DNA of 64,000 bases. It comes from Verrucomicrobiaceae bacterium (GTDB taxonomy: Bacteria; Verrucomicrobiota; Verrucomicrobiia; Verrucomicrobiales; Akkermansiaceae). A program made the translations under genes and the position numbers. The notes below the pieces were generated by a model, which saw only the letters and a program-made list of their open reading frames with translations, had not been told where the DNA came from and searched no databases. The stretch's first letter is position 1. Each line of letters begins with the position of its first letter. Of the stretch, positions 1-64,000 are shown in pieces. The DNA is taken from positions 62,001 through 126,000 of the forward strand of contig JAIXWR010000010.1 of the NCBI GenBank assembly GCA_027491155.1. Reading direction: 5' to 3'.

Positions 1-152
1 GCGGCGCCCAGTTCCCACGGGATGGGTCGCTGGCGAGCCGCGCTGTCTTCGAAGTGGGCGACCCATTCGGAGGATCGGGTGATCCGCGGGGGATGCTTCG
101 GGTCGGCAATGGCGGGCTTCGGGGATTCCTTGAGGTTGGACAGTTGATTCAT
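1..152 (-). CDS. Unknown protein, N-terminal fragment cut by window edge
   Basis: The first 50 or so codons of a leftward gene are visible; the rest lies beyond position 1. It starts at an ATG (complement of 150-152) and reads MNQLSNLKESPKP, followed by a basic, proline-rich stretch and SSEWVAHFE and PIPWELGA. Codon use is typical of the neighbours, with G or C in most third positions. It follows the ACR3 gene by 75 bp in the same direction, so it may be the last gene of the arsenic operon. No catalytic motif is visible in this piece. The WVxHFE...IPW pattern vaguely recalls the start of some ferritin-like proteins, but I do not assign it. Confidence 0.55.
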   Translation of the reverse strand, partial: MNQLSNLKESPKPAIADPKHPPRITRSSEWVAHFEDSAARQRPIPWELGA

Positions 153-227
153 CGGGTGTGCGTTGATCCGCAGCGGCATCCCGATGGCCCGGCGTGCGTT
201 CCTGATGAACGACGGATGAATTTCTTC

Positions 228-1316
228 TCAAGCGGCGAACCAGCTCTTTGTCCGCTGGCAGACGCGGACGAGGAACAGCATCAACGGCACTTCGATCAGC
301 ACACCGACCACGGTGGCGAGGGCGGCACCGGAACTGAGGCCGAAGAGCATCACGGCGGTGGCGATGGCGACTTCGAAGTGATTCGACGCGCCGATCATTG
401 CGCTGGGCGCGGCGTCTTCGTACGAGAAATCCAGGAGTTTCGCGGCGGCGTAGGTGATCGCGAAGATCAGCAAGGTCTGGATGGCCAGCGGAATGGCGAT
501 CCACAGGATGGTCAGCGGGTTGGCAAGGATGGTCTCGCCCTTGAAACTGAACAGGAGGACCAGCGTCGCGAGCAGGGCGATGACGGAGACCGGCGTGAGG
601 AAGCGTAGGAACTTCTCCGCGAACCATTTCTGGCCCTTGGCCTTCATGATCCAGACACGGGAAAAATAGCCGGCGACCAGCGGCAGCGCGACGTAGATGC
701 CGACGGAAAGCAGCAGCGCTTCCCAAGGCACCGGCATCTTGTTCACGCCGAGCAACCAGCCGCCGAGCAGGCCGTAGAGGAAGAGCATGGTGAGGGAGTT
801 GACCGCGACCATCACCAGCGTGTGGCCCTGGTTGCCTTTCGCGAGATGGCTCCAGACCAGCACCATCGCGGTGCAAGGGGCAATGCCTAGCAGGATGGCC
901 CCGGCGATGTAGGAGCGGTAGAGCTCGACGGTGCTGCCGTCCTTCACGACTTCGCTGCCGGGCAGCAGGTCTTTGAAGAATCCGCCGAGGAACAAGGTGG
1001 CGATGCCGAGCATGGTGAAGGGCTTGATGCCCCAGTTCACGAGCAGCGTGAGCAGCACCGGCTTCGGGTTGCGGCCGGCTTTCACGACCTCGCCGAAGTC
1101 GATCTTCACCATGATGGGATACATCATGAAGAAGAGGCAGATGGCGATGGGGATGGAGACGACCGGCGCGTCGCTCACGTAGATCGCCATGGAGTCGAGC
1201 GATTTCGCGAGGTCGGGCGCGAGCTTGCCGAGTCCGATGCCGGCGACGATGCAGAGGCCGACCCAGAGGGTGAGCTGGCGCTCGAAGAGGCTCATCGATT
1301 TCGCATCCTCGCTCAT
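228..1316 (-). CDS. acr3: ACR3 family arsenite efflux transporter
   Basis: Inner-membrane carrier of 362 residues that exports arsenite, As(OH)3, using the proton motive force. About ten hydrophobic segments span the whole protein. The two family landmarks are present: a cysteine in [12 protein letters not shown] and a glutamate in SNHFEVAIA, both required for transport in characterised ACR3 proteins. The frame stays open 71 codons further upstream, but that part is arginine- and proline-rich and lies inside arsA; the ATG at 1316 overlaps the arsA stop as ATGA, fixing the start. It probably works with the ArsA ATPase, since ACR3-ArsA pairs can form an ATP-driven pump (family knowledge). Assignment is firm. 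Confidence 0.95.
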
Positions 1317-3121
1317 GGCAGGTCGGGAGTGGTCGAGTGAGGTTTCGAGGACGCCAGTCGTGCCAGCGCGTCGGGGCCGGTGGGCTCCTCGGCTTGCCAG
1401 GGGAGCCAGGCGGTGCGGGTGGCGTGCTTTTCCACGACTTCGTGCAGGTAGCGGTGCTCGGCTTCCTCGCGGCGTTGGAGCAGCGGGTCGCATGATCCGC
1501 AGTCGAGCAGGCTTTGATTGATCAGCCACGCGAAGGGTTCGATGCGGGCGCGGCGAAGGTCTTCCTGAAGCGCGGCGGCTTCATGGACGGGTGTCGCTTC
1601 GGGCAAGGTGACCAGCAGCATGCGGGTGAATGCGGGATCGCGCAGTCGCTCTAACAGCCGCAGCACTTCCTCGGGCTGGCTACTGCGGGCCTGGCGTTCG
1701 AGTTCGCGCTGGTAGGCCTCGCTGGCATCGAGCAGCAGAAGCGTGTGGCCGGTGGGGGCGGTATCGAGGACGACAAAGCGGTCGCTGCCTTGTCCGACCT
1801 CGCGGGCAAAGGCGCGGAAGACGGCGATCTCTTCGGTGCAAGGCGAGCGCAGGTCTTCCTCTAACAAGGAGCGGCCGGCCTCGTCCATCGCCGCGCCCTG
1901 GGCGTTCATGACCTCTTGCTGATAGACGGCGGTCTCGGCGGCGGGATCGATCTTGCTGAGCGTGAGCCCGGGCACCTGGCCGGCCAGCGTCTGGGCGAGA
2001 TGCGCGGCGGGATCGGTGGTGCTGAGGTGGACGGCATGGCCGCGCCGGGCGAGCATGACCGCGATGGCGGCGGCGACGGTGGTCTTGCCAACGCCGCCCT
2101 TGCCCATGGTCATCACGACCCCGTGGCCTTGCTTTTCGATGGAGCCCACGAGGTCCTCGAGGCTTTCCATTTCCGGGGCGGTCCAGTCGGGGTGGTGGAA
2201 CGAAGTGGTCGTGATGTCGTCGTCCTCCTTCAGCAGCGCGCGCAGTCCGTCGAGGCCGAGGATGTTGATCGGGCGCAGCGGGACGATAAAGGCGGGCATG
2301 CTGTCGATGAAAGGCGCCGCGGCGGTCATCGCGGCGTGACCACGTTGTTGCATCGCTTGCGATGTCGGATCATCCGGGCATTTCGTTTCGAATGTGCCGT
2401 TGATGACGAGGGTCTGATTTCCGATGCCGAGTGCGCGTAGTTCGCTGGCGGTGCGTTCGGCCTCGCGCAAGGCGGAGAGCTGGGGACGGCTCACCAGCAC
2501 CAGGGTGGTGGCGGCGGCGTCGGCCAGGGTGTTGACCGTGGCTTCATAGATCGAGCGCTGCTTCTCCAAACCGGCCAGCGGGCCGAGGCAGGAGGTGCCG
2601 CTGGTGTTGCTGTCGAGGAATTGGTCCCACGCTTTCGCCAGGCTCATCAGCCGCAGCGTGTGGCCTGTCGGCGCGGTGTCGAAGATCACGTGGTCGTAGT
2701 CCTTTGACGCCGCGGGGTCTCCGATCAGGCCGGAGAACTCGTCGAAGGCCGCGATCTCCACCGTGCAGGAGCCGGAAAGCTGCTCTTCCATGCTGCGCAG
2801 CGCCGACTCCGGCAACAGTCCGCGCATCGGCCCGATCAAGCGCTCGCGGTAGGCCGCCGCGGCATCGACCGGGTTGATGTTCATGGCCGCCAGGCCCGGC
2901 GCGCCGGCGACCGGGGAAGGGTGGTTGGTGAGCTTGGTGTCGAGCACCTCGTCGAGGTTCGAGGCGGGGTCCGTGCTGACCAGCAGCACCCGCTTGCCGG
3001 CGTCCGCGAGTTTCAGAGAGGTGGCACAGGAAAGCGACGTTTTGCCCACGCCACCCTTGCCGGTGAAGAAGAGGAAGCGGGTCGTGGCGGCTGGATCCGG
3101 TTGATAGGTGGAAAGGTTCAT
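1313..3121 (-). CDS. arsA: Arsenite-activated ATPase ArsA, two-domain
   Basis: A 602-residue soluble ATPase that energises arsenite export by docking on the membrane carrier. It is the tandem form: two P-loops, [12 protein letters not shown] near residue 20 and [10 protein letters not shown] near residue 337, and two copies of the DTAPTGHTL switch signature that is specific to ArsA/GET3. Arsenite-binding cysteines are present, in [11 protein letters not shown] in the first half and [10 protein letters not shown] in the second. The start ATG at 3121 overlaps the arsD stop (ATGA) and the stop overlaps the acr3 start, so arsD, arsA and acr3 are translationally coupled. Two of the window's rare TTA leucine codons occur here (1652-1654 and 1862-1864). 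Confidence 0.96.
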
Positions 3122-3447
3122 GAAGAGACCTCTTCCTTTCCAAGCGCGGCACGGATCCAGCCCCGACGTTCCTCCTTCGTCGGGTAGCGGGCCTTGAGAT
3201 GGATTTCGCCGTCCCAGAAGATCACGGGCAGGGCGGCGGTGCCTTCGCTTTGAAGCAGCTCCTTCACCGCGGCATTGTTGGCGAAGGCCATCGGCTGTAG
3301 ACCGAGGTTGTGCCGCTCGACCTGGATCCCATGGTTCGCAAGCTGCGCGAGCAGGGCGGCGAAATTGACGAGGTCGGGGTTGATATCGGTGCCGCAAATG
3401 CCGGTGGAGCAGCACATGGCGGGGTCGTAGACTTGGATGGTTTTCAT
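3118..3447 (-). CDS. arsD: ArsD arsenite metallochaperone
   Basis: A 109-residue cytosolic protein that hands arsenite to ArsA and thereby raises its affinity for the metalloid. The N-terminal motif MKTIQVYDPAMCCSTGICG places cysteines at residues 12, 13 and 18, exactly the triad used in characterised ArsD proteins, and the rest has the thioredoxin-like fold pattern (VNFAALLAQL, LPVIFWDG). The open frame extends 27 codons upstream, but the ATG at 3447 gives the conserved MKTIQVYDP start. The vicinal cysteine pair often found near the C-terminus of longer homologues is absent, as in many functional family members. Its stop overlaps the arsA start by ATGA. Confidence 0.94.
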   Translation of the reverse strand: MKTIQVYDPAMCCSTGICGTDINPDLVNFAALLAQLANHGIQVERHNLGLQPMAFANNAAVKELLQSEGTAALPVIFWDGEIHLKARYPTKEERRGWIRAALGKEEVSS

Positions 3448-3648
3448 GCGCTTCGGGTTGAGGGGATCGAGTGCCGTGCAATTGGCACCGCCTCCACGAT
3501 ACCCGAGGGTTGCCCGGACGCTGCGCATTTGTGATCATTCGCTGGCCGAAACGCCCCGCGGAGTTTGGCGCGGGAAGCAGATTGCCCGCCGATGGGCGTG
3601 CATTCCGGGAAGCTTCGGGAGTGGGGGCAGGCGCGGGCCGCCAGAAGC

Positions 3649-3676
3649 GCGCAACTTGCAAAGTTGCGCTACTTCG
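3649..3676 (-). repeat. REP-like palindrome (type A) at the arsC stop codon
   Basis: On the minus strand the sequence reads GAAGTAG followed by a perfect palindrome, GCGCAACTT-TGC-AAGTTGCGC (3649-3669). The TAG of the repeat head is the stop codon of arsC. A close copy sits at the stop of the DUF2891 gene near 54556 and a reversed relative near 54640. It could fold as an RNA hairpin between arsC and arsD. The rest of the 221-bp arsC-arsD gap holds no gene I can support. Confidence 0.75.
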
Positions 3677-4097
3677 CGTCGCGGCGGCCGGCGGCGTAGG
3701 CTTCGAAGACCTTGCGGATCTCGTCGCGGACGCGGCGGAAGACGGCCATCTGTTCGTCTTCGCTGCCGGTGGCGTGGGCGGGGTCGTCGAAGCCCCAGTG
3801 GTGGCGGTTGAGCTGACCGGGGAAGATCGGGCATGCTTGGTCGGCGTTGCCGCAGACGGTGATGACGGTTTCGACGTCCTGCGACAGGAACTCGTCCATG
3901 TGTTTCGAGTGATGCGCGGAGATATCGATGCCGATCTCGGCCAGGGCCTTGATGGCGAGCGGGTGGACGTAGCCGGCGGGTTTGGAGCCGGCGCTCTGGA
4001 CATCGAGCAGGTCGCCTGCGGCGGCACGCAGGATGCCTTCGGCCATGTGGGAACGGCAGGAGTTGCCGGTGCAAAGGATGAGGATGGTGGGCTTCAT
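3669..4097 (-). CDS. arsC: Arsenate reductase, thioredoxin-coupled (LMW phosphatase type)
   Basis: A 142-residue enzyme that reduces arsenate to arsenite so it can be exported. It belongs to the low-molecular-weight tyrosine phosphatase fold, with the P-loop CTGNSCR (C9-x5-R15) and the redox pair C82 and C89 in [10 protein letters not shown], the same positions as in the Staphylococcus aureus enzyme that uses thioredoxin. The [13 protein letters not shown] segment near residue 98 is the family's second signature and carries the general-acid aspartate. The ATG start lies 21 bp after the aquaporin stop. The TAG stop is part of a REP-like palindrome that extends into the arsC-arsD gap, which may lower expression of the downstream genes. 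Confidence 0.94.
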
Positions 4098-4118
4098 GAA
4101 GTGGAAAGCAAGCAGGGA

Positions 4119-4781
4119 TCAGTGGCTGGAATGAGATGAAGTGGGGCCGCGGAGGGCGTGGGAGAGGGGGACGGCGAGGAGGGCTCCGAGGACGGTGGCG
4201 GCGGGGTAGAGCCAGAGGTGCTGGAGGTGGCCGCTGACGATCGCCGGGGCGAGGGAGCGGGCGGGATTCATCGAGGCACCGCAGACCGGGCCGGCGAACA
4301 TGGCTTCGAGGCCGACGGTCGCGCCGATCGCGATGCCGGCGGTGATGCCCTTTTCCTTGGCGCCGGTGGAGACGCCGAGGATGACCAGCATCAGGATCGC
4401 GGTGAGGACGACTTCGAGGACGAAGCTCTGGCTGGCGCTGCCGGCGGGCAGGGTGGCACCCAGGGTCCCGGGGCCGGGGAAGAGGAACTTGAGCAGGCCG
4501 CTGGCGGCGAAGGCACCGGCGAGCTGGGCTCCGAGATAGAGCGGGATTTCTTTCCACGGGAAGCGTCCGGCCGCGGCGAATGCGATCGAGACCGCGGGAT
4601 TCAAGTGTGCGCCGCTGATGTCGCCGAAGGTGTAGATCATCGCGAGGACGACCAGGCCGAAGGTCAGCGCAATGCCGGAGTGGCCGATGACGCCGCCCGA
4701 GTGCTGGTTGATCACGATCGCCCCGGTCCCTGCGAAGACGAGGATGAAGGTTCCGAGGAATTCCGCGAGGGGGCGTCTCAT
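4119..4781 (-). CDS. Aquaporin / glycerol facilitator (AqpS-like)
   Basis: A 220-residue membrane channel of the MIP family. Six hydrophobic segments are visible and both half-helix NPA boxes are intact: GAHLNPAVS near residue 60 and GASMNPARS near residue 170. Aquaglyceroporins conduct uncharged arsenite; in Sinorhizobium meliloti an aquaporin (AqpS) replaces the efflux pump in an ars operon, letting arsenite made by ArsC leave down its gradient (established precedent). Here it lies between DUF6428 and arsC, 3 bp after the former, in an operon that also has ACR3-ArsA, so the cell has both a passive and an active route. Substrate is inferred from context; water, glycerol or methylated arsenicals are alternatives. 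Confidence 0.88.
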   Translation of the reverse strand: MRRPLAEFLGTFILVFAGTGAIVINQHSGGVIGHSGIALTFGLVVLAMIYTFGDISGAHLNPAVSIAFAAAGRFPWKEIPLYLGAQLAGAFAASGLLKFLFPGPGTLGATLPAGSASQSFVLEVVLTAILMLVILGVSTGAKEKGITAGIAIGATVGLEAMFAGPVCGASMNPARSLAPAIVSGHLQHLWLYPAATVLGALLAVPLSHALRGPTSSHSSH

Positions 4782-4784
4782 GGT

Positions 4785-5264
4785 CTAACAGCAACCGGTG
4801 GGGCCGCAGCAGGGGTTCTTGCCGCCGATGGCGGGCAGGCGGTTGAGGGAGGAGAGTCCGCAGAGCTCGGGGGCGAGGCATTCGGTGTGCTTGTGGGCGA
4901 GTTGGAGGACGACGGCGTCGGCGGTCACCTCGTGACCGGCGATGGTGTATTGGGAAATCACGCGGTCCTCGTATTCGATTTCCACCGGGATGGACTCGTC
5001 GGGGAGGTAGGCCTTTGCCTTGTCGAGGATGGAGGCCATCTTGCCCGTCTCGATGCGGTGGTCGTAATCCTCGCCGACCCAGATCTGGAGCTGGCAGGTG
5101 AGGGACTCGCGGAGCGTGCCGCCGCAGTCGAGGAAGGTCTTCTGTACGCGGCCGACTTCGGTGACGTGGAAGGAGACGGGGACCGCCGCGCCGTCGGGGA
5201 GCTGGATGCGGAAGTGGCGGTCGGAGTGCTCGCGGAGCAGGGATTTGAGTTCGGAGAGGTTCAT
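4785..5264 (-). CDS. DUF6428 family protein with Cys-rich tail
   Basis: A 159-residue cytosolic protein whose family is recurrently found next to arsR in Verrucomicrobia, Bacteroidetes and Proteobacteria; its biochemical role is unknown. It starts MNLSELKSLL and has alternating strands and helices with no membrane segment. The C-terminus, NPCCGPTGCC, contains two vicinal cysteine pairs, a plausible arsenite-binding tail. The ATG at 5264 overlaps the arsR stop as ATGA; the frame is open upstream but that part is a shadow of arsR. The stop codon TAG lies in TGTTAGA, 3 bp before the aquaporin start. A role in binding, sensing or handing over As(III) is inference only. Confidence 0.8.
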   Translation of the reverse strand: MNLSELKSLLREHSDRHFRIQLPDGAAVPVSFHVTEVGRVQKTFLDCGGTLRESLTCQLQIWVGEDYDHRIETGKMASILDKAKAYLPDESIPVEIEYEDRVISQYTIAGHEVTADAVVLQLAHKHTECLAPELCGLSSLNRLPAIGGKNPCCGPTGCC

Positions 5265-5641
5265 GAGGTGGCTTTGGCTTTGCGCCGGGTGGCGAGTTGT
5301 TTGGGGCCGGGGCAGCAGGAGTTCTCGCGCTTGGAAAGTCGTTTGGCGGCGTTGGCGCGGTCTTCCGGGTGGAGTCCATCGCCGGCGAAGTGCTTGGCGA
5401 TGGTGCGGACCAGCGGCAGGTGCTGGCGGGTGATGCGGAAGTAGGTCCACTTCTCGCATTTCTCGCTGTCGAGAAGCCCGGCCTTGCGGATGACCTGGAC
5501 GTGGCTGGAGACCGAGGACTGCGGCATCCCGAGGATGTCGGCGAGTTCGCAGACGCAGAGTGCGTCGTCCATCACCAGCCGGACGATCCGCCAACGGGTG
5601 GGATCAGCGAGGGCTCGGGTGAACGTGACGGGGTTGGTCAT
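5261..5641 (-). CDS. arsR: ArsR family arsenical-responsive repressor
   Basis: A 126-residue winged-helix repressor at the head of the ars operon. The helix-turn-helix covers about residues 25-70 (LADILGMPQSSVSSHVQVIRKAGLL). C29 and C31 lie in ALCVCEL, matching the CVC arsenite site at the start of the DNA-recognition region in E. coli-type ArsR, so metalloid binding should release DNA. Two more cysteines at 109-110 (ENSCCPG) could add a ligand, as in the variants that use a C-terminal pair. The ATG is followed by the usual family start, MTNPVTFTRALADPTR. It is expected to bind the palindrome directly upstream and to repress its own operon. Confidence 0.94.
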   Translation of the reverse strand: MTNPVTFTRALADPTRWRIVRLVMDDALCVCELADILGMPQSSVSSHVQVIRKAGLLDSEKCEKWTYFRITRQHLPLVRTIAKHFAGDGLHPEDRANAAKRLSKRENSCCPGPKQLATRRKAKATS

Positions 5642-5642
5642 G

Positions 5643-5679
5643 ACGATATTTATCGTTACGAGGAATTGCGGTGTGGCAA
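5643..5679 (-). promoter_or_regulatory. ars operator palindrome and likely promoter
   Basis: A perfect inverted repeat, ACGATA-AA-TATCGT on the minus strand (5643-5656), ends one base before the arsR ATG. It is one of the few AT-rich patches in the region and probably contains the -10 element; a candidate -35 (TTGCCA) is at 5674-5679. If so, transcription would start at or next to the ATG, making the arsR message nearly leaderless, and bound ArsR would sit over the promoter. The palindrome is directly visible; the promoter assignment is inference. Confidence 0.6.
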
Positions 5680-5710
5680 GGGGAATCTTGGTGGCGGTTG
5701 GAACTTCCGG

Positions 5711-5785
5711 TGTAGTGGGCCGCGGACTTTAGCCCGCTCGAGAGCGCCGACCTTCCAAGCGGACTAAAGTCCGCGGTCCAGTAGA
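5711..5785. repeat. Long palindrome (type C) between arsR and the kinase gene
   Basis: Two perfect 13-base arms, CCGCGGACTTTAG at 5720-5732 and its complement at 5764-5776, enclose a 31-base loop. The outer parts carry TGTAGTGG and CAGTAGAC, resembling the TGTAG heads of the other palindromes in this window. It fills most of the gap between arsR and the end of the histidine kinase gene and could form a hairpin in the RNA. No gene is present in 5642-5816. Confidence 0.7.
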
Positions 5786-5816
5786 CGCTTCGGTCTGTAA
5801 CAGCGCTTCGGTTCTG

Positions 5817-7232
5817 TCAGCCGCGGGGCAGGATCACGCGGAAGGTGGTGCCGGTGGCGCTCTCGACCTCGATCTTCCCGCCGTGGTTCTCGACGATGGT
5901 CTTTGCGATGGCCAGTCCGAGACCGGTGTGGCCGCTGGCCTGGCCGCGGGCGGTGTCGGCGCGGTAGAAGCGGTCGAAGAGGCGGGGCAGGTGCTCGGAG
6001 GGAATGCCGGGGCCGTTGTCGCGCACCTCGAGGATCACGGAAGCTCCGGTGACGGTCGTCTTGAGAAGCACCTTGCTGCCGGAGGGCGGGTGCACGATGG
6101 CGTTGGAGAGCAGGTTCTGGACGACCATCGCGAGCGAATGCGGGTCGCCATGAAGGAATGCCGGGGAAAGCTCGCGGTGAATGGCGATCGAATGCTCGTC
6201 GGCCAGCGGTTGGAGGAGGTCGGCGACGCCGCCGGCGATCTCCGCGAGGTCGCAGGGGACGGGATCGGTCCCCGATGCAGGGAGATCCTGGCGGGCCAGG
6301 ACGAGGAGCGACTCGACGAGCGCGCGCATCCTCTCGGCGGCGCTGCGGCAGTTGGCGAGGATCTCGCGGTATTGATCCGGTTCGCGCTCGCGCTTCAAGC
6401 CGCGCTGGGTTTCGGAGAGGATGATGGTGACCGGGGTGCGCAGCTCGTGGGAGGCGTCGGCGGTAAAGCGCTTCTGGCGTTCGATGGCGGCGGCGAGCCG
6501 GTCGAAGGTTTCGTTGAGCACGCCGCCGAGTTGGTCGAGTTCGTTGTCGGTGCGGGCGAGTTCGATCCGCTCGTCGAGGTTGCCGGCGGCGATGCGCGAC
6601 GCGGTGCGGCCGATGGTGTCGATCGGCTTGAGCGCGCGTCCGGCAAGCCACCAGCCGCCGCCCAGGCCCGCGGTCCAGACCGCGGCACCACCGAGGGCGA
6701 GCAGCAGCGCGAAGTTGCGCAGCTCGGATTGCTCGGCGGAGATGTCGCGACCGATGATGGAGCTCATTCCCGACGGATTGACCCGGTGGTGTTCCCGGCG
6801 GTGGTCACGTTCGACGTATTGGGTCGATCCGTCGCCGGCTTGCCTTGGCGGAACGAGGTCGTCCGGGGCATTGGCCGAGATGAAGAGCCGCGATCCATCG
6901 CTGTCCCAGCAAGCGAGGAAAGTGCCGCCTCCGCCGTCTTCGAAGAGGGCGTGGAGTTCGGGCGGGAACGCGGAAACGTCGCCCGGATTGCGGAGGCGCT
7001 GGCGGATCTCGTCCAGGCTGGGCAGCTCGTTCTTGTCGGGCAGCGGTTGCGAGGCGAAGAGGCTGCGGAAGAAGGTGCTTTGGAAGCTGCGGATCTCGCG
7101 GTCGATCTGGCTGGTCCGGTCGTCCGACGCGAGGCGGAAGGCCAGCAGGCAGAGCCCGGTGATCAGGGCGAGCAGGATGAGCGCATACCAGAGAAGAAGG
7201 CGCCAGCGTACCGAGCGGAAGAAGGGCTTCAT
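5817..7232 (-). CDS. Sensor histidine kinase
   Basis: A 471-residue inner-membrane kinase partnered with the response regulator that precedes it. Order of parts: membrane helix about 10-31, periplasmic sensor about 32-170, second helix about 173-198, HAMP about 199-250, HisKA with the phospho-accepting H262 in DASHELRTP, and a HATPase domain with N-box (NLLSNAIVH, near 377), G1 (DNGPGIP) and G2 (GLGLAIAK). The sensor is short and acidic/basic mixed, with an EHHR/ERDHRREH cluster around 140-150 that could bind a metal or cationic ligand. Its start overlaps the regulator stop by ATGA. Location after an efflux pump suggests it controls that pump; the signal is unknown. Confidence 0.93.
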   Translation of the reverse strand: MKPFFRSVRWRLLLWYALILLALITGLCLLAFRLASDDRTSQIDREIRSFQSTFFRSLFASQPLPDKNELPSLDEIRQRLRNPGDVSAFPPELHALFEDGGGGTFLACWDSDGSRLFISANAPDDLVPPRQAGDGSTQYVERDHRREHHRVNPSGMSSIIGRDISAEQSELRNFALLLALGGAAVWTAGLGGGWWLAGRALKPIDTIGRTASRIAAGNLDERIELARTDNELDQLGGVLNETFDRLAAAIERQKRFTADASHELRTPVTIILSETQRGLKREREPDQYREILANCRSAAERMRALVESLLVLARQDLPASGTDPVPCDLAEIAGGVADLLQPLADEHSIAIHRELSPAFLHGDPHSLAMVVQNLLSNAIVHPPSGSKVLLKTTVTGASVILEVRDNGPGIPSEHLPRLFDRFYRADTARGQASGHTGLGLAIAKTIVENHGGKIEVESATGTTFRVILPRG

Positions 7233-7879
7233 TCGATCGAGTAGCCGTGGCCGCGGCGGGTGGAGATGAAGGAGGGTCCCAGCTTCTTCCGGATGTTGGA
7301 AACGTGGACGTCGAGGAGGTTGGAAAGCGTGTCGTCGCTTTCGTCGAAAAGGTGATCGTAGAGCTCGGTGCGGCTGACGACGCTGCCGCGGTGGAGGGCG
7401 AGGTATTCGACGAGTGCGTATTCGCGTGGTGTCAGAGGGATCGCCTCGCCTTCGCGGCGGACCGTGCGCGCCGCGGTGTCGATTTCCACGCCTTCGATCT
7501 CCAGCAGGTTCGAGCCCCGGCCGGAGCTGCGGCGGATCAAGGCGCGGAGACGGGCGAGCAGTTCGTCGAAGTCGAAGGGCTTGGTCAGGTAGTCGTCGGC
7601 CCCGGCGTCGAGGCCGCGGATCCGGTCGGGCACCGCATCGCGGGCGGTGAGCATCAGGACCGGTGTCGGTTTCTCATGGCGGAGGCGGCGCAGCAGCTCC
7701 CAGCCGTCGAGGCCGGGCAGCATGCCGTCGAGCACGATCCCGTCGTAGCCCGTGGCGAGTGCCTTGAGGAGCCCTTCGTGGCCATCCGCCGCCGAGTCGA
7801 CCGCGTAGAGTTCCTCCCGCAGTCCTTCGCAAAGGCTGTGGCGGAGCAGCGGGTCGTCTTCGATGACGAGGAGGCGCAT
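7229..7879 (-). CDS. OmpR/PhoB-type response regulator
   Basis: A 216-residue DNA-binding regulator. The receiver domain (1-115) has the acidic pocket (E7, D8, D9), the phospho-acceptor D51 in IVLDGMLPGLDG and the conserved K in LTKPFD. The winged helix (about 125-216) ends in the typical VHVSNIRKKLG and STRRGHGYSIE. The ATG at 7879 gives the standard MRLLVIEDD start; an open stretch upstream is not conserved. It overlaps the kinase gene by ATGA and follows the transporter permease by 96 bp, with an inverted repeat in the gap. It likely binds upstream of the outer-membrane-factor gene, about 4.7 kb upstream, but no operator was identified. Confidence 0.94.
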   Translation of the reverse strand: MRLLVIEDDPLLRHSLCEGLREELYAVDSAADGHEGLLKALATGYDGIVLDGMLPGLDGWELLRRLRHEKPTPVLMLTARDAVPDRIRGLDAGADDYLTKPFDFDELLARLRALIRRSSGRGSNLLEIEGVEIDTAARTVRREGEAIPLTPREYALVEYLALHRGSVVSRTELYDHLFDESDDTLSNLLDVHVSNIRKKLGPSFISTRRGHGYSIE

Positions 7880-7903
7880 GGTGGAGAAGTTGAGAGTCTG
7901 GAG

Positions 7904-7953
7904 TTGATGGTGGATGGTTGGAAGGCGCAGGGTCTTTGGCTGTTCACCATCAA
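7904..7953. repeat. Inverted repeat upstream of the response regulator
   Basis: TTGATGGTG at 7904-7912 and its complement CACCATCAA at 7945-7953 flank a 32-base spacer; further TTGATAG/GATGG-like words surround the arms. It lies in the 96-bp gap between the permease and regulator genes and may be a transcript hairpin or a regulator site. Confidence 0.5.
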
Positions 7954-7975
7954 CTATCAACCATAGTCCATCGAC

Positions 7976-9181
7976 TCATTCGTGCCGCAAGGCATCGATG
8001 GGATCGAGGCTGGCGGCGCGGCGGGCGGGCATGAAGCCGAAAAGGATGCCGATGGCGGCGGAGAAGACGAAGGCGATGCCGTTGATCTTCGGGTCGAAGA
8101 GGAAGGGCGCGCCGACCAGCTTGGCGAGCCACACGCAGAGCCCGTAGGCGAGGGCGATGCCGCAGAGGCCGCCGACGCAGGACAAGGTGACGGCTTCGAC
8201 CAGGAACTGGAGCATCACCTCGCGGGCGCGGGCACCGATGGCCATGCGGATGCCGATCTCGCGGGTGCGCTCGGTGACGGAGACCAGCATGATGTTCATG
8301 ATGCCGATGCCGCCGACCAGCAGGCTCACGCCGGCCACGGCGGCGAGCAGGGAAGTCATCACCTTGGTGCTGGAGCTGACCGCATCGGCGATTTGGCGGC
8401 TGTCGAAGGCGGAGAAGTTGTTCTGCTCGCTGCGCGACAGGTTGCGGCGCTCCCGCATCAGCGAGTTGAGGTCGGCGACCACGGCCTCGCTCGGGTAATC
8501 GTCCTCGGTCGAGACCATGATCTGCCCGAGGTTCTGCTTCGAAAGCTGGCCGTTGAGGCGGCGCTGGAGCGTCGTGATGGGGATGATGATGTTGTCGTCG
8601 AGGTCGTCGCCCCAGCCGGCCTGGCCTTTGGCGACGGTGACTCCGATCACGGTCACGGCGGTGTTGAGGAGACGGATCTTGCGGCCGATGGGGTCGCCGT
8701 TTGGAAAGAGTTCCTTGCGGATGGTCTCGCCGATCACCGCGACCGTGGAACCGTCGATCACCTCGGTGTCGTCGAAGAAGCGGCCGTCGGAGAGTTCCCA
8801 GTTGGCGATCGGGAAGTAATCGGGCGTGGTGCCCTGGATGTCGGTAAGCCTTGCCTCCTCGCCGGAGATGGCCTGGACGCTGGTCATGGCCATGGGTGCG
8901 ACCGCGCGGATGCCGGGGATCTGCTTCCGGATCACCTCGACATCGTCCATGCTGAAGAGCGGCGCGGCGCTCGGACCCCAGCCCTGGCCGGGGCGGAGGG
9001 TGAGCAGGTTGCTGCCGACTTTCTCGATCTGCGCTTTGACGGACTCCGTCGCGCCGCGGCCGAGGGTGACGAGGGTGACCACCGCCGCCACCCCGATCAC
9101 CACGCCGATCACGGTGAGGAAGGCGCGCGTGAGGTTCCGCCGGATTTCCCGGAGGGCGATGATGAAGGCGTTCCAGAACAT
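7976..9181 (-). CDS. MacB-like ABC transporter permease
   Basis: A 401-residue mechanotransmission-type permease. One membrane helix near residues 17-38 is followed by a large periplasmic MacB_PCD domain (about 40-250) and three C-terminal helices (about 280-395), with the FtsX signature region GIGIMNIMLVSVTERTREIG. The ATPase is encoded separately, unlike E. coli MacB where it is fused. It lies 6 bp after the ATPase gene and belongs with the membrane-fusion protein and outer-membrane factor upstream. Such systems push periplasmic substrates (macrolides, peptides, siderophores, lipids) through a TolC-like duct; the substrate here cannot be read from sequence. Confidence 0.93.
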   Translation of the reverse strand: MFWNAFIIALREIRRNLTRAFLTVIGVVIGVAAVVTLVTLGRGATESVKAQIEKVGSNLLTLRPGQGWGPSAAPLFSMDDVEVIRKQIPGIRAVAPMAMTSVQAISGEEARLTDIQGTTPDYFPIANWELSDGRFFDDTEVIDGSTVAVIGETIRKELFPNGDPIGRKIRLLNTAVTVIGVTVAKGQAGWGDDLDDNIIIPITTLQRRLNGQLSKQNLGQIMVSTEDDYPSEAVVADLNSLMRERRNLSRSEQNNFSAFDSRQIADAVSSSTKVMTSLLAAVAGVSLLVGGIGIMNIMLVSVTERTREIGIRMAIGARAREVMLQFLVEAVTLSCVGGLCGIALAYGLCVWLAKLVGAPFLFDPKINGIAFVFSAAIGILFGFMPARRAASLDPIDALRHE

Positions 9182-9187
9182 CGTCGG

Positions 9188-9898
9188 TCAGTGGGTGGGC
9201 GTGTTGCGGCGCGGGTTGGCGACATCGGATCCGATCAGGCCGTCGCGGACGTGGATGATGCGCTTGGCATAGCGGGCGACCTCGTCCTCGTGGGTGACCA
9301 TGATGACCGTGATGCCGAGGTCCTCATTGAGGCGGCAGAGCAGATCCATCACCTCGCCGGTGGTCCTCGTATCGAGGTTGCCGGTCGGTTCGTCGGCGAA
9401 GAGCGTGCCGGGGTTGGTGACGATGGCGCGGGCGATGGCGACGCGCTGCTGCTGGCCGCCGGAGAGTTCCGAGGGAGTGTTCCTTTCCTTGTCGGGGAGG
9501 CCGACGCTGGCGAGCGCCTTGCGTGCGAGGTCGTGGCGCTGCTTCCGCGAGTAGCCGCGGTAGAGCAGGGGAAGCTCCACGTTTTCCAACGCCGATGTCC
9601 GCGCGAGCAGGTTGAAGCCCTGGAAGATGAATCCGAGGGCGTGGCGGCGGAGCAGGGAGCGCTGGTCCTTGTTGAGGCTTTCCACCGCGATCCCGTCGAA
9701 GCGGTAGCTGCCGCTGGTCGGGGTGTCGAGGCAGCCGAGGAGATTCATCAAGGTCGACTTGCCCGAACCGCTCGGCCCCATGACCGCGATGAACTCGCCG
9801 CGGCCGATGTCCATGTCGACCCCGCGCAGCGCCTTGAAGGCGGCGTCGCCGCGGCCGTAGGTTTTGGTCAGGTCGCGCAGTTCGATGAGGGAACTCAT
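9188..9898 (-). CDS. MacB-type ABC transporter ATPase
   Basis: A 236-residue ATPase of the LolD/MacB class. Walker A GPSGSGKST (about residue 40), Q-loop FQGFNLLA, signature LSGGQQQR, Walker B LFADEPTGNLD and the H-loop THED are all intact. The start chosen is the ATG at 9898, overlapping the end of the membrane-fusion gene by ATGA; upstream open sequence is an out-of-frame shadow. It powers the permease encoded 6 bp downstream. Confidence 0.95.
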   Translation of the reverse strand: MSSLIELRDLTKTYGRGDAAFKALRGVDMDIGRGEFIAVMGPSGSGKSTLMNLLGCLDTPTSGSYRFDGIAVESLNKDQRSLLRRHALGFIFQGFNLLARTSALENVELPLLYRGYSRKQRHDLARKALASVGLPDKERNTPSELSGGQQQRVAIARAIVTNPGTLFADEPTGNLDTRTTGEVMDLLCRLNEDLGITVIMVTHEDEVARYAKRIIHVRDGLIGSDVANPRRNTPTH

Positions 9899-11199
9899 GG
9901 TTTGGCCGGGGGCTTTGCGCTGACGATGATGTCGAGCCCTTCGGCGAGACCTTCGCCGGAGATCTCGGTCTGGCTGCCGTCGGTCAGGCCGGCCTCGACC
10001 TTGATCTCGGCGGGCTTGCCGTCCTTTAGAATCCACACGCTGGGGCCCTCCTTTTCCGGGCCGGCGGGAAGGGTGGATCCCATGCCGCGACCCCAGCGGC
10101 GACCACCGCCGGGCGAAAGCTGCTGGACGATCGTGCGGTCGCCCTCGTCCTCCTTGCCGAGCCCGGCGGCGGCTTCGGGATCGAAGCGCAAGGCCGAGTT
10201 CTGGACGGTGAAGACGTTCTCCTTCCGTTCGATGAAAATGTCCGCGGTGGCAGTCATGCCGGGACGCAGGCTGAGATCGTCGTTGTTCACCTCAAGCTCG
10301 GTGCTGTAGGTCACGACGTTGTTCGTCAGGGTGGAGCCGAAGAACACCTTCTTGACCGTGGCCTTGTAAACCCGCTTCGGCCAGGCATCGACGGTGAACT
10401 CGACGGCCTGTCCCTTCGCGACGCGTCCGATATCGGCCTCGGCCACGGCGACGACGAGTTCCATCTTGCGGAGGTCCTCGGCGATGGTGAACAGCTCCGG
10501 GGCGGTGAAGGAAGCCGCGACGGTCTGGCCAACTTCCAGCTTTCGAAGGAGGATGGTGCCGTTGACGGGCGAGCGGATCACCGCCAGCGCGAGGTCGCGT
10601 TCGTTCGCCTTCACGTTGGCGGTGGCTTCGGAGACCGAGGCTTTCGCGCTCTCGAGATCGGCGCGGGCCCGCTCGACGGCGGCGAGCGCCGAATCCATGT
10701 CGGCTTTCGAAGGAGTCTGGCCGCCGCTCAGTTCGTGGAGTTCGACCAGGCGGCCGTGGGACGCCTCGTTCTCCCGCAAGGTGGCTTCCGCCTGGCTGAC
10801 GCGGGCCTTGGCCGAAAGCAGGGTGGCGCGGGTGCGCTCGGTTTGCTGGGTCAGCTTGATGGTGTCGAGCTTCGCGAGCTCCTGTCCCTTGGTGACGGTG
10901 TCGTTGGTATCGACGAAAACCTCGGCGATGGTGCCGGAGAGTTCGCTGCCGACGATGACCTGGTTGGTCGGCGCGAGCGTGCCGGTGGCGGTGATCTCGA
11001 TCGAGATGTCGCCTTTCTCCAAGGGTCGGGTCACGTACTCGGGAGTAGCTTCCTCGGCGGGGTCACGGCGGAAATGGTGATAGGCCGCGGCACCGACGGC
11101 CGAGGCGACCAGGGCGATGGCGATCCATTTGCGGAGCGGCCTGGATTTGCCGCGCTCCAGGATGGCGGCGAGGTCTTGGGCGGGATCGGACGATTTCAT
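9895..11199 (-). CDS. Efflux RND/MacA-type periplasmic adaptor (membrane fusion protein)
   Basis: A 434-residue adaptor anchored by one N-terminal helix (about residues 26-44, ending near YHHFRRD). A lipoyl-like barrel (LEKGDISIEITATGTLAPTN) is split by a long alpha-helical hairpin (about 120-200, RARATLLSAKARVSQ to VKANERDLA) and followed by beta-barrel and membrane-proximal domains. The ATG at 11199 starts MKSSDPAQDLAAILERG. It links the inner-membrane ABC pair to the outer-membrane factor 11 bp upstream. A glycine/arginine-rich insert (GGGRRWGRGMGS) near residue 370 is unusual for the family. Confidence 0.93.
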   Translation of the reverse strand: MKSSDPAQDLAAILERGKSRPLRKWIAIALVASAVGAAAYHHFRRDPAEEATPEYVTRPLEKGDISIEITATGTLAPTNQVIVGSELSGTIAEVFVDTNDTVTKGQELAKLDTIKLTQQTERTRATLLSAKARVSQAEATLRENEASHGRLVELHELSGGQTPSKADMDSALAAVERARADLESAKASVSEATANVKANERDLALAVIRSPVNGTILLRKLEVGQTVAASFTAPELFTIAEDLRKMELVVAVAEADIGRVAKGQAVEFTVDAWPKRVYKATVKKVFFGSTLTNNVVTYSTELEVNNDDLSLRPGMTATADIFIERKENVFTVQNSALRFDPEAAAGLGKEDEGDRTIVQQLSPGGGRRWGRGMGSTLPAGPEKEGPSVWILKDGKPAEIKVEAGLTDGSQTEISGEGLAEGLDIIVSAKPPAKP

Positions 11200-11210
11200 G
11201 CGGGTGGGAT

Positions 11211-12611
11211 TCAGGAGCCGGCGGCAGACCAACCGCCTCCGAGCGCCTTGTAGAGCTGGATGTGGGCGGCGGCGCGGTCGGCCTTCACGGCGGCGACGCT
11301 TTCCTCGAGCAGAAGGTCGCTGCGCTGGGTGTCGAGCACGGTGGTGATGTCGATCACCCCGGCGCGGTATTTCTGGCTGGCGAGGCGCGAGGCTTCCTTG
11401 GCGGCAAACGCGGCCTTTTCCAGCGAGGCGAGCCGCTCGGCGGAGCGGCGGCAGGCGACCAGCGCGTCCTCCACTTCCGAGAGTGCGGTGAGAACGGAGG
11501 ATTCGTAGGCGAGCAGCGCCTGTTCCTCCGCGGCATCCCGGGCCTCGATGTTGGCGCGGATTCTTCCGGCATCGAAGATCGGTCCCGAGATCCCGGCGAC
11601 GAGTCCGGCGGCGGCGCGTTCGGGGTTGAAGAGCTTCGAACTGCTGACCGTGTCGACGCCAAACGAACCGGACAGCCGGAGACTGGGCAAGCGCTCGGCT
11701 TCCGCCGACTTCGTGCGGGCGACGGCCGCGATCCAGTTGTAGCCCGCGGCACGGACGTCGGGGCGCTGGCGGATGGTATCGGCCGGGATTCCAATGGCGA
11801 GGCGGCGGGCGGGCGAGGGGACGCCGCCGTCACCGGTCCCGATGTCGCCAGGCACCCTGCCGCAGAGCAAGGCCAGCCGGTTCCTGGTCAGGGAGATGTT
11901 TTGTTCCTGCGAGGCGAGCTGCGAACGGGCGCTTTCGAGACTGGATTCCGCCTGCCGGAGTTCGAGTTGGTCGATCTCCCCGGCCTGGGCGCGCCAGGAG
12001 GCGAGGCGGGTCGTTTCCTCGCGGGTGACCAGGGTTCGCCGGACGATTCGCAGTCGTTCCTCGGCCGAGCGGAGGTCGACAAACGCCAGCGCGACTTCGG
12101 ATGCGAGTGCGGCCCGCGCGGAGTTCAGGTTCTCCGCCACCGCTTCGGCATCGGCCGAGGAGGCGAGCACCGACTGGCGGTTCCTTCCGAAAAAGTCGGC
12201 CTCCCACGAGGCGCTCAAGCCGGCGGAGTAGGAAGTGAAAGACGGGTCCGCGGCGCCGTCGACCCAGGATTTTCCCGAACTACGAGATCCATCGTAGCCG
12301 AGGGACGGGAAGAGCGAGGCCGCCTGGGCGTCGCGGCGGGCGCGGGCCTCGCGGACTCGGGCCACGGCCGAGGCGAGGTCGCGGTTGCCGGCCAGAGCCT
12401 CGCGGATCAGCCGGGTCATCGTCGGATCGCCGAAGGACGACCACCACGTCGCGAGATCGGCGTCGGGGCTGGCAGTGGGGAAGTCCGCCGCGTTTCGCCA
12501 GGACACCGGAAGGGCGACCGGGCTGCCTCCGCCGGCCGGTGCCACCCGGCAGGCCGGAAGCAATGCGGCAAGGGTGGCGAAGGTGCCGAAAGCTCGGAGG
12601 GCGGCGTGCAT
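11211..12611 (-). CDS. TolC/NodT-type outer membrane efflux lipoprotein
   Basis: A 466-residue outer-membrane factor and first gene of the efflux unit. The signal peptide ends in a lipobox (LLPAC, C21), so the mature protein is lipid-anchored, as in NodT/OprM-type factors. Two repeats of long coiled helices typical of OEP domains follow (about 80-270 and 290-460), with SASWEADFFGRNR and the second-half PIFDAGRIRANIEAR as family landmarks. The ATG at 12611 gives MHAALRAFGTFATLAALLPAC, a clean signal peptide. It forms the exit duct for the MacAB-like pair. Confidence 0.93.
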   Translation of the reverse strand: MHAALRAFGTFATLAALLPACRVAPAGGGSPVALPVSWRNAADFPTASPDADLATWWSSFGDPTMTRLIREALAGNRDLASAVARVREARARRDAQAASLFPSLGYDGSRSSGKSWVDGAADPSFTSYSAGLSASWEADFFGRNRQSVLASSADAEAVAENLNSARAALASEVALAFVDLRSAEERLRIVRRTLVTREETTRLASWRAQAGEIDQLELRQAESSLESARSQLASQEQNISLTRNRLALLCGRVPGDIGTGDGGVPSPARRLAIGIPADTIRQRPDVRAAGYNWIAAVARTKSAEAERLPSLRLSGSFGVDTVSSSKLFNPERAAAGLVAGISGPIFDAGRIRANIEARDAAEEQALLAYESSVLTALSEVEDALVACRRSAERLASLEKAAFAAKEASRLASQKYRAGVIDITTVLDTQRSDLLLEESVAAVKADRAAAHIQLYKALGGGWSAAGS

Positions 12612-12680
12612 GGGGCGAGGCTGGCACGGGGCACCTTTAGGAAAGATGAAGACGGGGGAGATTCGGGCTGCGGGGCAAAG

Positions 12681-12710
12681 CAAAAGGCCGCTCCCGGCGG
12701 GGAGCGGCCT
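12681..12710 (-). terminator. Rho-independent terminator of the DEAD-box gene
   Basis: On the minus strand an 11-base arm AGGCCGCTCCC (12700-12710) pairs with GGGAGCGGCCT (12685-12695) around a short loop and is followed by TTTTG. It lies 18 bp past the helicase stop codon and separates that gene from the efflux operon. Confidence 0.85.
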
Positions 12711-12727
12711 CGTGAATGGAACGGCTG

Positions 12728-14026
12728 TCAGCGTCCGGCGCGGGACGGCCGGCGTCCGCCACGGGCGCCACCACCGCCGCCGCCACCTCCTCCGCCGAAG
12801 GTTCTCCGGCCTTGCTGCGGGCGCTGCTGGACCGATCCGCGGCCGCCGCGGGCGTAGCGCTCGGCGAGCGAGGGGTCATGGTGGTCGTGATTGGTCCAGA
12901 CGGGGACGGGCATGCGGATGATCTTCTCGATCTCGCGCAGGTAGTCGAACTCCTCGTCGGAGCAGAACGAGACCGAGAGGCCCTCGGCTCCCGCGCGGCC
13001 GGTGCGGCCGATGCGGTGGACGTAGGCTTCCGGCTCGTTGGGGAGGTCGTAGTTCACCACCAGACCGACGTCCTTCACATCGACGCCGCGGGCGGCGACG
13101 TCGGTGGCGACGAGCACGGGCGTGAGGCCCTTGCGGAAGCGGTCGAGCGCCTTCTCGCGCTGGGCTTGCGACTTGTTGCCGTGGATCGCATCGGCCTGGA
13201 AGCCGGCGGCACAGAGGCTCTTGGCGAGCTTGTTCGCGCCGTGCTTGGTGCGGCTGAAGACGATGGTGAGGCGGGCACCGTCGGCCTGCGACTGGTCGGC
13301 GAGCAAGCGCTCGAGCAGCGGGCGCTTGGCGTCCTTGGTGACGAAGCAGACTTTCTGCTCGATGCGTTCCGCGGTGGTCGTTTCCGGCTGGATGCTGACG
13401 CGGGCCGGTTGGCGCAGGATCGTTTCCGCGAGCTGCACGATGTTCGGCGCGAGCGTGGCGGAGAAGAACAGCGACTGGCGCTTCACGGGGAGCATCGCGA
13501 CGATCTTCTTCACGTCGCGCAGGAAGCCCATGTCGAGCATGCGGTCGACTTCATCGAGCACGAAGAACTCCACGCCGGAGAGATCGACGTGGCGCTGCTC
13601 GATCAGGTCGAGCAATCGTCCCGGGGTGGCGACGAGCACGTCGACGCCGCCGCGCATGGCGGCCACCTGGGGATTCTGGCCGACGCCGCCGTAGATCATG
13701 GTCTGGCGGAAGCGGACGTGCTTGCCGTAGGTGCCGAAGCTCTTCGCCACCTGCACCGCGAGTTCGCGGGTGGGGGTGAGAACGAGGGTGCGCGCGCTCT
13801 TCGGAGTGGCGTGGCGCGGCCGCTCGTGCAGGGCGTTGAGAATCGGCAGCGCGAAGGAAGCGGTCTTGCCGGTGCCGGTCTGGGCGCAACCGAGGAGGTC
13901 GCGGCCTTCCAGCAGCAGGGGGATGGCCTGGGCCTGGATGGGCGAAGGCGTGTGGTAGTCAAGCTCGCGCAGGACGCGGTGGAGGGGCGCTGCCAGGGGC
14001 ATCGCCTCGAACGTGGTCGGGGTCAT
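12728..14026 (-). CDS. DEAD-box RNA helicase (RhlE-like)
   Basis: A 432-residue ATP-dependent RNA helicase for RNA unwinding in ribosome assembly or RNA decay. Motifs: Q motif (TPSPIQAQAIP), I AQTGTGKT, Ia PTREL, II LDEVDRMLD, III FSAT, IV-V (VATDVAARGVD) and VI HRIGRTGRAG. Motif II reads DEVD rather than DEAD. The tail from about residue 405 is glycine/arginine rich (GGRGSVQQRPQQGRR then a poly-glycine run), a typical RNA-binding extension. The ATG at 14026 (MTPTTFEAM) fits RhlE-type starts. A structured leader lies upstream and a terminator directly downstream, so it is a single-gene unit. Confidence 0.94.
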   Translation of the reverse strand: MTPTTFEAMPLAAPLHRVLRELDYHTPSPIQAQAIPLLLEGRDLLGCAQTGTGKTASFALPILNALHERPRHATPKSARTLVLTPTRELAVQVAKSFGTYGKHVRFRQTMIYGGVGQNPQVAAMRGGVDVLVATPGRLLDLIEQRHVDLSGVEFFVLDEVDRMLDMGFLRDVKKIVAMLPVKRQSLFFSATLAPNIVQLAETILRQPARVSIQPETTTAERIEQKVCFVTKDAKRPLLERLLADQSQADGARLTIVFSRTKHGANKLAKSLCAAGFQADAIHGNKSQAQREKALDRFRKGLTPVLVATDVAARGVDVKDVGLVVNYDLPNEPEAYVHRIGRTGRAGAEGLSVSFCSDEEFDYLREIEKIIRMPVPVWTNHDHHDPSLAERYARGGRGSVQQRPQQGRRTFGGGGGGGGGGARGGRRPSRAGR

Positions 14027-14131
14027 TTCGGTAAGTGCCGGCCCGCGCGGAATCCCGGCGGCTGGCGGTGTCGATGAGGCTGTCAGGAGATCCCCGAACC
14101 ATCTCTCATCGATGAAGACCGGAAAAGGGCT

Positions 14132-14169
14132 GGAGCCGGTCGATCGGCTCCGCACGGTCCGAAAGACCG
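14132..14169 (-). promoter_or_regulatory. Two hairpins in the leader of the helicase gene
   Basis: Upstream of the helicase ATG, the minus strand contains CGGTC-TTTCG-GACCG (14155-14169) and then GGAGCCG-ATCGAC-CGGCTCC (14132-14151), 106 bp before the start codon. The 14027-14290 interval holds no gene I can support and looks like a long 5' leader. Autoregulatory leaders are known for several bacterial DEAD-box genes; a role here is inference. Confidence 0.45.
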
Positions 14170-14290
14170 CGGGGCTCCAATAAGCGATCGAATTCCGGAA
14201 GCAAGACTATTCCGGCTTCTTTCTCCGGAGAAGACCGGCTGCGGGAGCGCGCGGCGCGACCGACTTGTTAGAGAAGGCAGGCTTCCGCAA

Positions 14291-14328
14291 ACGAAAGCGC
14301 CCCGCCCGGGAGGACCGGACGGGGCGCT
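14291..14328 (-). terminator. Rho-independent terminator of the RRM gene
   Basis: Minus-strand stem AGCGCCCCGTCCGG / CCCGGGCGGGGCGCT (14296-14328) followed by TTTCG, 17 bp past the stop of the RNA-binding protein gene. The stem is strong; the T-tract is short. Confidence 0.75.
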
Positions 14329-14345
14329 GGATGAAGCGTTGGGGA

Positions 14346-15293
14346 TCAGACCGCCTTCTCTTCGCTGTCGCTTTCCCCTGCGGGGCTCGGCGCGGCTTCG
14401 GCGGTGGATTCGGTGATGGCTTCGGGAGCGGCAGCGACCTCCTCGGAGGCTTCTGGCTCGGCCGGGGCTGTCACGACGGCGGCCGTGGCAACGGTCGCGG
14501 CGGCGGCCGTGGCAGCCTGTCGCTCGGCGCGTGCGGCGGCTTCCTCGCGGGCATCCTCGTCCTTGCCTTCGTCCTCGTGATCCTTGGTCTTCGCACCGCT
14601 CACCACGAGCTTGCGGCCCATGAAGAACTGGTCGTGCAGGATCTCGATCGAGCGGCGGGCCTCGTCGACGTTGAGCATGTCGACAAAGCCGTAGCCCTTG
14701 GACTTGTGGGTGCGGCGGTTGTAAACGATCTCCACGTTGCGAACGGTCCCGACTCCCTTGAAGAGGTCCTTGAGGTCCTCCTCGGTGGCTTCGTAGGACA
14801 GGTTGCCGAGGTAGATGCGGGTGCCGGAGGCTTCGGCGCGTTCGGTCCGTTCCGGGCGCTCGCCGCGCGGCGGACGTTCGCCCCTTTCTTTCGGCGGGCG
14901 CGGGGTTCCGTCGCCGGCGCCCTGGCGGGCGTTGCGGGTGTTCGACTTCACCTCGCGCGGCGGGCCTTCCTCGAAGCGGATGCTCTCCTGCTTCTCGGGC
15001 CGTGGCGGGCGGACGGGCTCCTTGTAGAGGCCGATGGCCTTGAGGAGCTTCTGCCACCAGGTGAGCGGTGCGGGTTTGTATTCGCGGCGCGGCGGACGGG
15101 GCCCGCGTTCACCGCGATCCCCGCCGCGGTCGCCGCGGTGGCGGTCGCCCTGGTGCTGCGAGCGGTTGGGGTTTCCTCCTTGGTCGTTTCCTTGCCGGTT
15201 GCGATTCCGGCCTTTGCCGCCGCGGGAGCGTTGCCTGCGGCGTTCGCCTCCGGGGCCTCCGGGCCCTCTGGTATCAGGTGTGGCGTTGGACAT
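14346..15293 (-). CDS. RRM-domain RNA-binding protein
   Basis: A 315-residue protein with one central RNA-recognition motif (about residues 160-235): RNP2 IYLGNLSY and RNP1 KGYGFVDM are both present. The N-terminal 150 residues are very basic and disordered (RGGKGRNRNRQGN, RGGDRGERGPRPPRRE), and the C-terminal 80 are acidic and alanine rich. Single-RRM proteins with long charged tails are common in Verrucomicrobia and cyanobacteria and act as RNA chaperones. It is flanked by its own terminator and, together with the neighbouring DEAD-box helicase, suggests an RNA-remodelling pair, but the two are separately terminated. Its length is several times that of cyanobacterial Rbp proteins. Confidence 0.9.
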   Translation of the reverse strand: MSNATPDTRGPGGPGGERRRQRSRGGKGRNRNRQGNDQGGNPNRSQHQGDRHRGDRGGDRGERGPRPPRREYKPAPLTWWQKLLKAIGLYKEPVRPPRPEKQESIRFEEGPPREVKSNTRNARQGAGDGTPRPPKERGERPPRGERPERTERAEASGTRIYLGNLSYEATEEDLKDLFKGVGTVRNVEIVYNRRTHKSKGYGFVDMLNVDEARRSIEILHDQFFMGRKLVVSGAKTKDHEDEGKDEDAREEAAARAERQAATAAAATVATAAVVTAPAEPEASEEVAAAPEAITESTAEAAPSPAGESDSEEKAV

Positions 15294-15741
15294 GTTTTGC
15301 GTTTCGGTTGGCGGGTCCTGGTTGGCGAAGGCCGGCGGCCGCCCGCGATCGGGCGGGGCTGCGGGCTCGACCTGCCGGTCCGGGTCGCCGGCTTTCTGGT
15401 GCCGGGGAGTTCCTGCCGCTCAAAGCGGGACGGGCGGGAACTCCGTGGACCCGGGACGTGGCGGCTATCGCTCGCTGGACCCGGTGTGGCAGGCATTTCC
15501 GCGAATCCGCGTCCGCCGGAGTCCGATTGCGGTCCGCCCGAGCGGAGCGCTGCTGCCAAAATCTGCGTTTGGCCGGCGGCGGGCAGCCGGATGGAACCGG
15601 AACTGCCTGACGGGACGGATTCTAGCCGTCCGTCGGGCGTTGGCAAGGCGGGAATGGGCGAGCGGCATTCCGGCCCGGACGGTCGCGGCGGGATTTGGGG
15701 TTGAGTGGCAGCGTCGTGCCGGTAGAGTCCGCGCCGGCCCG
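15294..15741. other. 448-bp intergenic region between divergent genes
   Basis: The gap separates the leftward RRM gene from the rightward carboxypeptidase gene and must hold both promoters. It is GC-rich; open stretches on either strand are arginine- and proline-rich and show no family features. I see no RNA gene, repeat or clear promoter in it. Confidence 0.5.
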
Positions 15742-16701
15742 ATGAAACGCGCGTTTTTCCTCACCTTCCTCGTCCAAGCTTTCTTTTCCTCCCGGCTTTC
15801 CGGTCAGCAAGGGGAGGCTTTCATGGTGGTGGAGGCGCACTCCGGGAAAGTGTTGATGGCCTCCAATTCGGTGGTCAAGCGGCCGGTCGCCAGCCTGACC
15901 AAGATCGCCACCGGGGTGATCGCGGTGGATTGGGCGGACGCCACGGGAGTCGACCTCAACCAGACCTTGGCGACCGTGCCGGCATCCGCGCTGGCGATCG
16001 GCGGCCCGAACCCGATGAACCTCCAGCCGGGCGACCAGTTGACCCTGCGGGACGCGCTTTACTGCGCGCTGCTCGGTTCCGACAACCTGGCAGCCACGAC
16101 CGTGGCGAACCACGTGGGGGCGGAGATCCTCCGGGCCCGCGGACGCAGCGGCGACGGGGTGGAGGCCTTCGTCAAGGAGATGAACGAGCTGGGCAAAGCG
16201 ATCCACCTGAGCAAGACCCGCTTTGCCAACCCGCACGGGCTGGAACTGCGCGGCGCGACGGGGGTCTCGACCGCGGCCGACGTGGCCAAGCTTTCGGTCT
16301 ATGCCATGCGCAAGCCGGGCTTCACGTTCATCGTCCGCCAGAAAGAGCGCCAGGTCACCGTGCACGGGGCGGGCGGCAAGCGGAGCTTCAAGGTGAAGAA
16401 CACCAACGAAATGCTGGGCGAGCCGATGGTGCTGGGGGTCAAGACCGGGACCACCGCCGCGGCGGGCCCTTGCCTGAGCGTGGCGGTCGACCGCGAGCCG
16501 CTGGTGCGGACCAAGCCGGACGGGGAGAAGGGCGTGACCCCGCGCCGCTTGATCGTGGTGGTCCTCAACAGCCCCGACCGCTTCAACCGGGCCCGCGGGC
16601 TGGTGCGCCAGGGCTGGGATGCCTACGACCGCTGGGTCGCCGCCGGGGCGCCGGTCGGAAGCCGCGGCAAGGAGATCCTCGACGTTCCCAATCCCCGCTG
16701 A
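15742..16701 (+). CDS. D-alanyl-D-alanine carboxypeptidase family serine hydrolase
   Basis: A 319-residue exported peptidase of family S11 (penicillin-binding, low-molecular-weight) that trims peptidoglycan side chains. A signal peptide (MKRAFFLTFLVQAFFSSRLSG, cleaved near QQG) precedes the catalytic fold. The three active-site motifs are present: SxxK as SLTK, SxN as SDN and KTG as VKTGTT. The product ends soon after the catalytic domain; the C-terminal beta domain and amphipathic anchor of DacA/DacC are missing, so it may be periplasmic and soluble. The ATG at 15742 gives the only start with a signal peptide. Confidence 0.9.
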   Translation: MKRAFFLTFLVQAFFSSRLSGQQGEAFMVVEAHSGKVLMASNSVVKRPVASLTKIATGVIAVDWADATGVDLNQTLATVPASALAIGGPNPMNLQPGDQLTLRDALYCALLGSDNLAATTVANHVGAEILRARGRSGDGVEAFVKEMNELGKAIHLSKTRFANPHGLELRGATGVSTAADVAKLSVYAMRKPGFTFIVRQKERQVTVHGAGGKRSFKVKNTNEMLGEPMVLGVKTGTTAAAGPCLSVAVDREPLVRTKPDGEKGVTPRRLIVVVLNSPDRFNRARGLVRQGWDAYDRWVAAGAPVGSRGKEILDVPNPR

Positions 16702-16756
16702 GAATGGCGCGATTTCGGCTTATCAAACCCCTTACCTGACCTCAAATCCAGTGGCG

Positions 16757-17830
16757 ATGCGCATCGGTATTCTCAACAGCGGCGGCGATTGCCCCGGACT
16801 CAATGCAGTGATTCACGGCGTGGTGGGAGCGGCCACCCAACTCGGCTGGGAGGTGATCGGCTTCAAGGACGGTTTCGAGGGACTGCTGCCGCCCGGTGAT
16901 TACAAGGTGCTCAAGCCGCTGCACACCCTGGGCATCCTCAAGCTGGGCGGGACGATCCTCGGCACCACCAACAAGGGCCACTTCGCGGCGAAGGTCGGAA
17001 AGGGCGACATCGCCGAGGTCCCCGCCGACATCGTGGCCAAGGCCAAGCGCACGATGGAGCAGCTCGAGATCCGCGCGCTGATCATCGTGGGCGGCGACGG
17101 CTCGCTGACCACCGGCTTGCAGCTCTACCGCGAAGGCTGGCCGATCATCGGCGTGCCGAAGACCATCGACAACGACCTGATGGCGACCGCGATGACCTTC
17201 GGCTTCGACAGCGCGGTCAGCACGGTGGTCGATGCGCTCGACCGCCTGCACACCACGGCGGAGAGCCACAAGCGGATCATGGTGCTGGAAGTGATGGGCC
17301 GCCACGCGGGCTGGATCGCGCTGTGGGGCGGGATCGCCGGCGGTGCCGATGTCATCCTGCTGCCCGAGATCCCTTTCGACACCGAAAAGGTGGCCGAGTT
17401 CATCAAGCAGCGCGACGCGCAGGGCCATCACAGCACGCTGGTGGTGGTCGCGGAAGGGGCCCATCTTCCCGACGGCGACCTGGCGACCATTGCGGCCAAC
17501 GAAGGCGGGGAGGTCCGCCTCGGCGGGATCGGCGATATCGTCGCGCGCCGGCTGGAAAGCCTCACCGGCAAGGAGACGCGGGCTTGCACCTTGGGCCACC
17601 TCCAGCGGGGCGGCGCGCCGACGGCGCTCGACCGCATCCTCGGCACGCGCTTCGGCGTGATGGCGGTGAAGCTGGCCGAGGAAGGCCGCTTCGGCCGGAT
17701 GGTCAGCTACCAAGCCTATCACGTCGATTCGGTGCCGATCGAGGACGCGGTGAACAAGCTGCGGCTGGTCGAGCCGGAAGGCGAGATGGTCAAGGCGGCG
17801 AAGGCGGTCGGGATTTGCATGGGGGATTGA
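16757..17830 (+). CDS. pfkA: 6-phosphofructokinase, group III type
   Basis: A 357-residue glycolytic enzyme converting fructose 6-phosphate to the 1,6-bisphosphate. It carries GILNSGGDCPGLNAVI (phosphate loop), GGDGS, PKTIDND with the catalytic aspartate, and MGRHAGWIA for substrate binding. The combination of G in GGDGS with K in PKTIDND is the pattern of the mixed or group III PFKs: ATP-type enzymes have G in both places, PPi-dependent enzymes D and K. Phosphoryl donor therefore cannot be settled from sequence, although the GGDGS glycine favours ATP. The ATG at 16757 matches the family start MRIGILNSGG; the upstream open part is a shadow of the carboxypeptidase gene. Confidence 0.95.
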   Translation: MRIGILNSGGDCPGLNAVIHGVVGAATQLGWEVIGFKDGFEGLLPPGDYKVLKPLHTLGILKLGGTILGTTNKGHFAAKVGKGDIAEVPADIVAKAKRTMEQLEIRALIIVGGDGSLTTGLQLYREGWPIIGVPKTIDNDLMATAMTFGFDSAVSTVVDALDRLHTTAESHKRIMVLEVMGRHAGWIALWGGIAGGADVILLPEIPFDTEKVAEFIKQRDAQGHHSTLVVVAEGAHLPDGDLATIAANEGGEVRLGGIGDIVARRLESLTGKETRACTLGHLQRGGAPTALDRILGTRFGVMAVKLAEEGRFGRMVSYQAYHVDSVPIEDAVNKLRLVEPEGEMVKAAKAVGICMGD

Positions 17831-17887
17831 TTTGTTGGCGACCATCCCTTGCCCTCTGCGGCCCCCGCCGCTAGAACCCCTGCCGCC

Positions 17888-18373
17888 ATGTCGATCGACC
17901 CGCTTTTGCAACTGCTGCGCCGCCAGGCGCGCCACAGCCACCAGGAACTCGCCGAACTGCTTTCGCTGAGCGAGGGGGAGGTGAAGGAGCGGCTCGCCGC
18001 GTGGGAGAAAAACGGCACGATCCTGGGCTACCAGGCGGTCATCAATCCCGAGCAAGCCGGTGACGACGACGTGTCGGCCTTCATCGAGGTCAAGGTGACG
18101 CCCGAGCGCGGCGGCGGCTTCGACCGACTGGCGATGCGGATCGCGCGCTTCGACCAGGTGGTCAGTTGCTATCTGGCCAGCGGCGGCTACGACCTGATGG
18201 TGGTGGTCGAGGGCAGCGACCTCCGCGAGGTGGCGCGCTTCGTTTCCGAGAAGCTCAGCACGATGGACGGCGTCATTTCGACCGCCACGCACTTCCGGCT
18301 GAAGACCTACAAGGAGAACGGCTTCATCTTCGGCGAAAGCGCGGGCCCGGAGCGGCTGGCGGTGTCGCCTTGA
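17888..18373 (+). CDS. Lrp/AsnC family transcriptional regulator
   Basis: A 161-residue regulator with an N-terminal winged helix (about 5-55, HSHQELAELLSLSEGEVKERL) and a C-terminal RAM ligand-binding domain (about 65-145: VSAFIEVKV, VVSCYLASGGYDLMVVVEG). Lrp-type proteins assemble as octamers and respond to amino acids. It starts 57 bp after pfkA in the same direction and may share its transcript. The ATG at 17888 (MSIDPLLQLLRRQ) is the first that gives the HTH. Target genes are unknown. Confidence 0.9.
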   Translation: MSIDPLLQLLRRQARHSHQELAELLSLSEGEVKERLAAWEKNGTILGYQAVINPEQAGDDDVSAFIEVKVTPERGGGFDRLAMRIARFDQVVSCYLASGGYDLMVVVEGSDLREVARFVSEKLSTMDGVISTATHFRLKTYKENGFIFGESAGPERLAVSP

Positions 18374-18404
18374 GGAGGCGCGAGCCGGGAGCTTTGAGGG
18401 AAAA

Positions 18405-18436
18405 GGAAAACCCGCCCGGGACGAATCCCGGACGGG
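18405..18436 (-). terminator. Terminator of the LysM gene
   Basis: On the minus strand CCCGTCCGGGA and TCCCGGGCGGG (18411-18436) pair around TTCG and are followed by TTTTCCTTTTCCC, an adequate T-rich tail. It ends leftward transcription of the LysM gene; it also forms a hairpin for the convergent Lrp gene, though without a T-tract in that direction. Confidence 0.8.
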
Positions 18437-18485
18437 TGCCATGACCTTGGCGGCCATCAACCCAAGGAATCGGAGCTTTGAATTC

Positions 18486-19388
18486 TCAAGGCTGGGCGGG
18501 AACGTAGAACTCCGAGCCCTTTGCAAGGACTGTACTGGATTTCAGGCGATGGCCGTTCAGGGCATTCAGTTTCTCGGTGGTGGTGCCGTGTGCTGCGGCA
18601 AATGCACCGAAATCGATTTCCTCGGTGACGAGCACCGACTTGATGCGCGGCGTGTTGCTCACCGTGCGGCTGGTGTCTTCCAGCGGCGCGGGAGCGGGGG
18701 CGGCGGCATCGAGTTTGGTCACCGCGCTGGCGGTGGAAGAGGGGACGTCCAGTTTCGCGGTCGGCGCGGGGGCCGGGCTGGACTTGGCGACGGCCGGGGC
18801 GCTGGCGCGGGAAAGCTGGAGCTTCTGGCCGGGGCGGATCGAGGTGGCCTTGATCCCGGGATTGGCGGACTCGAGGGTTTCCACGCTGATGCCGTGCTGG
18901 CGGGCGATGCTGTAAAAAGTCTCGCCGTTCTTCACGATGTGGCTGGAGCCGACCGTGGCGGACGGAGTGCGGGATGCCGGGGCCTCGGCCTTGGCGGGGA
19001 GCAGGAGTTTCTGGCCGGGGCGGATCAGCGAGGGGTTCTTGATCTTGTTGAGCTTGATCAGGACCTCGGGGGTGGTGCCGTGTCGCTTGGCGAGCTTGGT
19101 CAGGGAGTCGCCGGGGCGGACGGTGCCGTAGGAAGCCTGGCTGCTTGCCGTGGAAGGCTTGGTTTCGGGGGCGGCGGAGCTCTCCGGCCGGGAGGCGGAA
19201 GCCGTGCGGGTCGCCGGGGTCGAGGCGGCGGTTCCCATGAGGGACTTCAGCCGGGAGTTCTCTTCCTCCAGTTGGCGGATCTGGCGTTCTTGCTCTGCGC
19301 AGCGATCCTGCAGCAGTTCCAGCTCGGTGCTGGCCAGGGCGATCGGGCTGCTCAGAAGGAAGGCGGCAAGAAGCGGAAGTGTTCTCAT
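18486..19388 (-). CDS. LysM peptidoglycan-binding protein
   Basis: A 300-residue exported protein. The signal peptide (about 1-19, LPLLAAFLLSSPIALA) is followed by a coiled coil (ELELLQDRCAEQERQIRQLE), a Ser/Thr/Ala/Pro linker, two canonical LysM domains (about 87-131, TVRPGDSLTKLAKRHG; about 148-192, IVKNGETFYSIARQHG), a second Ala/Pro linker and a degenerate third LysM-like repeat (about 250-298, FGAFAAAHGTTTEKLNALNG). No catalytic domain is present, so it probably anchors to or organises the cell wall. It stands alone between its own AT-rich promoter and a terminator. Confidence 0.88.
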   Translation of the reverse strand: MRTLPLLAAFLLSSPIALASTELELLQDRCAEQERQIRQLEEENSRLKSLMGTAASTPATRTASASRPESSAAPETKPSTASSQASYGTVRPGDSLTKLAKRHGTTPEVLIKLNKIKNPSLIRPGQKLLLPAKAEAPASRTPSATVGSSHIVKNGETFYSIARQHGISVETLESANPGIKATSIRPGQKLQLSRASAPAVAKSSPAPAPTAKLDVPSSTASAVTKLDAAAPAPAPLEDTSRTVSNTPRIKSVLVTEEIDFGAFAAAHGTTTEKLNALNGHRLKSSTVLAKGSEFYVPAQP

Positions 19389-19398
19389 GACGCGGAGA

Positions 19399-19448
19399 GA
19401 ATTTTCAAAAATTCAGGAGTCCGGCAAGAAAAATTTAACAAAGGTTAA
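19399..19448 (-). promoter_or_regulatory. AT-rich LysM promoter with two palindromes
   Basis: Between the LysM start and 19448 the sequence is strongly AT-rich in an otherwise GC-rich region. It contains two perfect inverted repeats: GAATTTT-CA-AAAATTC (19399-19414), 10 bp before the ATG, and TTAAC-AAAG-GTTAA (19435-19448). They could be operator sites or RNA structure; the AT-rich patch most likely includes the promoter. Confidence 0.5.
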
Positions 19449-19545
19449 TAATCAAGAAGTCGTGTAGCCCGGCGACTTCGCGAGTCTTTGGCCGCGGCCG
19501 CGACCGGGTGGCGGAGGCCCTTAGAGGACCGGCTTTCGCAGAGGC

Positions 19546-19650
19546 TTACTCCCACCAGTCGGTGATCCATTGGGTCAGCAAACGGGCAAGCGCGAGCAGT
19601 GCGACGACCGCGATCACGCTGAGAACCGTGGCTCCAATTCCACCCAACAT
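19546..19650 (-). CDS. Small single-helix membrane protein, 34 residues
   Basis: A short open frame with a complete small-protein profile. It starts MLGGIGATVLSVIAVVALLA, continues with a membrane helix to about residue 24, and ends in an amphipathic tryptophan-rich tail (TQWITDWWE) before TAA. Third codon positions are mostly G or C as in the neighbours. It lies between the LysM promoter and the methionine sulfoxide reductase gene, facing left. No Shine-Dalgarno is seen and I know no family for it; a stress-related or toxic membrane peptide is possible, and so is chance. Confidence 0.4.
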   Translation of the reverse strand: MLGGIGATVLSVIAVVALLALARLLTQWITDWWE

Positions 19651-19752
19651 GGCGGCGCGAGGCTAGACCGGGAAGCGGGGAGGCGCAGCTTCGAATTTCC
19701 GTTCTTCCGGCGGGAATTGCAGGGACCGGCTGAAGCGGTTTAGGGTCCCTGC

Positions 19753-20217
19753 ATGATTCCCGATGCCGAAGAGAAAAGGGCCCGCTATGCCACGGCGCGT
19801 AAGCGCGTGCATGCCTTGTGGTCCGGAGAACCGGACTCGATCGCCCGGATGGCCGGTGCGGCCTGCATCCTGCACGAGGCGATGCCGCATGCCTTTTGGA
19901 CCGGGTTCTACCGGGTGGTCGGCGGCGGCCTTGTGATCGGGCCCTACCAAGGGACGCCCGGTTGTTCCCGGATCGCATGGGGCAAGGGCGTCTGCGGAAC
20001 GGCGTGGGCGAGCGGCGAAACGCAGGTCGTGCCCGACGTGCATGCCTTTCCCGGGCACATCGCCTGCGACAGCCGGGCGGAGAGCGAGATCGTGGTGCCG
20101 GTGAAGGATGCGCGGGGCAATGTGATCGCGGTCTTCGATGTCGATTCGATGGAGAAGGCGGCCTTCGACGCGGTGGACCGCGAGGAACTGGAACGAATCT
20201 TTTCGGCCTGGGCCTGA
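19753..20217 (+). CDS. msrC: Free methionine-(R)-sulfoxide reductase (GAF domain)
   Basis: A 154-residue cytosolic GAF-fold enzyme that repairs free methionine R-sulfoxide. The GAF core runs from about 20 to 150. The catalytic cysteines of the fRMsr family are recognisable: CSRIAWGKGVCG holds the first two and HIACDSRAESEIVVP the third. WTGFYRV and VFDVDS are further signatures. The ATG at 19753 gives a normal-length protein. It is preceded by an intergenic stretch and looks singly transcribed. Confidence 0.88.
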   Translation: MIPDAEEKRARYATARKRVHALWSGEPDSIARMAGAACILHEAMPHAFWTGFYRVVGGGLVIGPYQGTPGCSRIAWGKGVCGTAWASGETQVVPDVHAFPGHIACDSRAESEIVVPVKDARGNVIAVFDVDSMEKAAFDAVDREELERIFSAWA

Positions 20218-20296
20218 AGGGTTCGCCCGGTTCATTCGAAGGTTCCTCGGTCCCGGGCTTGGATAGTCCGCGGGTTCTTCGGTAGTATCCTGCCGC

Positions 20297-21754
20297 ATGA
20301 GCCGAGTCGCCCCCCGCAACGATAAGAAACACGGATTCCCCTGGCTGCGCGCATCGGTCTTCGTGCTGGTGTTGGCCGCGGTGATCCTGCCCTTCACGCC
20401 ACCCGGGGAAAAGATCCTGCGCGGGGTAAAGAATCTGATTCGTCCGCCCGCGCCCGTGGCCGTCGCGCCGGTCGACCAGGAAGACATCGAGCGCCAACTG
20501 GAAGCGCGGCTGCGCGAGGAGTTCGAGCAGGACCTTCAGAAGCAACTGGCGGAGTTCAAGAAGCAGGCTGCGGAAGAGGCCAAGCGCAAGGCCGAGGCCG
20601 AGGCGGAACCGGCACCCTTGCCGCCGATCTCCAGCCACACCGCGGCGAGCGGCGGCGATGTCCGGACCTTGCGCTCCGGCATTCCCTTCAAGTCGGAGGT
20701 CAAGGTGGAGAAGGGCACGATCGCGTCGAAGGAGCGCAAGGCCGCGGATTCCTACGCCGCGGAGTATACGCTCAAGGTCCGTTTGCCGGAGCCTTCAAAG
20801 ACGCTGGCGGAGCTCGAAACCGTGAACCCGCGGCTTTCCAAGCTGCTGCCCGGCATGCCGGCGCTGCTGGAGAAACCGGAGGTGTCGCGTTGGTTCTACG
20901 TGCTCTACGAGAACAAGACGGGCCGGCTGAAGCAGGATGCGACGCGGCTCAACGAGCTGCTCACGAAGCACAATTTCTACGATTGCGAGACGATCTTGAA
21001 CCTGAGGCACCCGCAGACCGGGCGGAAGGTGTTCCTGTTGCAAGCCGAGATGGACGTGGTGTCCGACGGCTCCGACGGAGACCGCTTGCCGACGATGCCG
21101 GACGAGATCGTCAACTCCACCTACTACCAGCCTTTCACCAGCTACGGCTGGCCGAAGAAGACCAGCACGCCGAACCCGATGATCGCGGGCTTCGAGAAGC
21201 GCATCGGCAACGCCAACAAGGAGCTGGCCGATCCCGCCACCGGAGCCGAGCGCAAGACCTGGCTGCGCGAGCGGATCAAGATGCTGGAGCGCTGGACGGC
21301 GGACCTGAAAGCGCGCAGCTACCTGATCGCCGAGTATGATCCCTTCATCGTGATCCCGGTGAACCTGCTCACGGCGAACGATCCCTTCGCGCCGAAGGTG
21401 GGCGACTACGCGGTGGTGGCGCACGGCGACAAGCTCTACCCGGCGATCGTCGGCGACGGCGGGCCGACCTTCAAGGTGGGCGAGGCCTCGCTGCGGATGG
21501 CGAAGCAGATCAACCCGCGGGCTTCTTCCTACAGCCGTCCGGAGTCGGACCTGGTGGTGACTTACGTCGTCTTTCCCGGCTCGCGGGAGGAGAAGAACGG
21601 GCCGCCGGACTACGAGAAGTGGCGTACCCGCTGCGAGGAGCTGCTCAAGGAATGCGGTGGTCTCGGCGAGGGCGTGGAGCTGCACCGCTGGGAAAACCTT
21701 CTGCCGGATCCCGCGCCGGCGCCTGCCGCTCCGGGAGGAGAGGCACCCCGTTAG
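20297..21754 (+). CDS. GH75 chitosanase-like protein with N-terminal membrane anchor
   Basis: A 485-residue protein. It has a basic N-terminus and one membrane helix (about 15-35, [15 protein letters not shown]), a charged coiled coil (about 58-105, [19 protein letters not shown]), a linker, and a C-terminal region resembling family 75 glycoside hydrolases. The catalytic-type block [20 protein letters not shown] contains the Asp and Glu of the GDxGPxxxxGEAS pattern, and [13 protein letters not shown] resembles the upstream acidic motif. GH75 enzymes cleave chitosan. The long spacer (residues 105-300) has no family I know. Here it would be anchored and face the periplasm, suggesting action on a cell-envelope amino sugar polymer. 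Activity is inference. Confidence 0.7.
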
Positions 21755-21760
21755 ACTGCG

Positions 21761-22420
21761 CTATTCGGCGGGACCGGCGGCGGCCTTCGGCTTGCCGAAC
21801 TTGGCGCGGGCGATTTCCCACACCATCGGCAGGACCGAGAAGCCGATGATGCCGAGCACCACCAGTTCGAAGTTTTCCTTCACCACCGGGATGTTGCCGA
21901 AGAACCAGCCGGCGGGGAGGAGGGTGCCGACCCAGAGGAAGGCACCGGTCACGTTGAAGAACATGAAGCGCCGGTAGTCCATCTCGCCGGAGCCGGCGAC
22001 GAAGGGGGCGAAGGTGCGGACGATGGGGACGAAGCGGGCGAGGATGATGGTCTTGCCGCCGTAGCGGACAAAGAACTCGTTGGTCTTCGCGATGTGCTCC
22101 GGCTTCACCACCCGTGGGAAGGTCCGCATCATCCAGCCGCCGGACTTGCGGCCGATCCAGTAGTTCACGGTGTCGCCGAGGATGGCGGCGACCAGCAGGA
22201 TCACCGCGGCGATCCAGAAGCTGAGTCCCGAGGCGGGGTCGGCGGCGAGGGCACCGACGGCGAAGAGCAGGGAATCCCCGGGCAGGAAGGGCGTCACCAC
22301 GAGTCCGGTCTCGCAGAACACGATCAGGAACAGCAGGCCGTAGATCAGCGAGCCGTGGGCCCGGGTGAACTCCGTGAGGTGATCCTGGATGTTGAGGATG
22401 AAGTCGATGATTTGAGTCAT
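21761..22420 (-). CDS. DedA family membrane protein
   Basis: A 219-residue inner-membrane protein of the DedA/SNARE-associated (VTT) family, some of whose members flip undecaprenyl phosphate or phospholipids. Landmarks are ETGLVVTPFLPGDSLLFA near residue 40 (re-entrant loop), a GDTVNYWIGRKSG segment and FVRYGGKTIILARFVPIVRTFAP, the conserved basic/proline motif. The ATG at 22420 is 3 bp after the gpsA stop, so plsY, gpsA and dedA form one envelope-lipid unit. It converges with the GH75 gene, stops 6 bp apart. Confidence 0.92.
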   Translation of the reverse strand: MTQIIDFILNIQDHLTEFTRAHGSLIYGLLFLIVFCETGLVVTPFLPGDSLLFAVGALAADPASGLSFWIAAVILLVAAILGDTVNYWIGRKSGGWMMRTFPRVVKPEHIAKTNEFFVRYGGKTIILARFVPIVRTFAPFVAGSGEMDYRRFMFFNVTGAFLWVGTLLPAGWFFGNIPVVKENFELVVLGIIGFSVLPMVWEIARAKFGKPKAAAGPAE

Positions 22421-22423
22421 GGC

Positions 22424-23431
22424 TCAGTCGTGCTCGGGGCGGGGGTCGCGGTTGAGGAGATCGTGCATCGCGCGCGCGGCGGGCTTGCCCTGGTAGAGGA
22501 TGGAGTGGACGGCGTCGATGATCGGTGTCCGGACGCCGGCCTTGCGGGCGGCGTCGTGGATCGAAAGCGTGTTCGGCACTCCTTCGGCCACCATGCCGAG
22601 CGCCGACGTGGCCTCCTCGAGCGTCTTGCCGTGGCCGAGGGCCAGGCCGACGCGGTGGTTGCGCGAGTGGACGGAGAAGCAGGTGGCGATCAGGTCGCCA
22701 ACGCCGGAGAGCCCGGCGAAGGTTTCGGCCCGGCCGCCGAGGGCGACGCCGAGGCGGGTCATTTCGGCGAGCGCGCGGGTGACCAGGGCGGCGATCGCGT
22801 TGTCGCCGAGGCCGAGGCCCGCGGCGATGCCGGCTGCGATGGCGTAGACGTTCTTGATGGCGCCGCCGAGTTCGATGCCGGCGAGGTCGTCGCTGGTGTA
22901 GCTGCGGAAATGCGGGGCGGTGAAGATCTCCTGGAGCCGCCGCGCGAGGGTTTCGTCGGTGGAACCGATCACGGCGCAGGTCGCCAGGTTGGCGGCGATT
23001 TCCTCCGCGTGGTTCGGGCCGGAGACCACGGCCACGGGATTCGCGGGGAAGATCTCGCGGAGGATCTCGCTCATCCGTTCGCCGGTGTCGCGTTCGATGC
23101 CCTTGGCGCAGGAAACTAGCACGGTGGACGCGGGCAGCCCGAGAGCGGCAAGATCGGACGCGGTCTGGCGGGTGGCGGCGGTGGGCACGCCGAAGAAGAG
23201 CAGCGGGTGTTCCAGGGCGTCGGCGAGACGGGTCGAGGCGCGGACGTTCTCCGGAAGCTGGATCTGGGAAAGGTAGCGGGAGTTGCGATGGAGCGAGTTG
23301 ATCGATTCCGTCACGGCGGGATCGCGGCCGACCAGCAGCAATTCCTTCAAACGCGGCGCGAGCAGCACCGCGAGTGCGGTGCCGAAGGAGCCGGTGCCGA
23401 GGATGGCGGCGGAGGGGAAGGAATCAGGCAT
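22424..23431 (-). CDS. gpsA: NAD(P)-dependent glycerol-3-phosphate dehydrogenase
   Basis: A 335-residue cytosolic enzyme reducing dihydroxyacetone phosphate to sn-glycerol 3-phosphate for phospholipid synthesis. The Rossmann motif GTGSFGTALAVLLA is at residue 11, followed by the family blocks VLVSCAKGIE, VVSGPNHAEEIA and ELGGAIKNVYAIAAG with the catalytic lysine, and GDLIATCFSVHSRNHRVG. Length is normal. Its start overlaps the end of plsY by 8 bp, so substrate supply and first acylation are encoded together. Confidence 0.96.
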   Translation of the reverse strand: MPDSFPSAAILGTGSFGTALAVLLAPRLKELLLVGRDPAVTESINSLHRNSRYLSQIQLPENVRASTRLADALEHPLLFFGVPTAATRQTASDLAALGLPASTVLVSCAKGIERDTGERMSEILREIFPANPVAVVSGPNHAEEIAANLATCAVIGSTDETLARRLQEIFTAPHFRSYTSDDLAGIELGGAIKNVYAIAAGIAAGLGLGDNAIAALVTRALAEMTRLGVALGGRAETFAGLSGVGDLIATCFSVHSRNHRVGLALGHGKTLEEATSALGMVAEGVPNTLSIHDAARKAGVRTPIIDAVHSILYQGKPAARAMHDLLNRDPRPEHD

Positions 23432-24152
23432 TGGATTTCTTCTTGGGCTGGAAGCGGTTCTCGGTGCCGTCCATCAAACGCCGGATGTTGCCGCGATGTT
23501 TCCAGATCGCGAGGACCGCGATGACGACGGAGAAGATGAAGAGCGGCTTGTTCCAGGTGCCGGCTTCCCAGAGAGTGCGTCCATCGGGGCCCTTGTGGAA
23601 CCGCGCTCCGATGTGGGTCAGCACGGGCAGTGCGGCGGCGGCGGTGATGCTGGCGACCGAGACGTAGCGGGTGGCCGCGAAAGCGATGCCCCACACCGCG
23701 AGGAGCAGGATGACGGCGAACGGCATGAGACCGAGCAAAACGCCGGCCGAAGTCGCGATGCCCTTGCCTCCTTTGAAGCCGACCCAGGGCGAGTAGTTGT
23801 GGCCCAGGATCGCGCAGAGGGCGGTCAGCACGTGCACCAGCTGGCCGGTGAGTTGCTTGGCCGCGGGCAGGTGCAAGGCGAAGTCATCGAGTCCGGGCAG
23901 GGGCACGCCGACCTTGCGGCCTTCGATCTGCACCAGGTTCAGGGCGATGGCGACCGGAACGAAGCCCTTCAAGGCATCCAGCAGCAGGCAGGTGATGCCG
24001 TATTTCTTTCCGACGACCCGCAGCACGTTGGTCGCGCCGATGTTGCCGGAGCCGTGCTGACGGATGTCGATGCCTTTCAGCCGTGCGATGAACAGGCCGA
24101 AGGGGATGGAGCCGAGCAGGAAGGCGAGGATCGGGCAAAGCCAGAGCTGCAT
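23424..24152 (-). CDS. plsY: Acyl-phosphate glycerol-3-phosphate acyltransferase PlsY
   Basis: A 242-residue membrane enzyme (if the ATG at 24152 is used) that transfers acyl groups from acyl phosphate to glycerol 3-phosphate, giving lysophosphatidate. All three conserved cytosolic motifs are seen: GSIPFGLFIARLKGIDIRQHGSGNIGATN, of which the HGSGNIGATN part is diagnostic, the GHNYSPWVGFKGGKGIATSAG glycine-rich loop, and a third block near the end. Five to seven hydrophobic segments are present. An in-frame TTG at 24173 would add seven residues (MNYPLAR); neither start has a Shine-Dalgarno. It is somewhat longer than the usual 200 residues because of an inserted loop around residues 65-95. Confidence 0.93.
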   Translation of the reverse strand: MQLWLCPILAFLLGSIPFGLFIARLKGIDIRQHGSGNIGATNVLRVVGKKYGITCLLLDALKGFVPVAIALNLVQIEGRKVGVPLPGLDDFALHLPAAKQLTGQLVHVLTALCAILGHNYSPWVGFKGGKGIATSAGVLLGLMPFAVILLLAVWGIAFAATRYVSVASITAAAALPVLTHIGARFHKGPDGRTLWEAGTWNKPLFIFSVVIAVLAIWKHRGNIRRLMDGTENRFQPKKKSNA

Positions 24153-24241
24153 GCGGGCGAGTGGGTAATTCAAAGAAGGGCCGATGTCACCCCTTGATTG
24201 GCCGGGATCCGGCGGGGATGCGGCTTCGGAGAACTCGAAAA

Positions 24242-24276
24242 CAAGAACGGCGCGGCCCCTGAAGGACCGCGCCGTG
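24242..24276 (-). terminator. Terminator of the MoxR-Bat-cyclophilin operon
   Basis: On the minus strand ACGGCGCGG (24267-24275) pairs with CCGCGCCGT (24247-24255) and is followed by TCTTGTTTT. It lies 16 bp beyond the cyclophilin stop and marks the probable end of the 8-kb leftward unit. Confidence 0.78.
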
Positions 24277-24291
24277 GAATCGGAGGAACAA

Positions 24292-24897
24292 TCACTTGCC
24301 GGCGGCCTTCAGCGCGGCATCCCACTTGTCGATGTTGGCCTTCTGGGCGGCAAACAGCGCGTCGGTGGAGTCGAGGATCTCGATCTTCTCGATCTTGTCG
24401 CCCTGGACGATCTTGTTGACCACGTCCTGGCCCTTGGTGACTTCACCGAACACCGAGTGGCGTCCGTCGAGGTGCGGGGTCGGCACGTGGGTGATGAAGA
24501 ACTGGCTCCCGTTGGTGGCGGGGCCGGCGTTGGCCATCGAGAAGATGCCCGGCTTGGAGTGCTTCAAGGTGGGATCGAACTCGTCGGCGAACTTGTAGCC
24601 GGGACCTCCCATGCCGGTGGCGGTCGGGTCGCCGCCCTGGATCATGAAGTCCTGGATGACGCGGTGGAAGGTGATGCCGTTGTAGTAGCCGCGCTTGGCG
24701 AGGTTGAGGAAGTTGGCGGTGGTCATCGGCACCTTGGAGGCGAAGAGGGTGCCCTCGATGTCTCCTTTGTTGGTTTTGACGATCACACGGATGTCCTTGA
24801 TGGCGGCGGGCTTCGCGGCTTCTGCCTCCTTCTTGGCCTCCTCGGCAAAGGCGAAGGGGGCGAACAGGGCGAGGGCGAGGATCAGGCGTCGTTTCAT
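24292..24897 (-). CDS. Peptidyl-prolyl cis-trans isomerase, cyclophilin type, exported
   Basis: A 201-residue proline isomerase with a cleavable signal peptide ([18 protein letters not shown], then EEAKKEAE), hence periplasmic. The cyclophilin core (about 35-185) has the active-site blocks [20 protein letters not shown] with the catalytic Arg, [17 protein letters not shown], and [22 protein letters not shown]. The tryptophan of human cyclophilin A is replaced by H in the PHLDGRH block, as in many bacterial enzymes. It lies 34 bp after the BatD gene and could help fold its periplasmic partners. Confidence 0.92.
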
Positions 24898-24931
24898 GGG
24901 CTGTGTATGGGGTTGGGTTGGAAAAGAAGGT

Positions 24932-27355
24932 TCAGGCGTCGCTTTCCGCTTCGCCGGGAGCGGCCGGGCGGGACTTCGGCGGCTCGGGCGGGCCTTCGGG
25001 CAGCAGGGCGCGGATGTCGGTGAGCGGGACCCAGCCGCGGCTTTCGTTGGTGAAGGCGACGTAGGCCCACTCGCCGGAGCGGGTGAGGATGCGGCAAAGG
25101 GAGCCGGCGGGAGCGTCGATGACCTTGGGCGCGGTGCGGGCGGCATCGGTGCGGACCTCGGAAGTGTCGGCAATGACCACCACCTGCTCGCGGGGCGGGG
25201 CGAAGCGGGCGTCGTCGGGATAGTGGCGCCAGGCGAGGTAGCCGCTCACCGCCATCAGCGGAGCGCTGACAAAGCCGGCGATCGCCGCGATGCGGGCGCC
25301 CGCTCCGGGGCGGGTGGCGGGGAAGACGAGCAGGCCGATCGCGACCAGCCACGCGGAGCCCCAGAGCAAGCCTTTCCAGACGCCGAGCGGCACGCGGGCG
25401 AGCTGGTGCTGGTAATCGGGCCGCTGGACGGTGATCGAGCCGAACTTCCGCTCCAGGAAGCGCAGGTTCTGGCGGGCTTCCGGGTGGCCGGGATCGCGCT
25501 CGAGCGCGCGGCGGTAGTAGAGGGCGGCCTCGCCGGGCGAGCCGAGCCGGTAGGCGGCGTTGCCGATGTTGAAGAGGGTGTCCGGCGACAATTGTTCATA
25601 GGGCCCGCTGTCGAGCCATGCCTTGGCTGCGGCATCGTAGCGGCCTTCATTGAAAAGCGTGGCGGCATCCTCCGCGGCGGCGAGGCGATCGTTGGAAAGG
25701 CTCGCCGCGAAGATCAGGAGCGGCAGGGCGATGCGGCGGAGCTGGCGGAGGACGCGCTGGCGTTCGGAGCGCTCGATCTTCGCGTCGGCGGTCTCCGGGC
25801 GGAAGCAGACCTCGTCGCGCTTGGCGAGCACTTCGGCGATCACCGGGTCCTGGCGGTCGCCCAGCCAGCGTTCGATGAAATGACCGACCTTCCGGTAAAA
25901 GTCGCCCGACTGTGCCGGTGCGCGCTCGACGTCGCGCCACTCGCGTTCGCGGGCGACGAGGTCGGGATCCTTGCGCAGGCGCGGCGCGAGCTTGAGCAGG
26001 GCGATGCGGACGATCAGGCCGAGGGCGACCAGTGCCGGGATCACCTGCCAGATCCAGGGCGGCAGGATCCGGCGTGCGGAAACGAGGCCGGCATTGGCGT
26101 TCACCACGCCGAGGATGTCGGTCATTTCCTCGACCGGGATCGGCATCGCCTGAGGAGCTGCCAGGGTCATGCCCGGATTCGTCGAGGGCAGGACGTTTAG
26201 CGGGATCGAGTCGGAGAGCAGCGTCTCGTAGCTCTCCTTCACGGGGTCGAAATAGACGAGGCGGAAGGGCGGGATGGCGCGCTGGGGGCGCAGGGGTCGC
26301 ATGAACTGGCGGAAGGTCACTTCGCCGGCGAGTTCGCGGCGTTCCTCGCCGCGCTCGGCGGAAGAGGCGTCGTAGAGTTTCCAGCCTTCGGAATCGAGCA
26401 GCTCCGGGGGATTCAAGGCGTCGAGGTTGCCGCTGCCGCGGACGGTCATCTCCAGGGTGATCGGGTCGCCTTCGCGGATCTCGGTTTCACCGGCGCGGAC
26501 GCTGAGGTCGAAGGTGCCGATCGCGTTGTCGAAGCCTTCCGGAGCCCCGGCGGGCAGAGGCTTGGAATCGAACTGGATGGCCGGGATCTTGATGTTGACC
26601 TGCTGCAAGTAGGCGCCGTTGAAGTTCTCCACCGAGATCATGCGGAGCTGGAGGCTCAGGGTGGCGGGCCCGAGGGTGGAGGCTCCGATGCGGTTCGTCG
26701 AAACCGTGCTGGGGTAGCTGACCGACGCGAAGCGGCGCCCGAGCAAAGGGGCGCGCTCCAGCCGCGGCTGGGGTTGGAAGCGCCAGGCGGAAAGGCCGTC
26801 GCGCTCGAACTCGGGGATGCCCCAGTCGATCACGTAGACGTCTTCCGGGAAGTAGATCTTGAGCTCCACCGGCTGCTTCTCGCCGACGTAGGGCTTGTCC
26901 TTGAGCGCGTGGAAAGCGGCGGAGTAGCGGATGACCTGCGAGCCGACGGTGACCTGGGTCCACTCGAGCTTCGCGTCGTCGATCACGCGCAGTTCGACCG
27001 GCGAGGTGCGGTGAATCACCCCGTCGAAGCTCAGCTCGATGGCCGGGATGACATAGTTGCCGGTCTCGTAGCTCGAGACGGTGAAGGGGATGAAGAACTC
27101 CGCGCGGCGCCCCGGGCCCATGCGGCGCTGGATGCCGAAGTCGCCGCGGCGGATGACCAGGTCCTTGACGACGGGGACCTCCGGCATGGCGTCGGGGGGG
27201 ACTTCGCCGGGCAGCAGCAGCTCGAGGGTGGCGGTCTCCCCGCGCACGATGAAACGGCTGCTCATGACGGCCTCGACCATGGAGGCGGCGCGGACCTGTG
27301 CCGCTCCGGCGAGCAGGAGGAACAGGGCGATGGGAAAGTGGATGAAGCGGTTCAC
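24932..27355 (-). CDS. BatD-like protein fused to TPR and SH3-type domains (BatD-BatE)
   Basis: An 807-residue envelope protein. A GTG start gives a signal peptide ([23 protein letters not shown]); an ATG alternative would remove it. Residues about 25-420 are BatD/oxygen-tolerance beta domains, followed by a membrane helix near 440-460, a charged cytosolic-type linker, another hydrophobic stretch near 545-560, TPR repeats (about 565-640: [53 protein letters not shown]), two helices (about 670-730) and a C-terminal SH3-like module ([20 protein letters not shown]...[18 protein letters not shown]). In Bacteroides batD and batE are separate genes. It acts with BatA, BatB, MoxR and DUF58 proteins in an unresolved envelope or stress function. 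Confidence 0.88.
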
Positions 27356-27369
27356 GGTGCGGAAAATGA

Positions 27370-29460
27370 TTACCAGTCCTTCTCGGTTTGCTCGTAGCGG
27401 AGGTTGCCGGGCGAAAGGGCGCCTTTCTCGAAGTCGGCGTTTTCGCGGAGGATGCGGCGGGCGGCCTCCTCGGGGGTTTCGCCGGGCTTCGGCTTGTTGC
27501 CGCCCTTCTTGTCGGAGTCGCCGGGCTTGTTGTCCTCGGGGCGGTCGCCGCCCTTGCCCTGCTGCTCCTTCTCGTCGCCCTCGCCGCCGCCTTCGCCCTC
27601 GCGCTCCTGGTCGCCCTTGCCCTCGCCTTCCTGCTCACCCTCGCCGCCTTCGCCTTCCGGCTGCGGCTGGTCGCCTTCCCCCTCGCCCTCGCCGGGCTGA
27701 GGCATCGGCTGGATCTGCTGGGCGTTCTCCTGGACTTCCTCGAGGATTTCCTTGAGCCGCTTGAGGTGCTTGACGGTGAGGGCGCGGTTGTGGGTGGCGT
27801 TCGCCAGCGATGGATCGTAGCGGAGCGCGCTGTCGAAGTGCTTCACGGCGTCGATCCAGTCGCTGAGGACCGAACCGAAGCGGTTGAAGCCGGCGGTCTC
27901 GCCGTTCTCGGGGACTTCGCCCTGGGTCCACTCGGAAAGGGCTTGGCGCACCATCGCGTCGAACTTGGCCATCGGGTCCTGCTTCGCCTCCTTGGCTTCC
28001 GGCTTTTCGGGCTCGGTGCCCTGGGGCTCCTCCTCGCCGGAGAGCCCGAGGATGGCATCGGCGATGCGGCTGAAGGCATCGGACTTCTTCTCGGTTTCGC
28101 TCGGCGCGACCTCCGGATAGGAAGCACCGTTGGAAAGCCTCCGCCAGCCGCTGCCGAAGAGCTCGGTGCCGAGGCCGTGGTGGGCGGCGGCGCGGACCTT
28201 CGGATCGTTGGAACGGAGCGCCTCGCTGAAGCCGTGACGGGCGGCATCGTGGTCGCCCTTCAGGTAGGCGGCATTGCCCTGCGCGAGCCGGTAGCGGGCG
28301 GCGCGCTCGACGCTGCGGGATTCGTCCGCGAGCTTGTCGAAAAGATTCATCGCGTCCTCGTGACGGCCTTCGGCGAGGGCCCGGCGGGCATCGTCCTCCT
28401 CGCCGGCGCGGACCGGCTGCGGGAAGAGCATCAGGCAAGCCGTGGCCGCGGCGGCGCTGGCCGGGCCGAGTCCGCGCCAGCGGGTGCCGGCGACGACCGA
28501 GGCGATGAGCAGCAGGATGCCCGGCAGGACGAACCACTGGTAATACTCCACCGGCACCGAGCGCTCGCGGCCGGCGATTTCGAACTGCTCCATGTCGGAG
28601 ATCGCGAGCTTCACCATTTCCGGAATGCTGGCGGCGGAAGTGGCCACGGCGAAGCGTCCGCCGGTTTCCTGGGACAGCCGCTTGAGCGCGGCGGCATTGA
28701 TCGCGCTGCGGATGACATTGCCGGCGCGGTCGCGGTGGCGGCCGTCGGGGTAGTCCTTGTCCGGCACGTAGTCTCCCTGCTCGGTGCCGACGGCGATGGT
28801 GAAGACATACACGCCGGCGCGCTTGGCCTCGGCGGCGAGCTCCATCATCCGGCCGCTGGTTTCCTCGCCATCGGTCAGCAGGATCAGCGCGTTTTCTTTC
28901 TGGCCGGTCTCCTTGAGCGTCTTGATCGCCAGCTCGAGGGCTCCTTCCAGGTTCGATCCGCCGAGCGGGATGTAGTTGGTGTCCGCCTGGTCGATCGTTT
29001 CGCGGACCGCGGCGTGGTCGGGCGTCAGCGGGGCGATGAGGTAAGGCTCGCCCGCGAATCCGAGCAGGCCGATGCGGTCGTTCGGCAGGGCTTCGATCAG
29101 GTCGTAGCAAAGGGTCTTGGCCTGGGTCAGTCGGTCCGGCTTGAGGTCGCTGACCAGCATGCTGCGGGAAAGGTCGAGCGCCAGCAGGACATTGCGGCCG
29201 CGGGAGGTCTCGGTTTCGAGGCCTTTCTTCGTCTGGGGCCGGGCCAGGCCGACGGCCAGCAGGGCCACGGCACCGAGCAGGAAAGCGAATGCGAGCCAGC
29301 GGGGCAGGGGGCTGCCGCGGCGCAGCAACTTCGGCCGCAAGCGCGGCGCGGCAAAGGCGGCCCACTGCTTGCGGCGGAAGCGGGCCACAAGGATCGCGCC
29401 CGTCACGAACAGCGGGATGAGCAGCAGGAGGGCCAGCCAGGCGGGTTGGGCGAGGGTCAT
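27370..29460 (-). CDS. BatB-like VWA membrane protein fused to BatC-like TPR region
   Basis: A 696-residue protein. N-terminal helices (about 6-25 and 50-72) precede a von Willebrand A domain with an intact MIDAS: DLSRSMLVS (DxSxS), a Thr in GGSNLEG region and LLTDGEE. A further helix lies near 320. From about 350 the protein is periplasmic-type with TPR units (EGRHEDAMNLFDKLADESRSVERAARYRLAQGNAAYLKGDHDAARHGF, shown here only by position 365-430) and a third unit near 560. Residues about 590-660 are almost entirely Gly/Glu/Gln/Lys/Asp. BatB and BatC are separate genes in Bacteroides, so this is a fusion. Start ATG 29460 overlaps the BatA stop as ATGA. Confidence 0.88.
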   Translation of the reverse strand: MTLAQPAWLALLLLIPLFVTGAILVARFRRKQWAAFAAPRLRPKLLRRGSPLPRWLAFAFLLGAVALLAVGLARPQTKKGLETETSRGRNVLLALDLSRSMLVSDLKPDRLTQAKTLCYDLIEALPNDRIGLLGFAGEPYLIAPLTPDHAAVRETIDQADTNYIPLGGSNLEGALELAIKTLKETGQKENALILLTDGEETSGRMMELAAEAKRAGVYVFTIAVGTEQGDYVPDKDYPDGRHRDRAGNVIRSAINAAALKRLSQETGGRFAVATSAASIPEMVKLAISDMEQFEIAGRERSVPVEYYQWFVLPGILLLIASVVAGTRWRGLGPASAAAATACLMLFPQPVRAGEEDDARRALAEGRHEDAMNLFDKLADESRSVERAARYRLAQGNAAYLKGDHDAARHGFSEALRSNDPKVRAAAHHGLGTELFGSGWRRLSNGASYPEVAPSETEKKSDAFSRIADAILGLSGEEEPQGTEPEKPEAKEAKQDPMAKFDAMVRQALSEWTQGEVPENGETAGFNRFGSVLSDWIDAVKHFDSALRYDPSLANATHNRALTVKHLKRLKEILEEVQENAQQIQPMPQPGEGEGEGDQPQPEGEGGEGEQEGEGKGDQEREGEGGGEGDEKEQQGKGGDRPEDNKPGDSDKKGGNKPKPGETPEEAARRILRENADFEKGALSPGNLRYEQTEKDW

Positions 29461-30458
29461 GGCGAGGGCGGCGGGTTGAGGGCCAGGACGAGGGCGGCGG
29501 ACAGCGCGCCGATCACGGCCGCGACGAGGAACCAGGGGAAAAGTTCGACGTCCTCGATGACGGTGCGGGAGATGGTCTCTGACTTCTCGAGGTCGTTGAT
29601 CGATTGGAAAGTGCCTTCGAGTTCGGCCACGTTCTGCGCCCAATAGTGCTCGCCGCCGGTGATGGCGGCGATCTTGCGCAAGGTGGGCAGATCGAACTCC
29701 TGGCGCGCGAAGCGCTGGATGTCGGACGACACGCGCCCTTCCTCGGTGCCGATCGCCACGGTGTAGATCTTGATGCCGAGCTTCTTCGCATTCTCCGCCG
29801 CTTCGATCGGCGAGATCTTGCCGGAGTTCGAGGCGCCGTCGGTGATCAGCACGATGATCTTGCTCTTCGCGTCGCGGGAGTCGAGGCGGGTCGAGGCGGC
29901 GGAAATGGCGGAACCGATGGCCGTGCCCATTTCCTTGAGGATGTTCAGGTCGACCTTCTTGAAGCTCTGCAGCAGCCAGTCGTGGTCGAGGGTGATCGGA
30001 CTCACGGAGTAAGGACGGCCGGAGTAGATCACCATGCCGATGCGATCGTCCGGGCGGCTGCGGATGAAATTGTGGACGACCGCCTTGGCGGCATCGATCC
30101 GTTGCAAGGGCCGGCTGTCCGGGGTGCGGAAGTCGTCGATGCTCATCGACAGCGAGACGTCGAAGGCGATGGCGATGTCGATGCCGCTGGCGGTCTTGGA
30201 TTGGTATTCATTGCGCCAGACCGGGCGGGCCAAGGCGACGGTGGCAGCGACGATGGCGAACATCGCGAGCGGCAGGCCGAAAGACCACGCGGTGCGGCGG
30301 ACCTTGGCACCGAGACTGACCAGGACGGAGAGGGTGGAGAAGGTGATCGCCGCTTCGGCACCGCGTCCGCGCCGCAGCAGGAAGAGCAGCACGCAGGGGA
30401 TCAGCAGCAGGAGCCACTGCGGCTGCGCGAAACGGAAATGTTCGAGGAAGTCCCTCAT
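29457..30458 (-). CDS. BatA-like VWA-domain membrane protein
   Basis: A 333-residue inner-membrane protein with the aerotolerance-type N-terminus (MRDFLEHFRFAQPQWLLLLI), two helices (about 14-30 and 58-78), a von Willebrand A domain (about 90-290) and a C-terminal helix (about 308-328). The MIDAS motif is complete: DVSLSMSIDD, T in MGTAIGSAI and ITDGASNSG. VWA domains of this class bind partner proteins through a metal ion. ATGA overlaps tie it to the gene on each side. It presumably forms a complex with the BatB-like protein encoded next. Confidence 0.9.
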   Translation of the reverse strand: MRDFLEHFRFAQPQWLLLLIPCVLLFLLRRGRGAEAAITFSTLSVLVSLGAKVRRTAWSFGLPLAMFAIVAATVALARPVWRNEYQSKTASGIDIAIAFDVSLSMSIDDFRTPDSRPLQRIDAAKAVVHNFIRSRPDDRIGMVIYSGRPYSVSPITLDHDWLLQSFKKVDLNILKEMGTAIGSAISAASTRLDSRDAKSKIIVLITDGASNSGKISPIEAAENAKKLGIKIYTVAIGTEEGRVSSDIQRFARQEFDLPTLRKIAAITGGEHYWAQNVAELEGTFQSINDLEKSETISRTVIEDVELFPWFLVAAVIGALSAALVLALNPPPSP

Positions 30459-30967
30459 GCGGGATGGTGCTGGTGGAGTCGGTCGAGCAACTGGCGTGCC
30501 CCGTTGAACAGCGCCGCCGGATCGCCCGTTGCGTCCGGACCATACTTCAAGCGGGCCAAATGCGAAAACCCTTCCGCGGTGACCTTGCGCAGGTCTGCCG
30601 GATATTTCTCCAGGACCTGGTGGCGGGCGACGAATTCCTCGTGGGTCTCGAACAGGGCCGGATCGCCGCAGACATCGGCGAGGTAGCGGCGGAGCGTGAC
30701 GGAAACGCGGGTGGCGGCTTGCTGGATGCCGCCGCCGGGGGCGGACTCCAGCGCGGCCTTGGCGCGGACATAGGCTTCCTGCCGGGCCTTTGCCGGATCC
30801 TCGGCCGAGGTCCGGGCGCGACGGAAGAAAATCACCAGCAGGGCGAGTCCCAGCACGGCCGCGGCCGCGGCGAACCAGACCCACGGGGGAATCCCGGCAT
30901 CGGGCAACAGCGGCTCGGCGGGAACCAGTTCCCGCAAGGCCATCGCGTCTTCGGTGCTATCTGCCAT
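30455..30967 (-). CDS. DUF4381-like single-pass membrane protein of the Bat operon
   Basis: A 170-residue protein with a short N-terminal segment, one membrane helix (about 27-47, WVWFAAAAAVLGLALLVIFF) and a cytosolic helical domain. This position and architecture, between the DUF58 gene and batA, match the DUF4381-type proteins of MoxR/Bat operons; I see no catalytic motif. The ATG at 30967 is used; a second ATG eight codons on (MALRELVPAEPLLP) is also plausible and matches the common PLPAPP-like start of this family. It overlaps batA by ATGA. Confidence 0.75.
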   Translation of the reverse strand: MADSTEDAMALRELVPAEPLLPDAGIPPWVWFAAAAAVLGLALLVIFFRRARTSAEDPAKARQEAYVRAKAALESAPGGGIQQAATRVSVTLRRYLADVCGDPALFETHEEFVARHQVLEKYPADLRKVTAEGFSHLARLKYGPDATGDPAALFNGARQLLDRLHQHHPA

Positions 30968-30981
30968 GAATGATGCGCGGT

Positions 30982-31875
30982 CTAACGGGTCCGTTTGCGG
31001 GCCCGCTTCTTGAGAAGCCGGTGGAGATCGCCGAGCCGGTCGCGGTCGGTCGAGATGCGGGCGTGGTCGATGCCGTTCTTCTTGCAGGTCTGCTGGACGC
31101 CTTCGGACTGGCGCCGCATCAGCTTTTCATAACCCATCCGCAGATTGGCGTTGTTGGTGTTGATCTTGGCTTCCCAGCCGGTCTCGGGGTCGGTGAAGAC
31201 GACCTTGCCGGCCCGCGGCAGCGTCATTTCGAGCGGGTCGTTGATCTGCAGCGCGATGGTCTCGTGCTTGCGCGCGAGCTTGGCCAGCGGCTTGTCGATC
31301 GGATCGTCGAAGAAGTCCGAGATCATGAAGATGAACGCCTTCCGCCGCAACGTGCGGATCAGGAAATCGCAGGCCGCGGCAATCGAGGTGCCTGGGGTCG
31401 GCGGTTCGGCCATGAGGATGTCGCGGACGATTCGCAGGACGTGGCGGGTGCCCTTGGCGGGCGGGACGTAGGCGAAAGCTTCCTTGGCGAACAGCAGCAG
31501 GCCGACCTTGTCGCCGTTGCCGACCGCGCTGAAGCCGAGGATGGCCGCCGCTTCCGCCGCCGCCTCGCGCTTGGAGAAATGCACGCTGCCGAAGTCCGCC
31601 GAGCCGGAAACGTCCACCGCCAGCACCACGGCCAGTTCACGCTCCTCGCGGAACTTGCGGATGAAGGGCGTGCCCATGCGGGCCGTGACGTTCCAGTCGA
31701 TGAAGCGGATCTCGTCGCCGTGGGCGTATTCGCGGAAGTCGTCGAAATCGAGGCCCTGCCCGCGGAAGGACGACTGGTATTCCCCCGCGAAGGTCTCCTT
31801 CACGAGGCGCCGTGCCTTGAGCTCGAGCTTCCGCACCCGGCTCATCACTTCCTCGATGTGCTCGTCGTGGGTCAT
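30982..31875 (-). CDS. DUF58 domain protein
   Basis: A 297-residue cytosolic protein of the MoxR-associated DUF58 family. The N-terminal block, SSFRGQGLDFDDFREYAHGDEIRFIDWNVTAR, of which FREYAHGDEIRFIDW is diagnostic, is followed by a VWA-like fold with DVSGSADF (DxSxS). No membrane helices are present. It lies 5 bp after moxR and 14 bp before the DUF4381-like gene. DUF58 proteins are thought to be substrates or adaptors of the MoxR AAA+ chaperone. Confidence 0.92.
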   Translation of the reverse strand: MTHDEHIEEVMSRVRKLELKARRLVKETFAGEYQSSFRGQGLDFDDFREYAHGDEIRFIDWNVTARMGTPFIRKFREERELAVVLAVDVSGSADFGSVHFSKREAAAEAAAILGFSAVGNGDKVGLLLFAKEAFAYVPPAKGTRHVLRIVRDILMAEPPTPGTSIAAACDFLIRTLRRKAFIFMISDFFDDPIDKPLAKLARKHETIALQINDPLEMTLPRAGKVVFTDPETGWEAKINTNNANLRMGYEKLMRRQSEGVQQTCKKNGIDHARISTDRDRLGDLHRLLKKRARKRTR

Positions 31876-31880
31876 GGTCT

Positions 31881-32864
31881 TCAGGGCACCGGCACCTTGG
31901 CGAGGATCCGGTCGAGGATCTGGTCGGTGTTCACTTCCTCGGCTTCCGCCTCGTAGCTGAGCAGGATGCGGTGGCGGAGGACGTCGTGGGCCATGTCCTT
32001 GACGTCCTGCGGGGTCACGAAGGCGCGACCGGCGGTGAAGGCCCGGGCGCGGGCGGTGAGGGCGAGGTTGATGGTGCCGCGCGGCGAGGCACCGGCGCGG
32101 ATGAGGTGCTTCAGCCCTCCATCGACCTTGGCCGGGAAGCGGGTCGCGCGGATCAGGTCGACGATGTATTCGCGGACCGCGGGATCGATGTAGATCTGGT
32201 TCACGTAGGAGCGGGACTGCGCGACCTGCTGCGGGCTGGCGACGGTCTTGGTCTGGTAGGGCGCGACCGAGGTCGCCATCCGGTCAAGAACCAGCAGTTC
32301 CTCCTCCTTGGAAGGGTAGCCGACGCTGACCTTGAGCAGGAAGCGGTCGAGCTGGGCTTCCGGGAGCTGGTAGGTTCCCTCCTGGTCGATCGGGTTCTGG
32401 GTGGCGAGCACCAGGAAGGGCTCCGGCAGGCGGTAGGTGGTGTCGGCCAGGGTGACCTGGCGCTCCTGCATCGCTTCGAGCAGGGCCGACTGCACCTTGG
32501 CCGGGGCGCGGTTGATTTCGTCGGCGAGGATCAGGTTGTTGAAAATGGGGCCGAGCTTGGGCGAGAATTTCGCTTCCTGCGGGTTGTAGACCATCGTGCC
32601 GAGAAGGTCGGCGGGCAGCAGGTCGGGCGTGAACTGGAAGCGGGCGAAGCTGGCGTCGAGCGAGCCGGAGAGGGCCTTGACCGCCAGGGTCTTCGCGAGG
32701 CCGGGGACGCCTTCAAGCAGGACGTGGCCGTTGCACAGCAGGCCGATCACGAGGCGGTCGACCAGCCGGTCCTGCCCCACGAGCACGCGGCCCATTTCCT
32801 CTTTCACGGCGGCGATCCATCCGCTGGTGGCGGCGATCCGTTCCTGCAATTCTTCGGTGGTCAT
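31881..32864 (-). CDS. MoxR family AAA+ ATPase
   Basis: A 327-residue cytosolic AAA+ chaperone that heads the operon. Walker A is LLEGVPGLAKT (degenerate, as usual in MoxR), Walker B LILADEINRA, sensor 1 LATQNPIDQEG, the arginine finger region PEAQLDRF, and a C-terminal lid domain from about residue 200. The ATG at 32864 begins MTTEELQERI. MoxR proteins mature or insert cofactors into partner VWA proteins; here six further genes follow with gaps of at most 34 bp, so they are probably one transcript ending at the terminator near 24250. Confidence 0.95.
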   Translation of the reverse strand: MTTEELQERIAATSGWIAAVKEEMGRVLVGQDRLVDRLVIGLLCNGHVLLEGVPGLAKTLAVKALSGSLDASFARFQFTPDLLPADLLGTMVYNPQEAKFSPKLGPIFNNLILADEINRAPAKVQSALLEAMQERQVTLADTTYRLPEPFLVLATQNPIDQEGTYQLPEAQLDRFLLKVSVGYPSKEEELLVLDRMATSVAPYQTKTVASPQQVAQSRSYVNQIYIDPAVREYIVDLIRATRFPAKVDGGLKHLIRAGASPRGTINLALTARARAFTAGRAFVTPQDVKDMAHDVLRHRILLSYEAEAEEVNTDQILDRILAKVPVP

Positions 32865-32985
32865 GTGTGGCTTCTGCGGGAGAGTGGCTGTGCAAATCCG
32901 GTACCGCCAGTGCGAATGCGTGACAGCAGGGGGCAAAGCGTCCCGGCCGGCGAAGGCTGTCTGAAAAAGGCCCCGCTTGGCAGAC

Positions 32986-34368
32986 TCATCCGAAGCGCTC
33001 CGCGAGGCGGGCCAGCGACTCGCCGGCGGCCCGGGCGGTGGCGGCGAACTCGCGCGACACCCGCTGGTCGGCGATCACCCGGTTCCAGAACTCCCGGGCC
33101 GGCGGTAGCATCTCCCGCCAGGCCTCCGCCGCGGCCGGCACCGGAGGCTGCGGGGTAAAGGGCCGCTCGGTCAGTTCGCCCTGAGGGCCGGGTGCCCAGA
33201 ACAGCGGCGCCAGGCCGGCCAGCGGCGCGAGCGCGAGCGGCAGTGTATCGGTGAATTGGAAATGGAGATCTCCGGAGAGCGGGCCGACGGCACCGGCGAA
33301 CTCGGCGAACGCCTGCAACCGCCGGGCTTGGTGGACGGTCGCGGCGTCCACGAGGTGGGCACCCTGCAGATCGAGAACGCGGCCGATCCAGTCCGCCCGG
33401 CTCTCGCCGCCCACGGCACCATGCAGCGCATCGAGGGAAACGTGGCCGCGGCGACCGCCTTGGGGTGTCCGGTCCCAGCGGCCGATTTCGAGGAATCTCC
33501 TGCCACCGGCATCAATCAGGCGGCATGGGGCGGTTGGCAGCCCGGCTTCCGCGAGGACGGACAAGGCGTGAAATTCCATCGCCAGCAGGTCGGCCCAGCG
33601 GCGCCCGTGGAGCTGGCCCGTGGGCGGGGAGAACTTCACGACCACGGGGCGGCGCTCGAGGCTCGATTCCTCGAGCGTGGCCCGGAAGACCGCTTGCCCG
33701 GCGGCGGAGGCTCCGCCCGGCGACCACCCGGCCGCGGTGCGCGCCGCCCATTCCGGATAACGGATCATTGCCTGATGAGGAGCCAGCGACCATTCGGGAT
33801 CCGGGGTCACCTGCAGGCCCAGCGCCCGTCGCAGGCAGTCGTCGCCGACCACGAGGTCGCCCGGCAGGTCCTCGCCCCAACTGGCGACGAACTGCATCAC
33901 GTCGTCCTCGTCCCATCTCGACGGATCGTCCGGGAACCGGTGGTTCCGCCCCGCCGCGCCCGGTAGCGGGCCTTGGCGGAGGAAGTCGCCGAGGAAGAAG
34001 GGCAGGCCCTTCCAGACCCCCTCCGGGTCGGAAAAGCGGGACGCCCAGTCGGGCGGAGCGGACGTCCAGCTCATGCGCCAGGCCCGGTGGAAGGCCTCAA
34101 GCTGGCCCCAGAGGTGCGCCCGGCCATGGTCGTCGATCCGGTAGAGCGGAAACACGGCGTCCATTTCCCGCACTTTCCTCCGGAGGGCGTAGCGCGTCCT
34201 GCGGGTCGCCCCGAAGCTCGCCAGTTCCTTGCCGAGATCGCCCAAAGTGCGGGTGATGGTGGACCGGTCGACCCGGAAGCGATCCGCCAGCTCGCTGGCA
34301 GGGGTGGGGCCTTGCGACATGAGACGCAGGGCGAGGTCGCCTGCGCTGATTTTCGGGGGGCGGGACAT
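32986..34368 (-). CDS. HipA-family protein, YjjJ type, with degenerate kinase core
   Basis: A 460-residue protein resembling YjjJ: an N-terminal winged helix (about 8-65, DLALRLMSQGPTPASELADRF, SRSTITRTLG-like) fused to a HipA-like kinase. The ATP lysine is probable in RRPVVVKFSP (K245) and a catalytic-type Asp in GDLHFQF (D367). In E. coli HipA this loop is ATDGHAKN with N314 and a later YDII with D332 binding metal. By my alignment the equivalents here are F372 and G385 (LAPLAGLAP), so both metal ligands seem lost. No separate HipB-like antitoxin gene is adjacent; the fused HTH may replace it. Start ATG 34368; two copies of a 15-bp box lie upstream. Confidence 0.8.
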   Translation of the reverse strand: MSRPPKISAGDLALRLMSQGPTPASELADRFRVDRSTITRTLGDLGKELASFGATRRTRYALRRKVREMDAVFPLYRIDDHGRAHLWGQLEAFHRAWRMSWTSAPPDWASRFSDPEGVWKGLPFFLGDFLRQGPLPGAAGRNHRFPDDPSRWDEDDVMQFVASWGEDLPGDLVVGDDCLRRALGLQVTPDPEWSLAPHQAMIRYPEWAARTAAGWSPGGASAAGQAVFRATLEESSLERRPVVVKFSPPTGQLHGRRWADLLAMEFHALSVLAEAGLPTAPCRLIDAGGRRFLEIGRWDRTPQGGRRGHVSLDALHGAVGGESRADWIGRVLDLQGAHLVDAATVHQARRLQAFAEFAGAVGPLSGDLHFQFTDTLPLALAPLAGLAPLFWAPGPQGELTERPFTPQPPVPAAAEAWREMLPPAREFWNRVIADQRVSREFAATARAAGESLARLAERFG

Positions 34369-34377
34369 CAGCTGCGA

Positions 34378-34469
34378 GTTTTGCAGCGAAAAAACGGACG
34401 AATTCCGGCAATCGGTCAATTGGCAATCAGCAAGTCACGGATTCCCAATCGATTGTTTTGCACTGAAAA
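34378..34469 (-). promoter_or_regulatory. Paired 15-bp boxes in the leader of the HipA-like gene
   Basis: GTTTTGCAGCGAAAA (34378-34392) and GTTTTGCACTGAAAA (34455-34469) differ at 2 of 15 positions and are 77 bp apart in the same orientation. The first ends 9 bp upstream of the hipA-like ATG; the second is 9 bp beyond the DUF5069 stop. Each is itself nearly palindromic (TTTTGC...GCGAAAA). The whole 110-bp gap is AT-rich for this genome. They are candidate operators for the fused winged helix; this is inference from sequence repetition. Confidence 0.5.
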
Positions 34470-34478
34470 TTCAAGGAT

Positions 34479-34988
34479 TCAGGAACGAAGCCAGCGGGCC
34501 ACCTTGCCGCAATCGCCGCCCGCCGCCCAGACTTGCCGGAGGAAATCCGCCGGGTGGCGGTCGCCGTTTCGCAGGAGAAAGGCGCGGTCGCCGCCGCAAC
34601 CATACATCAGGTCGGGATCGAGTTCGCCGCGCAGCTTGGCCTGCGCCTTGGCGAAGATCCGGGGCAGATAGGGGATGCCGTCGAACTCGTCGCCGAAGGT
34701 CGGAATGTCATCGCGTGTCAGGTTTCTCCCGCCCGGCTTGCCCTGCATCACCACCTCGAAATAGTCCCGGCGGACCGCGGCGACCAGCAGCGCGGTGGAA
34801 GGGGACGGGCTGCTTTCCTCGCAAAAGTCCTCCACGAAATCGAAGAACTCCCGGGGCTTGCAGCCGATCTCCGCGAGCAGGGCGGCGTCCGCGGGTGCGT
34901 CGTAGTAGCCGGTGAAGTCGGTGTCGCCGGAGCGGTAGCGTTTCACGCAGCGGTCGAAGAGGTCGAGAAAGCGGTCGTTCCAAGTCAT
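34479..34988 (-). CDS. DUF5069-like protein
   Basis: A 169-residue cytosolic protein. Its second half matches what I recall of the DUF5069 family of Verrucomicrobia: YLPRIFAKAQAKLRGELDPDLMYGCGGD, of which PYLPRIFAKAQAKLRG is the strongest part, then a DFLRQVWAAGG...KVARWL ending. The first half (RFLDLFDRCVKRYRSGDTDFTGYYD) has no family I can name. Function of DUF5069 is unknown. It precedes the HipA-like gene in the same direction with a 110-bp gap, so the two could be co-transcribed. Confidence 0.65.
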   Translation of the reverse strand: MTWNDRFLDLFDRCVKRYRSGDTDFTGYYDAPADAALLAEIGCKPREFFDFVEDFCEESSPSPSTALLVAAVRRDYFEVVMQGKPGGRNLTRDDIPTFGDEFDGIPYLPRIFAKAQAKLRGELDPDLMYGCGGDRAFLLRNGDRHPADFLRQVWAAGGDCGKVARWLRS

Positions 34989-35249
34989 CGGGCCGAATCT
35001 GGACCGGAGGGCGGTGGAGGCAAGTTTTTCGGCGGCGGGTGACTATCTTGCACTGCTGCGGCACGACGCAGCCGGGGCGGGGGGAGGAGGACGGCCTGCT
35101 CTACTGGCCACGAGCTGGCTTTATGGGCGATCCGCGGCCAATTCGACGAGCCGGACCTCACCCCAAGCCAAAGCGACGTCGTGCCGTCGCAGTCCAAATG
35201 GTGCTTCCCGCTTGGCAAGGCGGGCGCGGGCGGATGGAGTGTGCGGCCT

Positions 35250-36164
35250 ATGGACGGGCCGGCGGTGGAGATCGAGTATCTGAGGAAGCGCTACGGCGGC
35301 TTCGAGGCCCTGGCGGGGGTTTCGCTGACCGTTCCGCGCGGCACGGTGTTCGGCCTGCTGGGGCCGAACGGGGCCGGCAAGAGCACGATGGTGAAATCGC
35401 TGCTGACCATCATCCGCCCGACCGAGTGCCGCGGCCGGATGCTCGGCAAGCCGATCGGCGACCGGGCGACGTTGGGCAAGGTGGGCTATCTGCCGGAGCA
35501 TGCACGATTTCCGGAGCATTTGACCGGACGGCAGGTGATCGGCTTCTCTGCGGGCCTCGCCGGAGTTGGAGTGGAGGAGACGCGGCGGAGAACCCAGGCC
35601 CTGCTGGCCAGGGTCGGGATGAAGGAATGGGCCGACCGGAAGCTTTCCACTTACTCGAAAGGCATGCGCCAGCGCATCGGGATCGCGCAGGCCTTGGTCA
35701 ACGAGCCGGAGATCGTCTTTCTCGATGAGCCGACCGACGGCGTTGATCCGGAGGGGCGGATCGAGATCCGGAAGATGATCGAGAGCCTGCGCGAGGAAGG
35801 CCGCACGGTTTTCGTCAACAGCCACCTTCTGGGAGAGGTCGAGCAGGTGGCCGACGAGGTGGCGATCCTTTCCAAAGGAAGGGTGATCGAGTCGGGAAAG
35901 GTGGCGATGTTGACCCGTCTCGCCAAGCGCTTCGAGATCCGAACCGTGGGGCCGGTGCCGCCCGCCCTGAGGCAGGTGCTGGAGCGGGGGGGCATGAGGG
36001 TTGCGGGAGACTGCATCTCGCTGGATGCGGAGGACGCGGCACCCGTGCAGCCGGTGATCGACCAACTCCGAAGCTCGGGCGTGGCAATCCGGGAGCTCCG
36101 CGAGGCGAAGGATTCGCTGGAAGACATTTTCCTGCGGGCCGTCCAAGGAAAGGAGGCGGCATGA
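35250..36164 (+). CDS. ABC transporter ATPase (ABC-2 export type)
   Basis: A 304-residue ATPase. Walker A LLGPNGAGKST, Q-loop near YLPEHARFPE, signature YSKGMRQRIG, Walker B IVFLDEPTDGVDP and H-loop VNSHLL are present, followed by about 90 C-terminal residues typical of drug or lantibiotic-type ABC-2 exporters. The ATG at 35250 has GGAG at 35236-35239; upstream open sequence lacks conservation. Its stop overlaps the permease start by ATGA. The cargo is unknown; the pair resembles NatA/CcmA-type exporters. Confidence 0.93.
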   Translation: MDGPAVEIEYLRKRYGGFEALAGVSLTVPRGTVFGLLGPNGAGKSTMVKSLLTIIRPTECRGRMLGKPIGDRATLGKVGYLPEHARFPEHLTGRQVIGFSAGLAGVGVEETRRRTQALLARVGMKEWADRKLSTYSKGMRQRIGIAQALVNEPEIVFLDEPTDGVDPEGRIEIRKMIESLREEGRTVFVNSHLLGEVEQVADEVAILSKGRVIESGKVAMLTRLAKRFEIRTVGPVPPALRQVLERGGMRVAGDCISLDAEDAAPVQPVIDQLRSSGVAIRELREAKDSLEDIFLRAVQGKEAA

Positions 36165-37144
36165 GGGCGTTCGTGACGGTTATTGTCGACTCGATCCGAT
36201 TGTTGCGAGCACGCGCCCTTTTCTGGGTCTCGCTCTTCATCTCGGCATTCGTGGCCCTGATCTATCTTTCGATCGGCTTCGACGACAGGGGTATGTCGCT
36301 CCTCTTCGGTGCTTTCCACTTCGACATGCCTTTCATGACCAAGGGCTCCGAGGGGGCGGAACTGCTCTATCTCGGGATCTTCCGGAACTTTATCGTCGCC
36401 TGGTGGCTGACCTGGATCGCGGTGGTCATCGCGCTGGTTTCTTGCGCGCCAATTCTCCCGGAGTTCATGACGGAGGGCGCGGCAGGTGTCGCCTTGTCGA
36501 AGCCGGTCTCGCGTCCATTGCTCTTCGCCTACAAGTATATCGGCGCACTGCTGTTCATCGGGCTGCAGGCGATATTGTTCGCGGTGATCGTCTTCATCGC
36601 GATCCGGTGGCGGGTCGGCACCTGGAATCCCACGGTTTTCTGGTCGGTGCCCGTGGTGCTGCTGGTGTTCTCCTACCTGTTCTCGGTGCTGGTGCTCCTC
36701 GGAATCCGGACCCGTTCGGTCATGGCCTCGGTCATGTTGACCCTGATCCTGTGGTTGATGTGTTTCATCGCCCAGGTCGGCGAGTCGGTGTGCCACTCCG
36801 CGGCGAACCACGGGATCGGGATCACCGGCGGGGAGTTGTCGGAGGAGGAGCGGGCGAGCTGGAAAGCAGCCTATCCGTGGGCGCGTTTGCCCTACGTCGT
36901 ACTGCCGAAACCGGGGGAGACAACCTCACTGTTGGACCGCTGGATCGTGCTGGGGGATGGCGACAACCTCGGCAATTCCACTTTCGAGGCGATGAACCGG
37001 AACGGGCGCTTCGACAATCTCGACGAAGGCGTAAAGGACGACCTCGCGCGTCATTCGCCGGCATGGGTGATCGGCAGTTCCCTGGCTTTCGAGGCGGTGA
37101 TTCTCGGGCTGGCGTGCCTCGCCTTCTCACGGCGGGATTTCTGA
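36161..37144 (+). CDS. ABC-2 type transporter permease
   Basis: A 327-residue membrane protein with about six hydrophobic segments (near 15-35, 90-115, 130-155, 165-190, 195-215 and 300-320) and a soluble loop at about 225-290. It pairs with the ATPase that overlaps it by 4 bp. A clear Shine-Dalgarno (AGGAGG, 36151-36156) lies inside the ATPase gene just before its ATG, suggesting that re-initiation is reinforced, unusual in this window where such sequences are rare. The loop's LPYVVLPKPGETTSLLDRW and the DLARHSPAWVIGSSLAFE segment are seen in ABC-2 permeases of Planctomycetes and Verrucomicrobia. Stops 9 bp from the convergent PQQ-type gene. Confidence 0.85.
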   Translation: MRAFVTVIVDSIRLLRARALFWVSLFISAFVALIYLSIGFDDRGMSLLFGAFHFDMPFMTKGSEGAELLYLGIFRNFIVAWWLTWIAVVIALVSCAPILPEFMTEGAAGVALSKPVSRPLLFAYKYIGALLFIGLQAILFAVIVFIAIRWRVGTWNPTVFWSVPVVLLVFSYLFSVLVLLGIRTRSVMASVMLTLILWLMCFIAQVGESVCHSAANHGIGITGGELSEEERASWKAAYPWARLPYVVLPKPGETTSLLDRWIVLGDGDNLGNSTFEAMNRNGRFDNLDEGVKDDLARHSPAWVIGSSLAFEAVILGLACLAFSRRDF

Positions 37145-37153
37145 CGGAGGTCT

Positions 37154-40100
37154 TCAAGGCCGCTCGCCGGTGACCGTGACCCGCCGGAACTCGGCGCGGT
37201 CGTCGTAGGAGCCGAAGCCGGCGCGGCCGACCGGGAAGGTCGTGTCGTTCGCGGTCATGAAGGGCGTCGCGAGGTTGTCGGCGAATACCGCGATGGCACC
37301 GTTCGCGGAGTGCGTGACGCGGAGCGTGTGCCAGCTGGAAGTCAGCTTGGCCGGCGGCACGGCGGGGGACTGGATCGGGGTGGCAGTGGTCCCGTTGACC
37401 CGCGTGATGTGGGTCTGGGTGGTGCCGTTGGACGATGAACTCACATGGGCATAGTAGAAGCGGGTCTCGTCGACGTAGCCGAAGATCAGCACGACGTCGC
37501 GCGTGGTCGTGGACGAGGTCATCAGGGTCCGGGCTTCGACGGTGAGCGTGCTGTTCCTCCAATCGCCGGGGACGAGTGCATAACCGCAGGGCCGCAAGGC
37601 CATGCCGCTGACCTGACCGGCCATGCTGCTGAGCGTCAGCAGGCCGTTGGTGCGCGTCCAGGTGCTGGAAGAAAGCAGATCCATTCCGGCGGGAATCGCG
37701 GTTCCGGCGAAGTCCGTGGTCCACGAGTCCGCGTGGAAGTCCCGGCGAGAGAGTTCGGCGGCCTGGAAGAAACGCCGCGGATGGACCAGCGGCACGGTCA
37801 ATTCCCGCCAGTTGGCATCGCCCTCCACCGGCGGGCCCAGCGCTTGCCAGCCGCGGAGGTCGCCGGATTCGAAAAGCTGGAAAGCCCGGTTGACGATGGT
37901 GGGATGGCGCAGCGTGAGTTGGCCGTTCCGGTGCTCGAGTTGGGTGGTGGTCCAGGACGGGGCGAGCGGATCGCTGAGATTCACCCCTTCGAAGGCATGG
38001 ATGTCGTCGAGGTGGATGGCGTCGTTTCCGGTGCCGGATCCGCTGGCAGCCAGGGTGAGGAAGCGGGTGAGCGGAAGCTCCGCCTGATTGCGGAAATGCA
38101 GGCTTCCGCCGAGCGGGGTGATCTCCGCGTGGCGGCCGCCCTTGAGGTAGGCCTGCCAGACCTGGCCGCCCGAGGCGGCGCCGCGGTTCTCGGCGACGAT
38201 CCATACTTTGTACCAGACGTTTCTTTCCAAGGCGGGCACCGCGGCCGCAACGAAGCCCTGGCTTCCGGCCGGGCCATCGTAGAGGTGAAGCGCGCCGGGG
38301 GTGGAAAGGCGGAGTTGCGGGGCGAAGTCCTGCTCGCCGAGCGTGGCGGGATCGGCGGGGTCGGTGCTGGTGGCTCCGAAGTGGTGCAGGAGATTGCCGC
38401 CCTCGAGACGGAGCCGGAAGAAGAGAGAGAGCGACTTGCTGACCTGGGTCGCGAAAGGCAGGCGCTTCGACGCCACGGCCTTTGGATTGGCGGTCTGGGA
38501 CGACGAGGCGGCGCGGCGGAGGTAGCGGTTGCCGGAGGGCTCGCTGACGATGGTGGCGGACTGGGCGAGGGGCGAAGGCAGGTCCCATGAGCCCAGCGGG
38601 GAGAGTCCTTCGAAGTGATCGACGAGCCGCCAGTCGGGGGCGACCGGAAGGACGAGGTTGGCGTGGCCGGCGTCGACGTGAAGGTCATCGAAATACACCT
38701 CGGTCCCGGAGCCGAAGCGCCAGAAGAAGGTCTTGAGGCTGGAGGAGGTGCCGGCGGTGAAGCGGACGCCGGTTTTCACCAGGGTCGGCACGCCGTAGCG
38801 GCCCCCTTGAAGATAGACGTCGAAGAGATCGTTCGATGTCCCGCTGCCGTTGCGGACATGCAGCCAGGCCGAATACCAGGTTCGCGGCTCGACCTCTGCG
38901 GCATCGCTGAAGCTCGCGGCATCCTTGACCTGGACCATCCCCGGCGCGGTGAAGGATGATCGCATCTGCACCTTGAAATGGGTGGCGGTGGTGGGGGCGG
39001 ATTGCTCGCTGACGCCCCAGTTCGCATCGTGGTTCTGGTCGACCAGATAAAAGCGGAAGAAGACCGTGCCGAAGCCGCCGTCGGGGATCGGGGGGATCGG
39101 GACGCTGGCGTTGAGAGGGTTGGTGCCGGCGGAGCGGATCCGCAGGACGCGGTTGACCGGCCCTTCGGCGGGATCGTTCACCACCTGGGCGGAACTGCCG
39201 GTTGCGGACAAGGTCAAACCAGCCAGCGAGCCCGATTCGAAATCCTGCACGGCGGCCCAGTCGCCGGCCGTGCCCGACGGCGGCGCCGGAAGCCCGTTGC
39301 TGTCGGCGGAGACCCGGTAGATCGTGCCGTTCTGCTTCGAGAGCAGGTAGATTTCCCCGGCATGGTCGGTGCCGAAGCGCAGGTCGGCCCGGGTGGCGCC
39401 TAGGATCGAGCGGAAGCTGGTGACGACGCCGCCGGATTTGACGCCGAGGGTTTTCGGCAGGGCGGGCGCGGTGCCGGTGTCCGTGGTGGCCGCATGATTC
39501 ATCGCGGAGACCGGCGCGATGAAGAGATCGCCGCTGACGATGTCCCCGAAGAGATACTGTCCCTGGAGTGCCGGTACCGCCGAACCGCGATAGACGAGAC
39601 CGCCGGTCACGGCGGCGCGACCGTTGCCGTGGTCATACTGCAACACGGGGTAGGAGTAGCCGCCGGATTCAGGGGCTGGCAGGGGATAGACGTGGGTCTT
39701 GTCGGCGATGTCGAAGAGGAAGGATCCCTCGCGGGCGGGCCAGCCGTGATGGCTTCCCCTGAGGACCAGCTCCACCTCCTCGATCATGCTTTCCCCGATG
39801 TTGCCGCAATACATCTTCCCGGTCGCGCTGTCCCAGGTGATCCGGTGGGGATTGCGGAAGCCGAGGGCGTGGATCTCCCGGACGACGGGATAGCCGTCGC
39901 CCGGCCAGGGGTCCGCCGCGGACACCCAGGGGTTCCCGTTGGCCGGACCGGACGGGATGAAATAGCGGCCGTTGGACGAAAGGGTGAAGTTGGACGTTTG
40001 ATGGCCGGTCGCCAGGATGGGCGTGATCCGGAGAATGCAGCCGAGCGGGGAGTCGAGGCGGCTGATCAGGTCCGGGCGGTCGAGGACGACCGAGCCCCCG

Positions 40101-40810
40101 TCGCCAATGCAGAGGAAAAGGCAACCGTAGTCCGGATGCCCGGGCGTCGCGGTGGGATGGAAGGCGATTTCCTGGAGATCGTGGTAATTGAACGGGAAAC
40201 CGAAGCGGACGACCTCTCGACGGGTGAAGTTCGCGGGAGAAAGGGTCAGGGAATTGGCGGACGGCTGGGTCATCGTCCATTCGGTGACGATCCCGATCTG
40301 GGACAGGTCGATGTTGTCCGGAGCGGTGAAATCCGGGGCTCGGCCGTTCTCGCTTTCGCTATGGGCGGTGTAGAATTTACCGAATCCCGGTGATCCTGCC
40401 TGGAGGAACTCCGGGTGGAAGGCGAAGGACGCGAAGCCGGTGCCCAGGCCCGGCGTGGAAATGAAGCTCGGGAAGTGGTCGGAGAGGTTGAGAAACGTCG
40501 AAGCGGAGGTGGCGGCAGGTCCGGCGATGACCCAGAGCTTGCCGCGGAGGTCGTTGCAGAACAGGCGGCTGTCCCCGGGGCACGGCTTCAGGTGGTTGAT
40601 GCGGGCCTTCGGGCTGCCGGTGCTGCTGGCGGGAATGGTGAGCCACGGACTCACCTGGACGCTGATCCCCGAGGGTAGCGGTTCGGGCAGGGGGTTCGTC
40701 AGGCTACCGGTCGCGCCCGGAGCCCGGGAGCCCGCGACCATGGCGCCACAGACTCCGAAGACGCGCAGTCCTCGCGAAATTACACCCGGGGGGGTTGTCC
40801 AACGTGCCAC
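37154..40810 (-). CDS. Secreted PQQ-type sugar dehydrogenase with LamG-like domains
   Basis: A 1218-residue exported protein, very large for the family. Residues about 45-500 form a glucose/sorbosone dehydrogenase beta-propeller (ARINHLKPCPGDSRLFCND, GLGTGFASFAFHPEF, FLCIGDGG, IHALGFRNPHRITWD, EVELVLRGSHHGWPAREG, VLQYDHGNGRAAVTGGLVYRG). Two laminin-G-like or polysaccharide-lyase-like beta domains follow (about 515-715 and 730-930, each ending in a DDLHVDAG/DDIHAFEG motif), then a short repeat region and a further LamG-like domain (about 1050-1218). The start is probably GTG at 40810; an ATG at 40741 is possible. A weak signal peptide (about 14-33) suggests export. Substrate is likely a polysaccharide-derived sugar; no PQQ was proven. 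Confidence 0.82.
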   Translation of the reverse strand: MARWTTPPGVISRGLRVFGVCGAMVAGSRAPGATGSLTNPLPEPLPSGISVQVSPWLTIPASSTGSPKARINHLKPCPGDSRLFCNDLRGKLWVIAGPAATSASTFLNLSDHFPSFISTPGLGTGFASFAFHPEFLQAGSPGFGKFYTAHSESENGRAPDFTAPDNIDLSQIGIVTEWTMTQPSANSLTLSPANFTRREVVRFGFPFNYHDLQEIAFHPTATPGHPDYGCLFLCIGDGGSVVLDRPDLISRLDSPLGCILRITPILATGHQTSNFTLSSNGRYFIPSGPANGNPWVSAADPWPGDGYPVVREIHALGFRNPHRITWDSATGKMYCGNIGESMIEEVELVLRGSHHGWPAREGSFLFDIADKTHVYPLPAPESGGYSYPVLQYDHGNGRAAVTGGLVYRGSAVPALQGQYLFGDIVSGDLFIAPVSAMNHAATTDTGTAPALPKTLGVKSGGVVTSFRSILGATRADLRFGTDHAGEIYLLSKQNGTIYRVSADSNGLPAPPSGTAGDWAAVQDFESGSLAGLTLSATGSSAQVVNDPAEGPVNRVLRIRSAGTNPLNASVPIPPIPDGGFGTVFFRFYLVDQNHDANWGVSEQSAPTTATHFKVQMRSSFTAPGMVQVKDAASFSDAAEVEPRTWYSAWLHVRNGSGTSNDLFDVYLQGGRYGVPTLVKTGVRFTAGTSSSLKTFFWRFGSGTEVYFDDLHVDAGHANLVLPVAPDWRLVDHFEGLSPLGSWDLPSPLAQSATIVSEPSGNRYLRRAASSSQTANPKAVASKRLPFATQVSKSLSLFFRLRLEGGNLLHHFGATSTDPADPATLGEQDFAPQLRLSTPGALHLYDGPAGSQGFVAAAVPALERNVWYKVWIVAENRGAASGGQVWQAYLKGGRHAEITPLGGSLHFRNQAELPLTRFLTLAASGSGTGNDAIHLDDIHAFEGVNLSDPLAPSWTTTQLEHRNGQLTLRHPTIVNRAFQLFESGDLRGWQALGPPVEGDANWRELTVPLVHPRRFFQAAELSRRDFHADSWTTDFAGTAIPAGMDLLSSSTWTRTNGLLTLSSMAGQVSGMALRPCGYALVPGDWRNSTLTVEARTLMTSSTTTRDVVLIFGYVDETRFYYAHVSSSSNGTTQTHITRVNGTTATPIQSPAVPPAKLTSSWHTLRVTHSANGAIAVFADNLATPFMTANDTTFPVGRAGFGSYDDRAEFRRVTVTGERP

Positions 40811-40929
40811 GCGGAATTGTTTCCGATTTGCGATAAATCAATCAAGCTGAATGGTCTAACAGTTGCAGGCGGGGCGTCCCGGCCGGTTCCGGCGCGGCGG
40901 AGGCGCGATGTTTCCCGATCCGGCTTGTG

Positions 40930-41937
40930 ATGGCGGGGGGCAGTGGGAATGCTGCGGCCGTGGATGCGGCATCGAAGGCGGTTCTGGCGGCGGTTCTGCC
41001 GGTCTATCTCTTGATCCTGGCCGGAGCGGTGCTGCGTCGCATCGGTGTCCTGACCAAGGAACAGGACGATCCGGTCTTCCGCCTCGTCTTCAGCCTCCTT
41101 TATCCCTGCCTGATCCTCGACAAGATCCTCGGCAGCGAAAGCGTGCGGGACGGCGGGGCGGTGCTGTGGGGGATCGGAGCCGGATTCTGCCTCACGGTGC
41201 TCAGTTTCGGTGGCGCCTGGCTGGCGGCGGGCGTGCTCGGGCTTCAGAAGGGCGCCGGCAAACGCAGCTTCGCCCTGGCCAGCGGGGTCCAGAATTTCGG
41301 CTACACGGCGATCCCGGTGGTCGAGCAGGTTTGGGTTGGAGCCGGCGCCACGGCGATGCTTTTCGTCCACAATCTCGGGGTGGAACTCGCGATCTGGTCG
41401 GTCGGGGTGATGATCATCTCCGGCGAGCGGCGGATTCCGTGGCGACGGCTGGTAAACGGTCCCGTGATCGCGGTCCTCCTCGGACTGGCATTGGTGGGCA
41501 GCGGCTTCGACTCCTTTCTAGTCCCCGGCGACGGAGGTGCGGCTCACGCGATCGGCGGACCCATCCGCAAGGCGATGGCCTGGGTCGGGGCGGGGGCCTT
41601 TCCGGTCGCCATCCTGATCACCGGAGCGGTGATGATGGACCTTCTCGGGGTGGAGCGCCCCTCGCCCAAGATCGTGCTCGGGGGCATTGTGGTCCGTCTT
41701 GCCGTGCTGCCCCTGCTGCTCCTCGCGGCGGCAAAGTTCCTGCCGGCACCGCTGGCCCTCAAGCAAGTGCTGGTGGTGCAAGCTGCGATGCCGTCGGCCC
41801 TCACCCCGATCATGCTGGCCAAGATTTACCAGGGCCGCCCGGGGGTCGCGGTCCAGGTGGTGATCGCCACCACGCTCGTCAGCCTGTTCACCCTGCCCTT
41901 CGTGATCGTTCGGGGAAGCCGCTGGATCGGGCTGTAG
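40930..41937 (+). CDS. AEC family transporter (auxin efflux carrier type)
   Basis: A 335-residue membrane protein with ten hydrophobic segments in two five-helix halves and the family pattern near the second helix break (SFALASGVQNFGYTAIPVVEQVW, of which ASGVQNFGYTAIPV is the key part; the equivalent in the second half is QAAMPSALTPIMLAKIY). AEC proteins export or import small organic acids such as malate or malonate. A GTG directly precedes the chosen ATG. It precedes an IclR regulator by 68 bp in the same direction. Confidence 0.88.
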   Translation: MAGGSGNAAAVDAASKAVLAAVLPVYLLILAGAVLRRIGVLTKEQDDPVFRLVFSLLYPCLILDKILGSESVRDGGAVLWGIGAGFCLTVLSFGGAWLAAGVLGLQKGAGKRSFALASGVQNFGYTAIPVVEQVWVGAGATAMLFVHNLGVELAIWSVGVMIISGERRIPWRRLVNGPVIAVLLGLALVGSGFDSFLVPGDGGAAHAIGGPIRKAMAWVGAGAFPVAILITGAVMMDLLGVERPSPKIVLGGIVVRLAVLPLLLLAAAKFLPAPLALKQVLVVQAAMPSALTPIMLAKIYQGRPGVAVQVVIATTLVSLFTLPFVIVRGSRWIGL

Positions 41938-42005
41938 GAAATCGAGGTCCGACCTTGAAAGACGGTTTGTTTGGGCCGAGTATCGGGGAACGCACGCCGT
42001 TCCAT

Positions 42006-42824
42006 ATGACAAACGAATCCGACTGGGAAAACAATTCCGAGAATCCTCGAGCCCGCTACATCGTCCCGAATCTCGACCGTGCCCTGGTGATGCTCGAGCT
42101 GCTCAGCTCCCGCCCGGAAGGGATCAACGTGAGCGATCTCGGGGTGGAATTGAAGATCCCGAAGAATAGCGCGTTCCGGATCGCCGTCACCTTGGAGAAC
42201 CGCGGCTTTCTTGAAAAGGTGGAGAACACCAAGCGCTACCGGTTGACGCCCCGCCTGCTGGTGCTCGGGGCGATGTCGGTGACGGATGCCAACCTGTTCG
42301 AGAAGTCGATCGACGTGATGCGCCGCTTGCGCGATGTCACCGGCGAGACCGCCCTGCTCGGCACGCTGGCCGGGGACGAGGGCGTGGTGCTCGATCAGGC
42401 GCTCGGGACGCACCACTTCAAATTCGCCGTCGATCCCGGGACCCGCTTCTCCCTCCACACGGCGGCTCCCGGAAAGGCCATGCTGGCCTGCTTTCCCGAG
42501 GAAGAGCGGGCGCGGCGGGTGTCGCGGCTCAAGCTGCCCCGCTTCACCGCGAACACGATCACGACCCACGAGGAGTTCCTGGCCCATCTCGAGGAGGTGG
42601 CGAAGCGCGGCTACGGCTTCGACCTCAGCGAGGAAATGGAAGGCCAGACCTGCATCGGCGCGGCGATCCGCGGTGCCACCGGGGGCGTGATCGCCGCCTT
42701 GTGGATCACCGCTCCCTCGTCGAGGATTCCCGACGGCCAGCTCGATACCTTCGGTGCGGTGGTCAAGGCCCACGCGGATGAGATCTCGAACCGCTTCGGT
42801 GCCGTACTCAATCAGAACGCATGA
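42006..42824 (+). CDS. IclR family transcriptional regulator
   Basis: A 272-residue regulator with an N-terminal winged helix (about 20-80, ALVMLELLSSRPEGINVSDLG, KNSAFRIAVTLENRGFL) and a C-terminal effector domain (about 90-265, TGETALLGTLAGDEGVVLDQ, FSLHTAAPGKAMLACFPEEE, CIGAAIRG). IclR proteins sense aromatic or organic acids and control catabolic genes. It sits between an AEC transporter and the DUF1553 gene, whose ATG overlaps its stop, so it probably regulates that unit. The start ATG 42006 has no clear Shine-Dalgarno. Confidence 0.9.
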   Translation: MTNESDWENNSENPRARYIVPNLDRALVMLELLSSRPEGINVSDLGVELKIPKNSAFRIAVTLENRGFLEKVENTKRYRLTPRLLVLGAMSVTDANLFEKSIDVMRRLRDVTGETALLGTLAGDEGVVLDQALGTHHFKFAVDPGTRFSLHTAAPGKAMLACFPEEERARRVSRLKLPRFTANTITTHEEFLAHLEEVAKRGYGFDLSEEMEGQTCIGAAIRGATGGVIAALWITAPSSRIPDGQLDTFGAVVKAHADEISNRFGAVLNQNA

Positions 42825-45781
42825 AGGAACTCCGGCTCATCGCGATCGCCAGTCTCCTTCCCGTGCTCTCTCCCTGCGCCTCGGGAAGCGAGGGCGTGGA
42901 GTTCTTCCGCAAGGAGGTGAAGCCCATCCTTGAAGAGAACTGCTTCAAGTGCCACGGCGGCTTGGACGACAAGGGTCATCCCAAGGTTCGCGGCGGCCTC
43001 CAGTTGCTCAGCCGCAAGGGCCTGATGATCGGCGGCGACCACGGGCCTGCGATCAACGAGTCGGATCCCTCCCAAAGCCTGCTGCTGGAGGTGCTTTCCT
43101 ACGCCAACGAGGAACTCCAGATGCCGCCGCGCGGCAAGCTGCCGGAGGAGCAGCTCGCCAAGATCGCACGCTGGGTGGAGATGGGCGCCCCGTGGACCCC
43201 GGAAGATGCCGAGCTGATGGTGGAGATCCACGATCCGCTGGCCGGGGTGACGACGGTGAACGAAAAGACCAAGGGGCATTGGTCCTACAAGCCGATGGAG
43301 CGGGTCGATCCGCCCGCGGTCAAGGATCCCGCATGGTCGGGCAATCCGGTGGACGCCTTCGTCCGGGCGAAGCTCGACGAAAAGGGCCTGCAACCCGTGG
43401 GCGAAGCGTCCCGGGCCGCCTTGCTACGACGTTTGTCGTACGATTTGACCGGCCTGCCGCCGTCGCTGGAGGAGATCAAGGCCTTTGAATCCGACACTTC
43501 GCCCGATGCCTGGTCGAAGCAGGTCGACCGCTTGCTCGCTTCCCCGCATTACGGCGAGAAGTGGGCGCGGCATTGGCTGGACATCGTCCGCTACGCCGAG
43601 TCGAACGGCTTCGAGCGCGACAACGAGAAGCCCTTCGTCTGGCGCTACCGGGACTACGTGATCCGCAGCTTCAACGAGGACAAGCCCTACGACCGCTTCC
43701 TGACCGAGCAGATCGCGGGCGACGAACTGCCGGACAGGACGGCCGACTCGCAGATCGCCACCGGCATGCTGCGGCTGATGGCCTGGGACGACGAGCCCGC
43801 CGACCGGCTCCAGCATTTCCACGATGTCCTCGACGACAACATCCGGGTCGTCACCGAAGGATTCCTTGCCATGACCGCCGGCTGCGCGCGCTGCCACGAC
43901 CACAAGGGCGACCCGATCCCGCAGTCCGACTACTTCAAGTTCGCCTCCTTCTTCCGCGGCATCGAGCCGATGGGCCGCGGCGGCAAGCAGACCCAGCGCA
44001 TCCCGACCGCCGAAGGCCCGGAAGGTCGTGCCAAGGAGTTGGCCGCGCTGGATGCCGAGGAGAAGGAGATCCGCGCATGGATGGCGACTTGCGAGCAAGG
44101 AGCGCTAGGGAATCTCCAGCGGACCAATCCGGAGCTTGCCTCGCGGGTCAGCGGGAAAGGCGAGGCCGACCGTTGGCTGCTGACGGATGCCCGGACCCGG
44201 CCGACCTCCTGGCACTACACGCTCAAGGAACCCGCGGCCGAATGGTCGACGGTGGGTTTCCGTGCGGATCAGGCCGGATGGCAGCAGGGGCTGGCCGGCT
44301 TCGGCACCGCCGCTCCCGGGGTCCAGGCAAAGACGGTCTGGAACGGCCGCGAGATCTGGCTGCAGACGACCTTCGGCCTCGAGGCGATCCCCAAGTCGCT
44401 GCTGATCCATCTCTATCACGATGAGGACGCCGAGATCTACCTCAACGGCCAGCCGGTGCTCCAGGTGTCGCGCTACGTCACGGCCTACCAGAAGATCCCC
44501 GCGCCGCCGGCCTTCCTGGCGGCCTTGCAAACGGGCCGCAACGTGCTGGCGGTCCATGTGCGCCAGACCTCGGGCGGGCAGTTTTTCGACCTGGGGCTCG
44601 AAGTCGATGCGATCGTGCCTGCCGACGTGGTGCTCAAGCCCGAATTCCGCGCGGTCAGCCGTCCGGACCGGGAGAACTACCGGCGCAAGCTCAACCGCCT
44701 GAAGGAGATCGACGAGCTCCGCAAGTCGCCGGGCATCGAGGCCATGGTGATCACCGAGGTCGGGCCGGTCCCGCCGCCGACGCACATTCACATCCGCGGC
44801 AGCGCCCACGCCGAGGGCGAGGTGGTGACTCCCGGTTTCCCGGTCATCTGGGGCGGGGAAGCGGCCGAGGTCCCGGCTCCGGCCGAAGGGGCGACGACCA
44901 GCGGCCGCCGGCTCGCGCTGTCCCGGTGGATGACCCGGCCCGATCACCCCCGGACCGCCCGCGTGATGGTGAACCGGATCTGGCATCACCACTTCGGCCG
45001 CGGCTTGAGCCCGACGCCGAACGATTTCGGCTTCCTCGGCACCCCGGCCACCCATCCGGAGCTGCTTGATTGGCTTGCCACCGAGTTCGTCGCGAAGGGC
45101 TGGAGCATGAAGGCCATCCACCGCCTGATGCTGAACTCGATGACCTACCGCCTCGCCTCGTCCAGCGAGCCCAAGGCCGCGGCGGCGGACCCTGCGAACG
45201 AGCTTTTCTGGCGCTTCAACCCGCGCCGCCTGACCGCCGAGGAACTGCGCGACTCGATGCTGGCCAGCACCGGCGAGATCAACCTCCAGATGGGCGGTCC
45301 CAGCGTTTTCATTCCGATGCCCGAGGAAGTGCTGGCCACCTCCTCGACCAAGGGCGGCAAGTGGGGTACCAGCCCGCCGGATCAGGCGAACCGACGGAGC
45401 ATCTACGCCAAGATCAAGCGCTCGCTGCAGCCGCCGATGTTCACCGACTTCGACCTCGCGGACACCGACAATCCCTGTCCCGTCCGCTTCACCACCACCG
45501 TGCCGACGCAGGCGCTGGCGATGATGAACAGCGAGTTCGTCCATGACAAAGCGAAGGCCCTCGCGGAGCGGGTCGCGTCCGAGCACCCCGGTGACCTGCA
45601 GGCCCAGGTCAGGAAAGCCTTCGAGCTGGTGGTCGCCCGGACTCCCGACGAATCGGAGTTGATCCGTTCGCTCGCCTTCATCGGCAAAATGAAGAACCAG
45701 CACCAACTCGCTCCCGAACTCGCCCTGCAGCGCTTCGCCGTCGCCGTCTTCAGCTTCAACGAATTCTTCTACCTCGACTAG
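42821..45781 (+). CDS. Planctomycete-type cytochrome c / DUF1549 / DUF1553 protein
   Basis: A 986-residue exported protein. Signal peptide (about 1-22), then a cytochrome-c-like module with the heme motif CFKCH (C41, C44, H45), DUF1549 (about 150-380, HWLDIVRYAESNGFE, CARCHDHKGDPIPQSDYF with a second CxxCH-like pair), a beta-sandwich insert (about 440-600, IHLYHDEDAEIYLNGQPVL, like sugar-binding domains), and DUF1553 (about 690-970, NRIWHHHFGRGL, FWRFNPRRLTAEELRDSML). This PSD1-type protein and the DUF1501 protein encoded 2 bp later are the standard Planctomycetes-Verrucomicrobia pair linked with polysaccharide breakdown. The reaction is unknown. Translational coupling to the IclR gene by ATGA suggests shared control. 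Confidence 0.95.
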   Translation: MKELRLIAIASLLPVLSPCASGSEGVEFFRKEVKPILEENCFKCHGGLDDKGHPKVRGGLQLLSRKGLMIGGDHGPAINESDPSQSLLLEVLSYANEELQMPPRGKLPEEQLAKIARWVEMGAPWTPEDAELMVEIHDPLAGVTTVNEKTKGHWSYKPMERVDPPAVKDPAWSGNPVDAFVRAKLDEKGLQPVGEASRAALLRRLSYDLTGLPPSLEEIKAFESDTSPDAWSKQVDRLLASPHYGEKWARHWLDIVRYAESNGFERDNEKPFVWRYRDYVIRSFNEDKPYDRFLTEQIAGDELPDRTADSQIATGMLRLMAWDDEPADRLQHFHDVLDDNIRVVTEGFLAMTAGCARCHDHKGDPIPQSDYFKFASFFRGIEPMGRGGKQTQRIPTAEGPEGRAKELAALDAEEKEIRAWMATCEQGALGNLQRTNPELASRVSGKGEADRWLLTDARTRPTSWHYTLKEPAAEWSTVGFRADQAGWQQGLAGFGTAAPGVQAKTVWNGREIWLQTTFGLEAIPKSLLIHLYHDEDAEIYLNGQPVLQVSRYVTAYQKIPAPPAFLAALQTGRNVLAVHVRQTSGGQFFDLGLEVDAIVPADVVLKPEFRAVSRPDRENYRRKLNRLKEIDELRKSPGIEAMVITEVGPVPPPTHIHIRGSAHAEGEVVTPGFPVIWGGEAAEVPAPAEGATTSGRRLALSRWMTRPDHPRTARVMVNRIWHHHFGRGLSPTPNDFGFLGTPATHPELLDWLATEFVAKGWSMKAIHRLMLNSMTYRLASSSEPKAAAADPANELFWRFNPRRLTAEELRDSMLASTGEINLQMGGPSVFIPMPEEVLATSSTKGGKWGTSPPDQANRRSIYAKIKRSLQPPMFTDFDLADTDNPCPVRFTTTVPTQALAMMNSEFVHDKAKALAERVASEHPGDLQAQVRKAFELVVARTPDESELIRSLAFIGKMKNQHQLAPELALQRFAVAVFSFNEFFYLD

Positions 45782-45783
45782 CC

Positions 45784-47238
45784 ATGATCGCCCGACCTCC
45801 GTTCCGCAACTTCTGTGGCCGCGTCCATCGCCGGGAATTCCTCCACCAGATCGGTGGCGGCTTCACCTCGCTCGCCCTCGCCGGCATGCTGTCCCGCGAC
45901 GGGGCCTTCGCCGCCGGTGTCAGCGCCGCGAACCCGCTCGCACCGAAGCAGCCGCAGATCCCCGCGAAGGCGAAGTCGGTGATCTTCCTCTTCATGTACG
46001 GCGGGCCGAGCCACGTCGACACGTTCGACTACAAGCCGAAGATGTATGCGCTGGATGGCAAGACGGTGCCGATCAAGACCTTCGGCCGCGGCGGCAAGAA
46101 GAACGAGGGTCGCGTGGTCGGCCCGAAGTGGAAGTTCAAGCAATACGGCCAGTCCGGCAAATGGGTCTCCGAGCTGTTCCCGAACGTCGCCGGCGTCGTC
46201 GATGATCTCGCGTTCATCCATTCGATGACCGCCGACTCGCCGATCCATGGCTCGGCGATGCTGATGATGAACAGCGGCTCCTTGCTCAGCGGCAAGCCCT
46301 CGCTCGGCTCCTGGCTGAACTACGGGCTCGGCTCGCTCAACGAGAACCTGCCCGGGTATGTCGTGATGCTCGACAAGACCGGCGGCCCGATCTCCGGGGC
46401 GAAGAACTGGAGCAGCGGCTTCATGCCGGCCAGCTACCAGGGCGTCGTCTTCCGCTCGAAGGGCAGCCCGATCCTTAACCTCGAGAATCGCCCGGGAATG
46501 GACCGCTTGCAGCAGCGCTCGCTGCTCGATTTCCTCGGCGACATCAACGAAGGCCACCTCAAGGGCCGCGAGCACAACAGCGACCTCGCCGCGCGCATCG
46601 CTTCCTACGAGCTGGCCTACCGGATGCAGGCGAACGCGCCGGAGGCGATCGACGTGGACAACGAGCCCCAGCACATCAAGGACCTCTACGGCATGGACGG
46701 CGGCCGCACCGATGACTTCGCGCGCAAGTGCATCCTGGCCCGCCGCCTGGTCGAGCGCGGCACCCGCTTCATTCAGGTCTACTCCGGCGGCGCACACAAC
46801 GACGACAACTGGGATGCCCACGGCGACCTCGTGAAGAACCACGAGTTCCACGCCGGCAACACTGACAAGCCGATCGCCGGCTTGATCAAGGACCTCAAGC
46901 AGCGCGGCCTGCTCGATGAGACGCTGGTCATCTGGGGCGGCGAGTTCGGACGCCAGCCGACGGCCGAGTATGCCGAGGGCACCGGCCGCGACCACAACTC
47001 CGCCGGCTTCACGATGTGGATGGCCGGCGGCGGCATCAAGGGCGGCACCAGCTTCGGCGAGACCGACGAATACGGCGGCGCGGCGGTGAAGGACCGGGTG
47101 CAGGTGAAGAATCTCCACGCCACCGTGCTCCAGCAGATGGGGCTCGATCCGAACCACCTCAGCTACTTCTACGGCGGGTTGGATCACAAGCTGGTCGGCG
47201 TCGAAGGCGCGGATCCGATCCAGGAACTCATCGCCTGA
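45784..47238 (+). CDS. DUF1501 protein with Tat signal
   Basis: A 484-residue exported protein. The N-terminus has a twin-arginine-type start, VHRREFLHQIGGGFTSLALAG, cleaved near AFAAG. The DUF1501 fold is a relative of sulfatases/alkaline phosphatases: VIFLFMYGGPSHVDTFDYKP holds the metal-binding Asp/His, with ARRLVERGTRFIQVYSGG, WDAHGDLVKNH and VIWGGEFGRQPT, NHSAGFTMW-like (DHNSAGFTMWMAGGG) as further signatures. The formylglycine Cys/Ser of sulfatases is not seen. Two bases separate it from the DUF1553 gene. Confidence 0.95.
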   Translation: MIARPPFRNFCGRVHRREFLHQIGGGFTSLALAGMLSRDGAFAAGVSAANPLAPKQPQIPAKAKSVIFLFMYGGPSHVDTFDYKPKMYALDGKTVPIKTFGRGGKKNEGRVVGPKWKFKQYGQSGKWVSELFPNVAGVVDDLAFIHSMTADSPIHGSAMLMMNSGSLLSGKPSLGSWLNYGLGSLNENLPGYVVMLDKTGGPISGAKNWSSGFMPASYQGVVFRSKGSPILNLENRPGMDRLQQRSLLDFLGDINEGHLKGREHNSDLAARIASYELAYRMQANAPEAIDVDNEPQHIKDLYGMDGGRTDDFARKCILARRLVERGTRFIQVYSGGAHNDDNWDAHGDLVKNHEFHAGNTDKPIAGLIKDLKQRGLLDETLVIWGGEFGRQPTAEYAEGTGRDHNSAGFTMWMAGGGIKGGTSFGETDEYGGAAVKDRVQVKNLHATVLQQMGLDPNHLSYFYGGLDHKLVGVEGADPIQELIA

Positions 47239-47286
47239 CGAGCTTCCGTCCTTGGCGGTGAAGCGGCGCCTTGCTTGCCTTCCGGC

Positions 47287-48270
47287 ATGGCAAGCCCGCT
47301 CGTGCAGCCCCCGCGTTCCGTTCCCGCCGGTGGCCGGTTCATCCGGCAGGTCCCGCCGACGCCGCTGGTGCCGGTGACCATCGAGCCGGTGCTGGGCGAA
47401 GTCTGGTGCAAGCTGGAGTTCATGAATCCCAGCGGCTCGACCAAGGACCGCATCGCCCGGCACATCCTCGAGAAGGCCTGGCGACGGGGTGAGCTCCGCG
47501 CGGGCGACACGGTGGTCGAGGCGTCGAGCGGATCAACGAGCATCGCCCTGGCGCTGGCCTGTGCCCAGATGGGGCTTCGCTTTGTCGCCTACATTCCCAG
47601 CAGCGCCACCCACGAGCGCGGGCTGATGATCCGCGCCTACGGCGGAGAAGTGCGGCGGGTGGAAGGCGCGATGTCGAGCGTGCTCGAAGCCGCCCGCGAG
47701 GCGGCGGAGGCGCACGGCTGGTTTCCCGCGCGGCAGTTCGAGAATCCGGACAATGCCGAGGCACACCGGATGTTCACCGGCCCCGAGATCCTGGCGCAGA
47801 TGGAATGCGGCTGCGTCGATGCCGTGGCCAGCGGGGTGGGCACCGGAGGCACCTTGCTCGGACTTTGGCAGGCCTTCGACGATGCCGGCTGCGGGGCCCG
47901 CGCCTACGCCGCGATTCCTTGCGAGGGGGCTTCGTTCCGTGACAATGCGGAGTGCAGCAGCCTGGTCTTCAGCAAGGAGGTGCCCGGCGTGGCCGATTGC
48001 CTTTCCGCGCTCTACCGCGACTGGCAGCAGGGTCCGCGGGGCGGCGCGATCGAGGAGCTGAACATCGACGACGGTCTTTGCCTCGACCTCACGCGGCGGC
48101 TCTGGGCGCTCGGCTTTCCGGTTGGCCCGAGTTCCGGGCTGAACCTCGCCGCCGCGCTGGAGGCCAAGCGCCAGTTGGGCCGGGACGCCCGGGTCGTCAC
48201 GGTCTTCCCCGACCGCATGGAGCGCTATTTCTCGCACCGGGTCTTTTCGGAACTCCGTGGGGAGGACTGA
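47287..48270 (+). CDS. PLP-dependent cysteine synthase-like enzyme
   Basis: A 327-residue fold-type II PLP enzyme. The PLP lysine is in NPSGSTKDRIA, the phosphate cup in GVGTGGTLLG, and the C-terminal serine in GPSSGLNLAAAL. The substrate loop reads EASSGSTSI where O-acetylserine sulfhydrylases have TSGNTG; loops with SSGST resemble cysteine desulfhydrase (Cds1) type enzymes. It may therefore degrade cysteine or make another beta-substituted amino acid. The ATG at 47287 is used; an in-frame TTG at 47275 would add four residues. It follows the DUF1501 gene by 48 bp. Confidence 0.85.
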   Translation: MASPLVQPPRSVPAGGRFIRQVPPTPLVPVTIEPVLGEVWCKLEFMNPSGSTKDRIARHILEKAWRRGELRAGDTVVEASSGSTSIALALACAQMGLRFVAYIPSSATHERGLMIRAYGGEVRRVEGAMSSVLEAAREAAEAHGWFPARQFENPDNAEAHRMFTGPEILAQMECGCVDAVASGVGTGGTLLGLWQAFDDAGCGARAYAAIPCEGASFRDNAECSSLVFSKEVPGVADCLSALYRDWQQGPRGGAIEELNIDDGLCLDLTRRLWALGFPVGPSSGLNLAAALEAKRQLGRDARVVTVFPDRMERYFSHRVFSELRGED

Positions 48271-48316
48271 GAAGGATCTCGACCCGGCAAGGGCCATCCG
48301 CTAGATTGCCGGGATC

Positions 48317-48940
48317 ATGGACAACGAACCAGAAGCCCCGCGCTCTTCCGTTCCTCCTCCGCCTGACCTTCCTCCGCCACGGCCGACGCCTCCGCCGCCG
48401 GACCTCACGCCGCCGACCCCGGTGGCACCGCCCTTGCCGGATCTTCCGCCCCCTCCTGCGCCTGTCGACCCTCCGGCACAGGCTGCCGCGAAATCGGGCA
48501 CGCTGAAGATGGATGACAACGGGGACGAATCGTCGAAGCCCGGTGGCGACGCGGGTTTCGAAGCCCGGGTGGTGGCCGCGATCATCGACAGCTTCATCGC
48601 GGTCGGTATCTACATGGTTCTCGCCGCGATGTGGAAGCCGCTCGGCAATCTCGCGCTGCTCGGTTACCTGCTCGCGCGCGACGCCTTGCCCTTCCTCGAA
48701 GGCCAGAGCATCGGCAAAAAGATCATGAAGCTCCGCGCCGTGACGATGGATGGCAAGAGCCTGAGCGGAAACTGGCAGGCGAGCATCGTCCGCAACCTGT
48801 CGCTGGTCATCCCGTTCTTCGGGTTGGTCGAAGCTTACATGCTCTATTCCCGCCAAGGTGGCGATGGTCCCTTGCAACGCTTCGGGGATGAATGGGCAAA
48901 GACCCGCGTGGTCACCGTCACCGCGCCTCCCGCGATCTGA
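48317..48940 (+). CDS. RDD family membrane protein with Pro-rich N-terminus
   Basis: A 207-residue membrane protein. Residues 10-60 are almost only proline with Ser, Ala and Asp, a likely cytosolic tether. The RDD domain (about 80-200) has FEARVVAAIIDSFIAVGIYMV (the usual R-D-D arginine and aspartate), GQSIGKKIMKLRAVTMDG and SIVRNLSLVIPFFG. RDD proteins are implicated in ion or solute transport. It is followed 25 bp later by a small zinc-ribbon membrane protein. Confidence 0.88.
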   Translation: MDNEPEAPRSSVPPPPDLPPPRPTPPPPDLTPPTPVAPPLPDLPPPPAPVDPPAQAAAKSGTLKMDDNGDESSKPGGDAGFEARVVAAIIDSFIAVGIYMVLAAMWKPLGNLALLGYLLARDALPFLEGQSIGKKIMKLRAVTMDGKSLSGNWQASIVRNLSLVIPFFGLVEAYMLYSRQGGDGPLQRFGDEWAKTRVVTVTAPPAI

Positions 48941-48965
48941 GTTCGACCGGAAAAGCACGCACCCG

Positions 48966-49289
48966 ATGAAAGCCGATACCTACCTTTGTCCGGGCTGCGA
49001 GATGGAAGTCGCCGTCGGTTCGCGTGGCTGCCCGCATTGCCATCCGCCGCGCAAGCCCAGGAAGAAGACCAAGGCAACCGCGGGCGCGGTCAAGCGGAGC
49101 TGGCAGCAGGACAAGAGCACCGACGGACTCGACCTGCCCGACGAGGACTTCGACTACGACGACTTCGTCGCCCGCGAGTTCGGCGGCAAGCCGCACCGGC
49201 GCGTCGGAATCCAGTGGTACTGGTGGGCGACCGCGCTGGTGTTGCTGGTGCTGATGATCCTGGCCATCGCGTCGCTGGGGGATTGGTAA
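48966..49289 (+). CDS. Small zinc-ribbon, C-tail-anchored membrane protein
   Basis: A 107-residue protein with an N-terminal zinc ribbon (CPGCEMEVAVGSRGCPHC, two CxxC knuckles spaced by ten residues), a basic linker (PRKPRKKTKA), an acidic patch (LPDEDFDYDDF) and one C-terminal membrane helix (about 84-104). I know no characterised homologue. The start ATG 48966 is the only one that includes the first CxxC. It likely shares a transcript with the RDD gene. Confidence 0.75.
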   Translation: MKADTYLCPGCEMEVAVGSRGCPHCHPPRKPRKKTKATAGAVKRSWQQDKSTDGLDLPDEDFDYDDFVAREFGGKPHRRVGIQWYWWATALVLLVLMILAIASLGDW

Positions 49290-49345
49290 AGCCGCATCCG
49301 CCGATCTTGTAACTCCCTTGACTCCTCCCTCAGTTCCCAAGCTCC

Positions 49346-50701
49346 ATGAAATCCCGCTTCCTCCTCCGCCTCGTCTTTGCATGGCTCGCCCCCCTGCTGG
49401 CTTCGAGCGCCGCCCCGCCGAACATCGTCATCTTCTACGCCGATGACCTTGGATGGGGAGAACTCGGCTGCCAGGGCTTTACCAAGGACATCCCGACCCC
49501 GCACATCGACTCCCTCGCCACGAACGGCATGCGCTTCACCAACGGCTACGTCGCCGCGACGTATTGCAGCCCGTCCCGCGCCGGGCTTCTCACCGGGCGC
49601 TACCCGACACGCTTCGGCCACGAGTTCAACTCGGTCGCCAACGTCGTCGGTCTCCGCGGCGACCAGACGACGATGGCGACGCGGCTGAAGTCGCTCGGTT
49701 ACGCCACCGCCGCGGTGGGCAAATGGCACCTCGGCAACCAGCCGGAGAACCGCCCCACGCGGCGCGGCTTCGACGAGTTCTACGGCACTCTCAACAACAC
49801 GCCGTTTTTCCATCCGACCGCCTTCATCGATTCCCGGGTGTCCAACGAGGTTCAGGCCGTGAAGGATCCGGATTTTTACACCACCGACGCCTATGCCGAG
49901 CGCGCGGTCGACTGGATTGGCAAGAACAAGGACAAGCCTTGGTTCCTCTATCTGCCGTTCAACGCCCAGCACGCCCCGCTGCAGGCCCCGAAGAAGTATC
50001 TCGAGCGCTTCCCGGAGATCACGGACAAGAAGCGGCAGATGTTCGCCGCGATGATGGCCGGCATGGACGATGCGGTCGGCCGCGTGATGGGAAAAGTCCG
50101 CGAGCTGGGTCAGGAAGAGAACACCTTGGTGTTCTTCATCGCCGACAACGGCGGCCCCACCGCCAGCACGACCTCGAAGAACGGTCCGCTCCGGGGGTTC
50201 AAGATGACCACCTTCGAAGGCGGGCCGCGCGTTCCCTACATCGCCCAGTGGAAGGGCAAGATCCCGGCGGGCAAGACCTATGACTTCCCGGTGATGAATC
50301 TCGACGTCCTGCCCACCGCCATCGCTGCCGCCGGCGGCAAGCCCGAGGCGTCCTGGCAGCTCGATGGCGTGGATCTGATGCCCTATCTGACCGGGGCTGA
50401 AACCGGGCGTCCGCACCAGACCCTCTACTGGCGCTTCGGTCCGCAATGGGCGATCCGCGACGGGGACATGAAGCTCGTCGTCTCCAATGGCGGCAGCGGC
50501 CGGCCCGAACTCTACAACCTCGCCACCGACATCGGGGAATCGAAGAACCTCGCCGGCAGCCAGCCCGAGAAGGTGAAGGAGCTCCAGGCGAAGTGGACCA
50601 AGTGGAGCATCGAGCAAGCCCCGCCCAGCGCCCGGGATGCCGTTCGAGGCAAGGGAGCCGGGAAGAAGGGAAAGAAGAAGGCAGGCAAAGCAGGTCAGTG
50701 A
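49346..50701 (+). CDS. Formylglycine-dependent sulfatase, exported
   Basis: A 451-residue type I sulfatase with a signal peptide (about 1-22). The maturation signature CSPSRAGLLTGR starts at C74, which is converted to formylglycine by an FGE or anSME; no maturase gene is in the window. Metal-binding residues are in FYADDLGWGELG, the second landmark AVGKWHLGN, and FIADNGGP. The C-terminus is unusually lysine/glycine rich (GAGKKGKKKAGKAGQ). Such enzymes remove sulfate from polysaccharides and are expanded in Planctomycetes and Verrucomicrobia. It fits with the neighbouring DUF1553/DUF1501 pair. Confidence 0.94.
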   Translation: MKSRFLLRLVFAWLAPLLASSAAPPNIVIFYADDLGWGELGCQGFTKDIPTPHIDSLATNGMRFTNGYVAATYCSPSRAGLLTGRYPTRFGHEFNSVANVVGLRGDQTTMATRLKSLGYATAAVGKWHLGNQPENRPTRRGFDEFYGTLNNTPFFHPTAFIDSRVSNEVQAVKDPDFYTTDAYAERAVDWIGKNKDKPWFLYLPFNAQHAPLQAPKKYLERFPEITDKKRQMFAAMMAGMDDAVGRVMGKVRELGQEENTLVFFIADNGGPTASTTSKNGPLRGFKMTTFEGGPRVPYIAQWKGKIPAGKTYDFPVMNLDVLPTAIAAAGGKPEASWQLDGVDLMPYLTGAETGRPHQTLYWRFGPQWAIRDGDMKLVVSNGGSGRPELYNLATDIGESKNLAGSQPEKVKELQAKWTKWSIEQAPPSARDAVRGKGAGKKGKKKAGKAGQ

Positions 50702-50719
50702 TCCCGACAAGAGGCGGCT

Positions 50720-50860
50720 TCAGTCCACGTGAATCCCATGGATTACCGGCCAGCAGCCTTTGCAGGTCGGTCGGTGGGGGATGAGCGTCGGATCATCGCC
50801 GATCCAGCCGGGCTCGCCGTCGCTGACGATGAACACGATGTCGATCGGCAGCTCGGGCAT
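50720..50860 (-). CDS. Small cysteine-containing protein downstream of kamA, 46 residues
   Basis: A short leftward frame beginning 28 bp after the kamA stop. From an ATG (complement of 50858-50860) it reads MPELPIDIVFIVSDGEPGW, continues with IGDDPTLIPH and a CKGC pair and ends in VIHGIHVD before TGA. Its first 25 codons have G or C in nearly every third position, like neighbouring genes, and open frame continues without a start into the kamA stop region. No known family. It could be a kamA accessory protein, the remnant of a longer gene, or chance; the CxxC-like pair suggests metal binding. Confidence 0.45.
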   Translation of the reverse strand: MPELPIDIVFIVSDGEPGWIGDDPTLIPHRPTCKGCWPVIHGIHVD

Positions 50861-50888
50861 CGCGTCGGGGATGCGGTTGATCCTGAGC

Positions 50889-52088
50889 TCACGTGCCGCA
50901 GGAAACGCCGGCCTTGTCCCGGAGGCGCTCCAGTTCCTGCGACGGGATCAGGGTGGGCTCGGGGTATTCGAAGATCTCGCCTTCGTAGTTCCGCAGCACG
51001 GTCTTCTCGTGGTCGCGGTGGACGACGTAGTTCGGGTTGAGCGGGATCTTGCCGCCTCCGCCGGGGCCATCGATCACGAACTGCGGGATGGCGTAGCCGG
51101 TGGTGTGGCCGCGCAGGCCGTCGATGATCTCAATGCCGCGCGACACCGGGGTCCGCAGGTGCGAGGAGCCGCGGATCATGTCGCACTGGTAGAGGTAATA
51201 CGGCCGGACGCGGCACATCAGGAGCTTGTGGACCAGCGCTTTCTGGACCTCCACGGAGTCGTTGACGCCTTTCAGCATCACGCTCTGGTTGCCGAGCGGG
51301 ATGCCGGCGTCGGCCAGGCGCTCGAGGCCTTCCTTGACCTCCAGCGTCAGTTCGCGCGGGTGGTTGGTGTGGATGGAAATGAACAGCGGGTGATACTTTT
51401 TCAGCATCGCGCACAGCTCCGGCGTGATCCGCTGCGGCAGGAAGATCGGGATCCTCGAGCCGATCCGCAGGAACTGGATGTGCGGGATGGCGCGCAGGCG
51501 GCTGAGGATTTTCTCCAGCTTGGTGTCGGAGAAGAGGAGGGGATCGCCGCCGGAAAGCAGGACGTCGCGGATCTCCGTGTGCTGCTCGAGGTAGCGGAAG
51601 GCGGGCTCCCACTGGGTTTCGAGGTGCTGCTCGCCGACGCCGGAGACGACGCGCGAACGGGTGCAGTAGCGGCAGTAGGAGGCGCAGCGGTCGGTGACCA
51701 GGAACAGCACGCGGTCCGGGTAGCGGTGGACCAGGCCGGGGACCGGCATGTGGGAATCCTCGCCGCAGGGGTCGGCCATTTCCTCCGGGGCGTCCCAGCC
51801 CTCCTCGATCCGCGGGATCACCTGGCGGCGGATCGGGCAATCGGGGTCGTCGCGGTCGATCAGGTTGAAATAGTGCGGCGTGATCGACATCGCCAGCTTG
51901 TTGCCGGCCAGCAGAACGCCGGCCCGCTCCTCGTCGGTGAGCTTCAGCCGTTCTTCCAGCGCCGCCAGCGAGGAGACGCGGTTCTTCAACTGCCAGGTGG
52001 CGTCGTGCCAGTCGGTCATCGCCTCCGCCGGCCAGTAGCCGGGGGCATGGGAGCGGAAGGAGGGGTCGAGGTCTTGTGGATGGCCCAT
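50889..52088 (-). CDS. kamA: KamA family radical SAM aminomutase (lysine 2,3-aminomutase-like)
   Basis: A 399-residue radical SAM enzyme. The cluster motif is CASYCRYC (C135, C139, C142), preceded by PDRVLFLVTD, and the PLP-binding PGGGGK motif is present near residue 345 (IDGPGGGGKIPLNPNY). LSGGDPLL is the SAM-binding GGE-like block. Family members interconvert lysine and beta-lysine, or modify EF-P lysine (EpmB); EpmB-type proteins are shorter and lack the C-terminal extension seen here (NYEGEIFEYPEPTL), so free beta-lysine, an osmolyte precursor, is more likely. No ablB-like acetyltransferase is adjacent. The ATG at 52088 is used; rsmH diverges. Confidence 0.9.
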   Translation of the reverse strand: MGHPQDLDPSFRSHAPGYWPAEAMTDWHDATWQLKNRVSSLAALEERLKLTDEERAGVLLAGNKLAMSITPHYFNLIDRDDPDCPIRRQVIPRIEEGWDAPEEMADPCGEDSHMPVPGLVHRYPDRVLFLVTDRCASYCRYCTRSRVVSGVGEQHLETQWEPAFRYLEQHTEIRDVLLSGGDPLLFSDTKLEKILSRLRAIPHIQFLRIGSRIPIFLPQRITPELCAMLKKYHPLFISIHTNHPRELTLEVKEGLERLADAGIPLGNQSVMLKGVNDSVEVQKALVHKLLMCRVRPYYLYQCDMIRGSSHLRTPVSRGIEIIDGLRGHTTGYAIPQFVIDGPGGGGKIPLNPNYVVHRDHEKTVLRNYEGEIFEYPEPTLIPSQELERLRDKAGVSCGT

Positions 52089-52210
52089 CGAGGTTCCGCG
52101 AAAATAGGGGGCATCCGCGACCTGTCAAACGGGAGCTTTGGAGAGGAAACCCATCGATCCCCGGTCTTCCAATCATCAATCGGAGCGGTCGACGAAGCCG
52201 GGATTGCCAA

Positions 52211-52218
52211 AAGGAGGG
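52211..52218 (+). promoter_or_regulatory. Strong Shine-Dalgarno of rsmH
   Basis: AAGGAGGG lies 10 bp before the ATG at 52229 and fixes that start. It stands out because most genes in this window lack a recognisable Shine-Dalgarno. Confidence 0.75.
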
Positions 52219-52228
52219 CTGCGGGACC

Positions 52229-53269
52229 ATGGATAGTGCCATGGACGAGACGCCGCGGCCGCCGCGCCGGAAGCGCTATGCAGGGAAGAATCCCCGTCGC
52301 TTCGAGGAGAAATACAAGGAGCTGGATCCGGAGCGCTTCGCCGAAACGGTCGGCAAGGTGCTGGAGTCGGGCAAGACTCCGGCCGGGATGCATGTGCCGA
52401 TCCTGGTGGCGGAATGTCTGGAGGCGCTGCGGCTTGAGCCGGGGCAGACGGGGATCGATGCCACGCTGGGCTACGGCGGCCATGCGCGGGAGATTCTTTC
52501 GCGGATCGCGCCGGGCGGGCGGCTGATCGGGCTGGATGTCGATCCGATCGAACAGCCGAAGACGGAGGCGCGGCTGCGGGCGCTGGGTCATGGCGAGGAG
52601 AGCTTTGTCGCCGTGAGGTCGAACTACGCCGGGATCCGCAAGGTGCTCGACGGGCTCGGCCTGGAGGCGGTGGATTTCATCTTCGCGGACCTGGGGTGTT
52701 CCTCGATGCAGTTCGACGACCCGTCGCGCGGCTTTTCCTTCAAGGTGGACGGGCCGCTCGACATGCGGATGAATCCCGGCCGCGGGATCCCGGCCGGCGA
52801 GTGGCTGGCGAAGGTGAAGCGGGAGAAGCTGGCCGAGGTGTTGCACGACTATTCCGACGAGCCGCTGGCGGAGGAAATCGCGTCGGCGCTGGCGGGCAGG
52901 ATGCTTTCCGGCACGAAGGAGCTGGCCGCGGCGATCCGTGCGGTGCCGGAGGTGTCGCGGATGGATGCGGAGCGTTCCGAACTCGCAGTGCGGCGGGTGT
53001 TCCAGGCGCTGAGGATCGCGGTGAACGAGGAGTTCACGGCCCTGGATGCCTTCCTCCGGGTGCTGCCCTCCTGCCTCAAGCCCGGCGGACGCGTGGCGGT
53101 GCTGACCTTTCACTCGGGCGAGGACCGGCGGGTGAAGCGGGCCTTCCAACAAGGGATGCGCGACGGGACCTGGTCGGAAGTCAGCGACGGCGTGATCGTT
53201 CCCGGGCCGGAGGAGCGGCGGAGCAATCCGCGCAGCACCCCGGCGAAGCTGCGGTGGGCGGTGAGGTAG
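52229..53269 (+). CDS. rsmH: 16S rRNA (cytosine-1402-N4)-methyltransferase RsmH
   Basis: A 346-residue SAM-dependent enzyme that methylates N4 of C1402 in the ribosomal P site. HVPILVAECLEAL, DATLGYGGHAREIL (SAM loop), FADLGCSSMQFDDPSRGFSF and the closing RSNPRSTPAKLRWAVR-like end are all typical. An N-terminal basic extension of about 40 residues (RPPRRKRYAGKNPRRFEEKY) precedes the usual start and may bind RNA. In many bacteria this gene (mraW) heads the division and cell wall cluster; here no ftsL or mraY follows, so that order has been broken. A strong Shine-Dalgarno precedes it. Confidence 0.95.
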   Translation: MDSAMDETPRPPRRKRYAGKNPRRFEEKYKELDPERFAETVGKVLESGKTPAGMHVPILVAECLEALRLEPGQTGIDATLGYGGHAREILSRIAPGGRLIGLDVDPIEQPKTEARLRALGHGEESFVAVRSNYAGIRKVLDGLGLEAVDFIFADLGCSSMQFDDPSRGFSFKVDGPLDMRMNPGRGIPAGEWLAKVKREKLAEVLHDYSDEPLAEEIASALAGRMLSGTKELAAAIRAVPEVSRMDAERSELAVRRVFQALRIAVNEEFTALDAFLRVLPSCLKPGGRVAVLTFHSGEDRRVKRAFQQGMRDGTWSEVSDGVIVPGPEERRSNPRSTPAKLRWAVR

Positions 53270-53298
53270 CTCCTCCGGGAGCGCCGTTCCTTCCGGGC

Positions 53299-53317
53299 CT
53301 TCGTAGCTTTAGCGAAG
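53299..53317. repeat. Short palindrome between rsmH and DUF2891
   Basis: CTTCG-TAGCTTTAG-CGAAG followed by TAGGC forms a small inverted repeat with the CGAAGTAG word shared with the type A palindromes. It sits in the 203-bp rsmH-DUF2891 gap, which also has CGCATCGCCGACGGGTGAAC and further GC-rich repeats but no gene. Confidence 0.5.
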
Positions 53318-53472
53318 TAGGCAGGCCGGCAGAGCGGTCCCCAGGATACCGCAGCCCTTTCAAGGCCGCATCGCCGACGGGTGAACCTTCCGTGCTTCTG
53401 CGGGGCAGAGCCTCCGCGCCCCCAGTGAAGATCCTGCTTCTCGTGGGCATTTCACTTGGCTTTCCTCACAGC

Positions 53473-54558
53473 ATGCTCCGCCTGATTCGTTCAGCCTTTC
53501 TTGCCGCGCTTGCGGTGGCCTCTTCCTTCGGTCAGGAAAAGCCCATGACCGAAGAGCAGGCGGCGGGCTTTGTGAAACTTGCGTTGGCAGGGATCGACCG
53601 CGAGTATCCGAACAAGACCGGCCACGTCACCACCGGTCCGGAGAACCTGAGATCGCCGCGGGCGATGCACCCCGTTTTTTACGGGCACTTCGACTGGCAC
53701 TCGTCGGTTCACGGCCACTGGATGCTGCTGCGCCTCATGAAGCTTTTCCCCGAGGCCCCGTTCGCCGGCGAGGTGCGTGGTATCCTCAAGCAACGACTGA
53801 CGGTCGAGGGACTGGCGGCTGAAGCGGCTTATTTCAAGACCAAGGAGAACCGCAGTTTCGAGCGGATGTATGGCTGGGCCTGGGCGCTGCGACTGGCGCT
53901 GGAACTCCGGACCTGGGACGATCCCGACGGCCGCGAATGGGCGAAGGATTTCCAGCCGCTGGAGAAACAGATCACCGGGCTCGCCAAGGACTACCTGCCG
54001 AAGCTCGATTGGCCGGTGCGCTGCGGCTTCCACCCGGAGACGGCCTTTCCGCTGGGGCAGATGCTCGACTACGCAAGGGGGACCGGCGACCGGGAGTTCG
54101 AGTCGTTGCTGTTAGAGAAGGCGCGGGCCTTCTACGGAAAGGACCGGAACTACCCGACGGCCTACGAGCCCTCGGGCAACGACTTCTTCTCGCCCGGCTT
54201 GAATGCCGCCGACCTGATGCGGCGGGTGCTGCCGGCGGAGGAGTTCGGGCGCTGGCTGGAAGCCTACTTCCCGGAGCTGTCGGCGGGAAAGGCGGGCAAC
54301 CTGCTGACACCGGTGACCGTGAGCGATCCGACGGACGGTCACTTGATCCACCTCGCCGGACTGAACCTGACGCGGGCGTGGACGATGCGGGGAATCGCGT
54401 CGGTTTTGGCGGAGGGGGACGCGCGGAAGAAGGTGCTGCTGGATGCCGCGGCGAAGCACGCCGACGCGGGGCTCGGGCTCGTGGCGACCGGGCACTATGA
54501 AGGAGATCATTGGCTGGGCTCCTTCGCGGTGTATTTGCTGAGCGGAAGCGGGAAGTAG
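53473..54558 (+). CDS. DUF2891 family protein, exported
   Basis: A 361-residue protein with an N-terminal signal peptide (MLRLIRSAFLAALAVASSFG). DUF2891 hallmarks are HPVFYGHFDWHSSVHGHW near residue 65, MYGWAWALRLALEL, and GNDFFSPGLNAADLM; the pattern suggests an alpha-toroid fold like glycoside hydrolases or lyases with His/Asp/Trp in the centre. The activity is unknown. The ATG at 53473 is selected for its signal peptide; upstream open sequence belongs to rsmH in another frame. The stop TAG is part of a REP-like repeat. One of the rare TTA codons occurs at 54112. Confidence 0.88.
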   Translation: MLRLIRSAFLAALAVASSFGQEKPMTEEQAAGFVKLALAGIDREYPNKTGHVTTGPENLRSPRAMHPVFYGHFDWHSSVHGHWMLLRLMKLFPEAPFAGEVRGILKQRLTVEGLAAEAAYFKTKENRSFERMYGWAWALRLALELRTWDDPDGREWAKDFQPLEKQITGLAKDYLPKLDWPVRCGFHPETAFPLGQMLDYARGTGDREFESLLLEKARAFYGKDRNYPTAYEPSGNDFFSPGLNAADLMRRVLPAEEFGRWLEAYFPELSAGKAGNLLTPVTVSDPTDGHLIHLAGLNLTRAWTMRGIASVLAEGDARKKVLLDAAAKHADAGLGLVATGHYEGDHWLGSFAVYLLSGSGK

Positions 54559-54667
54559 CGCGACTTTGCAAGTTGCGCGGGGTGCGGCGGACTGCTCCCG
54601 GGGCTGCGAGGCTTCAGGGCGTGGCGACCCGTGCACCCGCACAACGTGCAACGTCGTGCTACTTCGC
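54553..54667. repeat. REPIN-like pair of type A palindromes
   Basis: GAAGTAG then GCGCGACTT-TGC-AAGTTGCGC (54558-54578) and, reversed, GCACAACGT-GCA-ACGTCGTGC then TACTTCG (54639-54666). The two units face each other over a 60-bp spacer, the arrangement of REPIN elements. The TAG of the first unit (54556-54558) is the stop codon of the DUF2891 gene. The unit at the arsC stop is a near copy of the first. Confidence 0.7.
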
Positions 54668-54720
54668 GGTCGCGACTTCTTTGCTTTTCCATCGCACCTG
54701 TCCCGCGTCACCGTCCCGCC

Positions 54721-56508
54721 GTGCCCGCCGTCACGAACATCTCCTGCTACCGCTTCGCCCGGATGGACGGGCTCAAGGTCCTTCGCGAAGAGCTGATCGT
54801 CTTTTGCAAGCAGCGCGCCTTGAAGGGGACCATCCTGCTCGCGCCGGAAGGGATCAACCTCTTCGTCGCCGGCAGCGCGGAGGGGATCGAGGAGCTGTTA
54901 GGCGTGTTGCGCGTCCTGCCGGGACTGGATGGCCTCGCGCCGAAGTACAGCCTCAGCGACGAGCAGCCTTTCTCCCGGATGCTGGTGCGGTTGAAGAAGG
55001 AGATCATCGCGTTCGGGGTCGAGGGCATCGATCCCGCCGCCTACACCTCGCCGCGGATCGAGGCGCGGACGCTCAAGCAATGGCTCGATGAAGGAAAGCC
55101 GGTCATCCTTTACGACACCCGCAACGATTACGAGGTGAAGCTCGGCACTTTCCGCAACGCGATTCCCGCGGGCATCGACCACTTCCGTTACTTTCCGGCG
55201 GCGGTGGCGGCCTTGCCGGAGGAGATGAAGGTTGCGCCGGTGGTGACCTTCTGCACCGGCGGGATCCGCTGCGAGAAAGCCGCGCCGTTCATGGAGCGGG
55301 CCGGCTTCCGCGAGGTCTATCAGCTTGAGGGCGGCATCCTGAAGTACTTCGAGGAAGTCGGCGGCGATCACTACGACGGCGAGTGCTTCGTCTTCGACCA
55401 GCGGGTCGGCGTCGATCCCGCCCTGCGCGAGACCGGCTCGGCGGTGTGCTTCGTGTGCCAGGCCCCTCTAACCGCCGAGGAGCAGGAAGACCCGCGACAC
55501 GTGCCGGAGGTATCTTGCCCGCATTGCTACCGCTCGGACGCGGAGAAGATGTCGGAGCGGATCGCGCGGCGGCAGGATGCGTTGGAGCGGGTGACCGATC
55601 CCTTGCCGGGCAGCGTTCCCTACGAGAACCGCCGGCCTGTGCGGGTGCCTGAATGGCTCGACGGGAAGACCATTCTCGAGGTGCTGGAGGGCTTGTTTCC
55701 GCAGTTGCCGCGGGAGCAGTGGATGGAGCATTTCTCGGCGGGCAACGTGCTGGATCCGCGCGGTGCTGTGGCACTGCCGGAGCAGCCGACGCGGGCCGGG
55801 GAAGAGTGGACGCGGGTGTTTCCCGGGACCATCGAGCCGGAGGTGAACGCGGCGATCGAGGTGCTCTATGAGGACGAAGCAATCATCGTCCTCAACAAAC
55901 CCGCACCGCTGCCGATGCATGCCTGCGGGCGATTCAACCGGAACACGCTGGTGCATTTCCTCCACGCGGCGTGGCATCCCGAGAAGCCGAAGCCGGCGCA
56001 TCGCTTGGACGCGAATACCAGCGGCGTGGTGGTCTGCGCGCGGACGCGCCATTTCGCGAAGCTCTTGCAGCCGCAGTTCACGCGGGGCGAGGTGGAGAAG
56101 GTTTATCTGGCGCGGGTTCACGGGCATCCGGCGCAGGATGAATTCAAGATCGACGCGCCGATTTCCGATGAACCGACGCGGCTCGGTGCGCGGGAGATCG
56201 AGGAGGAAGGTCAAGAGGCGGTGACGGTGTTCCGGGTGCTGCGACGGGATGCCGACGGGACCTCGCTGTTAGAAGCACGGCCCCTCACAGGCCGGACCAA
56301 CCAGATCCGGATCCACCTGTGGCACGCGGGATTTCCGATCACGGGAGATCCGGTGTATTTGCCGGAGGGGAAGCGCGGGGATACGCAGACTTTGGGCGTG
56401 GGGGATCCGCCGATGGGCTTGCATGCGTGGAGGCTGTCGTTCCGGCATCCGCTGAGCGGGGAGAAGCTGAGCTTCGAGGCGGAGGTGCCGGAGTGGGTGA
56501 AAATGTAG
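54721..56508 (+). CDS. TrhO-type rhodanese tRNA hydroxylase fused to RluA pseudouridine synthase
   Basis: A 595-residue two-enzyme protein. N-terminal half (about 1-300): UPF0176/TrhO, which hydroxylates U34 of tRNA, with [11 protein letters not shown] near residue 36, the rhodanese active-site loop [11 protein letters not shown] (Cys near 178) and a C-terminal zinc-like CxxC/CPHC region ([15 protein letters not shown]). C-terminal half (about 330-595): RluA-family pseudouridine synthase with motif [14 protein letters not shown] holding the catalytic Asp and [18 protein letters not shown] at 54721 begins [12 protein letters not shown], matching the family; upstream open sequence lies in the repeat. 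The TAG stop opens a type B palindrome. Fusing two tRNA/rRNA uridine modifiers is uncommon. Confidence 0.9.
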
Positions 56509-56634
56509 CGGCGGTCTGCGACCGCCGGTGACTGTAATGTAGCACGGGGTGGTCCACCCGGCAGTGAAAGGTAAAGAACGGCATGGATGGTTGCTTCGTT
56601 TACAGAGTGCGGCGGTCATAGACGCGGCCGCTAC
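56504..56634. repeat. Cluster of type B palindromes between convergent genes
   Basis: Three related units. B1: ATGTAG then GGCGGTC-TGC-GACCGCC (56510-56526). B2: TGTAGCACGGGGTGGTCCACCCG (from 56539). B3, reversed: TTGTAGCGGCCGCGTCTATGACCGCC (56612-56636 on the minus strand). The TAG in B1 is the stop codon of the TrhO-RluA gene; the TAG in B3 is the stop codon of the HAD gene. No gene is present here. Confidence 0.7.
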
Positions 56635-57290
56635 AAGTCGAGAAGCTCCCGCAGGTCGCGGATCACCTGATCAGCCCCGCAGTCATCGAGGCTTCTCCCA
56701 CGGAGGCGGAGGGACTTCGGATCCCCGGCGAAGAGGGCGGTGCGGAAACCGGTGGCGCGGGCGGGGTCGATGTCGTTGCGGACGTCGTTGCCCACGTAGA
56801 GAACCTCTGCGGCGGGGATGCCACGCCGGGCGAGCTCGTCGCGGAGGACTTCGAAGAGCCAGGGGTCGGGTTTTGCCCGACGCTCGAGGTAAGAAAGGCA
56901 GCAGAGTTCCGGATCGATCCCGAGGTCTGTTAGAGTGGCGCCGAGGGCCTCCTCGAGGACCGGCACGGTGTAAAACTGGGCGTTGGAGATCAGGCCGAGC
57001 GGGATGCCTTTCGCCGCGAGGCGGCGGAGGGTTTCGGCGGCACCGGGCATCGGGGTGACGGGGTTCGCCTTCTTCTCGTGAGCGATGGCGAGGGCCTCGA
57101 TTTCATCGGGCGCGAGCTCCGGGTGGAGTGCGGCGTGGATCTCGCGGATGTCGATTTCCGGGAAGGGATGGGGCGAGGCGGCGTGGGCCTTGGCGATGAG
57201 GTCACGGAGTGAAGGGTCGGGGTGGAGTTCTCCCGCGGCGGAACTCAGCAAGGTGCCGTAGATATCGAAAAGAACGGCGCGCGGGCTCAC
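56631..57290 (-). CDS. HAD superfamily hydrolase with DxYGT motif
   Basis: A 219-residue cytosolic HAD protein. Motif I is FDIYGTLL (D-x-Y, not D-x-D), motif II LGLISNAQ, motif III the lysine in RAKPDPWLF, and motif IV GNDVRNDIDPA. In phosphatases of this fold the second Asp of motif I is the acid/base; a Tyr there is typical of haloacid-dehalogenase-like members, so phosphatase activity is doubtful although family members with DxYGT are poorly characterised. The GTG at 57290 overlaps the glycosyltransferase stop as GTGA. The stop TAG is in a type B palindrome. It is the last gene of a four-gene unit. Confidence 0.85.
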   Translation of the reverse strand: MSPRAVLFDIYGTLLSSAAGELHPDPSLRDLIAKAHAASPHPFPEIDIREIHAALHPELAPDEIEALAIAHEKKANPVTPMPGAAETLRRLAAKGIPLGLISNAQFYTVPVLEEALGATLTDLGIDPELCCLSYLERRAKPDPWLFEVLRDELARRGIPAAEVLYVGNDVRNDIDPARATGFRTALFAGDPKSLRLRGRSLDDCGADQVIRDLRELLDL

Positions 57291-58759
57291 GTCAGCAGGA
57301 AGTGGAAGGAGCCGGGCTTGAGGAAGCGGTTGAGAACCTTGTGCTTCGGAACGTAATCGGGGGCGACGGGCTTGGCGTTGATCAACGATGCGTAAAGACT
57401 GCTCAAGCGGGCGGTGTAGGCCTCGGTCGAGTAGGCGGCGAGGTCCCGCGGCTTGGCGGTCGGGGTGGTTTGCTTGAGCGTGCGGCATAGCCAGAGCCGG
57501 AGCGGCAGGGTTTCGGTGCGGCTTTCGACGAGGATCTCGTCGCCCTCACCGCCGGCCAGGATGCGGTGGATGACCTGGCGCTGGAGGTCTTCGGGCAGGT
57601 TGCCGAAGTCGAGGTGGCCGCGGTGGAGCATCGCGGCGAAGGACCGCTCGACGTGCTCGTTGGACATGACCTGCCCGTAAGTCTCGAGCGTCATCCGCAA
57701 GCTGCGGACCAGCCGCTGGCGCAAGGTCTCCATGCCGACCCAGGCGACCGGGACCAGCAGGCGGTCGTAGAGCCGGCCGGGGACGATGCCGGCTTCGGAG
57801 AAGTCGTTGGTGACGTTCGGCAGGTTGCGGCCGAGCAGCGGTTTGCCGATCATGGCGGGCTCGAGGAAGCCGAGGCCGAAACCTTCGGCGACAGAGGTGG
57901 TGAGGACATGGGTCGAGCATCTCAGCCAACTGGCATAGCTGCGCGATGCCCTCGGTGCGGGGGAAACCTTGCCGACGACGTCGAGCATCACCGGCAGTCC
58001 GGAGTCCTGGGCGAAGGCGGCCCATTCGTCGAAGACCGCCTGCCAGCGGATGTTATCCGGCGAGAGGGTGAGGGCGTAGCGGGTGCCTTTCGGCGACAGC
58101 GCGGCGAGCAGGAAGAGTTCGCCGAGGTTCTTGCGGCGGATCCCGCGGACCGGATAGAGGACCAGCGGGTGCTCGGGCGGCGTGTCGAGCGGCTTGACGG
58201 CGGCCGGCGGGGTGATGGCGTTCGGCAACAGGATCGAGCGCTCGGCGGGCAGCCCGGCGGCAAGGAAGAGCTGGCGGTCGTAGGAATTGAGGAAGGCCTG
58301 GCGGATCCGCGGGGAGTGCGGGTAGAGGGTTTCGGTGTCGGCGATGACCGGGTAGTTTTGCGGGCGGCCGTCCTCGGCGAAGTCGTGGAATTGCAGTACC
58401 ATCGCGTCGCCGGACTCGGCGAGGATCGCGACGGCATCGGCGATGGCCCGGTTGCGGCCGAGCGAGTGGTTGTGGAAATGCCAGACGATGGGGCCCGGGC
58501 CGAGCACGCTGGCGGCGGCGGCGCGCATTGCCTGGGAAAGCTGGAGGCCGGTGGGACCGCCGGGATCGGTGCCGTAGCGGAGGCCTTCGACGACCTGGAC
58601 CGGCAGGTGCGGGTCGCGCTCGTCCGGTTCGCCGCTCAGGATGACGTGGGGGATTCCCGCCGACTTCAGGCAGGCGGCGGCGGTGTGGATGACGCGCGTC
58701 ACCCCGCCGCGGTTGAGGTGGTAGTGGACGATGGCGACGGAGTAGGGAGCGGTCTTCAC
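57287..58759 (-). CDS. GT4-type glycosyltransferase
   Basis: A 490-residue GT-B enzyme. The N-terminal domain starts VKTAPYSVAIVHYHLNRGGVTRV with the glycine-rich HLxxGGVxRV loop; the C-terminal domain has EGFGLGFLE (the E-x7-E motif of retaining GT4 enzymes), followed by GKPLLGRNLPNVT. About 110 residues past the domain are extra (RRSMT-like, ending NRFLKPGSFHFLLT). The GTG at 58759 overlaps the GNAT stop as GTGA and its stop overlaps the HAD start the same way. Given the neighbouring GpgS-like gene, it may extend or modify a glucosylglycerate-type compound. Acceptor and donor are unknown. Confidence 0.85.
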   Translation of the reverse strand: MKTAPYSVAIVHYHLNRGGVTRVIHTAAACLKSAGIPHVILSGEPDERDPHLPVQVVEGLRYGTDPGGPTGLQLSQAMRAAAASVLGPGPIVWHFHNHSLGRNRAIADAVAILAESGDAMVLQFHDFAEDGRPQNYPVIADTETLYPHSPRIRQAFLNSYDRQLFLAAGLPAERSILLPNAITPPAAVKPLDTPPEHPLVLYPVRGIRRKNLGELFLLAALSPKGTRYALTLSPDNIRWQAVFDEWAAFAQDSGLPVMLDVVGKVSPAPRASRSYASWLRCSTHVLTTSVAEGFGLGFLEPAMIGKPLLGRNLPNVTNDFSEAGIVPGRLYDRLLVPVAWVGMETLRQRLVRSLRMTLETYGQVMSNEHVERSFAAMLHRGHLDFGNLPEDLQRQVIHRILAGGEGDEILVESRTETLPLRLWLCRTLKQTTPTAKPRDLAAYSTEAYTARLSSLYASLINAKPVAPDYVPKHKVLNRFLKPGSFHFLLT

Positions 58760-59202
58760 CGGTCGAGCGGGGCGAGGGGTTTGATGAAGTGGAAGCCGCG
58801 GATTTCGTAACCGAGGCGGTGGTAGAGCCGGTGCGAGGCGTGGTTCGATGTGTAACTGTCGAGCACCCCGATGTTGCAGTTTTCCTCGATCGCGAGGGCT
58901 TCGAGATGGCGCATCAGAGCAGAACCCAAGCCGGAGGAGCGGCGGGCGGAATCGACCACCAGATTGTCGATCTCCAGGTAGCGGCCGCACCAGATCTTTG
59001 TGGCGATCCAGACACCGGCGACCGCGGCGAGCTGGCCGTCCACGAAGGCGCCGAAGATCCGGTAGTGCGGGTGTTCGGCGAGGATGGTGGCGAAGCGCTG
59101 CGCGAGGACCGCCGGCGGGACATCGGGGTTTAGCTGCGCGAACAGGGCGTTCGCGGCGGGATGATCTTCGGCAGCGAGTTCGCGGATTTCCGGAGGGTTC
59201 AC
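58756..59202 (-). CDS. GNAT family N-acetyltransferase
   Basis: A 148-residue GCN5-type acyltransferase. The acetyl-CoA loop is SSGLGSALMRHLEALA (Q/RxxGxG/A form) and the C-terminal motif HRLYHRLGYEIRG is typical. EIDNLVVD is motif A's strand. It begins with GTG at 59202, overlapping the stop of the GpgS-like gene (GTGA), and ends overlapping the glycosyltransferase start. Its substrate is unknown; placement between two sugar enzymes suggests an amino sugar or an amine of the same product. Confidence 0.88.
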   Translation of the reverse strand: MNPPEIRELAAEDHPAANALFAQLNPDVPPAVLAQRFATILAEHPHYRIFGAFVDGQLAAVAGVWIATKIWCGRYLEIDNLVVDSARRSSGLGSALMRHLEALAIEENCNIGVLDSYTSNHASHRLYHRLGYEIRGFHFIKPLAPLDR

Positions 59203-60092
59203 GCCGGAAATCTAGCGCGGTCGGCGGCGGCAGGAAAGCGTTCGCGGTAGCCGGGCAGCGAAATCATCGGCGGGCGCTCCTCCGGCGCGATTCTGGCGGC
59301 TGGATAGCGAGCGAAGAACGCGTCGAGGATTTCCCCCGACATGCGCCCGAGCTGGGCGAGCGAGCGGTTGCGGTGGATCCGCTCGTCGAGGTCGGTCTGG
59401 GCAATGGCGGCGATCCCGCGGGTGCGGTGGACGTCTAACAGGTGGGCCGTTTCCACCCCGTATCCGGTCGGCATCGGCAGCGTCTCGAGGATCTCCCGCC
59501 GCGCCGCGTATTCTCCGGCCAGCGGTTGGTGGAGACCGGCGAGCTCGGGGCAGAAACGCTGGAACAACGGGCGGACGAGAATTTCGGTCACCCGGCCGCC
59601 GCCGCGGGGATCGACGCCTTCCGCGGCGAGCAGCGGGCGCTCGTAAAAGCCCTTCACGTAGCCGAGTTCCACGTGGCGGATCAGCGGGCCGACGGTGCCG
59701 TACACGAAGCGCGGGTGGATGTTGCCGATGTCTCCATCGACGAAACACAGGATGTCGCCGGTGAGGTGGTGGACGGCCTTCCACAGGTTCTCGCCCTTGC
59801 CGACCCGGTGACCTTGGAAGGGCAGGATGTCCGAGGCAAACACGACCTCCGCCCCGGCCTCTGCGGCAAGAGCGCGGGTGCGGTCGGTGGAACCGGAGTC
59901 AATGACCACCAGCTCGTCGAGCAGGCGGTGACGGTCGAAGAGCTCGGTATTTAGCACCGAAACGACGCGGGCGATGGTGCCTTCTTCGTTGAGGGTCGGA
60001 ATGCAGAGCGAGACCCGCAGGCCGGCCGCGTCCTTCGCCGCGACGAGGGCGGGAAGGTCGGCGAAGTCGAGGTGGTGGAAGCTGCGGAGCAT
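59199..60092 (-). CDS. Glucosyl-3-phosphoglycerate synthase-like glycosyltransferase (GT81)
   Basis: A 297-residue GT-A fold enzyme. Blocks shared with mycobacterial GpgS are SLCIPTLNEEGTI (nucleotide sugar), GKGENLWKA (donor/phosphate), FVDGDIGN with the DxD metal motif (D119, D121), and KGFYERPL. GpgS joins glucose to 3-phosphoglycerate, the first step of glucosylglycerate, a compatible solute, and of methylglucose lipopolysaccharide. The ATG at 60092 gives a slightly short but complete protein. It heads a GTGA-coupled unit with GNAT, GT4 and HAD genes and lies 6 bp after the Hsp33-like gene. Glucose as the sugar is by homology. Confidence 0.85.
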   Translation of the reverse strand: MLRSFHHLDFADLPALVAAKDAAGLRVSLCIPTLNEEGTIARVVSVLNTELFDRHRLLDELVVIDSGSTDRTRALAAEAGAEVVFASDILPFQGHRVGKGENLWKAVHHLTGDILCFVDGDIGNIHPRFVYGTVGPLIRHVELGYVKGFYERPLLAAEGVDPRGGGRVTEILVRPLFQRFCPELAGLHQPLAGEYAARREILETLPMPTGYGVETAHLLDVHRTRGIAAIAQTDLDERIHRNRSLAQLGRMSGEILDAFFARYPAARIAPEERPPMISLPGYRERFPAAADRARFPA

Positions 60093-60098
60093 GCCTGT

Positions 60099-60878
60099 TC
60101 AGATCATATCCCGCGTCACCTCATACCTCGCGGCGCAGCGCGGGCACTGGACGGTGATGACGTCGGAATCCTCGAAGAGGACGTCGGGCTTGTCGCGCCA
60201 GGAGCCGAGGACCGGCAGGATCTTCCCGAGATCGCAGCCGCAGTGGAAGCGGAAGCGGCGGGTCTCCAGCAGGCCGGTTTCCTCGGTTTCGAGAATGCGC
60301 TCGGCGGCCGCTGCATCGAGCCCGGCCAGCCATGCCTCGTCGCAGTCGGGCTGGGCGGTGACCAGCGAGAACAGTTCGTCGTCTTGGCGGAAGATCCGGG
60401 CGGGACGTTGCTCGGACTGGGTGTAATACTGCTCGACCCAATGGAGTGGGTCGCGGTCGTCGACCTCCAGCGTCGACATCCGCGGTTCGGCCTGGTGGTT
60501 GGTGGTGACTTGGGAGTAGAAGAAATTCCGGTCGGGCTCGCGAACATCCTCGGTGAAGAGCCGGCCGGTGACGGATTCCTGGAGCGAGCCGGCGGTCGCG
60601 AAGACATTCACCCGCGGGGCGCGGAGGTTCACCGTCCATGCGATGGTTTCCGCCCAGGGCCGGGCGACGGCGTGGAGGGTGATGGCGGCGAGGAAGTCCT
60701 TCAGCATCTGGTCCAGTTCCGCGGAGTGGCGGATGCCGTATTGCATCAGGTGCAGGTAGTAGTCGCAGTAGATCGGCGCGAACTTGGCCCGGAGCAGCAG
60801 GGCGTTGCGATGGCGGACGAAGATGGATTCGACCTTGATGAATTCTTCCTGGATCTCGACCTGTTCCGGCTCTGGCAC
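60099..60878 (-). CDS. hslO: Hsp33-like redox-regulated chaperone
   Basis: A 259-residue protein with an Hsp33-type fold. The C-terminal redox switch is complete: CGC (CxC) near residue 208 and CPRC near 240, separated by 29 residues as in Hsp33, holding zinc when reduced. The block YYTQSEQRPARIF is the conserved YyxQSeQ segment. It starts with GTG (60878), giving MPEPEQVEIQEEF; there is no earlier ATG. Hsp33 protects proteins under oxidative or chlorine stress. The N-terminal half is diverged from proteobacterial HslO, which explains why the name is used with some caution. Confidence 0.82.
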   Translation of the reverse strand: MPEPEQVEIQEEFIKVESIFVRHRNALLLRAKFAPIYCDYYLHLMQYGIRHSAELDQMLKDFLAAITLHAVARPWAETIAWTVNLRAPRVNVFATAGSLQESVTGRLFTEDVREPDRNFFYSQVTTNHQAEPRMSTLEVDDRDPLHWVEQYYTQSEQRPARIFRQDDELFSLVTAQPDCDEAWLAGLDAAAAERILETEETGLLETRRFRFHCGCDLGKILPVLGSWRDKPDVLFEDSDVITVQCPRCAARYEVTRDMI

Positions 60879-61007
60879 GGGGTGAGCGTAGGGGTATCAC
60901 GGGTTGGACGCCAAACCCGAAATTCCCGCTGGAGACCAAGCATTTGAGGGACGGATCACGGTTGCAGGAAATCCAGGCCCCGAAGGTCGATTCGCCAACA
61001 AAGTGCG

Positions 61008-61030
61008 ACGGTCGCAGACCAACGCTACAT
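61008..61030 (-). repeat. Type B palindrome after the methyltransferase gene
   Basis: On the minus strand ATGTAGCG-TT-GGTCTGCGACC (core palindrome 61010-61020) follows the methyltransferase TGA by 2 bp. The GGTCTGCGACC core is identical to that of unit B1 at the TrhO-RluA stop. The rest of 60879-61032 holds no gene I can support. Confidence 0.65.
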
Positions 61031-61032
61031 GC

Positions 61033-61860
61033 TCAGAAGAGTTCCTGCCCCGCGGGCTCTTCAAGGCGGGCTTTGGCGACAGAAAGGTAATGGTCGTCGA
61101 GTTCGATGCCGGTGAACTCCGCGATGTCCTGTCGCTTCGCCGCGACGGCGGAGGTGCCGATGCCGAGAAAGGGATCGAGCAAGCGGGTTGCCGGCCCCTT
61201 GCCGTGGAGCAGGATGCACTGCTCGACCAGCGCGACCGGGAAGCTGGCGGGGTGGGGGCGCTCCTTCTCCCGGGACAGGATGGTGTCGTAGGGGATGAAC
61301 CAGGTATTGCCCCGGCAACGGCGGTCCACGCCGCCGGTGTGGCCCCAGCGGGCGATGTTCGACTTGTCCTGGTAGGGCACGCCGGCACCGCGGCGGTCCA
61401 GTTTCACGGTGCCGGTCTTCGTCAGGTGGAAGACGTATTCATGGCAGTCGTTGACGTAGCGCTGCGAATTGATCGGCTTGAAGTGCCCGGCGCTGACCTG
61501 CTCTCCGCGGCGGGTTTCAACGGTGATCGACTTGATCCAGTGGAAGGTGTTCTGGAGGGTGAACAGCGCGTCCTTGCCGTCGGTGAAGGCGATCACGATC
61601 TGGTGTGGCAGCAGCGGGTTCGACGGGGACGCGCCGACGTTGAGGAAGAACGAGCCGTCGTCGGCCATGACGCGTTTCACCTCCGAAGCCCAGACGTGGC
61701 ACCACTCAAGGAAGTCGCCGCGGCCAGCGGTGTCGTCGAAGGAGCGGTAGTTGATGCCCAGATTGTAAGGGGGCGAGGTGACCACCAAGTCAATGGAGCC
61801 GTCGGGAAGGGTGGGGAGCACCTGGAGGCAGTCGCCGTGGTGAAGGTGGAAAGAAGGCAT
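61033..61860 (-). CDS. Orphan DNA methyltransferase, beta class (m4C or m6A)
   Basis: A 275-residue DNA methyltransferase. Catalytic motif IV TSPPYNLG (residues 28-35) comes before the target region and the SAM motif DPFLGIGTSAVAA near residue 230, the order of the beta class; SPPY is the common m4C form but also occurs in m6A enzymes. GIELDDHYLSVA ends motif II. No restriction endonuclease or specificity subunit lies next to it, so it is probably a solitary methyltransferase used for regulation or protection. The target sequence cannot be derived here. Confidence 0.92.
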   Translation of the reverse strand: MPSFHLHHGDCLQVLPTLPDGSIDLVVTSPPYNLGINYRSFDDTAGRGDFLEWCHVWASEVKRVMADDGSFFLNVGASPSNPLLPHQIVIAFTDGKDALFTLQNTFHWIKSITVETRRGEQVSAGHFKPINSQRYVNDCHEYVFHLTKTGTVKLDRRGAGVPYQDKSNIARWGHTGGVDRRCRGNTWFIPYDTILSREKERPHPASFPVALVEQCILLHGKGPATRLLDPFLGIGTSAVAAKRQDIAEFTGIELDDHYLSVAKARLEEPAGQELF

Positions 61861-61911
61861 GGAACGAGCCGCGGAGACGCGGAGGGGACGGGGAGAGGAT
61901 GAAGAGAAGCG

Positions 61912-62106
61912 TCAGCCGTCGTAACGGAACTCACCCATCCGGCCTTCGTTGTTCATGAAATCGGCGAGGGCGGATTCCTGGGTCAATTCGCCGCGGGCGA
62001 TTGCCTGGGGGATGAACACTTCGATCACCCATCGTTCAAAGGTGACAAGGTCCACCTTCGGAGCGGGCGGATGTCCGCTGAGATCAGCTAGTTCAATGTC
62101 GATCAT
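61912..62106 (-). CDS. Small acidic protein overlapping the nucleotidyltransferase gene
   Basis: A 64-residue, acidic, cytosolic protein starting MIDIELADLSGHPPAPKVDL, with a helix (FERWVIEVFIPQAIARGELT) and FMNNEGRMGEF near the end. Its ATG at 62106 overlaps the nucleotidyltransferase stop as ATGA, so the two are translationally coupled. I know no family. The pairing of a nucleotidyltransferase with a small partner is typical of toxin-antitoxin modules, but this is inference. Confidence 0.65.
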   Translation of the reverse strand: MIDIELADLSGHPPAPKVDLVTFERWVIEVFIPQAIARGELTQESALADFMNNEGRMGEFRYDG

Positions 62107-62630
62107 GGCCGGAATCTTAGCTTCTCGAAGGCATCCGGGCCAGCATACTTCTGACACATCGCGCGTAGTTCGGGCTCGGGGATTTTTCCCGGGTTCCGCT
62201 CCAGCAGCTCTTGCAGATCGCGCAGGTCGCGTCCCTTCCGGTGTTCGTCGTCCTTGAGCGCGTAGAGTTTCATCGCGATCAAGCCCTCGAAGTTGATGAC
62301 GCGAACCCCCATCGCCTGATCCATCGAACCGCGCATCTGCTTGAAGCTATCGTCGTTGACCCAGATCAAATCGACGAAGGGAAACGCGAGATCGCGACCG
62401 TATTGAAATCGGGTCGCCATCCCGTCCGATCTCGGCTCAAAGCCCAGCTTGGCCATGAGAGCAACCGCGTCCGCCTCGCGGCTTCGCGCGCAGATCCAGT
62501 CGAGGTCGAGCGTGTTTCGCGGGAAGCCATGTGAAGTGACTGCCCATCCTCCGGCTAGAAGCAGAGGGATTCCCTCTTCCTCGAAGCGCTCGAACATGGC
62601 CTTTGCGAAGTCTCTGAGAGATACGTTCAT
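62103..62630 (-). CDS. Nucleotidyltransferase-fold protein (AbiEii/MNT-like)
   Basis: A 175-residue protein with a polymerase-beta type nucleotidyltransferase core: LLLAGGWAVTSHGFPRNTLD, that is G27-G28, a 13-residue spacer and D42-x-D44, with a third acidic residue at D87 (FVDLIW). NFEGLIAMKLYALKDDEHRKGRDLRDL resembles the helical part of AbiEii/AbiGii-type and DUF6036-like proteins. Such proteins act as toxins that modify tRNA or as phage-defence factors. A 64-residue partner overlaps its end. The ATG at 62630 is used. Confidence 0.75.
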   Translation of the reverse strand: MNVSLRDFAKAMFERFEEEGIPLLLAGGWAVTSHGFPRNTLDLDWICARSREADAVALMAKLGFEPRSDGMATRFQYGRDLAFPFVDLIWVNDDSFKQMRGSMDQAMGVRVINFEGLIAMKLYALKDDEHRKGRDLRDLQELLERNPGKIPEPELRAMCQKYAGPDAFEKLRFRP

Positions 62631-62653
62631 GGGGCGAGCTCGGAGATCATGAT

Positions 62654-63004
62654 TTACTGCTCGTCTTCAGGGGCAAGGGGCTCTTCCTCAAAATTGTTGG
62701 TTCCCTCGATCCGGCCGAATGCCCGACCGGGAAGGCTTTCGAGATAGGGGATAATGGCTGGGTCGTAGTTGCAGATCGTGTTCACGTCGTATCGCGCCAG
62801 GTTGGCAGGATCGTTCACGTAGCTGTCCGACTCCTCGCCGGAAAAGAACCGCCATCCCGAATCGAGGTCGTCGTCCGGTTCCTCTCGATACATGTAACCC
62901 ACGTGGCGCCCTTCGACCGTGATCTGGTCGGTGGCGAGACATGACCCCATATTGGGGATGACACGTTTGATCTCGGAGCCGGGAATCTTGAAATCCTTCT
63001 TCAT
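62654..63004 (-). CDS. DUF2185 (immunity-type) protein
   Basis: A 116-residue cytosolic protein of the DUF2185 family, which occurs both alone and as an immunity-type module (Imm33-like) of polymorphic toxins. The pattern GYMYREEPDDDLDSGWRFF, DSYVNDPANLARYDVNTIC, and NYDPAIIPYLESLPGRAFGR is characteristic. It lies 23 bp from both the nucleotidyltransferase and the RNase gene, all leftward. A toxin gene for it is not visible. Confidence 0.8.
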   Translation of the reverse strand: MKKDFKIPGSEIKRVIPNMGSCLATDQITVEGRHVGYMYREEPDDDLDSGWRFFSGEESDSYVNDPANLARYDVNTICNYDPAIIPYLESLPGRAFGRIEGTNNFEEEPLAPEDEQ

Positions 63005-63026
63005 CGCATTTAGGCAACGACCCGGA

Positions 63027-64000
63027 TCAGGCCTGGTCGATGGTCTTTTCCGTCGAAGCGTCCACGATCATGAAACGCTCGCGGTGCAGGGATGGATCGG
63101 AGCGGAAGATCAGGCGGCCGGAGTGCTGTCGCTCGAGTTCGACGAGGTGCTTGCTGTCCTCGGTCTTGAAGCGCGTGAGCACGTCGGGATTGACCACCAC
63201 GATGAGATCGCCGGCCTGGTCGCGGTGCTTGTTGATCACCGTGACGATGCGGCGCTGGATTTCGACGCTCATGGTCATCGGCGTCTTCACGCGGCCGCGG
63301 CCCTGGCAGTAGGGGCAGGGCTCGAACATGGTGTCGCGCAGCGATTCGTTGAGCCGCTGGCGGGTCATTTCCATGAGGCCGATCGACGAGATCTGCAGCA
63401 CCTGGGTCTTCGCCTTGTCCTTCTTCAGGCGGTCCTTCATCGCCTTGTAAACCGCCTGCTGGTCCTTGCGATGGCGCATGTCGATGAAGTCGACGACGAC
63501 CAGACCGCCGATGTTGCGGAGCCGGAGCTGGCGGGCGACTTCCTGGGCGGCCTCGACGTTGGTTTCGAGGATCATCTTGTCGACATCCTTCGAGCCGCGG
63601 TTGCGGCCGGTGTTCACGTCGATGGAAATCAGGGCCTCCGTCTCGTCGATGACGATGTAGCCGCCGCAGGGCAGCCAGACCTGGCGCGAGAAGGCTTCGT
63701 CGATCTGCTTCTGGATGCCCACTGCCTCGAAGATCGGCTGGGCGGAGGGAAGGTGATGGATGCGGCGCTTGGCGCGGCGGGAGATCTTTCCGGCGATCTC
63801 GCGGATGAACTCGGTGGTCTGCGCGTCGTCGCAGAGGACCTGGTCGACCTCGTCGGTGAGGAAGTCGCGGGCGGTGCGCTCGATCAGCCCGGGCTCCTGG
63901 AAGACGCAGAGCGGGGCGGGGCCGGAATCGCGCCTGTCCTCGACCGCGCGCCACTGCTCGAGGAGCATCGCGAGATCGCGGACGAAATGGCGGGCGCGGG
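63027..64000 (-). CDS. RNase E/G family ribonuclease, C-terminal part, cut by window edge
   Basis: At least 324 C-terminal residues of a ribonuclease E/G; the N-terminal S1 domain lies beyond 64000. Visible parts: RARHFVRDLAMLLEQW, the DNase I-like subdomain with the catalytic aspartates (YIVIDETEALISIDVNTGRN and VVVDFIDM), and the zinc-link CPYCQGRG. The first Met in the visible part is an internal residue, since the same frame continues to the edge. It processes rRNA and mRNA. The end lacks the long disordered degradosome tail of E. coli RNase E, so it is closer to RNase G. Stop TGA at 63027-63029, 22 bp before DUF2185. Confidence 0.93.
   Translation of the reverse strand, partial: RARHFVRDLAMLLEQWRAVEDRRDSGPAPLCVFQEPGLIERTARDFLTDEVDQVLCDDAQTTEFIREIAGKISRRAKRRIHHLPSAQPIFEAVGIQKQIDEAFSRQVWLPCGGYIVIDETEALISIDVNTGRNRGSKDVDKMILETNVEAAQEVARQLRLRNIGGLVVVDFIDMRHRKDQQAVYKAMKDRLKKDKAKTQVLQISSIGLMEMTRQRLNESLRDTMFEPCPYCQGRGRVKTPMTMSVEIQRRIVTVINKHRDQAGDLIVVVNPDVLTRFKTEDSKHLVELERQHSGRLIFRSDPSLHRERFMIVDASTEKTIDQA

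Follow-up and report, generated by a model that had tools for sequence, protein, structure and literature searches.

GTAG-headed REP hairpins at gene ends of a Verrucomicrobiaceae genome: the stop codon often looks older than the hairpin behind it

Two families of short palindromes found at gene ends, here called types A and B, are GTAG-headed REP families, a known kind of short mobile hairpin. They were studied in the window, a 64,000-nt stretch of contig JAIXWR010000010.1 (positions 62,001 to 126,000), in the genome to which it belongs (G000) and in relatives that included G003, G004, G006, G007, G008, G009 and G010. Both types are probably non-autonomous elements spread by RAYT transposases, with type A resting directly 3' of a GAAGTAG that was already present. 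A comparison of gene ends that carry the element with ends that lack it suggests that in many cases the stop codon predates the hairpin behind it.

With up to 3 mismatches allowed, the 5.73 Mb genome contained 27 copies of type A and 34 of type B, against 0 and 2, respectively, for the reversed-pattern controls. The initial annotation had seen a few copies in the window and likened them to REP palindromes. Both the wider repetition and the class were borne out, as the two families are GTAG-headed and exceed their controls in copy number. Immediately 5' of the hairpin, which is perfect or nearly so, stands GTAG (or GTGG), and the copies are mainly extragenic and often form inverted pairs; 4 of the 35 type A matches in G000 were called inside genes.

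The copies in the window and their neighboring genes, with gene ends called by a home-made gene finder, are given in Table 1. The gene finder ended the arsC, DUF2891, TrhO-RluA and HAD genes exactly at the four stop fusions that had been proposed. The fifth copy does follow a TGA, at a distance close to the 2 bp first given. The inverted unit at 54662 was absent from the earlier list; together with the unit at 54555 it makes a BIME/REPIN-like inverted pair, predicted by folding to form one long hairpin (54555-54664, -67.6 kcal/mol, z -5.06). The hairpin of the copy at 3649..3675 had a folding energy of -12.9 kcal/mol (z -1.52). A terminator scan of positions 54400-57000 gave 3 candidates where 1.8 were expected. 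It found no T run after the type A copy at 54555, which was therefore rejected as a plain terminator, nor at 56505 in the direction of TrhO-RluA, and by eye no T run stood behind the 3649 copy. Read on the minus strand (56527-56509), the type B stem is terminator-like; its tail is CTACATTTTC, and its direction is that of the convergent HAD gene.

Table 1. REP copies and adjacent genes in the window
Feature	Position	Strand	Remarks
Type A REP, head GAAGTAG (3675-3669) and hairpin	3649..3675	-	TAG 3671-3669 is the arsC stop
arsC-like gene, ends ...DAK*	3669..4097	-	Match to arsenate reductase (thioredoxin type), under the model's cut-off
DUF2891 gene, ends GGGAAGTAG	53425..54558	+	From gene finder; no NCBIfam match, name from the initial annotation
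Type A REP, left unit	54552..54578	+	Head GAAGTAG 54552-54558 overlaps DUF2891 stop
Type A REP, right (inverted) unit	54639..54665	-	Head at 54662, 5 mismatches
TrhO-RluA fusion gene	54736..56508	+	Stop TAG in type B head; start approximate (gene finder: 54631)
Type B REP, TGTAG head and perfect hairpin	56504..56527	+	-16.1 kcal/mol, z -3.64
Divergent type B REP variant	56609..56635	-	At HAD gene end, TAG 56633-56631
HAD-family hydrolase gene, ends in type B head	56631..57290	-	Matches under the models' cut-offs
Type B REP, 3 mismatches	61006..61029	-	TGTAG 3 nt past TGA stop
Gene upstream of fifth copy	61033..61821	-	Weakly similar to adenine-specific DNA methyltransferases; stop TGA

The fusion to stop codons that was first suggested is frequent in type A, which is tied to gene ends, and had to be given up as a rule for type B. 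At up to 3 mismatches, 13 of the 24 GTAG-headed type A copies and 3 of the 33 type B copies had a head whose TAG closes the preceding gene in frame (Fisher p 0.0003). Many type B copies sit within about 20 nt past a stop. In the relatives, where as many as 5 mismatches were tolerated, whatever the head, the type A fusion was seen among the copies examined in 16/32 (G010), 18/74 (G006), 2/19 (G004) and 0/1 (G003); on the same terms G000 gave 16/35, plus one GTAA. GAA also precedes GTAG in 59 of the 91 copies away from stops, which suggests that the head travels with the element as well.

The age of the stop codons was assessed on genes that carry type A in one genome and lack it in another. Thirty-three type A genes were put forward, 17 from G000 and 16 of the 19 listed from G006 and G010. 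Two had no element-free orthologue that could be found and eight, among them L057 and L327, had no alignable end, leaving 23. Each was compared with the orthologue most similar in the 51 nt upstream, in some cases perhaps one from a more distant genome, and the background consisted of 507 genes from fetched stretches of 12 genomes, possibly including some of the same genes. The closest element-free ends already had TAG in 13/23 cases (background 85/507, p 1.8e-5), AAG as last codon in 13/23 (62/507, p 4.7e-7) and the full GAAGTAG in 8/23 (17/507, p 5e-7). Removal of five possibly decayed copies, judged by eye, left 9/18 for TAG (p 0.0012), 9/18 for AAG (0.0001) and 5/18 for GAAGTAG (0.00025). 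Identity at the three stop bases was 1.00, 0.74 and 0.52 for the type A genes, similar to the values for control genes that stop in GTAG but lack an element (1.00, 0.78 and 0.44; 9 of 10 genes used, the tenth being without an orthologue). Many orthologous proteins keep the same final residue whether filled or unfilled; those of L057, L327 and arsC do not. Replacement of native stops by the element, one of the two possibilities raised at the outset, is thus not the rule. The other, insertion targeted to gene ends, has indirect support, as the data fit insertion next to GAAGTAG, which in the non-coding DNA of G000 lies mostly at gene ends, in AAG-TAG.

Single loci point both ways. In three of eight element-free relatives (G003, G008 and G009, whose genomes contain 1, 0 and 0 copies of type A), the gene that we take, from the look of its sequence, to encode a polyphosphate kinase ends in CCGAAGTAG and has no element. 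The DUF2891 gene of G006 shows an empty GAAGTAG site, alignable on both flanks and about 112 nt shorter, and empty GAAGTAG ends were also seen in the presumed U32 and MT22 genes of G004 and the presumed S41 gene of G006. The row of a further gene of G006, presumably FAD19, shows an early stop. Some of the element-free GAAGTAG ends could be excision scars. Against a word that preceded the element, the DUF2891 gene of G010, the closest relative by protein, has TGA, and at the off-stop locus L014 none of 7 element-free relatives has GTAG at the position of the head. The filled sucD end is GAAGTAG, and of the 8 element-free relatives whose end could be read, 7 show CAAGTAA, CAAATAA or CAAGTGA, different in both head and stop. 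At L348 the empty end is GAGGTGA and the filled one GAAGTAG, the flank resuming exactly past the stop. The filled L057 protein is one residue longer (FPK* against FP* in G007), and the filled L327 protein is shorter (GAK* against GAKSPA* in G000). These four ends fit better with an element that brought the stop.

The availability of the words was counted in about 331 kb of G000. Outside coding sequence, free GAAGTAG occurred 5 times at stops and 2 times between genes, and type A at GAAGTAG was distributed 12 : 9; free TGTAG occurred 6 : 21 and type B at TGTAG 3 : 28. Free GAAGTAG is thus mostly at stops and free TGTAG mostly not, matching both families, so that the word seems to be the landing site. 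G010 gave 13 : 11 for type A at GAAGTAG and 3 : 2 for free words. In G006 the match fails (16 : 33 against 8 : 0 for free words), which counts against the word as a target and in favor of a head brought by the element.

A RAYT gene of 214 aa (L392 of G004) has type A REPs in inverted orientation on either side and itself stops at the TAG of a type A head, and a copy 88% identical to it (L395 of G006) has the same layout. A RAYT (Y1_Tnp) gene, which the initial annotation had proposed looking for, was thus present with type A on both sides in these two genomes; no such cognate RAYT was found in that of the window, where none of 13 Y1 matches exceeded 39% identity to it. No type B hairpin was listed beside the Y1 genes at the 10 loci scanned of 13. 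The strongest Y1 match (C3:65492) was rejected as the type A RAYT; by eye it has different palindromes of its own and merely lies beside a type A pair. The RAYT-like gene C5:59740 was rejected as well, because the REPs on either side of it, both on the minus strand, are GTGG-headed, differ in sequence and form a third family. The contig-end Y1 matches of C5 and C3 were likewise dismissed, no match to the type A RAYT being found.

In the explanation that we propose, RAYT transposases (Y1, IS200/IS605-like) would spread the REP hairpins, and type A would settle immediately 3' of an existing GAAGTAG, or at least GTAG. IS200/IS605 elements insert 3' of a short target word, and the word is not carried along. 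Copies of GAAGTAG within coding sequence would remain unoccupied, since an insertion there would disrupt the gene; elsewhere the word would occur chiefly at gene ends, as lysine (AAG) followed by amber (TAG). The TAG that seems part of the repeat would mostly be the gene's own stop. In tandem arrays, and at the inner end of pairs, the head would also be part of what the element brings along. Type B would use TGTAG, mostly away from stops, and so would lie mostly elsewhere. We infer that RAYT does the insertion, and likewise the strand chemistry and the removal of intragenic inserts by selection. A more specific version, in which the head word is the landing site, RAYT inserts REP pairs immediately 3' of native GAAGTAG, Lys-amber ends serve as safe harbours and the RAYT gene keeps the word as its last codon and stop, has in our estimate an even chance of being right.

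Alternatively, the head GAAGTAG could be cargo: short homology would let the element enter at the 3' ends of genes, and its TAG would take the place of the native stop. The ends of sucD, L348, L057 and L327 speak for this, as do the GAA in most off-stop heads, the many heads away from stops in G006 and the RAYT gene that itself ends in the head. We nevertheless regard it as rather unlikely, given that TAG, AAG and GAAGTAG stand 3 to 10 times over background at the element-free ends of the same genes and that GAAGTAG ends the polyphosphate-kinase-like gene in genomes where type A has 0-1 copies. It is improbable that REPs are instead kept behind stops for a function, the hairpin stalling ribosomes, tuning translation or protecting the 3' end, with TAG favoured because it sets the distance. 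The hairpin does start directly after the stop, many type B copies lie close behind one, and in E. coli, according to the available part of PMC12306157, translation is reduced by REPs located within 15 nt of a stop, but type B lacks the stop fusion (3/33) and the sites are often empty in relatives. A TAG in random frame would end an upstream frame one time in three, and heads ending in TAG might therefore sometimes be in frame by chance or by an artefact of annotation. This is hardly credible in view of the difference between types A and B, the shared end residue of many orthologous proteins and the recurrence of the fusion in G010 and G006, by which it is already contradicted.

The spread of REPs is called unresolved or poorly understood in those parts of the literature available to us. 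Insertion next to an existing word makes the question of the target testable, with empty sites readable in close relatives and a seven-letter word as apparent target. If true, it would explain the frequent stops in GTAG REPs without selection for a 3' function.

It has already been published that the termini of GTAG REPs often supply neighboring ORFs with their TAG stop (Di Nocera et al. 2013, PMC3733652). The present work adds a comparison of element-bearing and element-free gene ends, which indicates that the stop often came first and has no counterpart in the available sections of that paper. As described there, types A and B resemble the GTAG-tagged REP superfamily, which occurs in Verrucomicrobia (Opitutus terrae), in the GTAG head, short stem-loop, many copies, inverted pairs and location between convergent or co-directed genes; they differ in that the type A head extends to GAAGTAG. 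The Y1 gene flanked by inverted REPs of its family is like the RAYT/REPtron systems (Nunvar 2010, PMC2817692; Corneloup 2021, PMC8266576), for which the accessible text mentions REPs at a short distance from RAYT stops or right behind them; here, unlike there, the RAYT stop lies within the head of its own 3' REP. The available part of PMC8266576 reports RAYT cleavage at CT beside the REP, for one enzyme also at CA, and treats GTAG as a guide rather than a target, which counts against GAAGTAG as landing site. The inverted pair of about 110 nt that folds as one hairpin is like the REPINs outlined by Bertels and Rainey (2011, PMC3116915, as far as available). With IS200/IS605, whose guide and target logic is treated in the accessible portion of PMC6006769, types A and B share the proposed insertion 3' of a short word; they differ in having no transposase gene inside the element (single units about 25 nt), and in a word of 4-7 nt whose GTAG has also been proposed as guide.

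All four fusions of a palindrome to a stop codon described in the initial annotation, at arsC and DUF2891 for type A (REPs with GAAGTAG as the head, the word 5' of the hairpin) and at TrhO-RluA and HAD for type B (TGTAG head), are present in the sequence. A small gene finder, for which the window and 40 stretches served as the training set, ended all four genes at exactly those TAGs. Further copies were found in the assembly of the same genome (G000; 5.73 Mb, 46 contigs), where type A (GTAGCGCAACTTTGCAAGTTGCGC) and type B (GTAGCGGCGGTCTNNGACCGCCG) had 27 and 34 copies at up to three mismatches, against 0 and 2 for the reversed patterns. Fusion to stop codons was frequent for type A but not for type B. 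Among GTAG-headed copies in G000 at this threshold, the upstream gene terminates in frame at the TAG of the head in 13 of 24 cases for type A and 3 of 33 for type B (p = 0.0003). When up to five mismatches and any head were allowed, counting copies in fetched stretches, in which one hairpin may count in both orientations, type A was fused to a stop in 16 of 35 copies in G000 (plus one GTAA), and in related genomes in 16/32 (G010), 18/74 (G006), 2/19 (G004) and 0/1 (G003), part of the G006 and G004 copies sitting in tandem arrays. Whole-genome numbers of type A at up to three mismatches were 87 in G006, 28 in G010, 12 in G004 and 1 in G003, and none was found in the whole genomes of 14 other relatives. 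Many type A copies form inverted pairs with the heads outward and a spacing of about 100-200 nt; in three such pairs (L015, L021 and L027) the flanking genes converge and each has its stop in a head; of these six heads, one reads TAA.

Coordinates of the elements and neighbouring genes (window positions unless a locus, L, or contig, C, is named)
Feature	Location	Strand	Remarks
Type A pair	54555-54664		Folds as one hairpin, -67.6 kcal/mol, z -5.06; stop within its foot
TrhO-RluA gene	54736-56508		TrhO tRNA hydroxylase and RluA pseudouridine synthase in one gene; relatives in many Verrucomicrobia and Planctomycetes records, the top named matches coming from Luteolibacter, Haloferula and Akkermansiaceae genomes
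Type B stem	56509-56527		Terminator-like on the - strand, the direction of transcription of the convergent HAD gene
GTAG-headed palindrome (GTAGCACGGGGTGGTCCACCCGG)	56539-56561		Directly behind type B copy; partly conserved in L103
Type B variant (GTAGCGGC..CGTCTAYGACCGCCGCAC)	56635-56609; L033 2624; L039 ~2420	-; -; +	Also at or near TAG stops
Type A units in tandem	G006: C33 37134-37349 and C37 26229-26791		Periods ~96 and ~134 bp
GTGG-headed REPs (GTGGAGTGCCGCCTTGCAGGCGGCAT), third family	L003 979 and 2053 (G000:C5 ~59.2-60.3 kb)	-; -	Flank a RAYT-like gene on both sides; both copies on the same strand
IS200-like transposase gene	L011 3087-3900 (G000:C3 ~65.3-66.1 kb)		Has own palindromes; adjoins a type A pair

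Orthologous 3' ends with and without the type A element were compared. G000 genes were sought in 11 genomes of the same genus, and a further 16 genes, from G006 and G010, in five genomes; the gene ends were fetched and, for each gene, the element-free end nearest in sequence was scored. Since a head within the stop had been the criterion for picking genes, the element-free copy alone is informative. For the 23 genes with alignable ends, TAG and a last AAG codon were each present at 13 of the nearest element-free ends, GTAG at 11 and GAAGTAG at 8, against a background, in the same order, of 85, 62, 46 and 17 among 507 element-free genes. Five of the 23, judged by eye, are possibly decayed copies; without them (n = 18) the counts were 9, 9, 7 and 5, all above background (p = 0.0012, 0.0001, 0.00065 and 0.00025, treating genes as independent). 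The controls were ten genes that stop in GTAG but lack an element; nine of them had orthologues, and the three stop bases were kept to a similar degree. A clear case of the word present without the element is a polyphosphate-kinase-like gene, which ends in GAAGTAG in G003, G008 and G009 (genomes with 1, 0 and 0 type A copies) and in GAAATAG (2), GAAGTGA (2) or a different end (1) in the other five element-free relatives. At DUF2891, G006 has the same GAAGTAG stop and runs directly on into the downstream flank, whereas in the window about 112 nt of REP pair lie between the two; G010 has TGA at the stop.

Other results run against the reading that the word was there first and served as a landing site. 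The sucD gene ends in GAAGTAG in three filled genomes. Eight element-free relatives whose end could be read have CAAGTAA (5), CAAATAA, CAAGTGA or CCAGTAG (1 each) there, a ninth that runs off being outside this count. The empty end at L348 is GAGGTGA. At L057 and L327, two of the eight rows that did not enter the 23, the filled protein is one residue longer and three residues shorter, respectively. In the L014 gene the head comes after the native TGA, and GTAG stands at its position in none of seven element-free relatives, though the G003 stop is TAG. Off the stops, GAA precedes GTAG in 59 of 91 copies, and therefore the head travels with the element; in pairs and arrays it certainly does so. 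Published work (PMC8266576, PMC6006769) describes cleavage in vitro at CT, in one case also at CA, with GTAG as guide. The likeliest picture is a combined one, in which the head is both a guide carried by the element and its preferred landing word.

Word availability was counted in about 331 kb of G000; the numbers are small, and the presence of elements was part of the reason for picking these stretches. Free GAAGTAG words outside coding sequence were distributed 5 : 2 between stops and intergenic positions, and type A at GAAGTAG 12 : 9; the ratios were 6 : 21 for free TGTAG words and 3 : 28 for type B at TGTAG. In G000 each family leans the same way as its free words. Inside called genes, 48 GAAGTAG words had no element versus 3 occupied. 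The relatives match this pattern only in part (stop to intergenic, free and occupied GAAGTAG: 3 : 2 and 13 : 11 in G010, 8 : 0 and 16 : 33 in G006). The surplus of intergenic type A copies in G006 is not explained by availability; it might come from tandem and paired copies that bring a head of their own.

Single hairpins had folding energies of -9.9 to -16.1 kcal/mol (z -1.5 to -3.6), and in a terminator scan the type A copy at 54555 was not followed by a T run of the kind seen in terminators. According to PMC12306157, translation in E. coli is lowered when a REP lies within 15 nt of a stop.

A REP-associated Y1 transposase (RAYT) gene, which the initial annotation suggested looking for, was found with type A REPs on both sides in G004 and G006; the nearest of the 13 Y1_Tnp matches in G000 are 38-39% identical to it. 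The G004 protein has 214 residues and lies between inverted type A REPs; its 88% identical copy in G006 is placed likewise, and in both genomes the head of the REP that follows the gene coincides with its last codon and stop (AAG TAG). This search in relatives covered those of their Y1 matches that were fetched. In the open literature, no study was found that sets gene ends filled by a GTAG REP against empty ones, subscription papers being mostly outside this coverage. Types A and B belong to a known kind of element, and the new part is the reading of the head as a landing word, which is moderately supported. With the GTAG-tagged REP superfamily they share the GTAG head and short perfect stem, the occurrence in many copies outside genes and the arrangement in inverted pairs, and the transposase side fits this identity too. 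PMC3733652 describes Opitutus terrae, also of the Verrucomicrobia, as rich in GTAG-tagged REPs and states that flanking ORFs often have their TAG stop supplied by a REP terminus.
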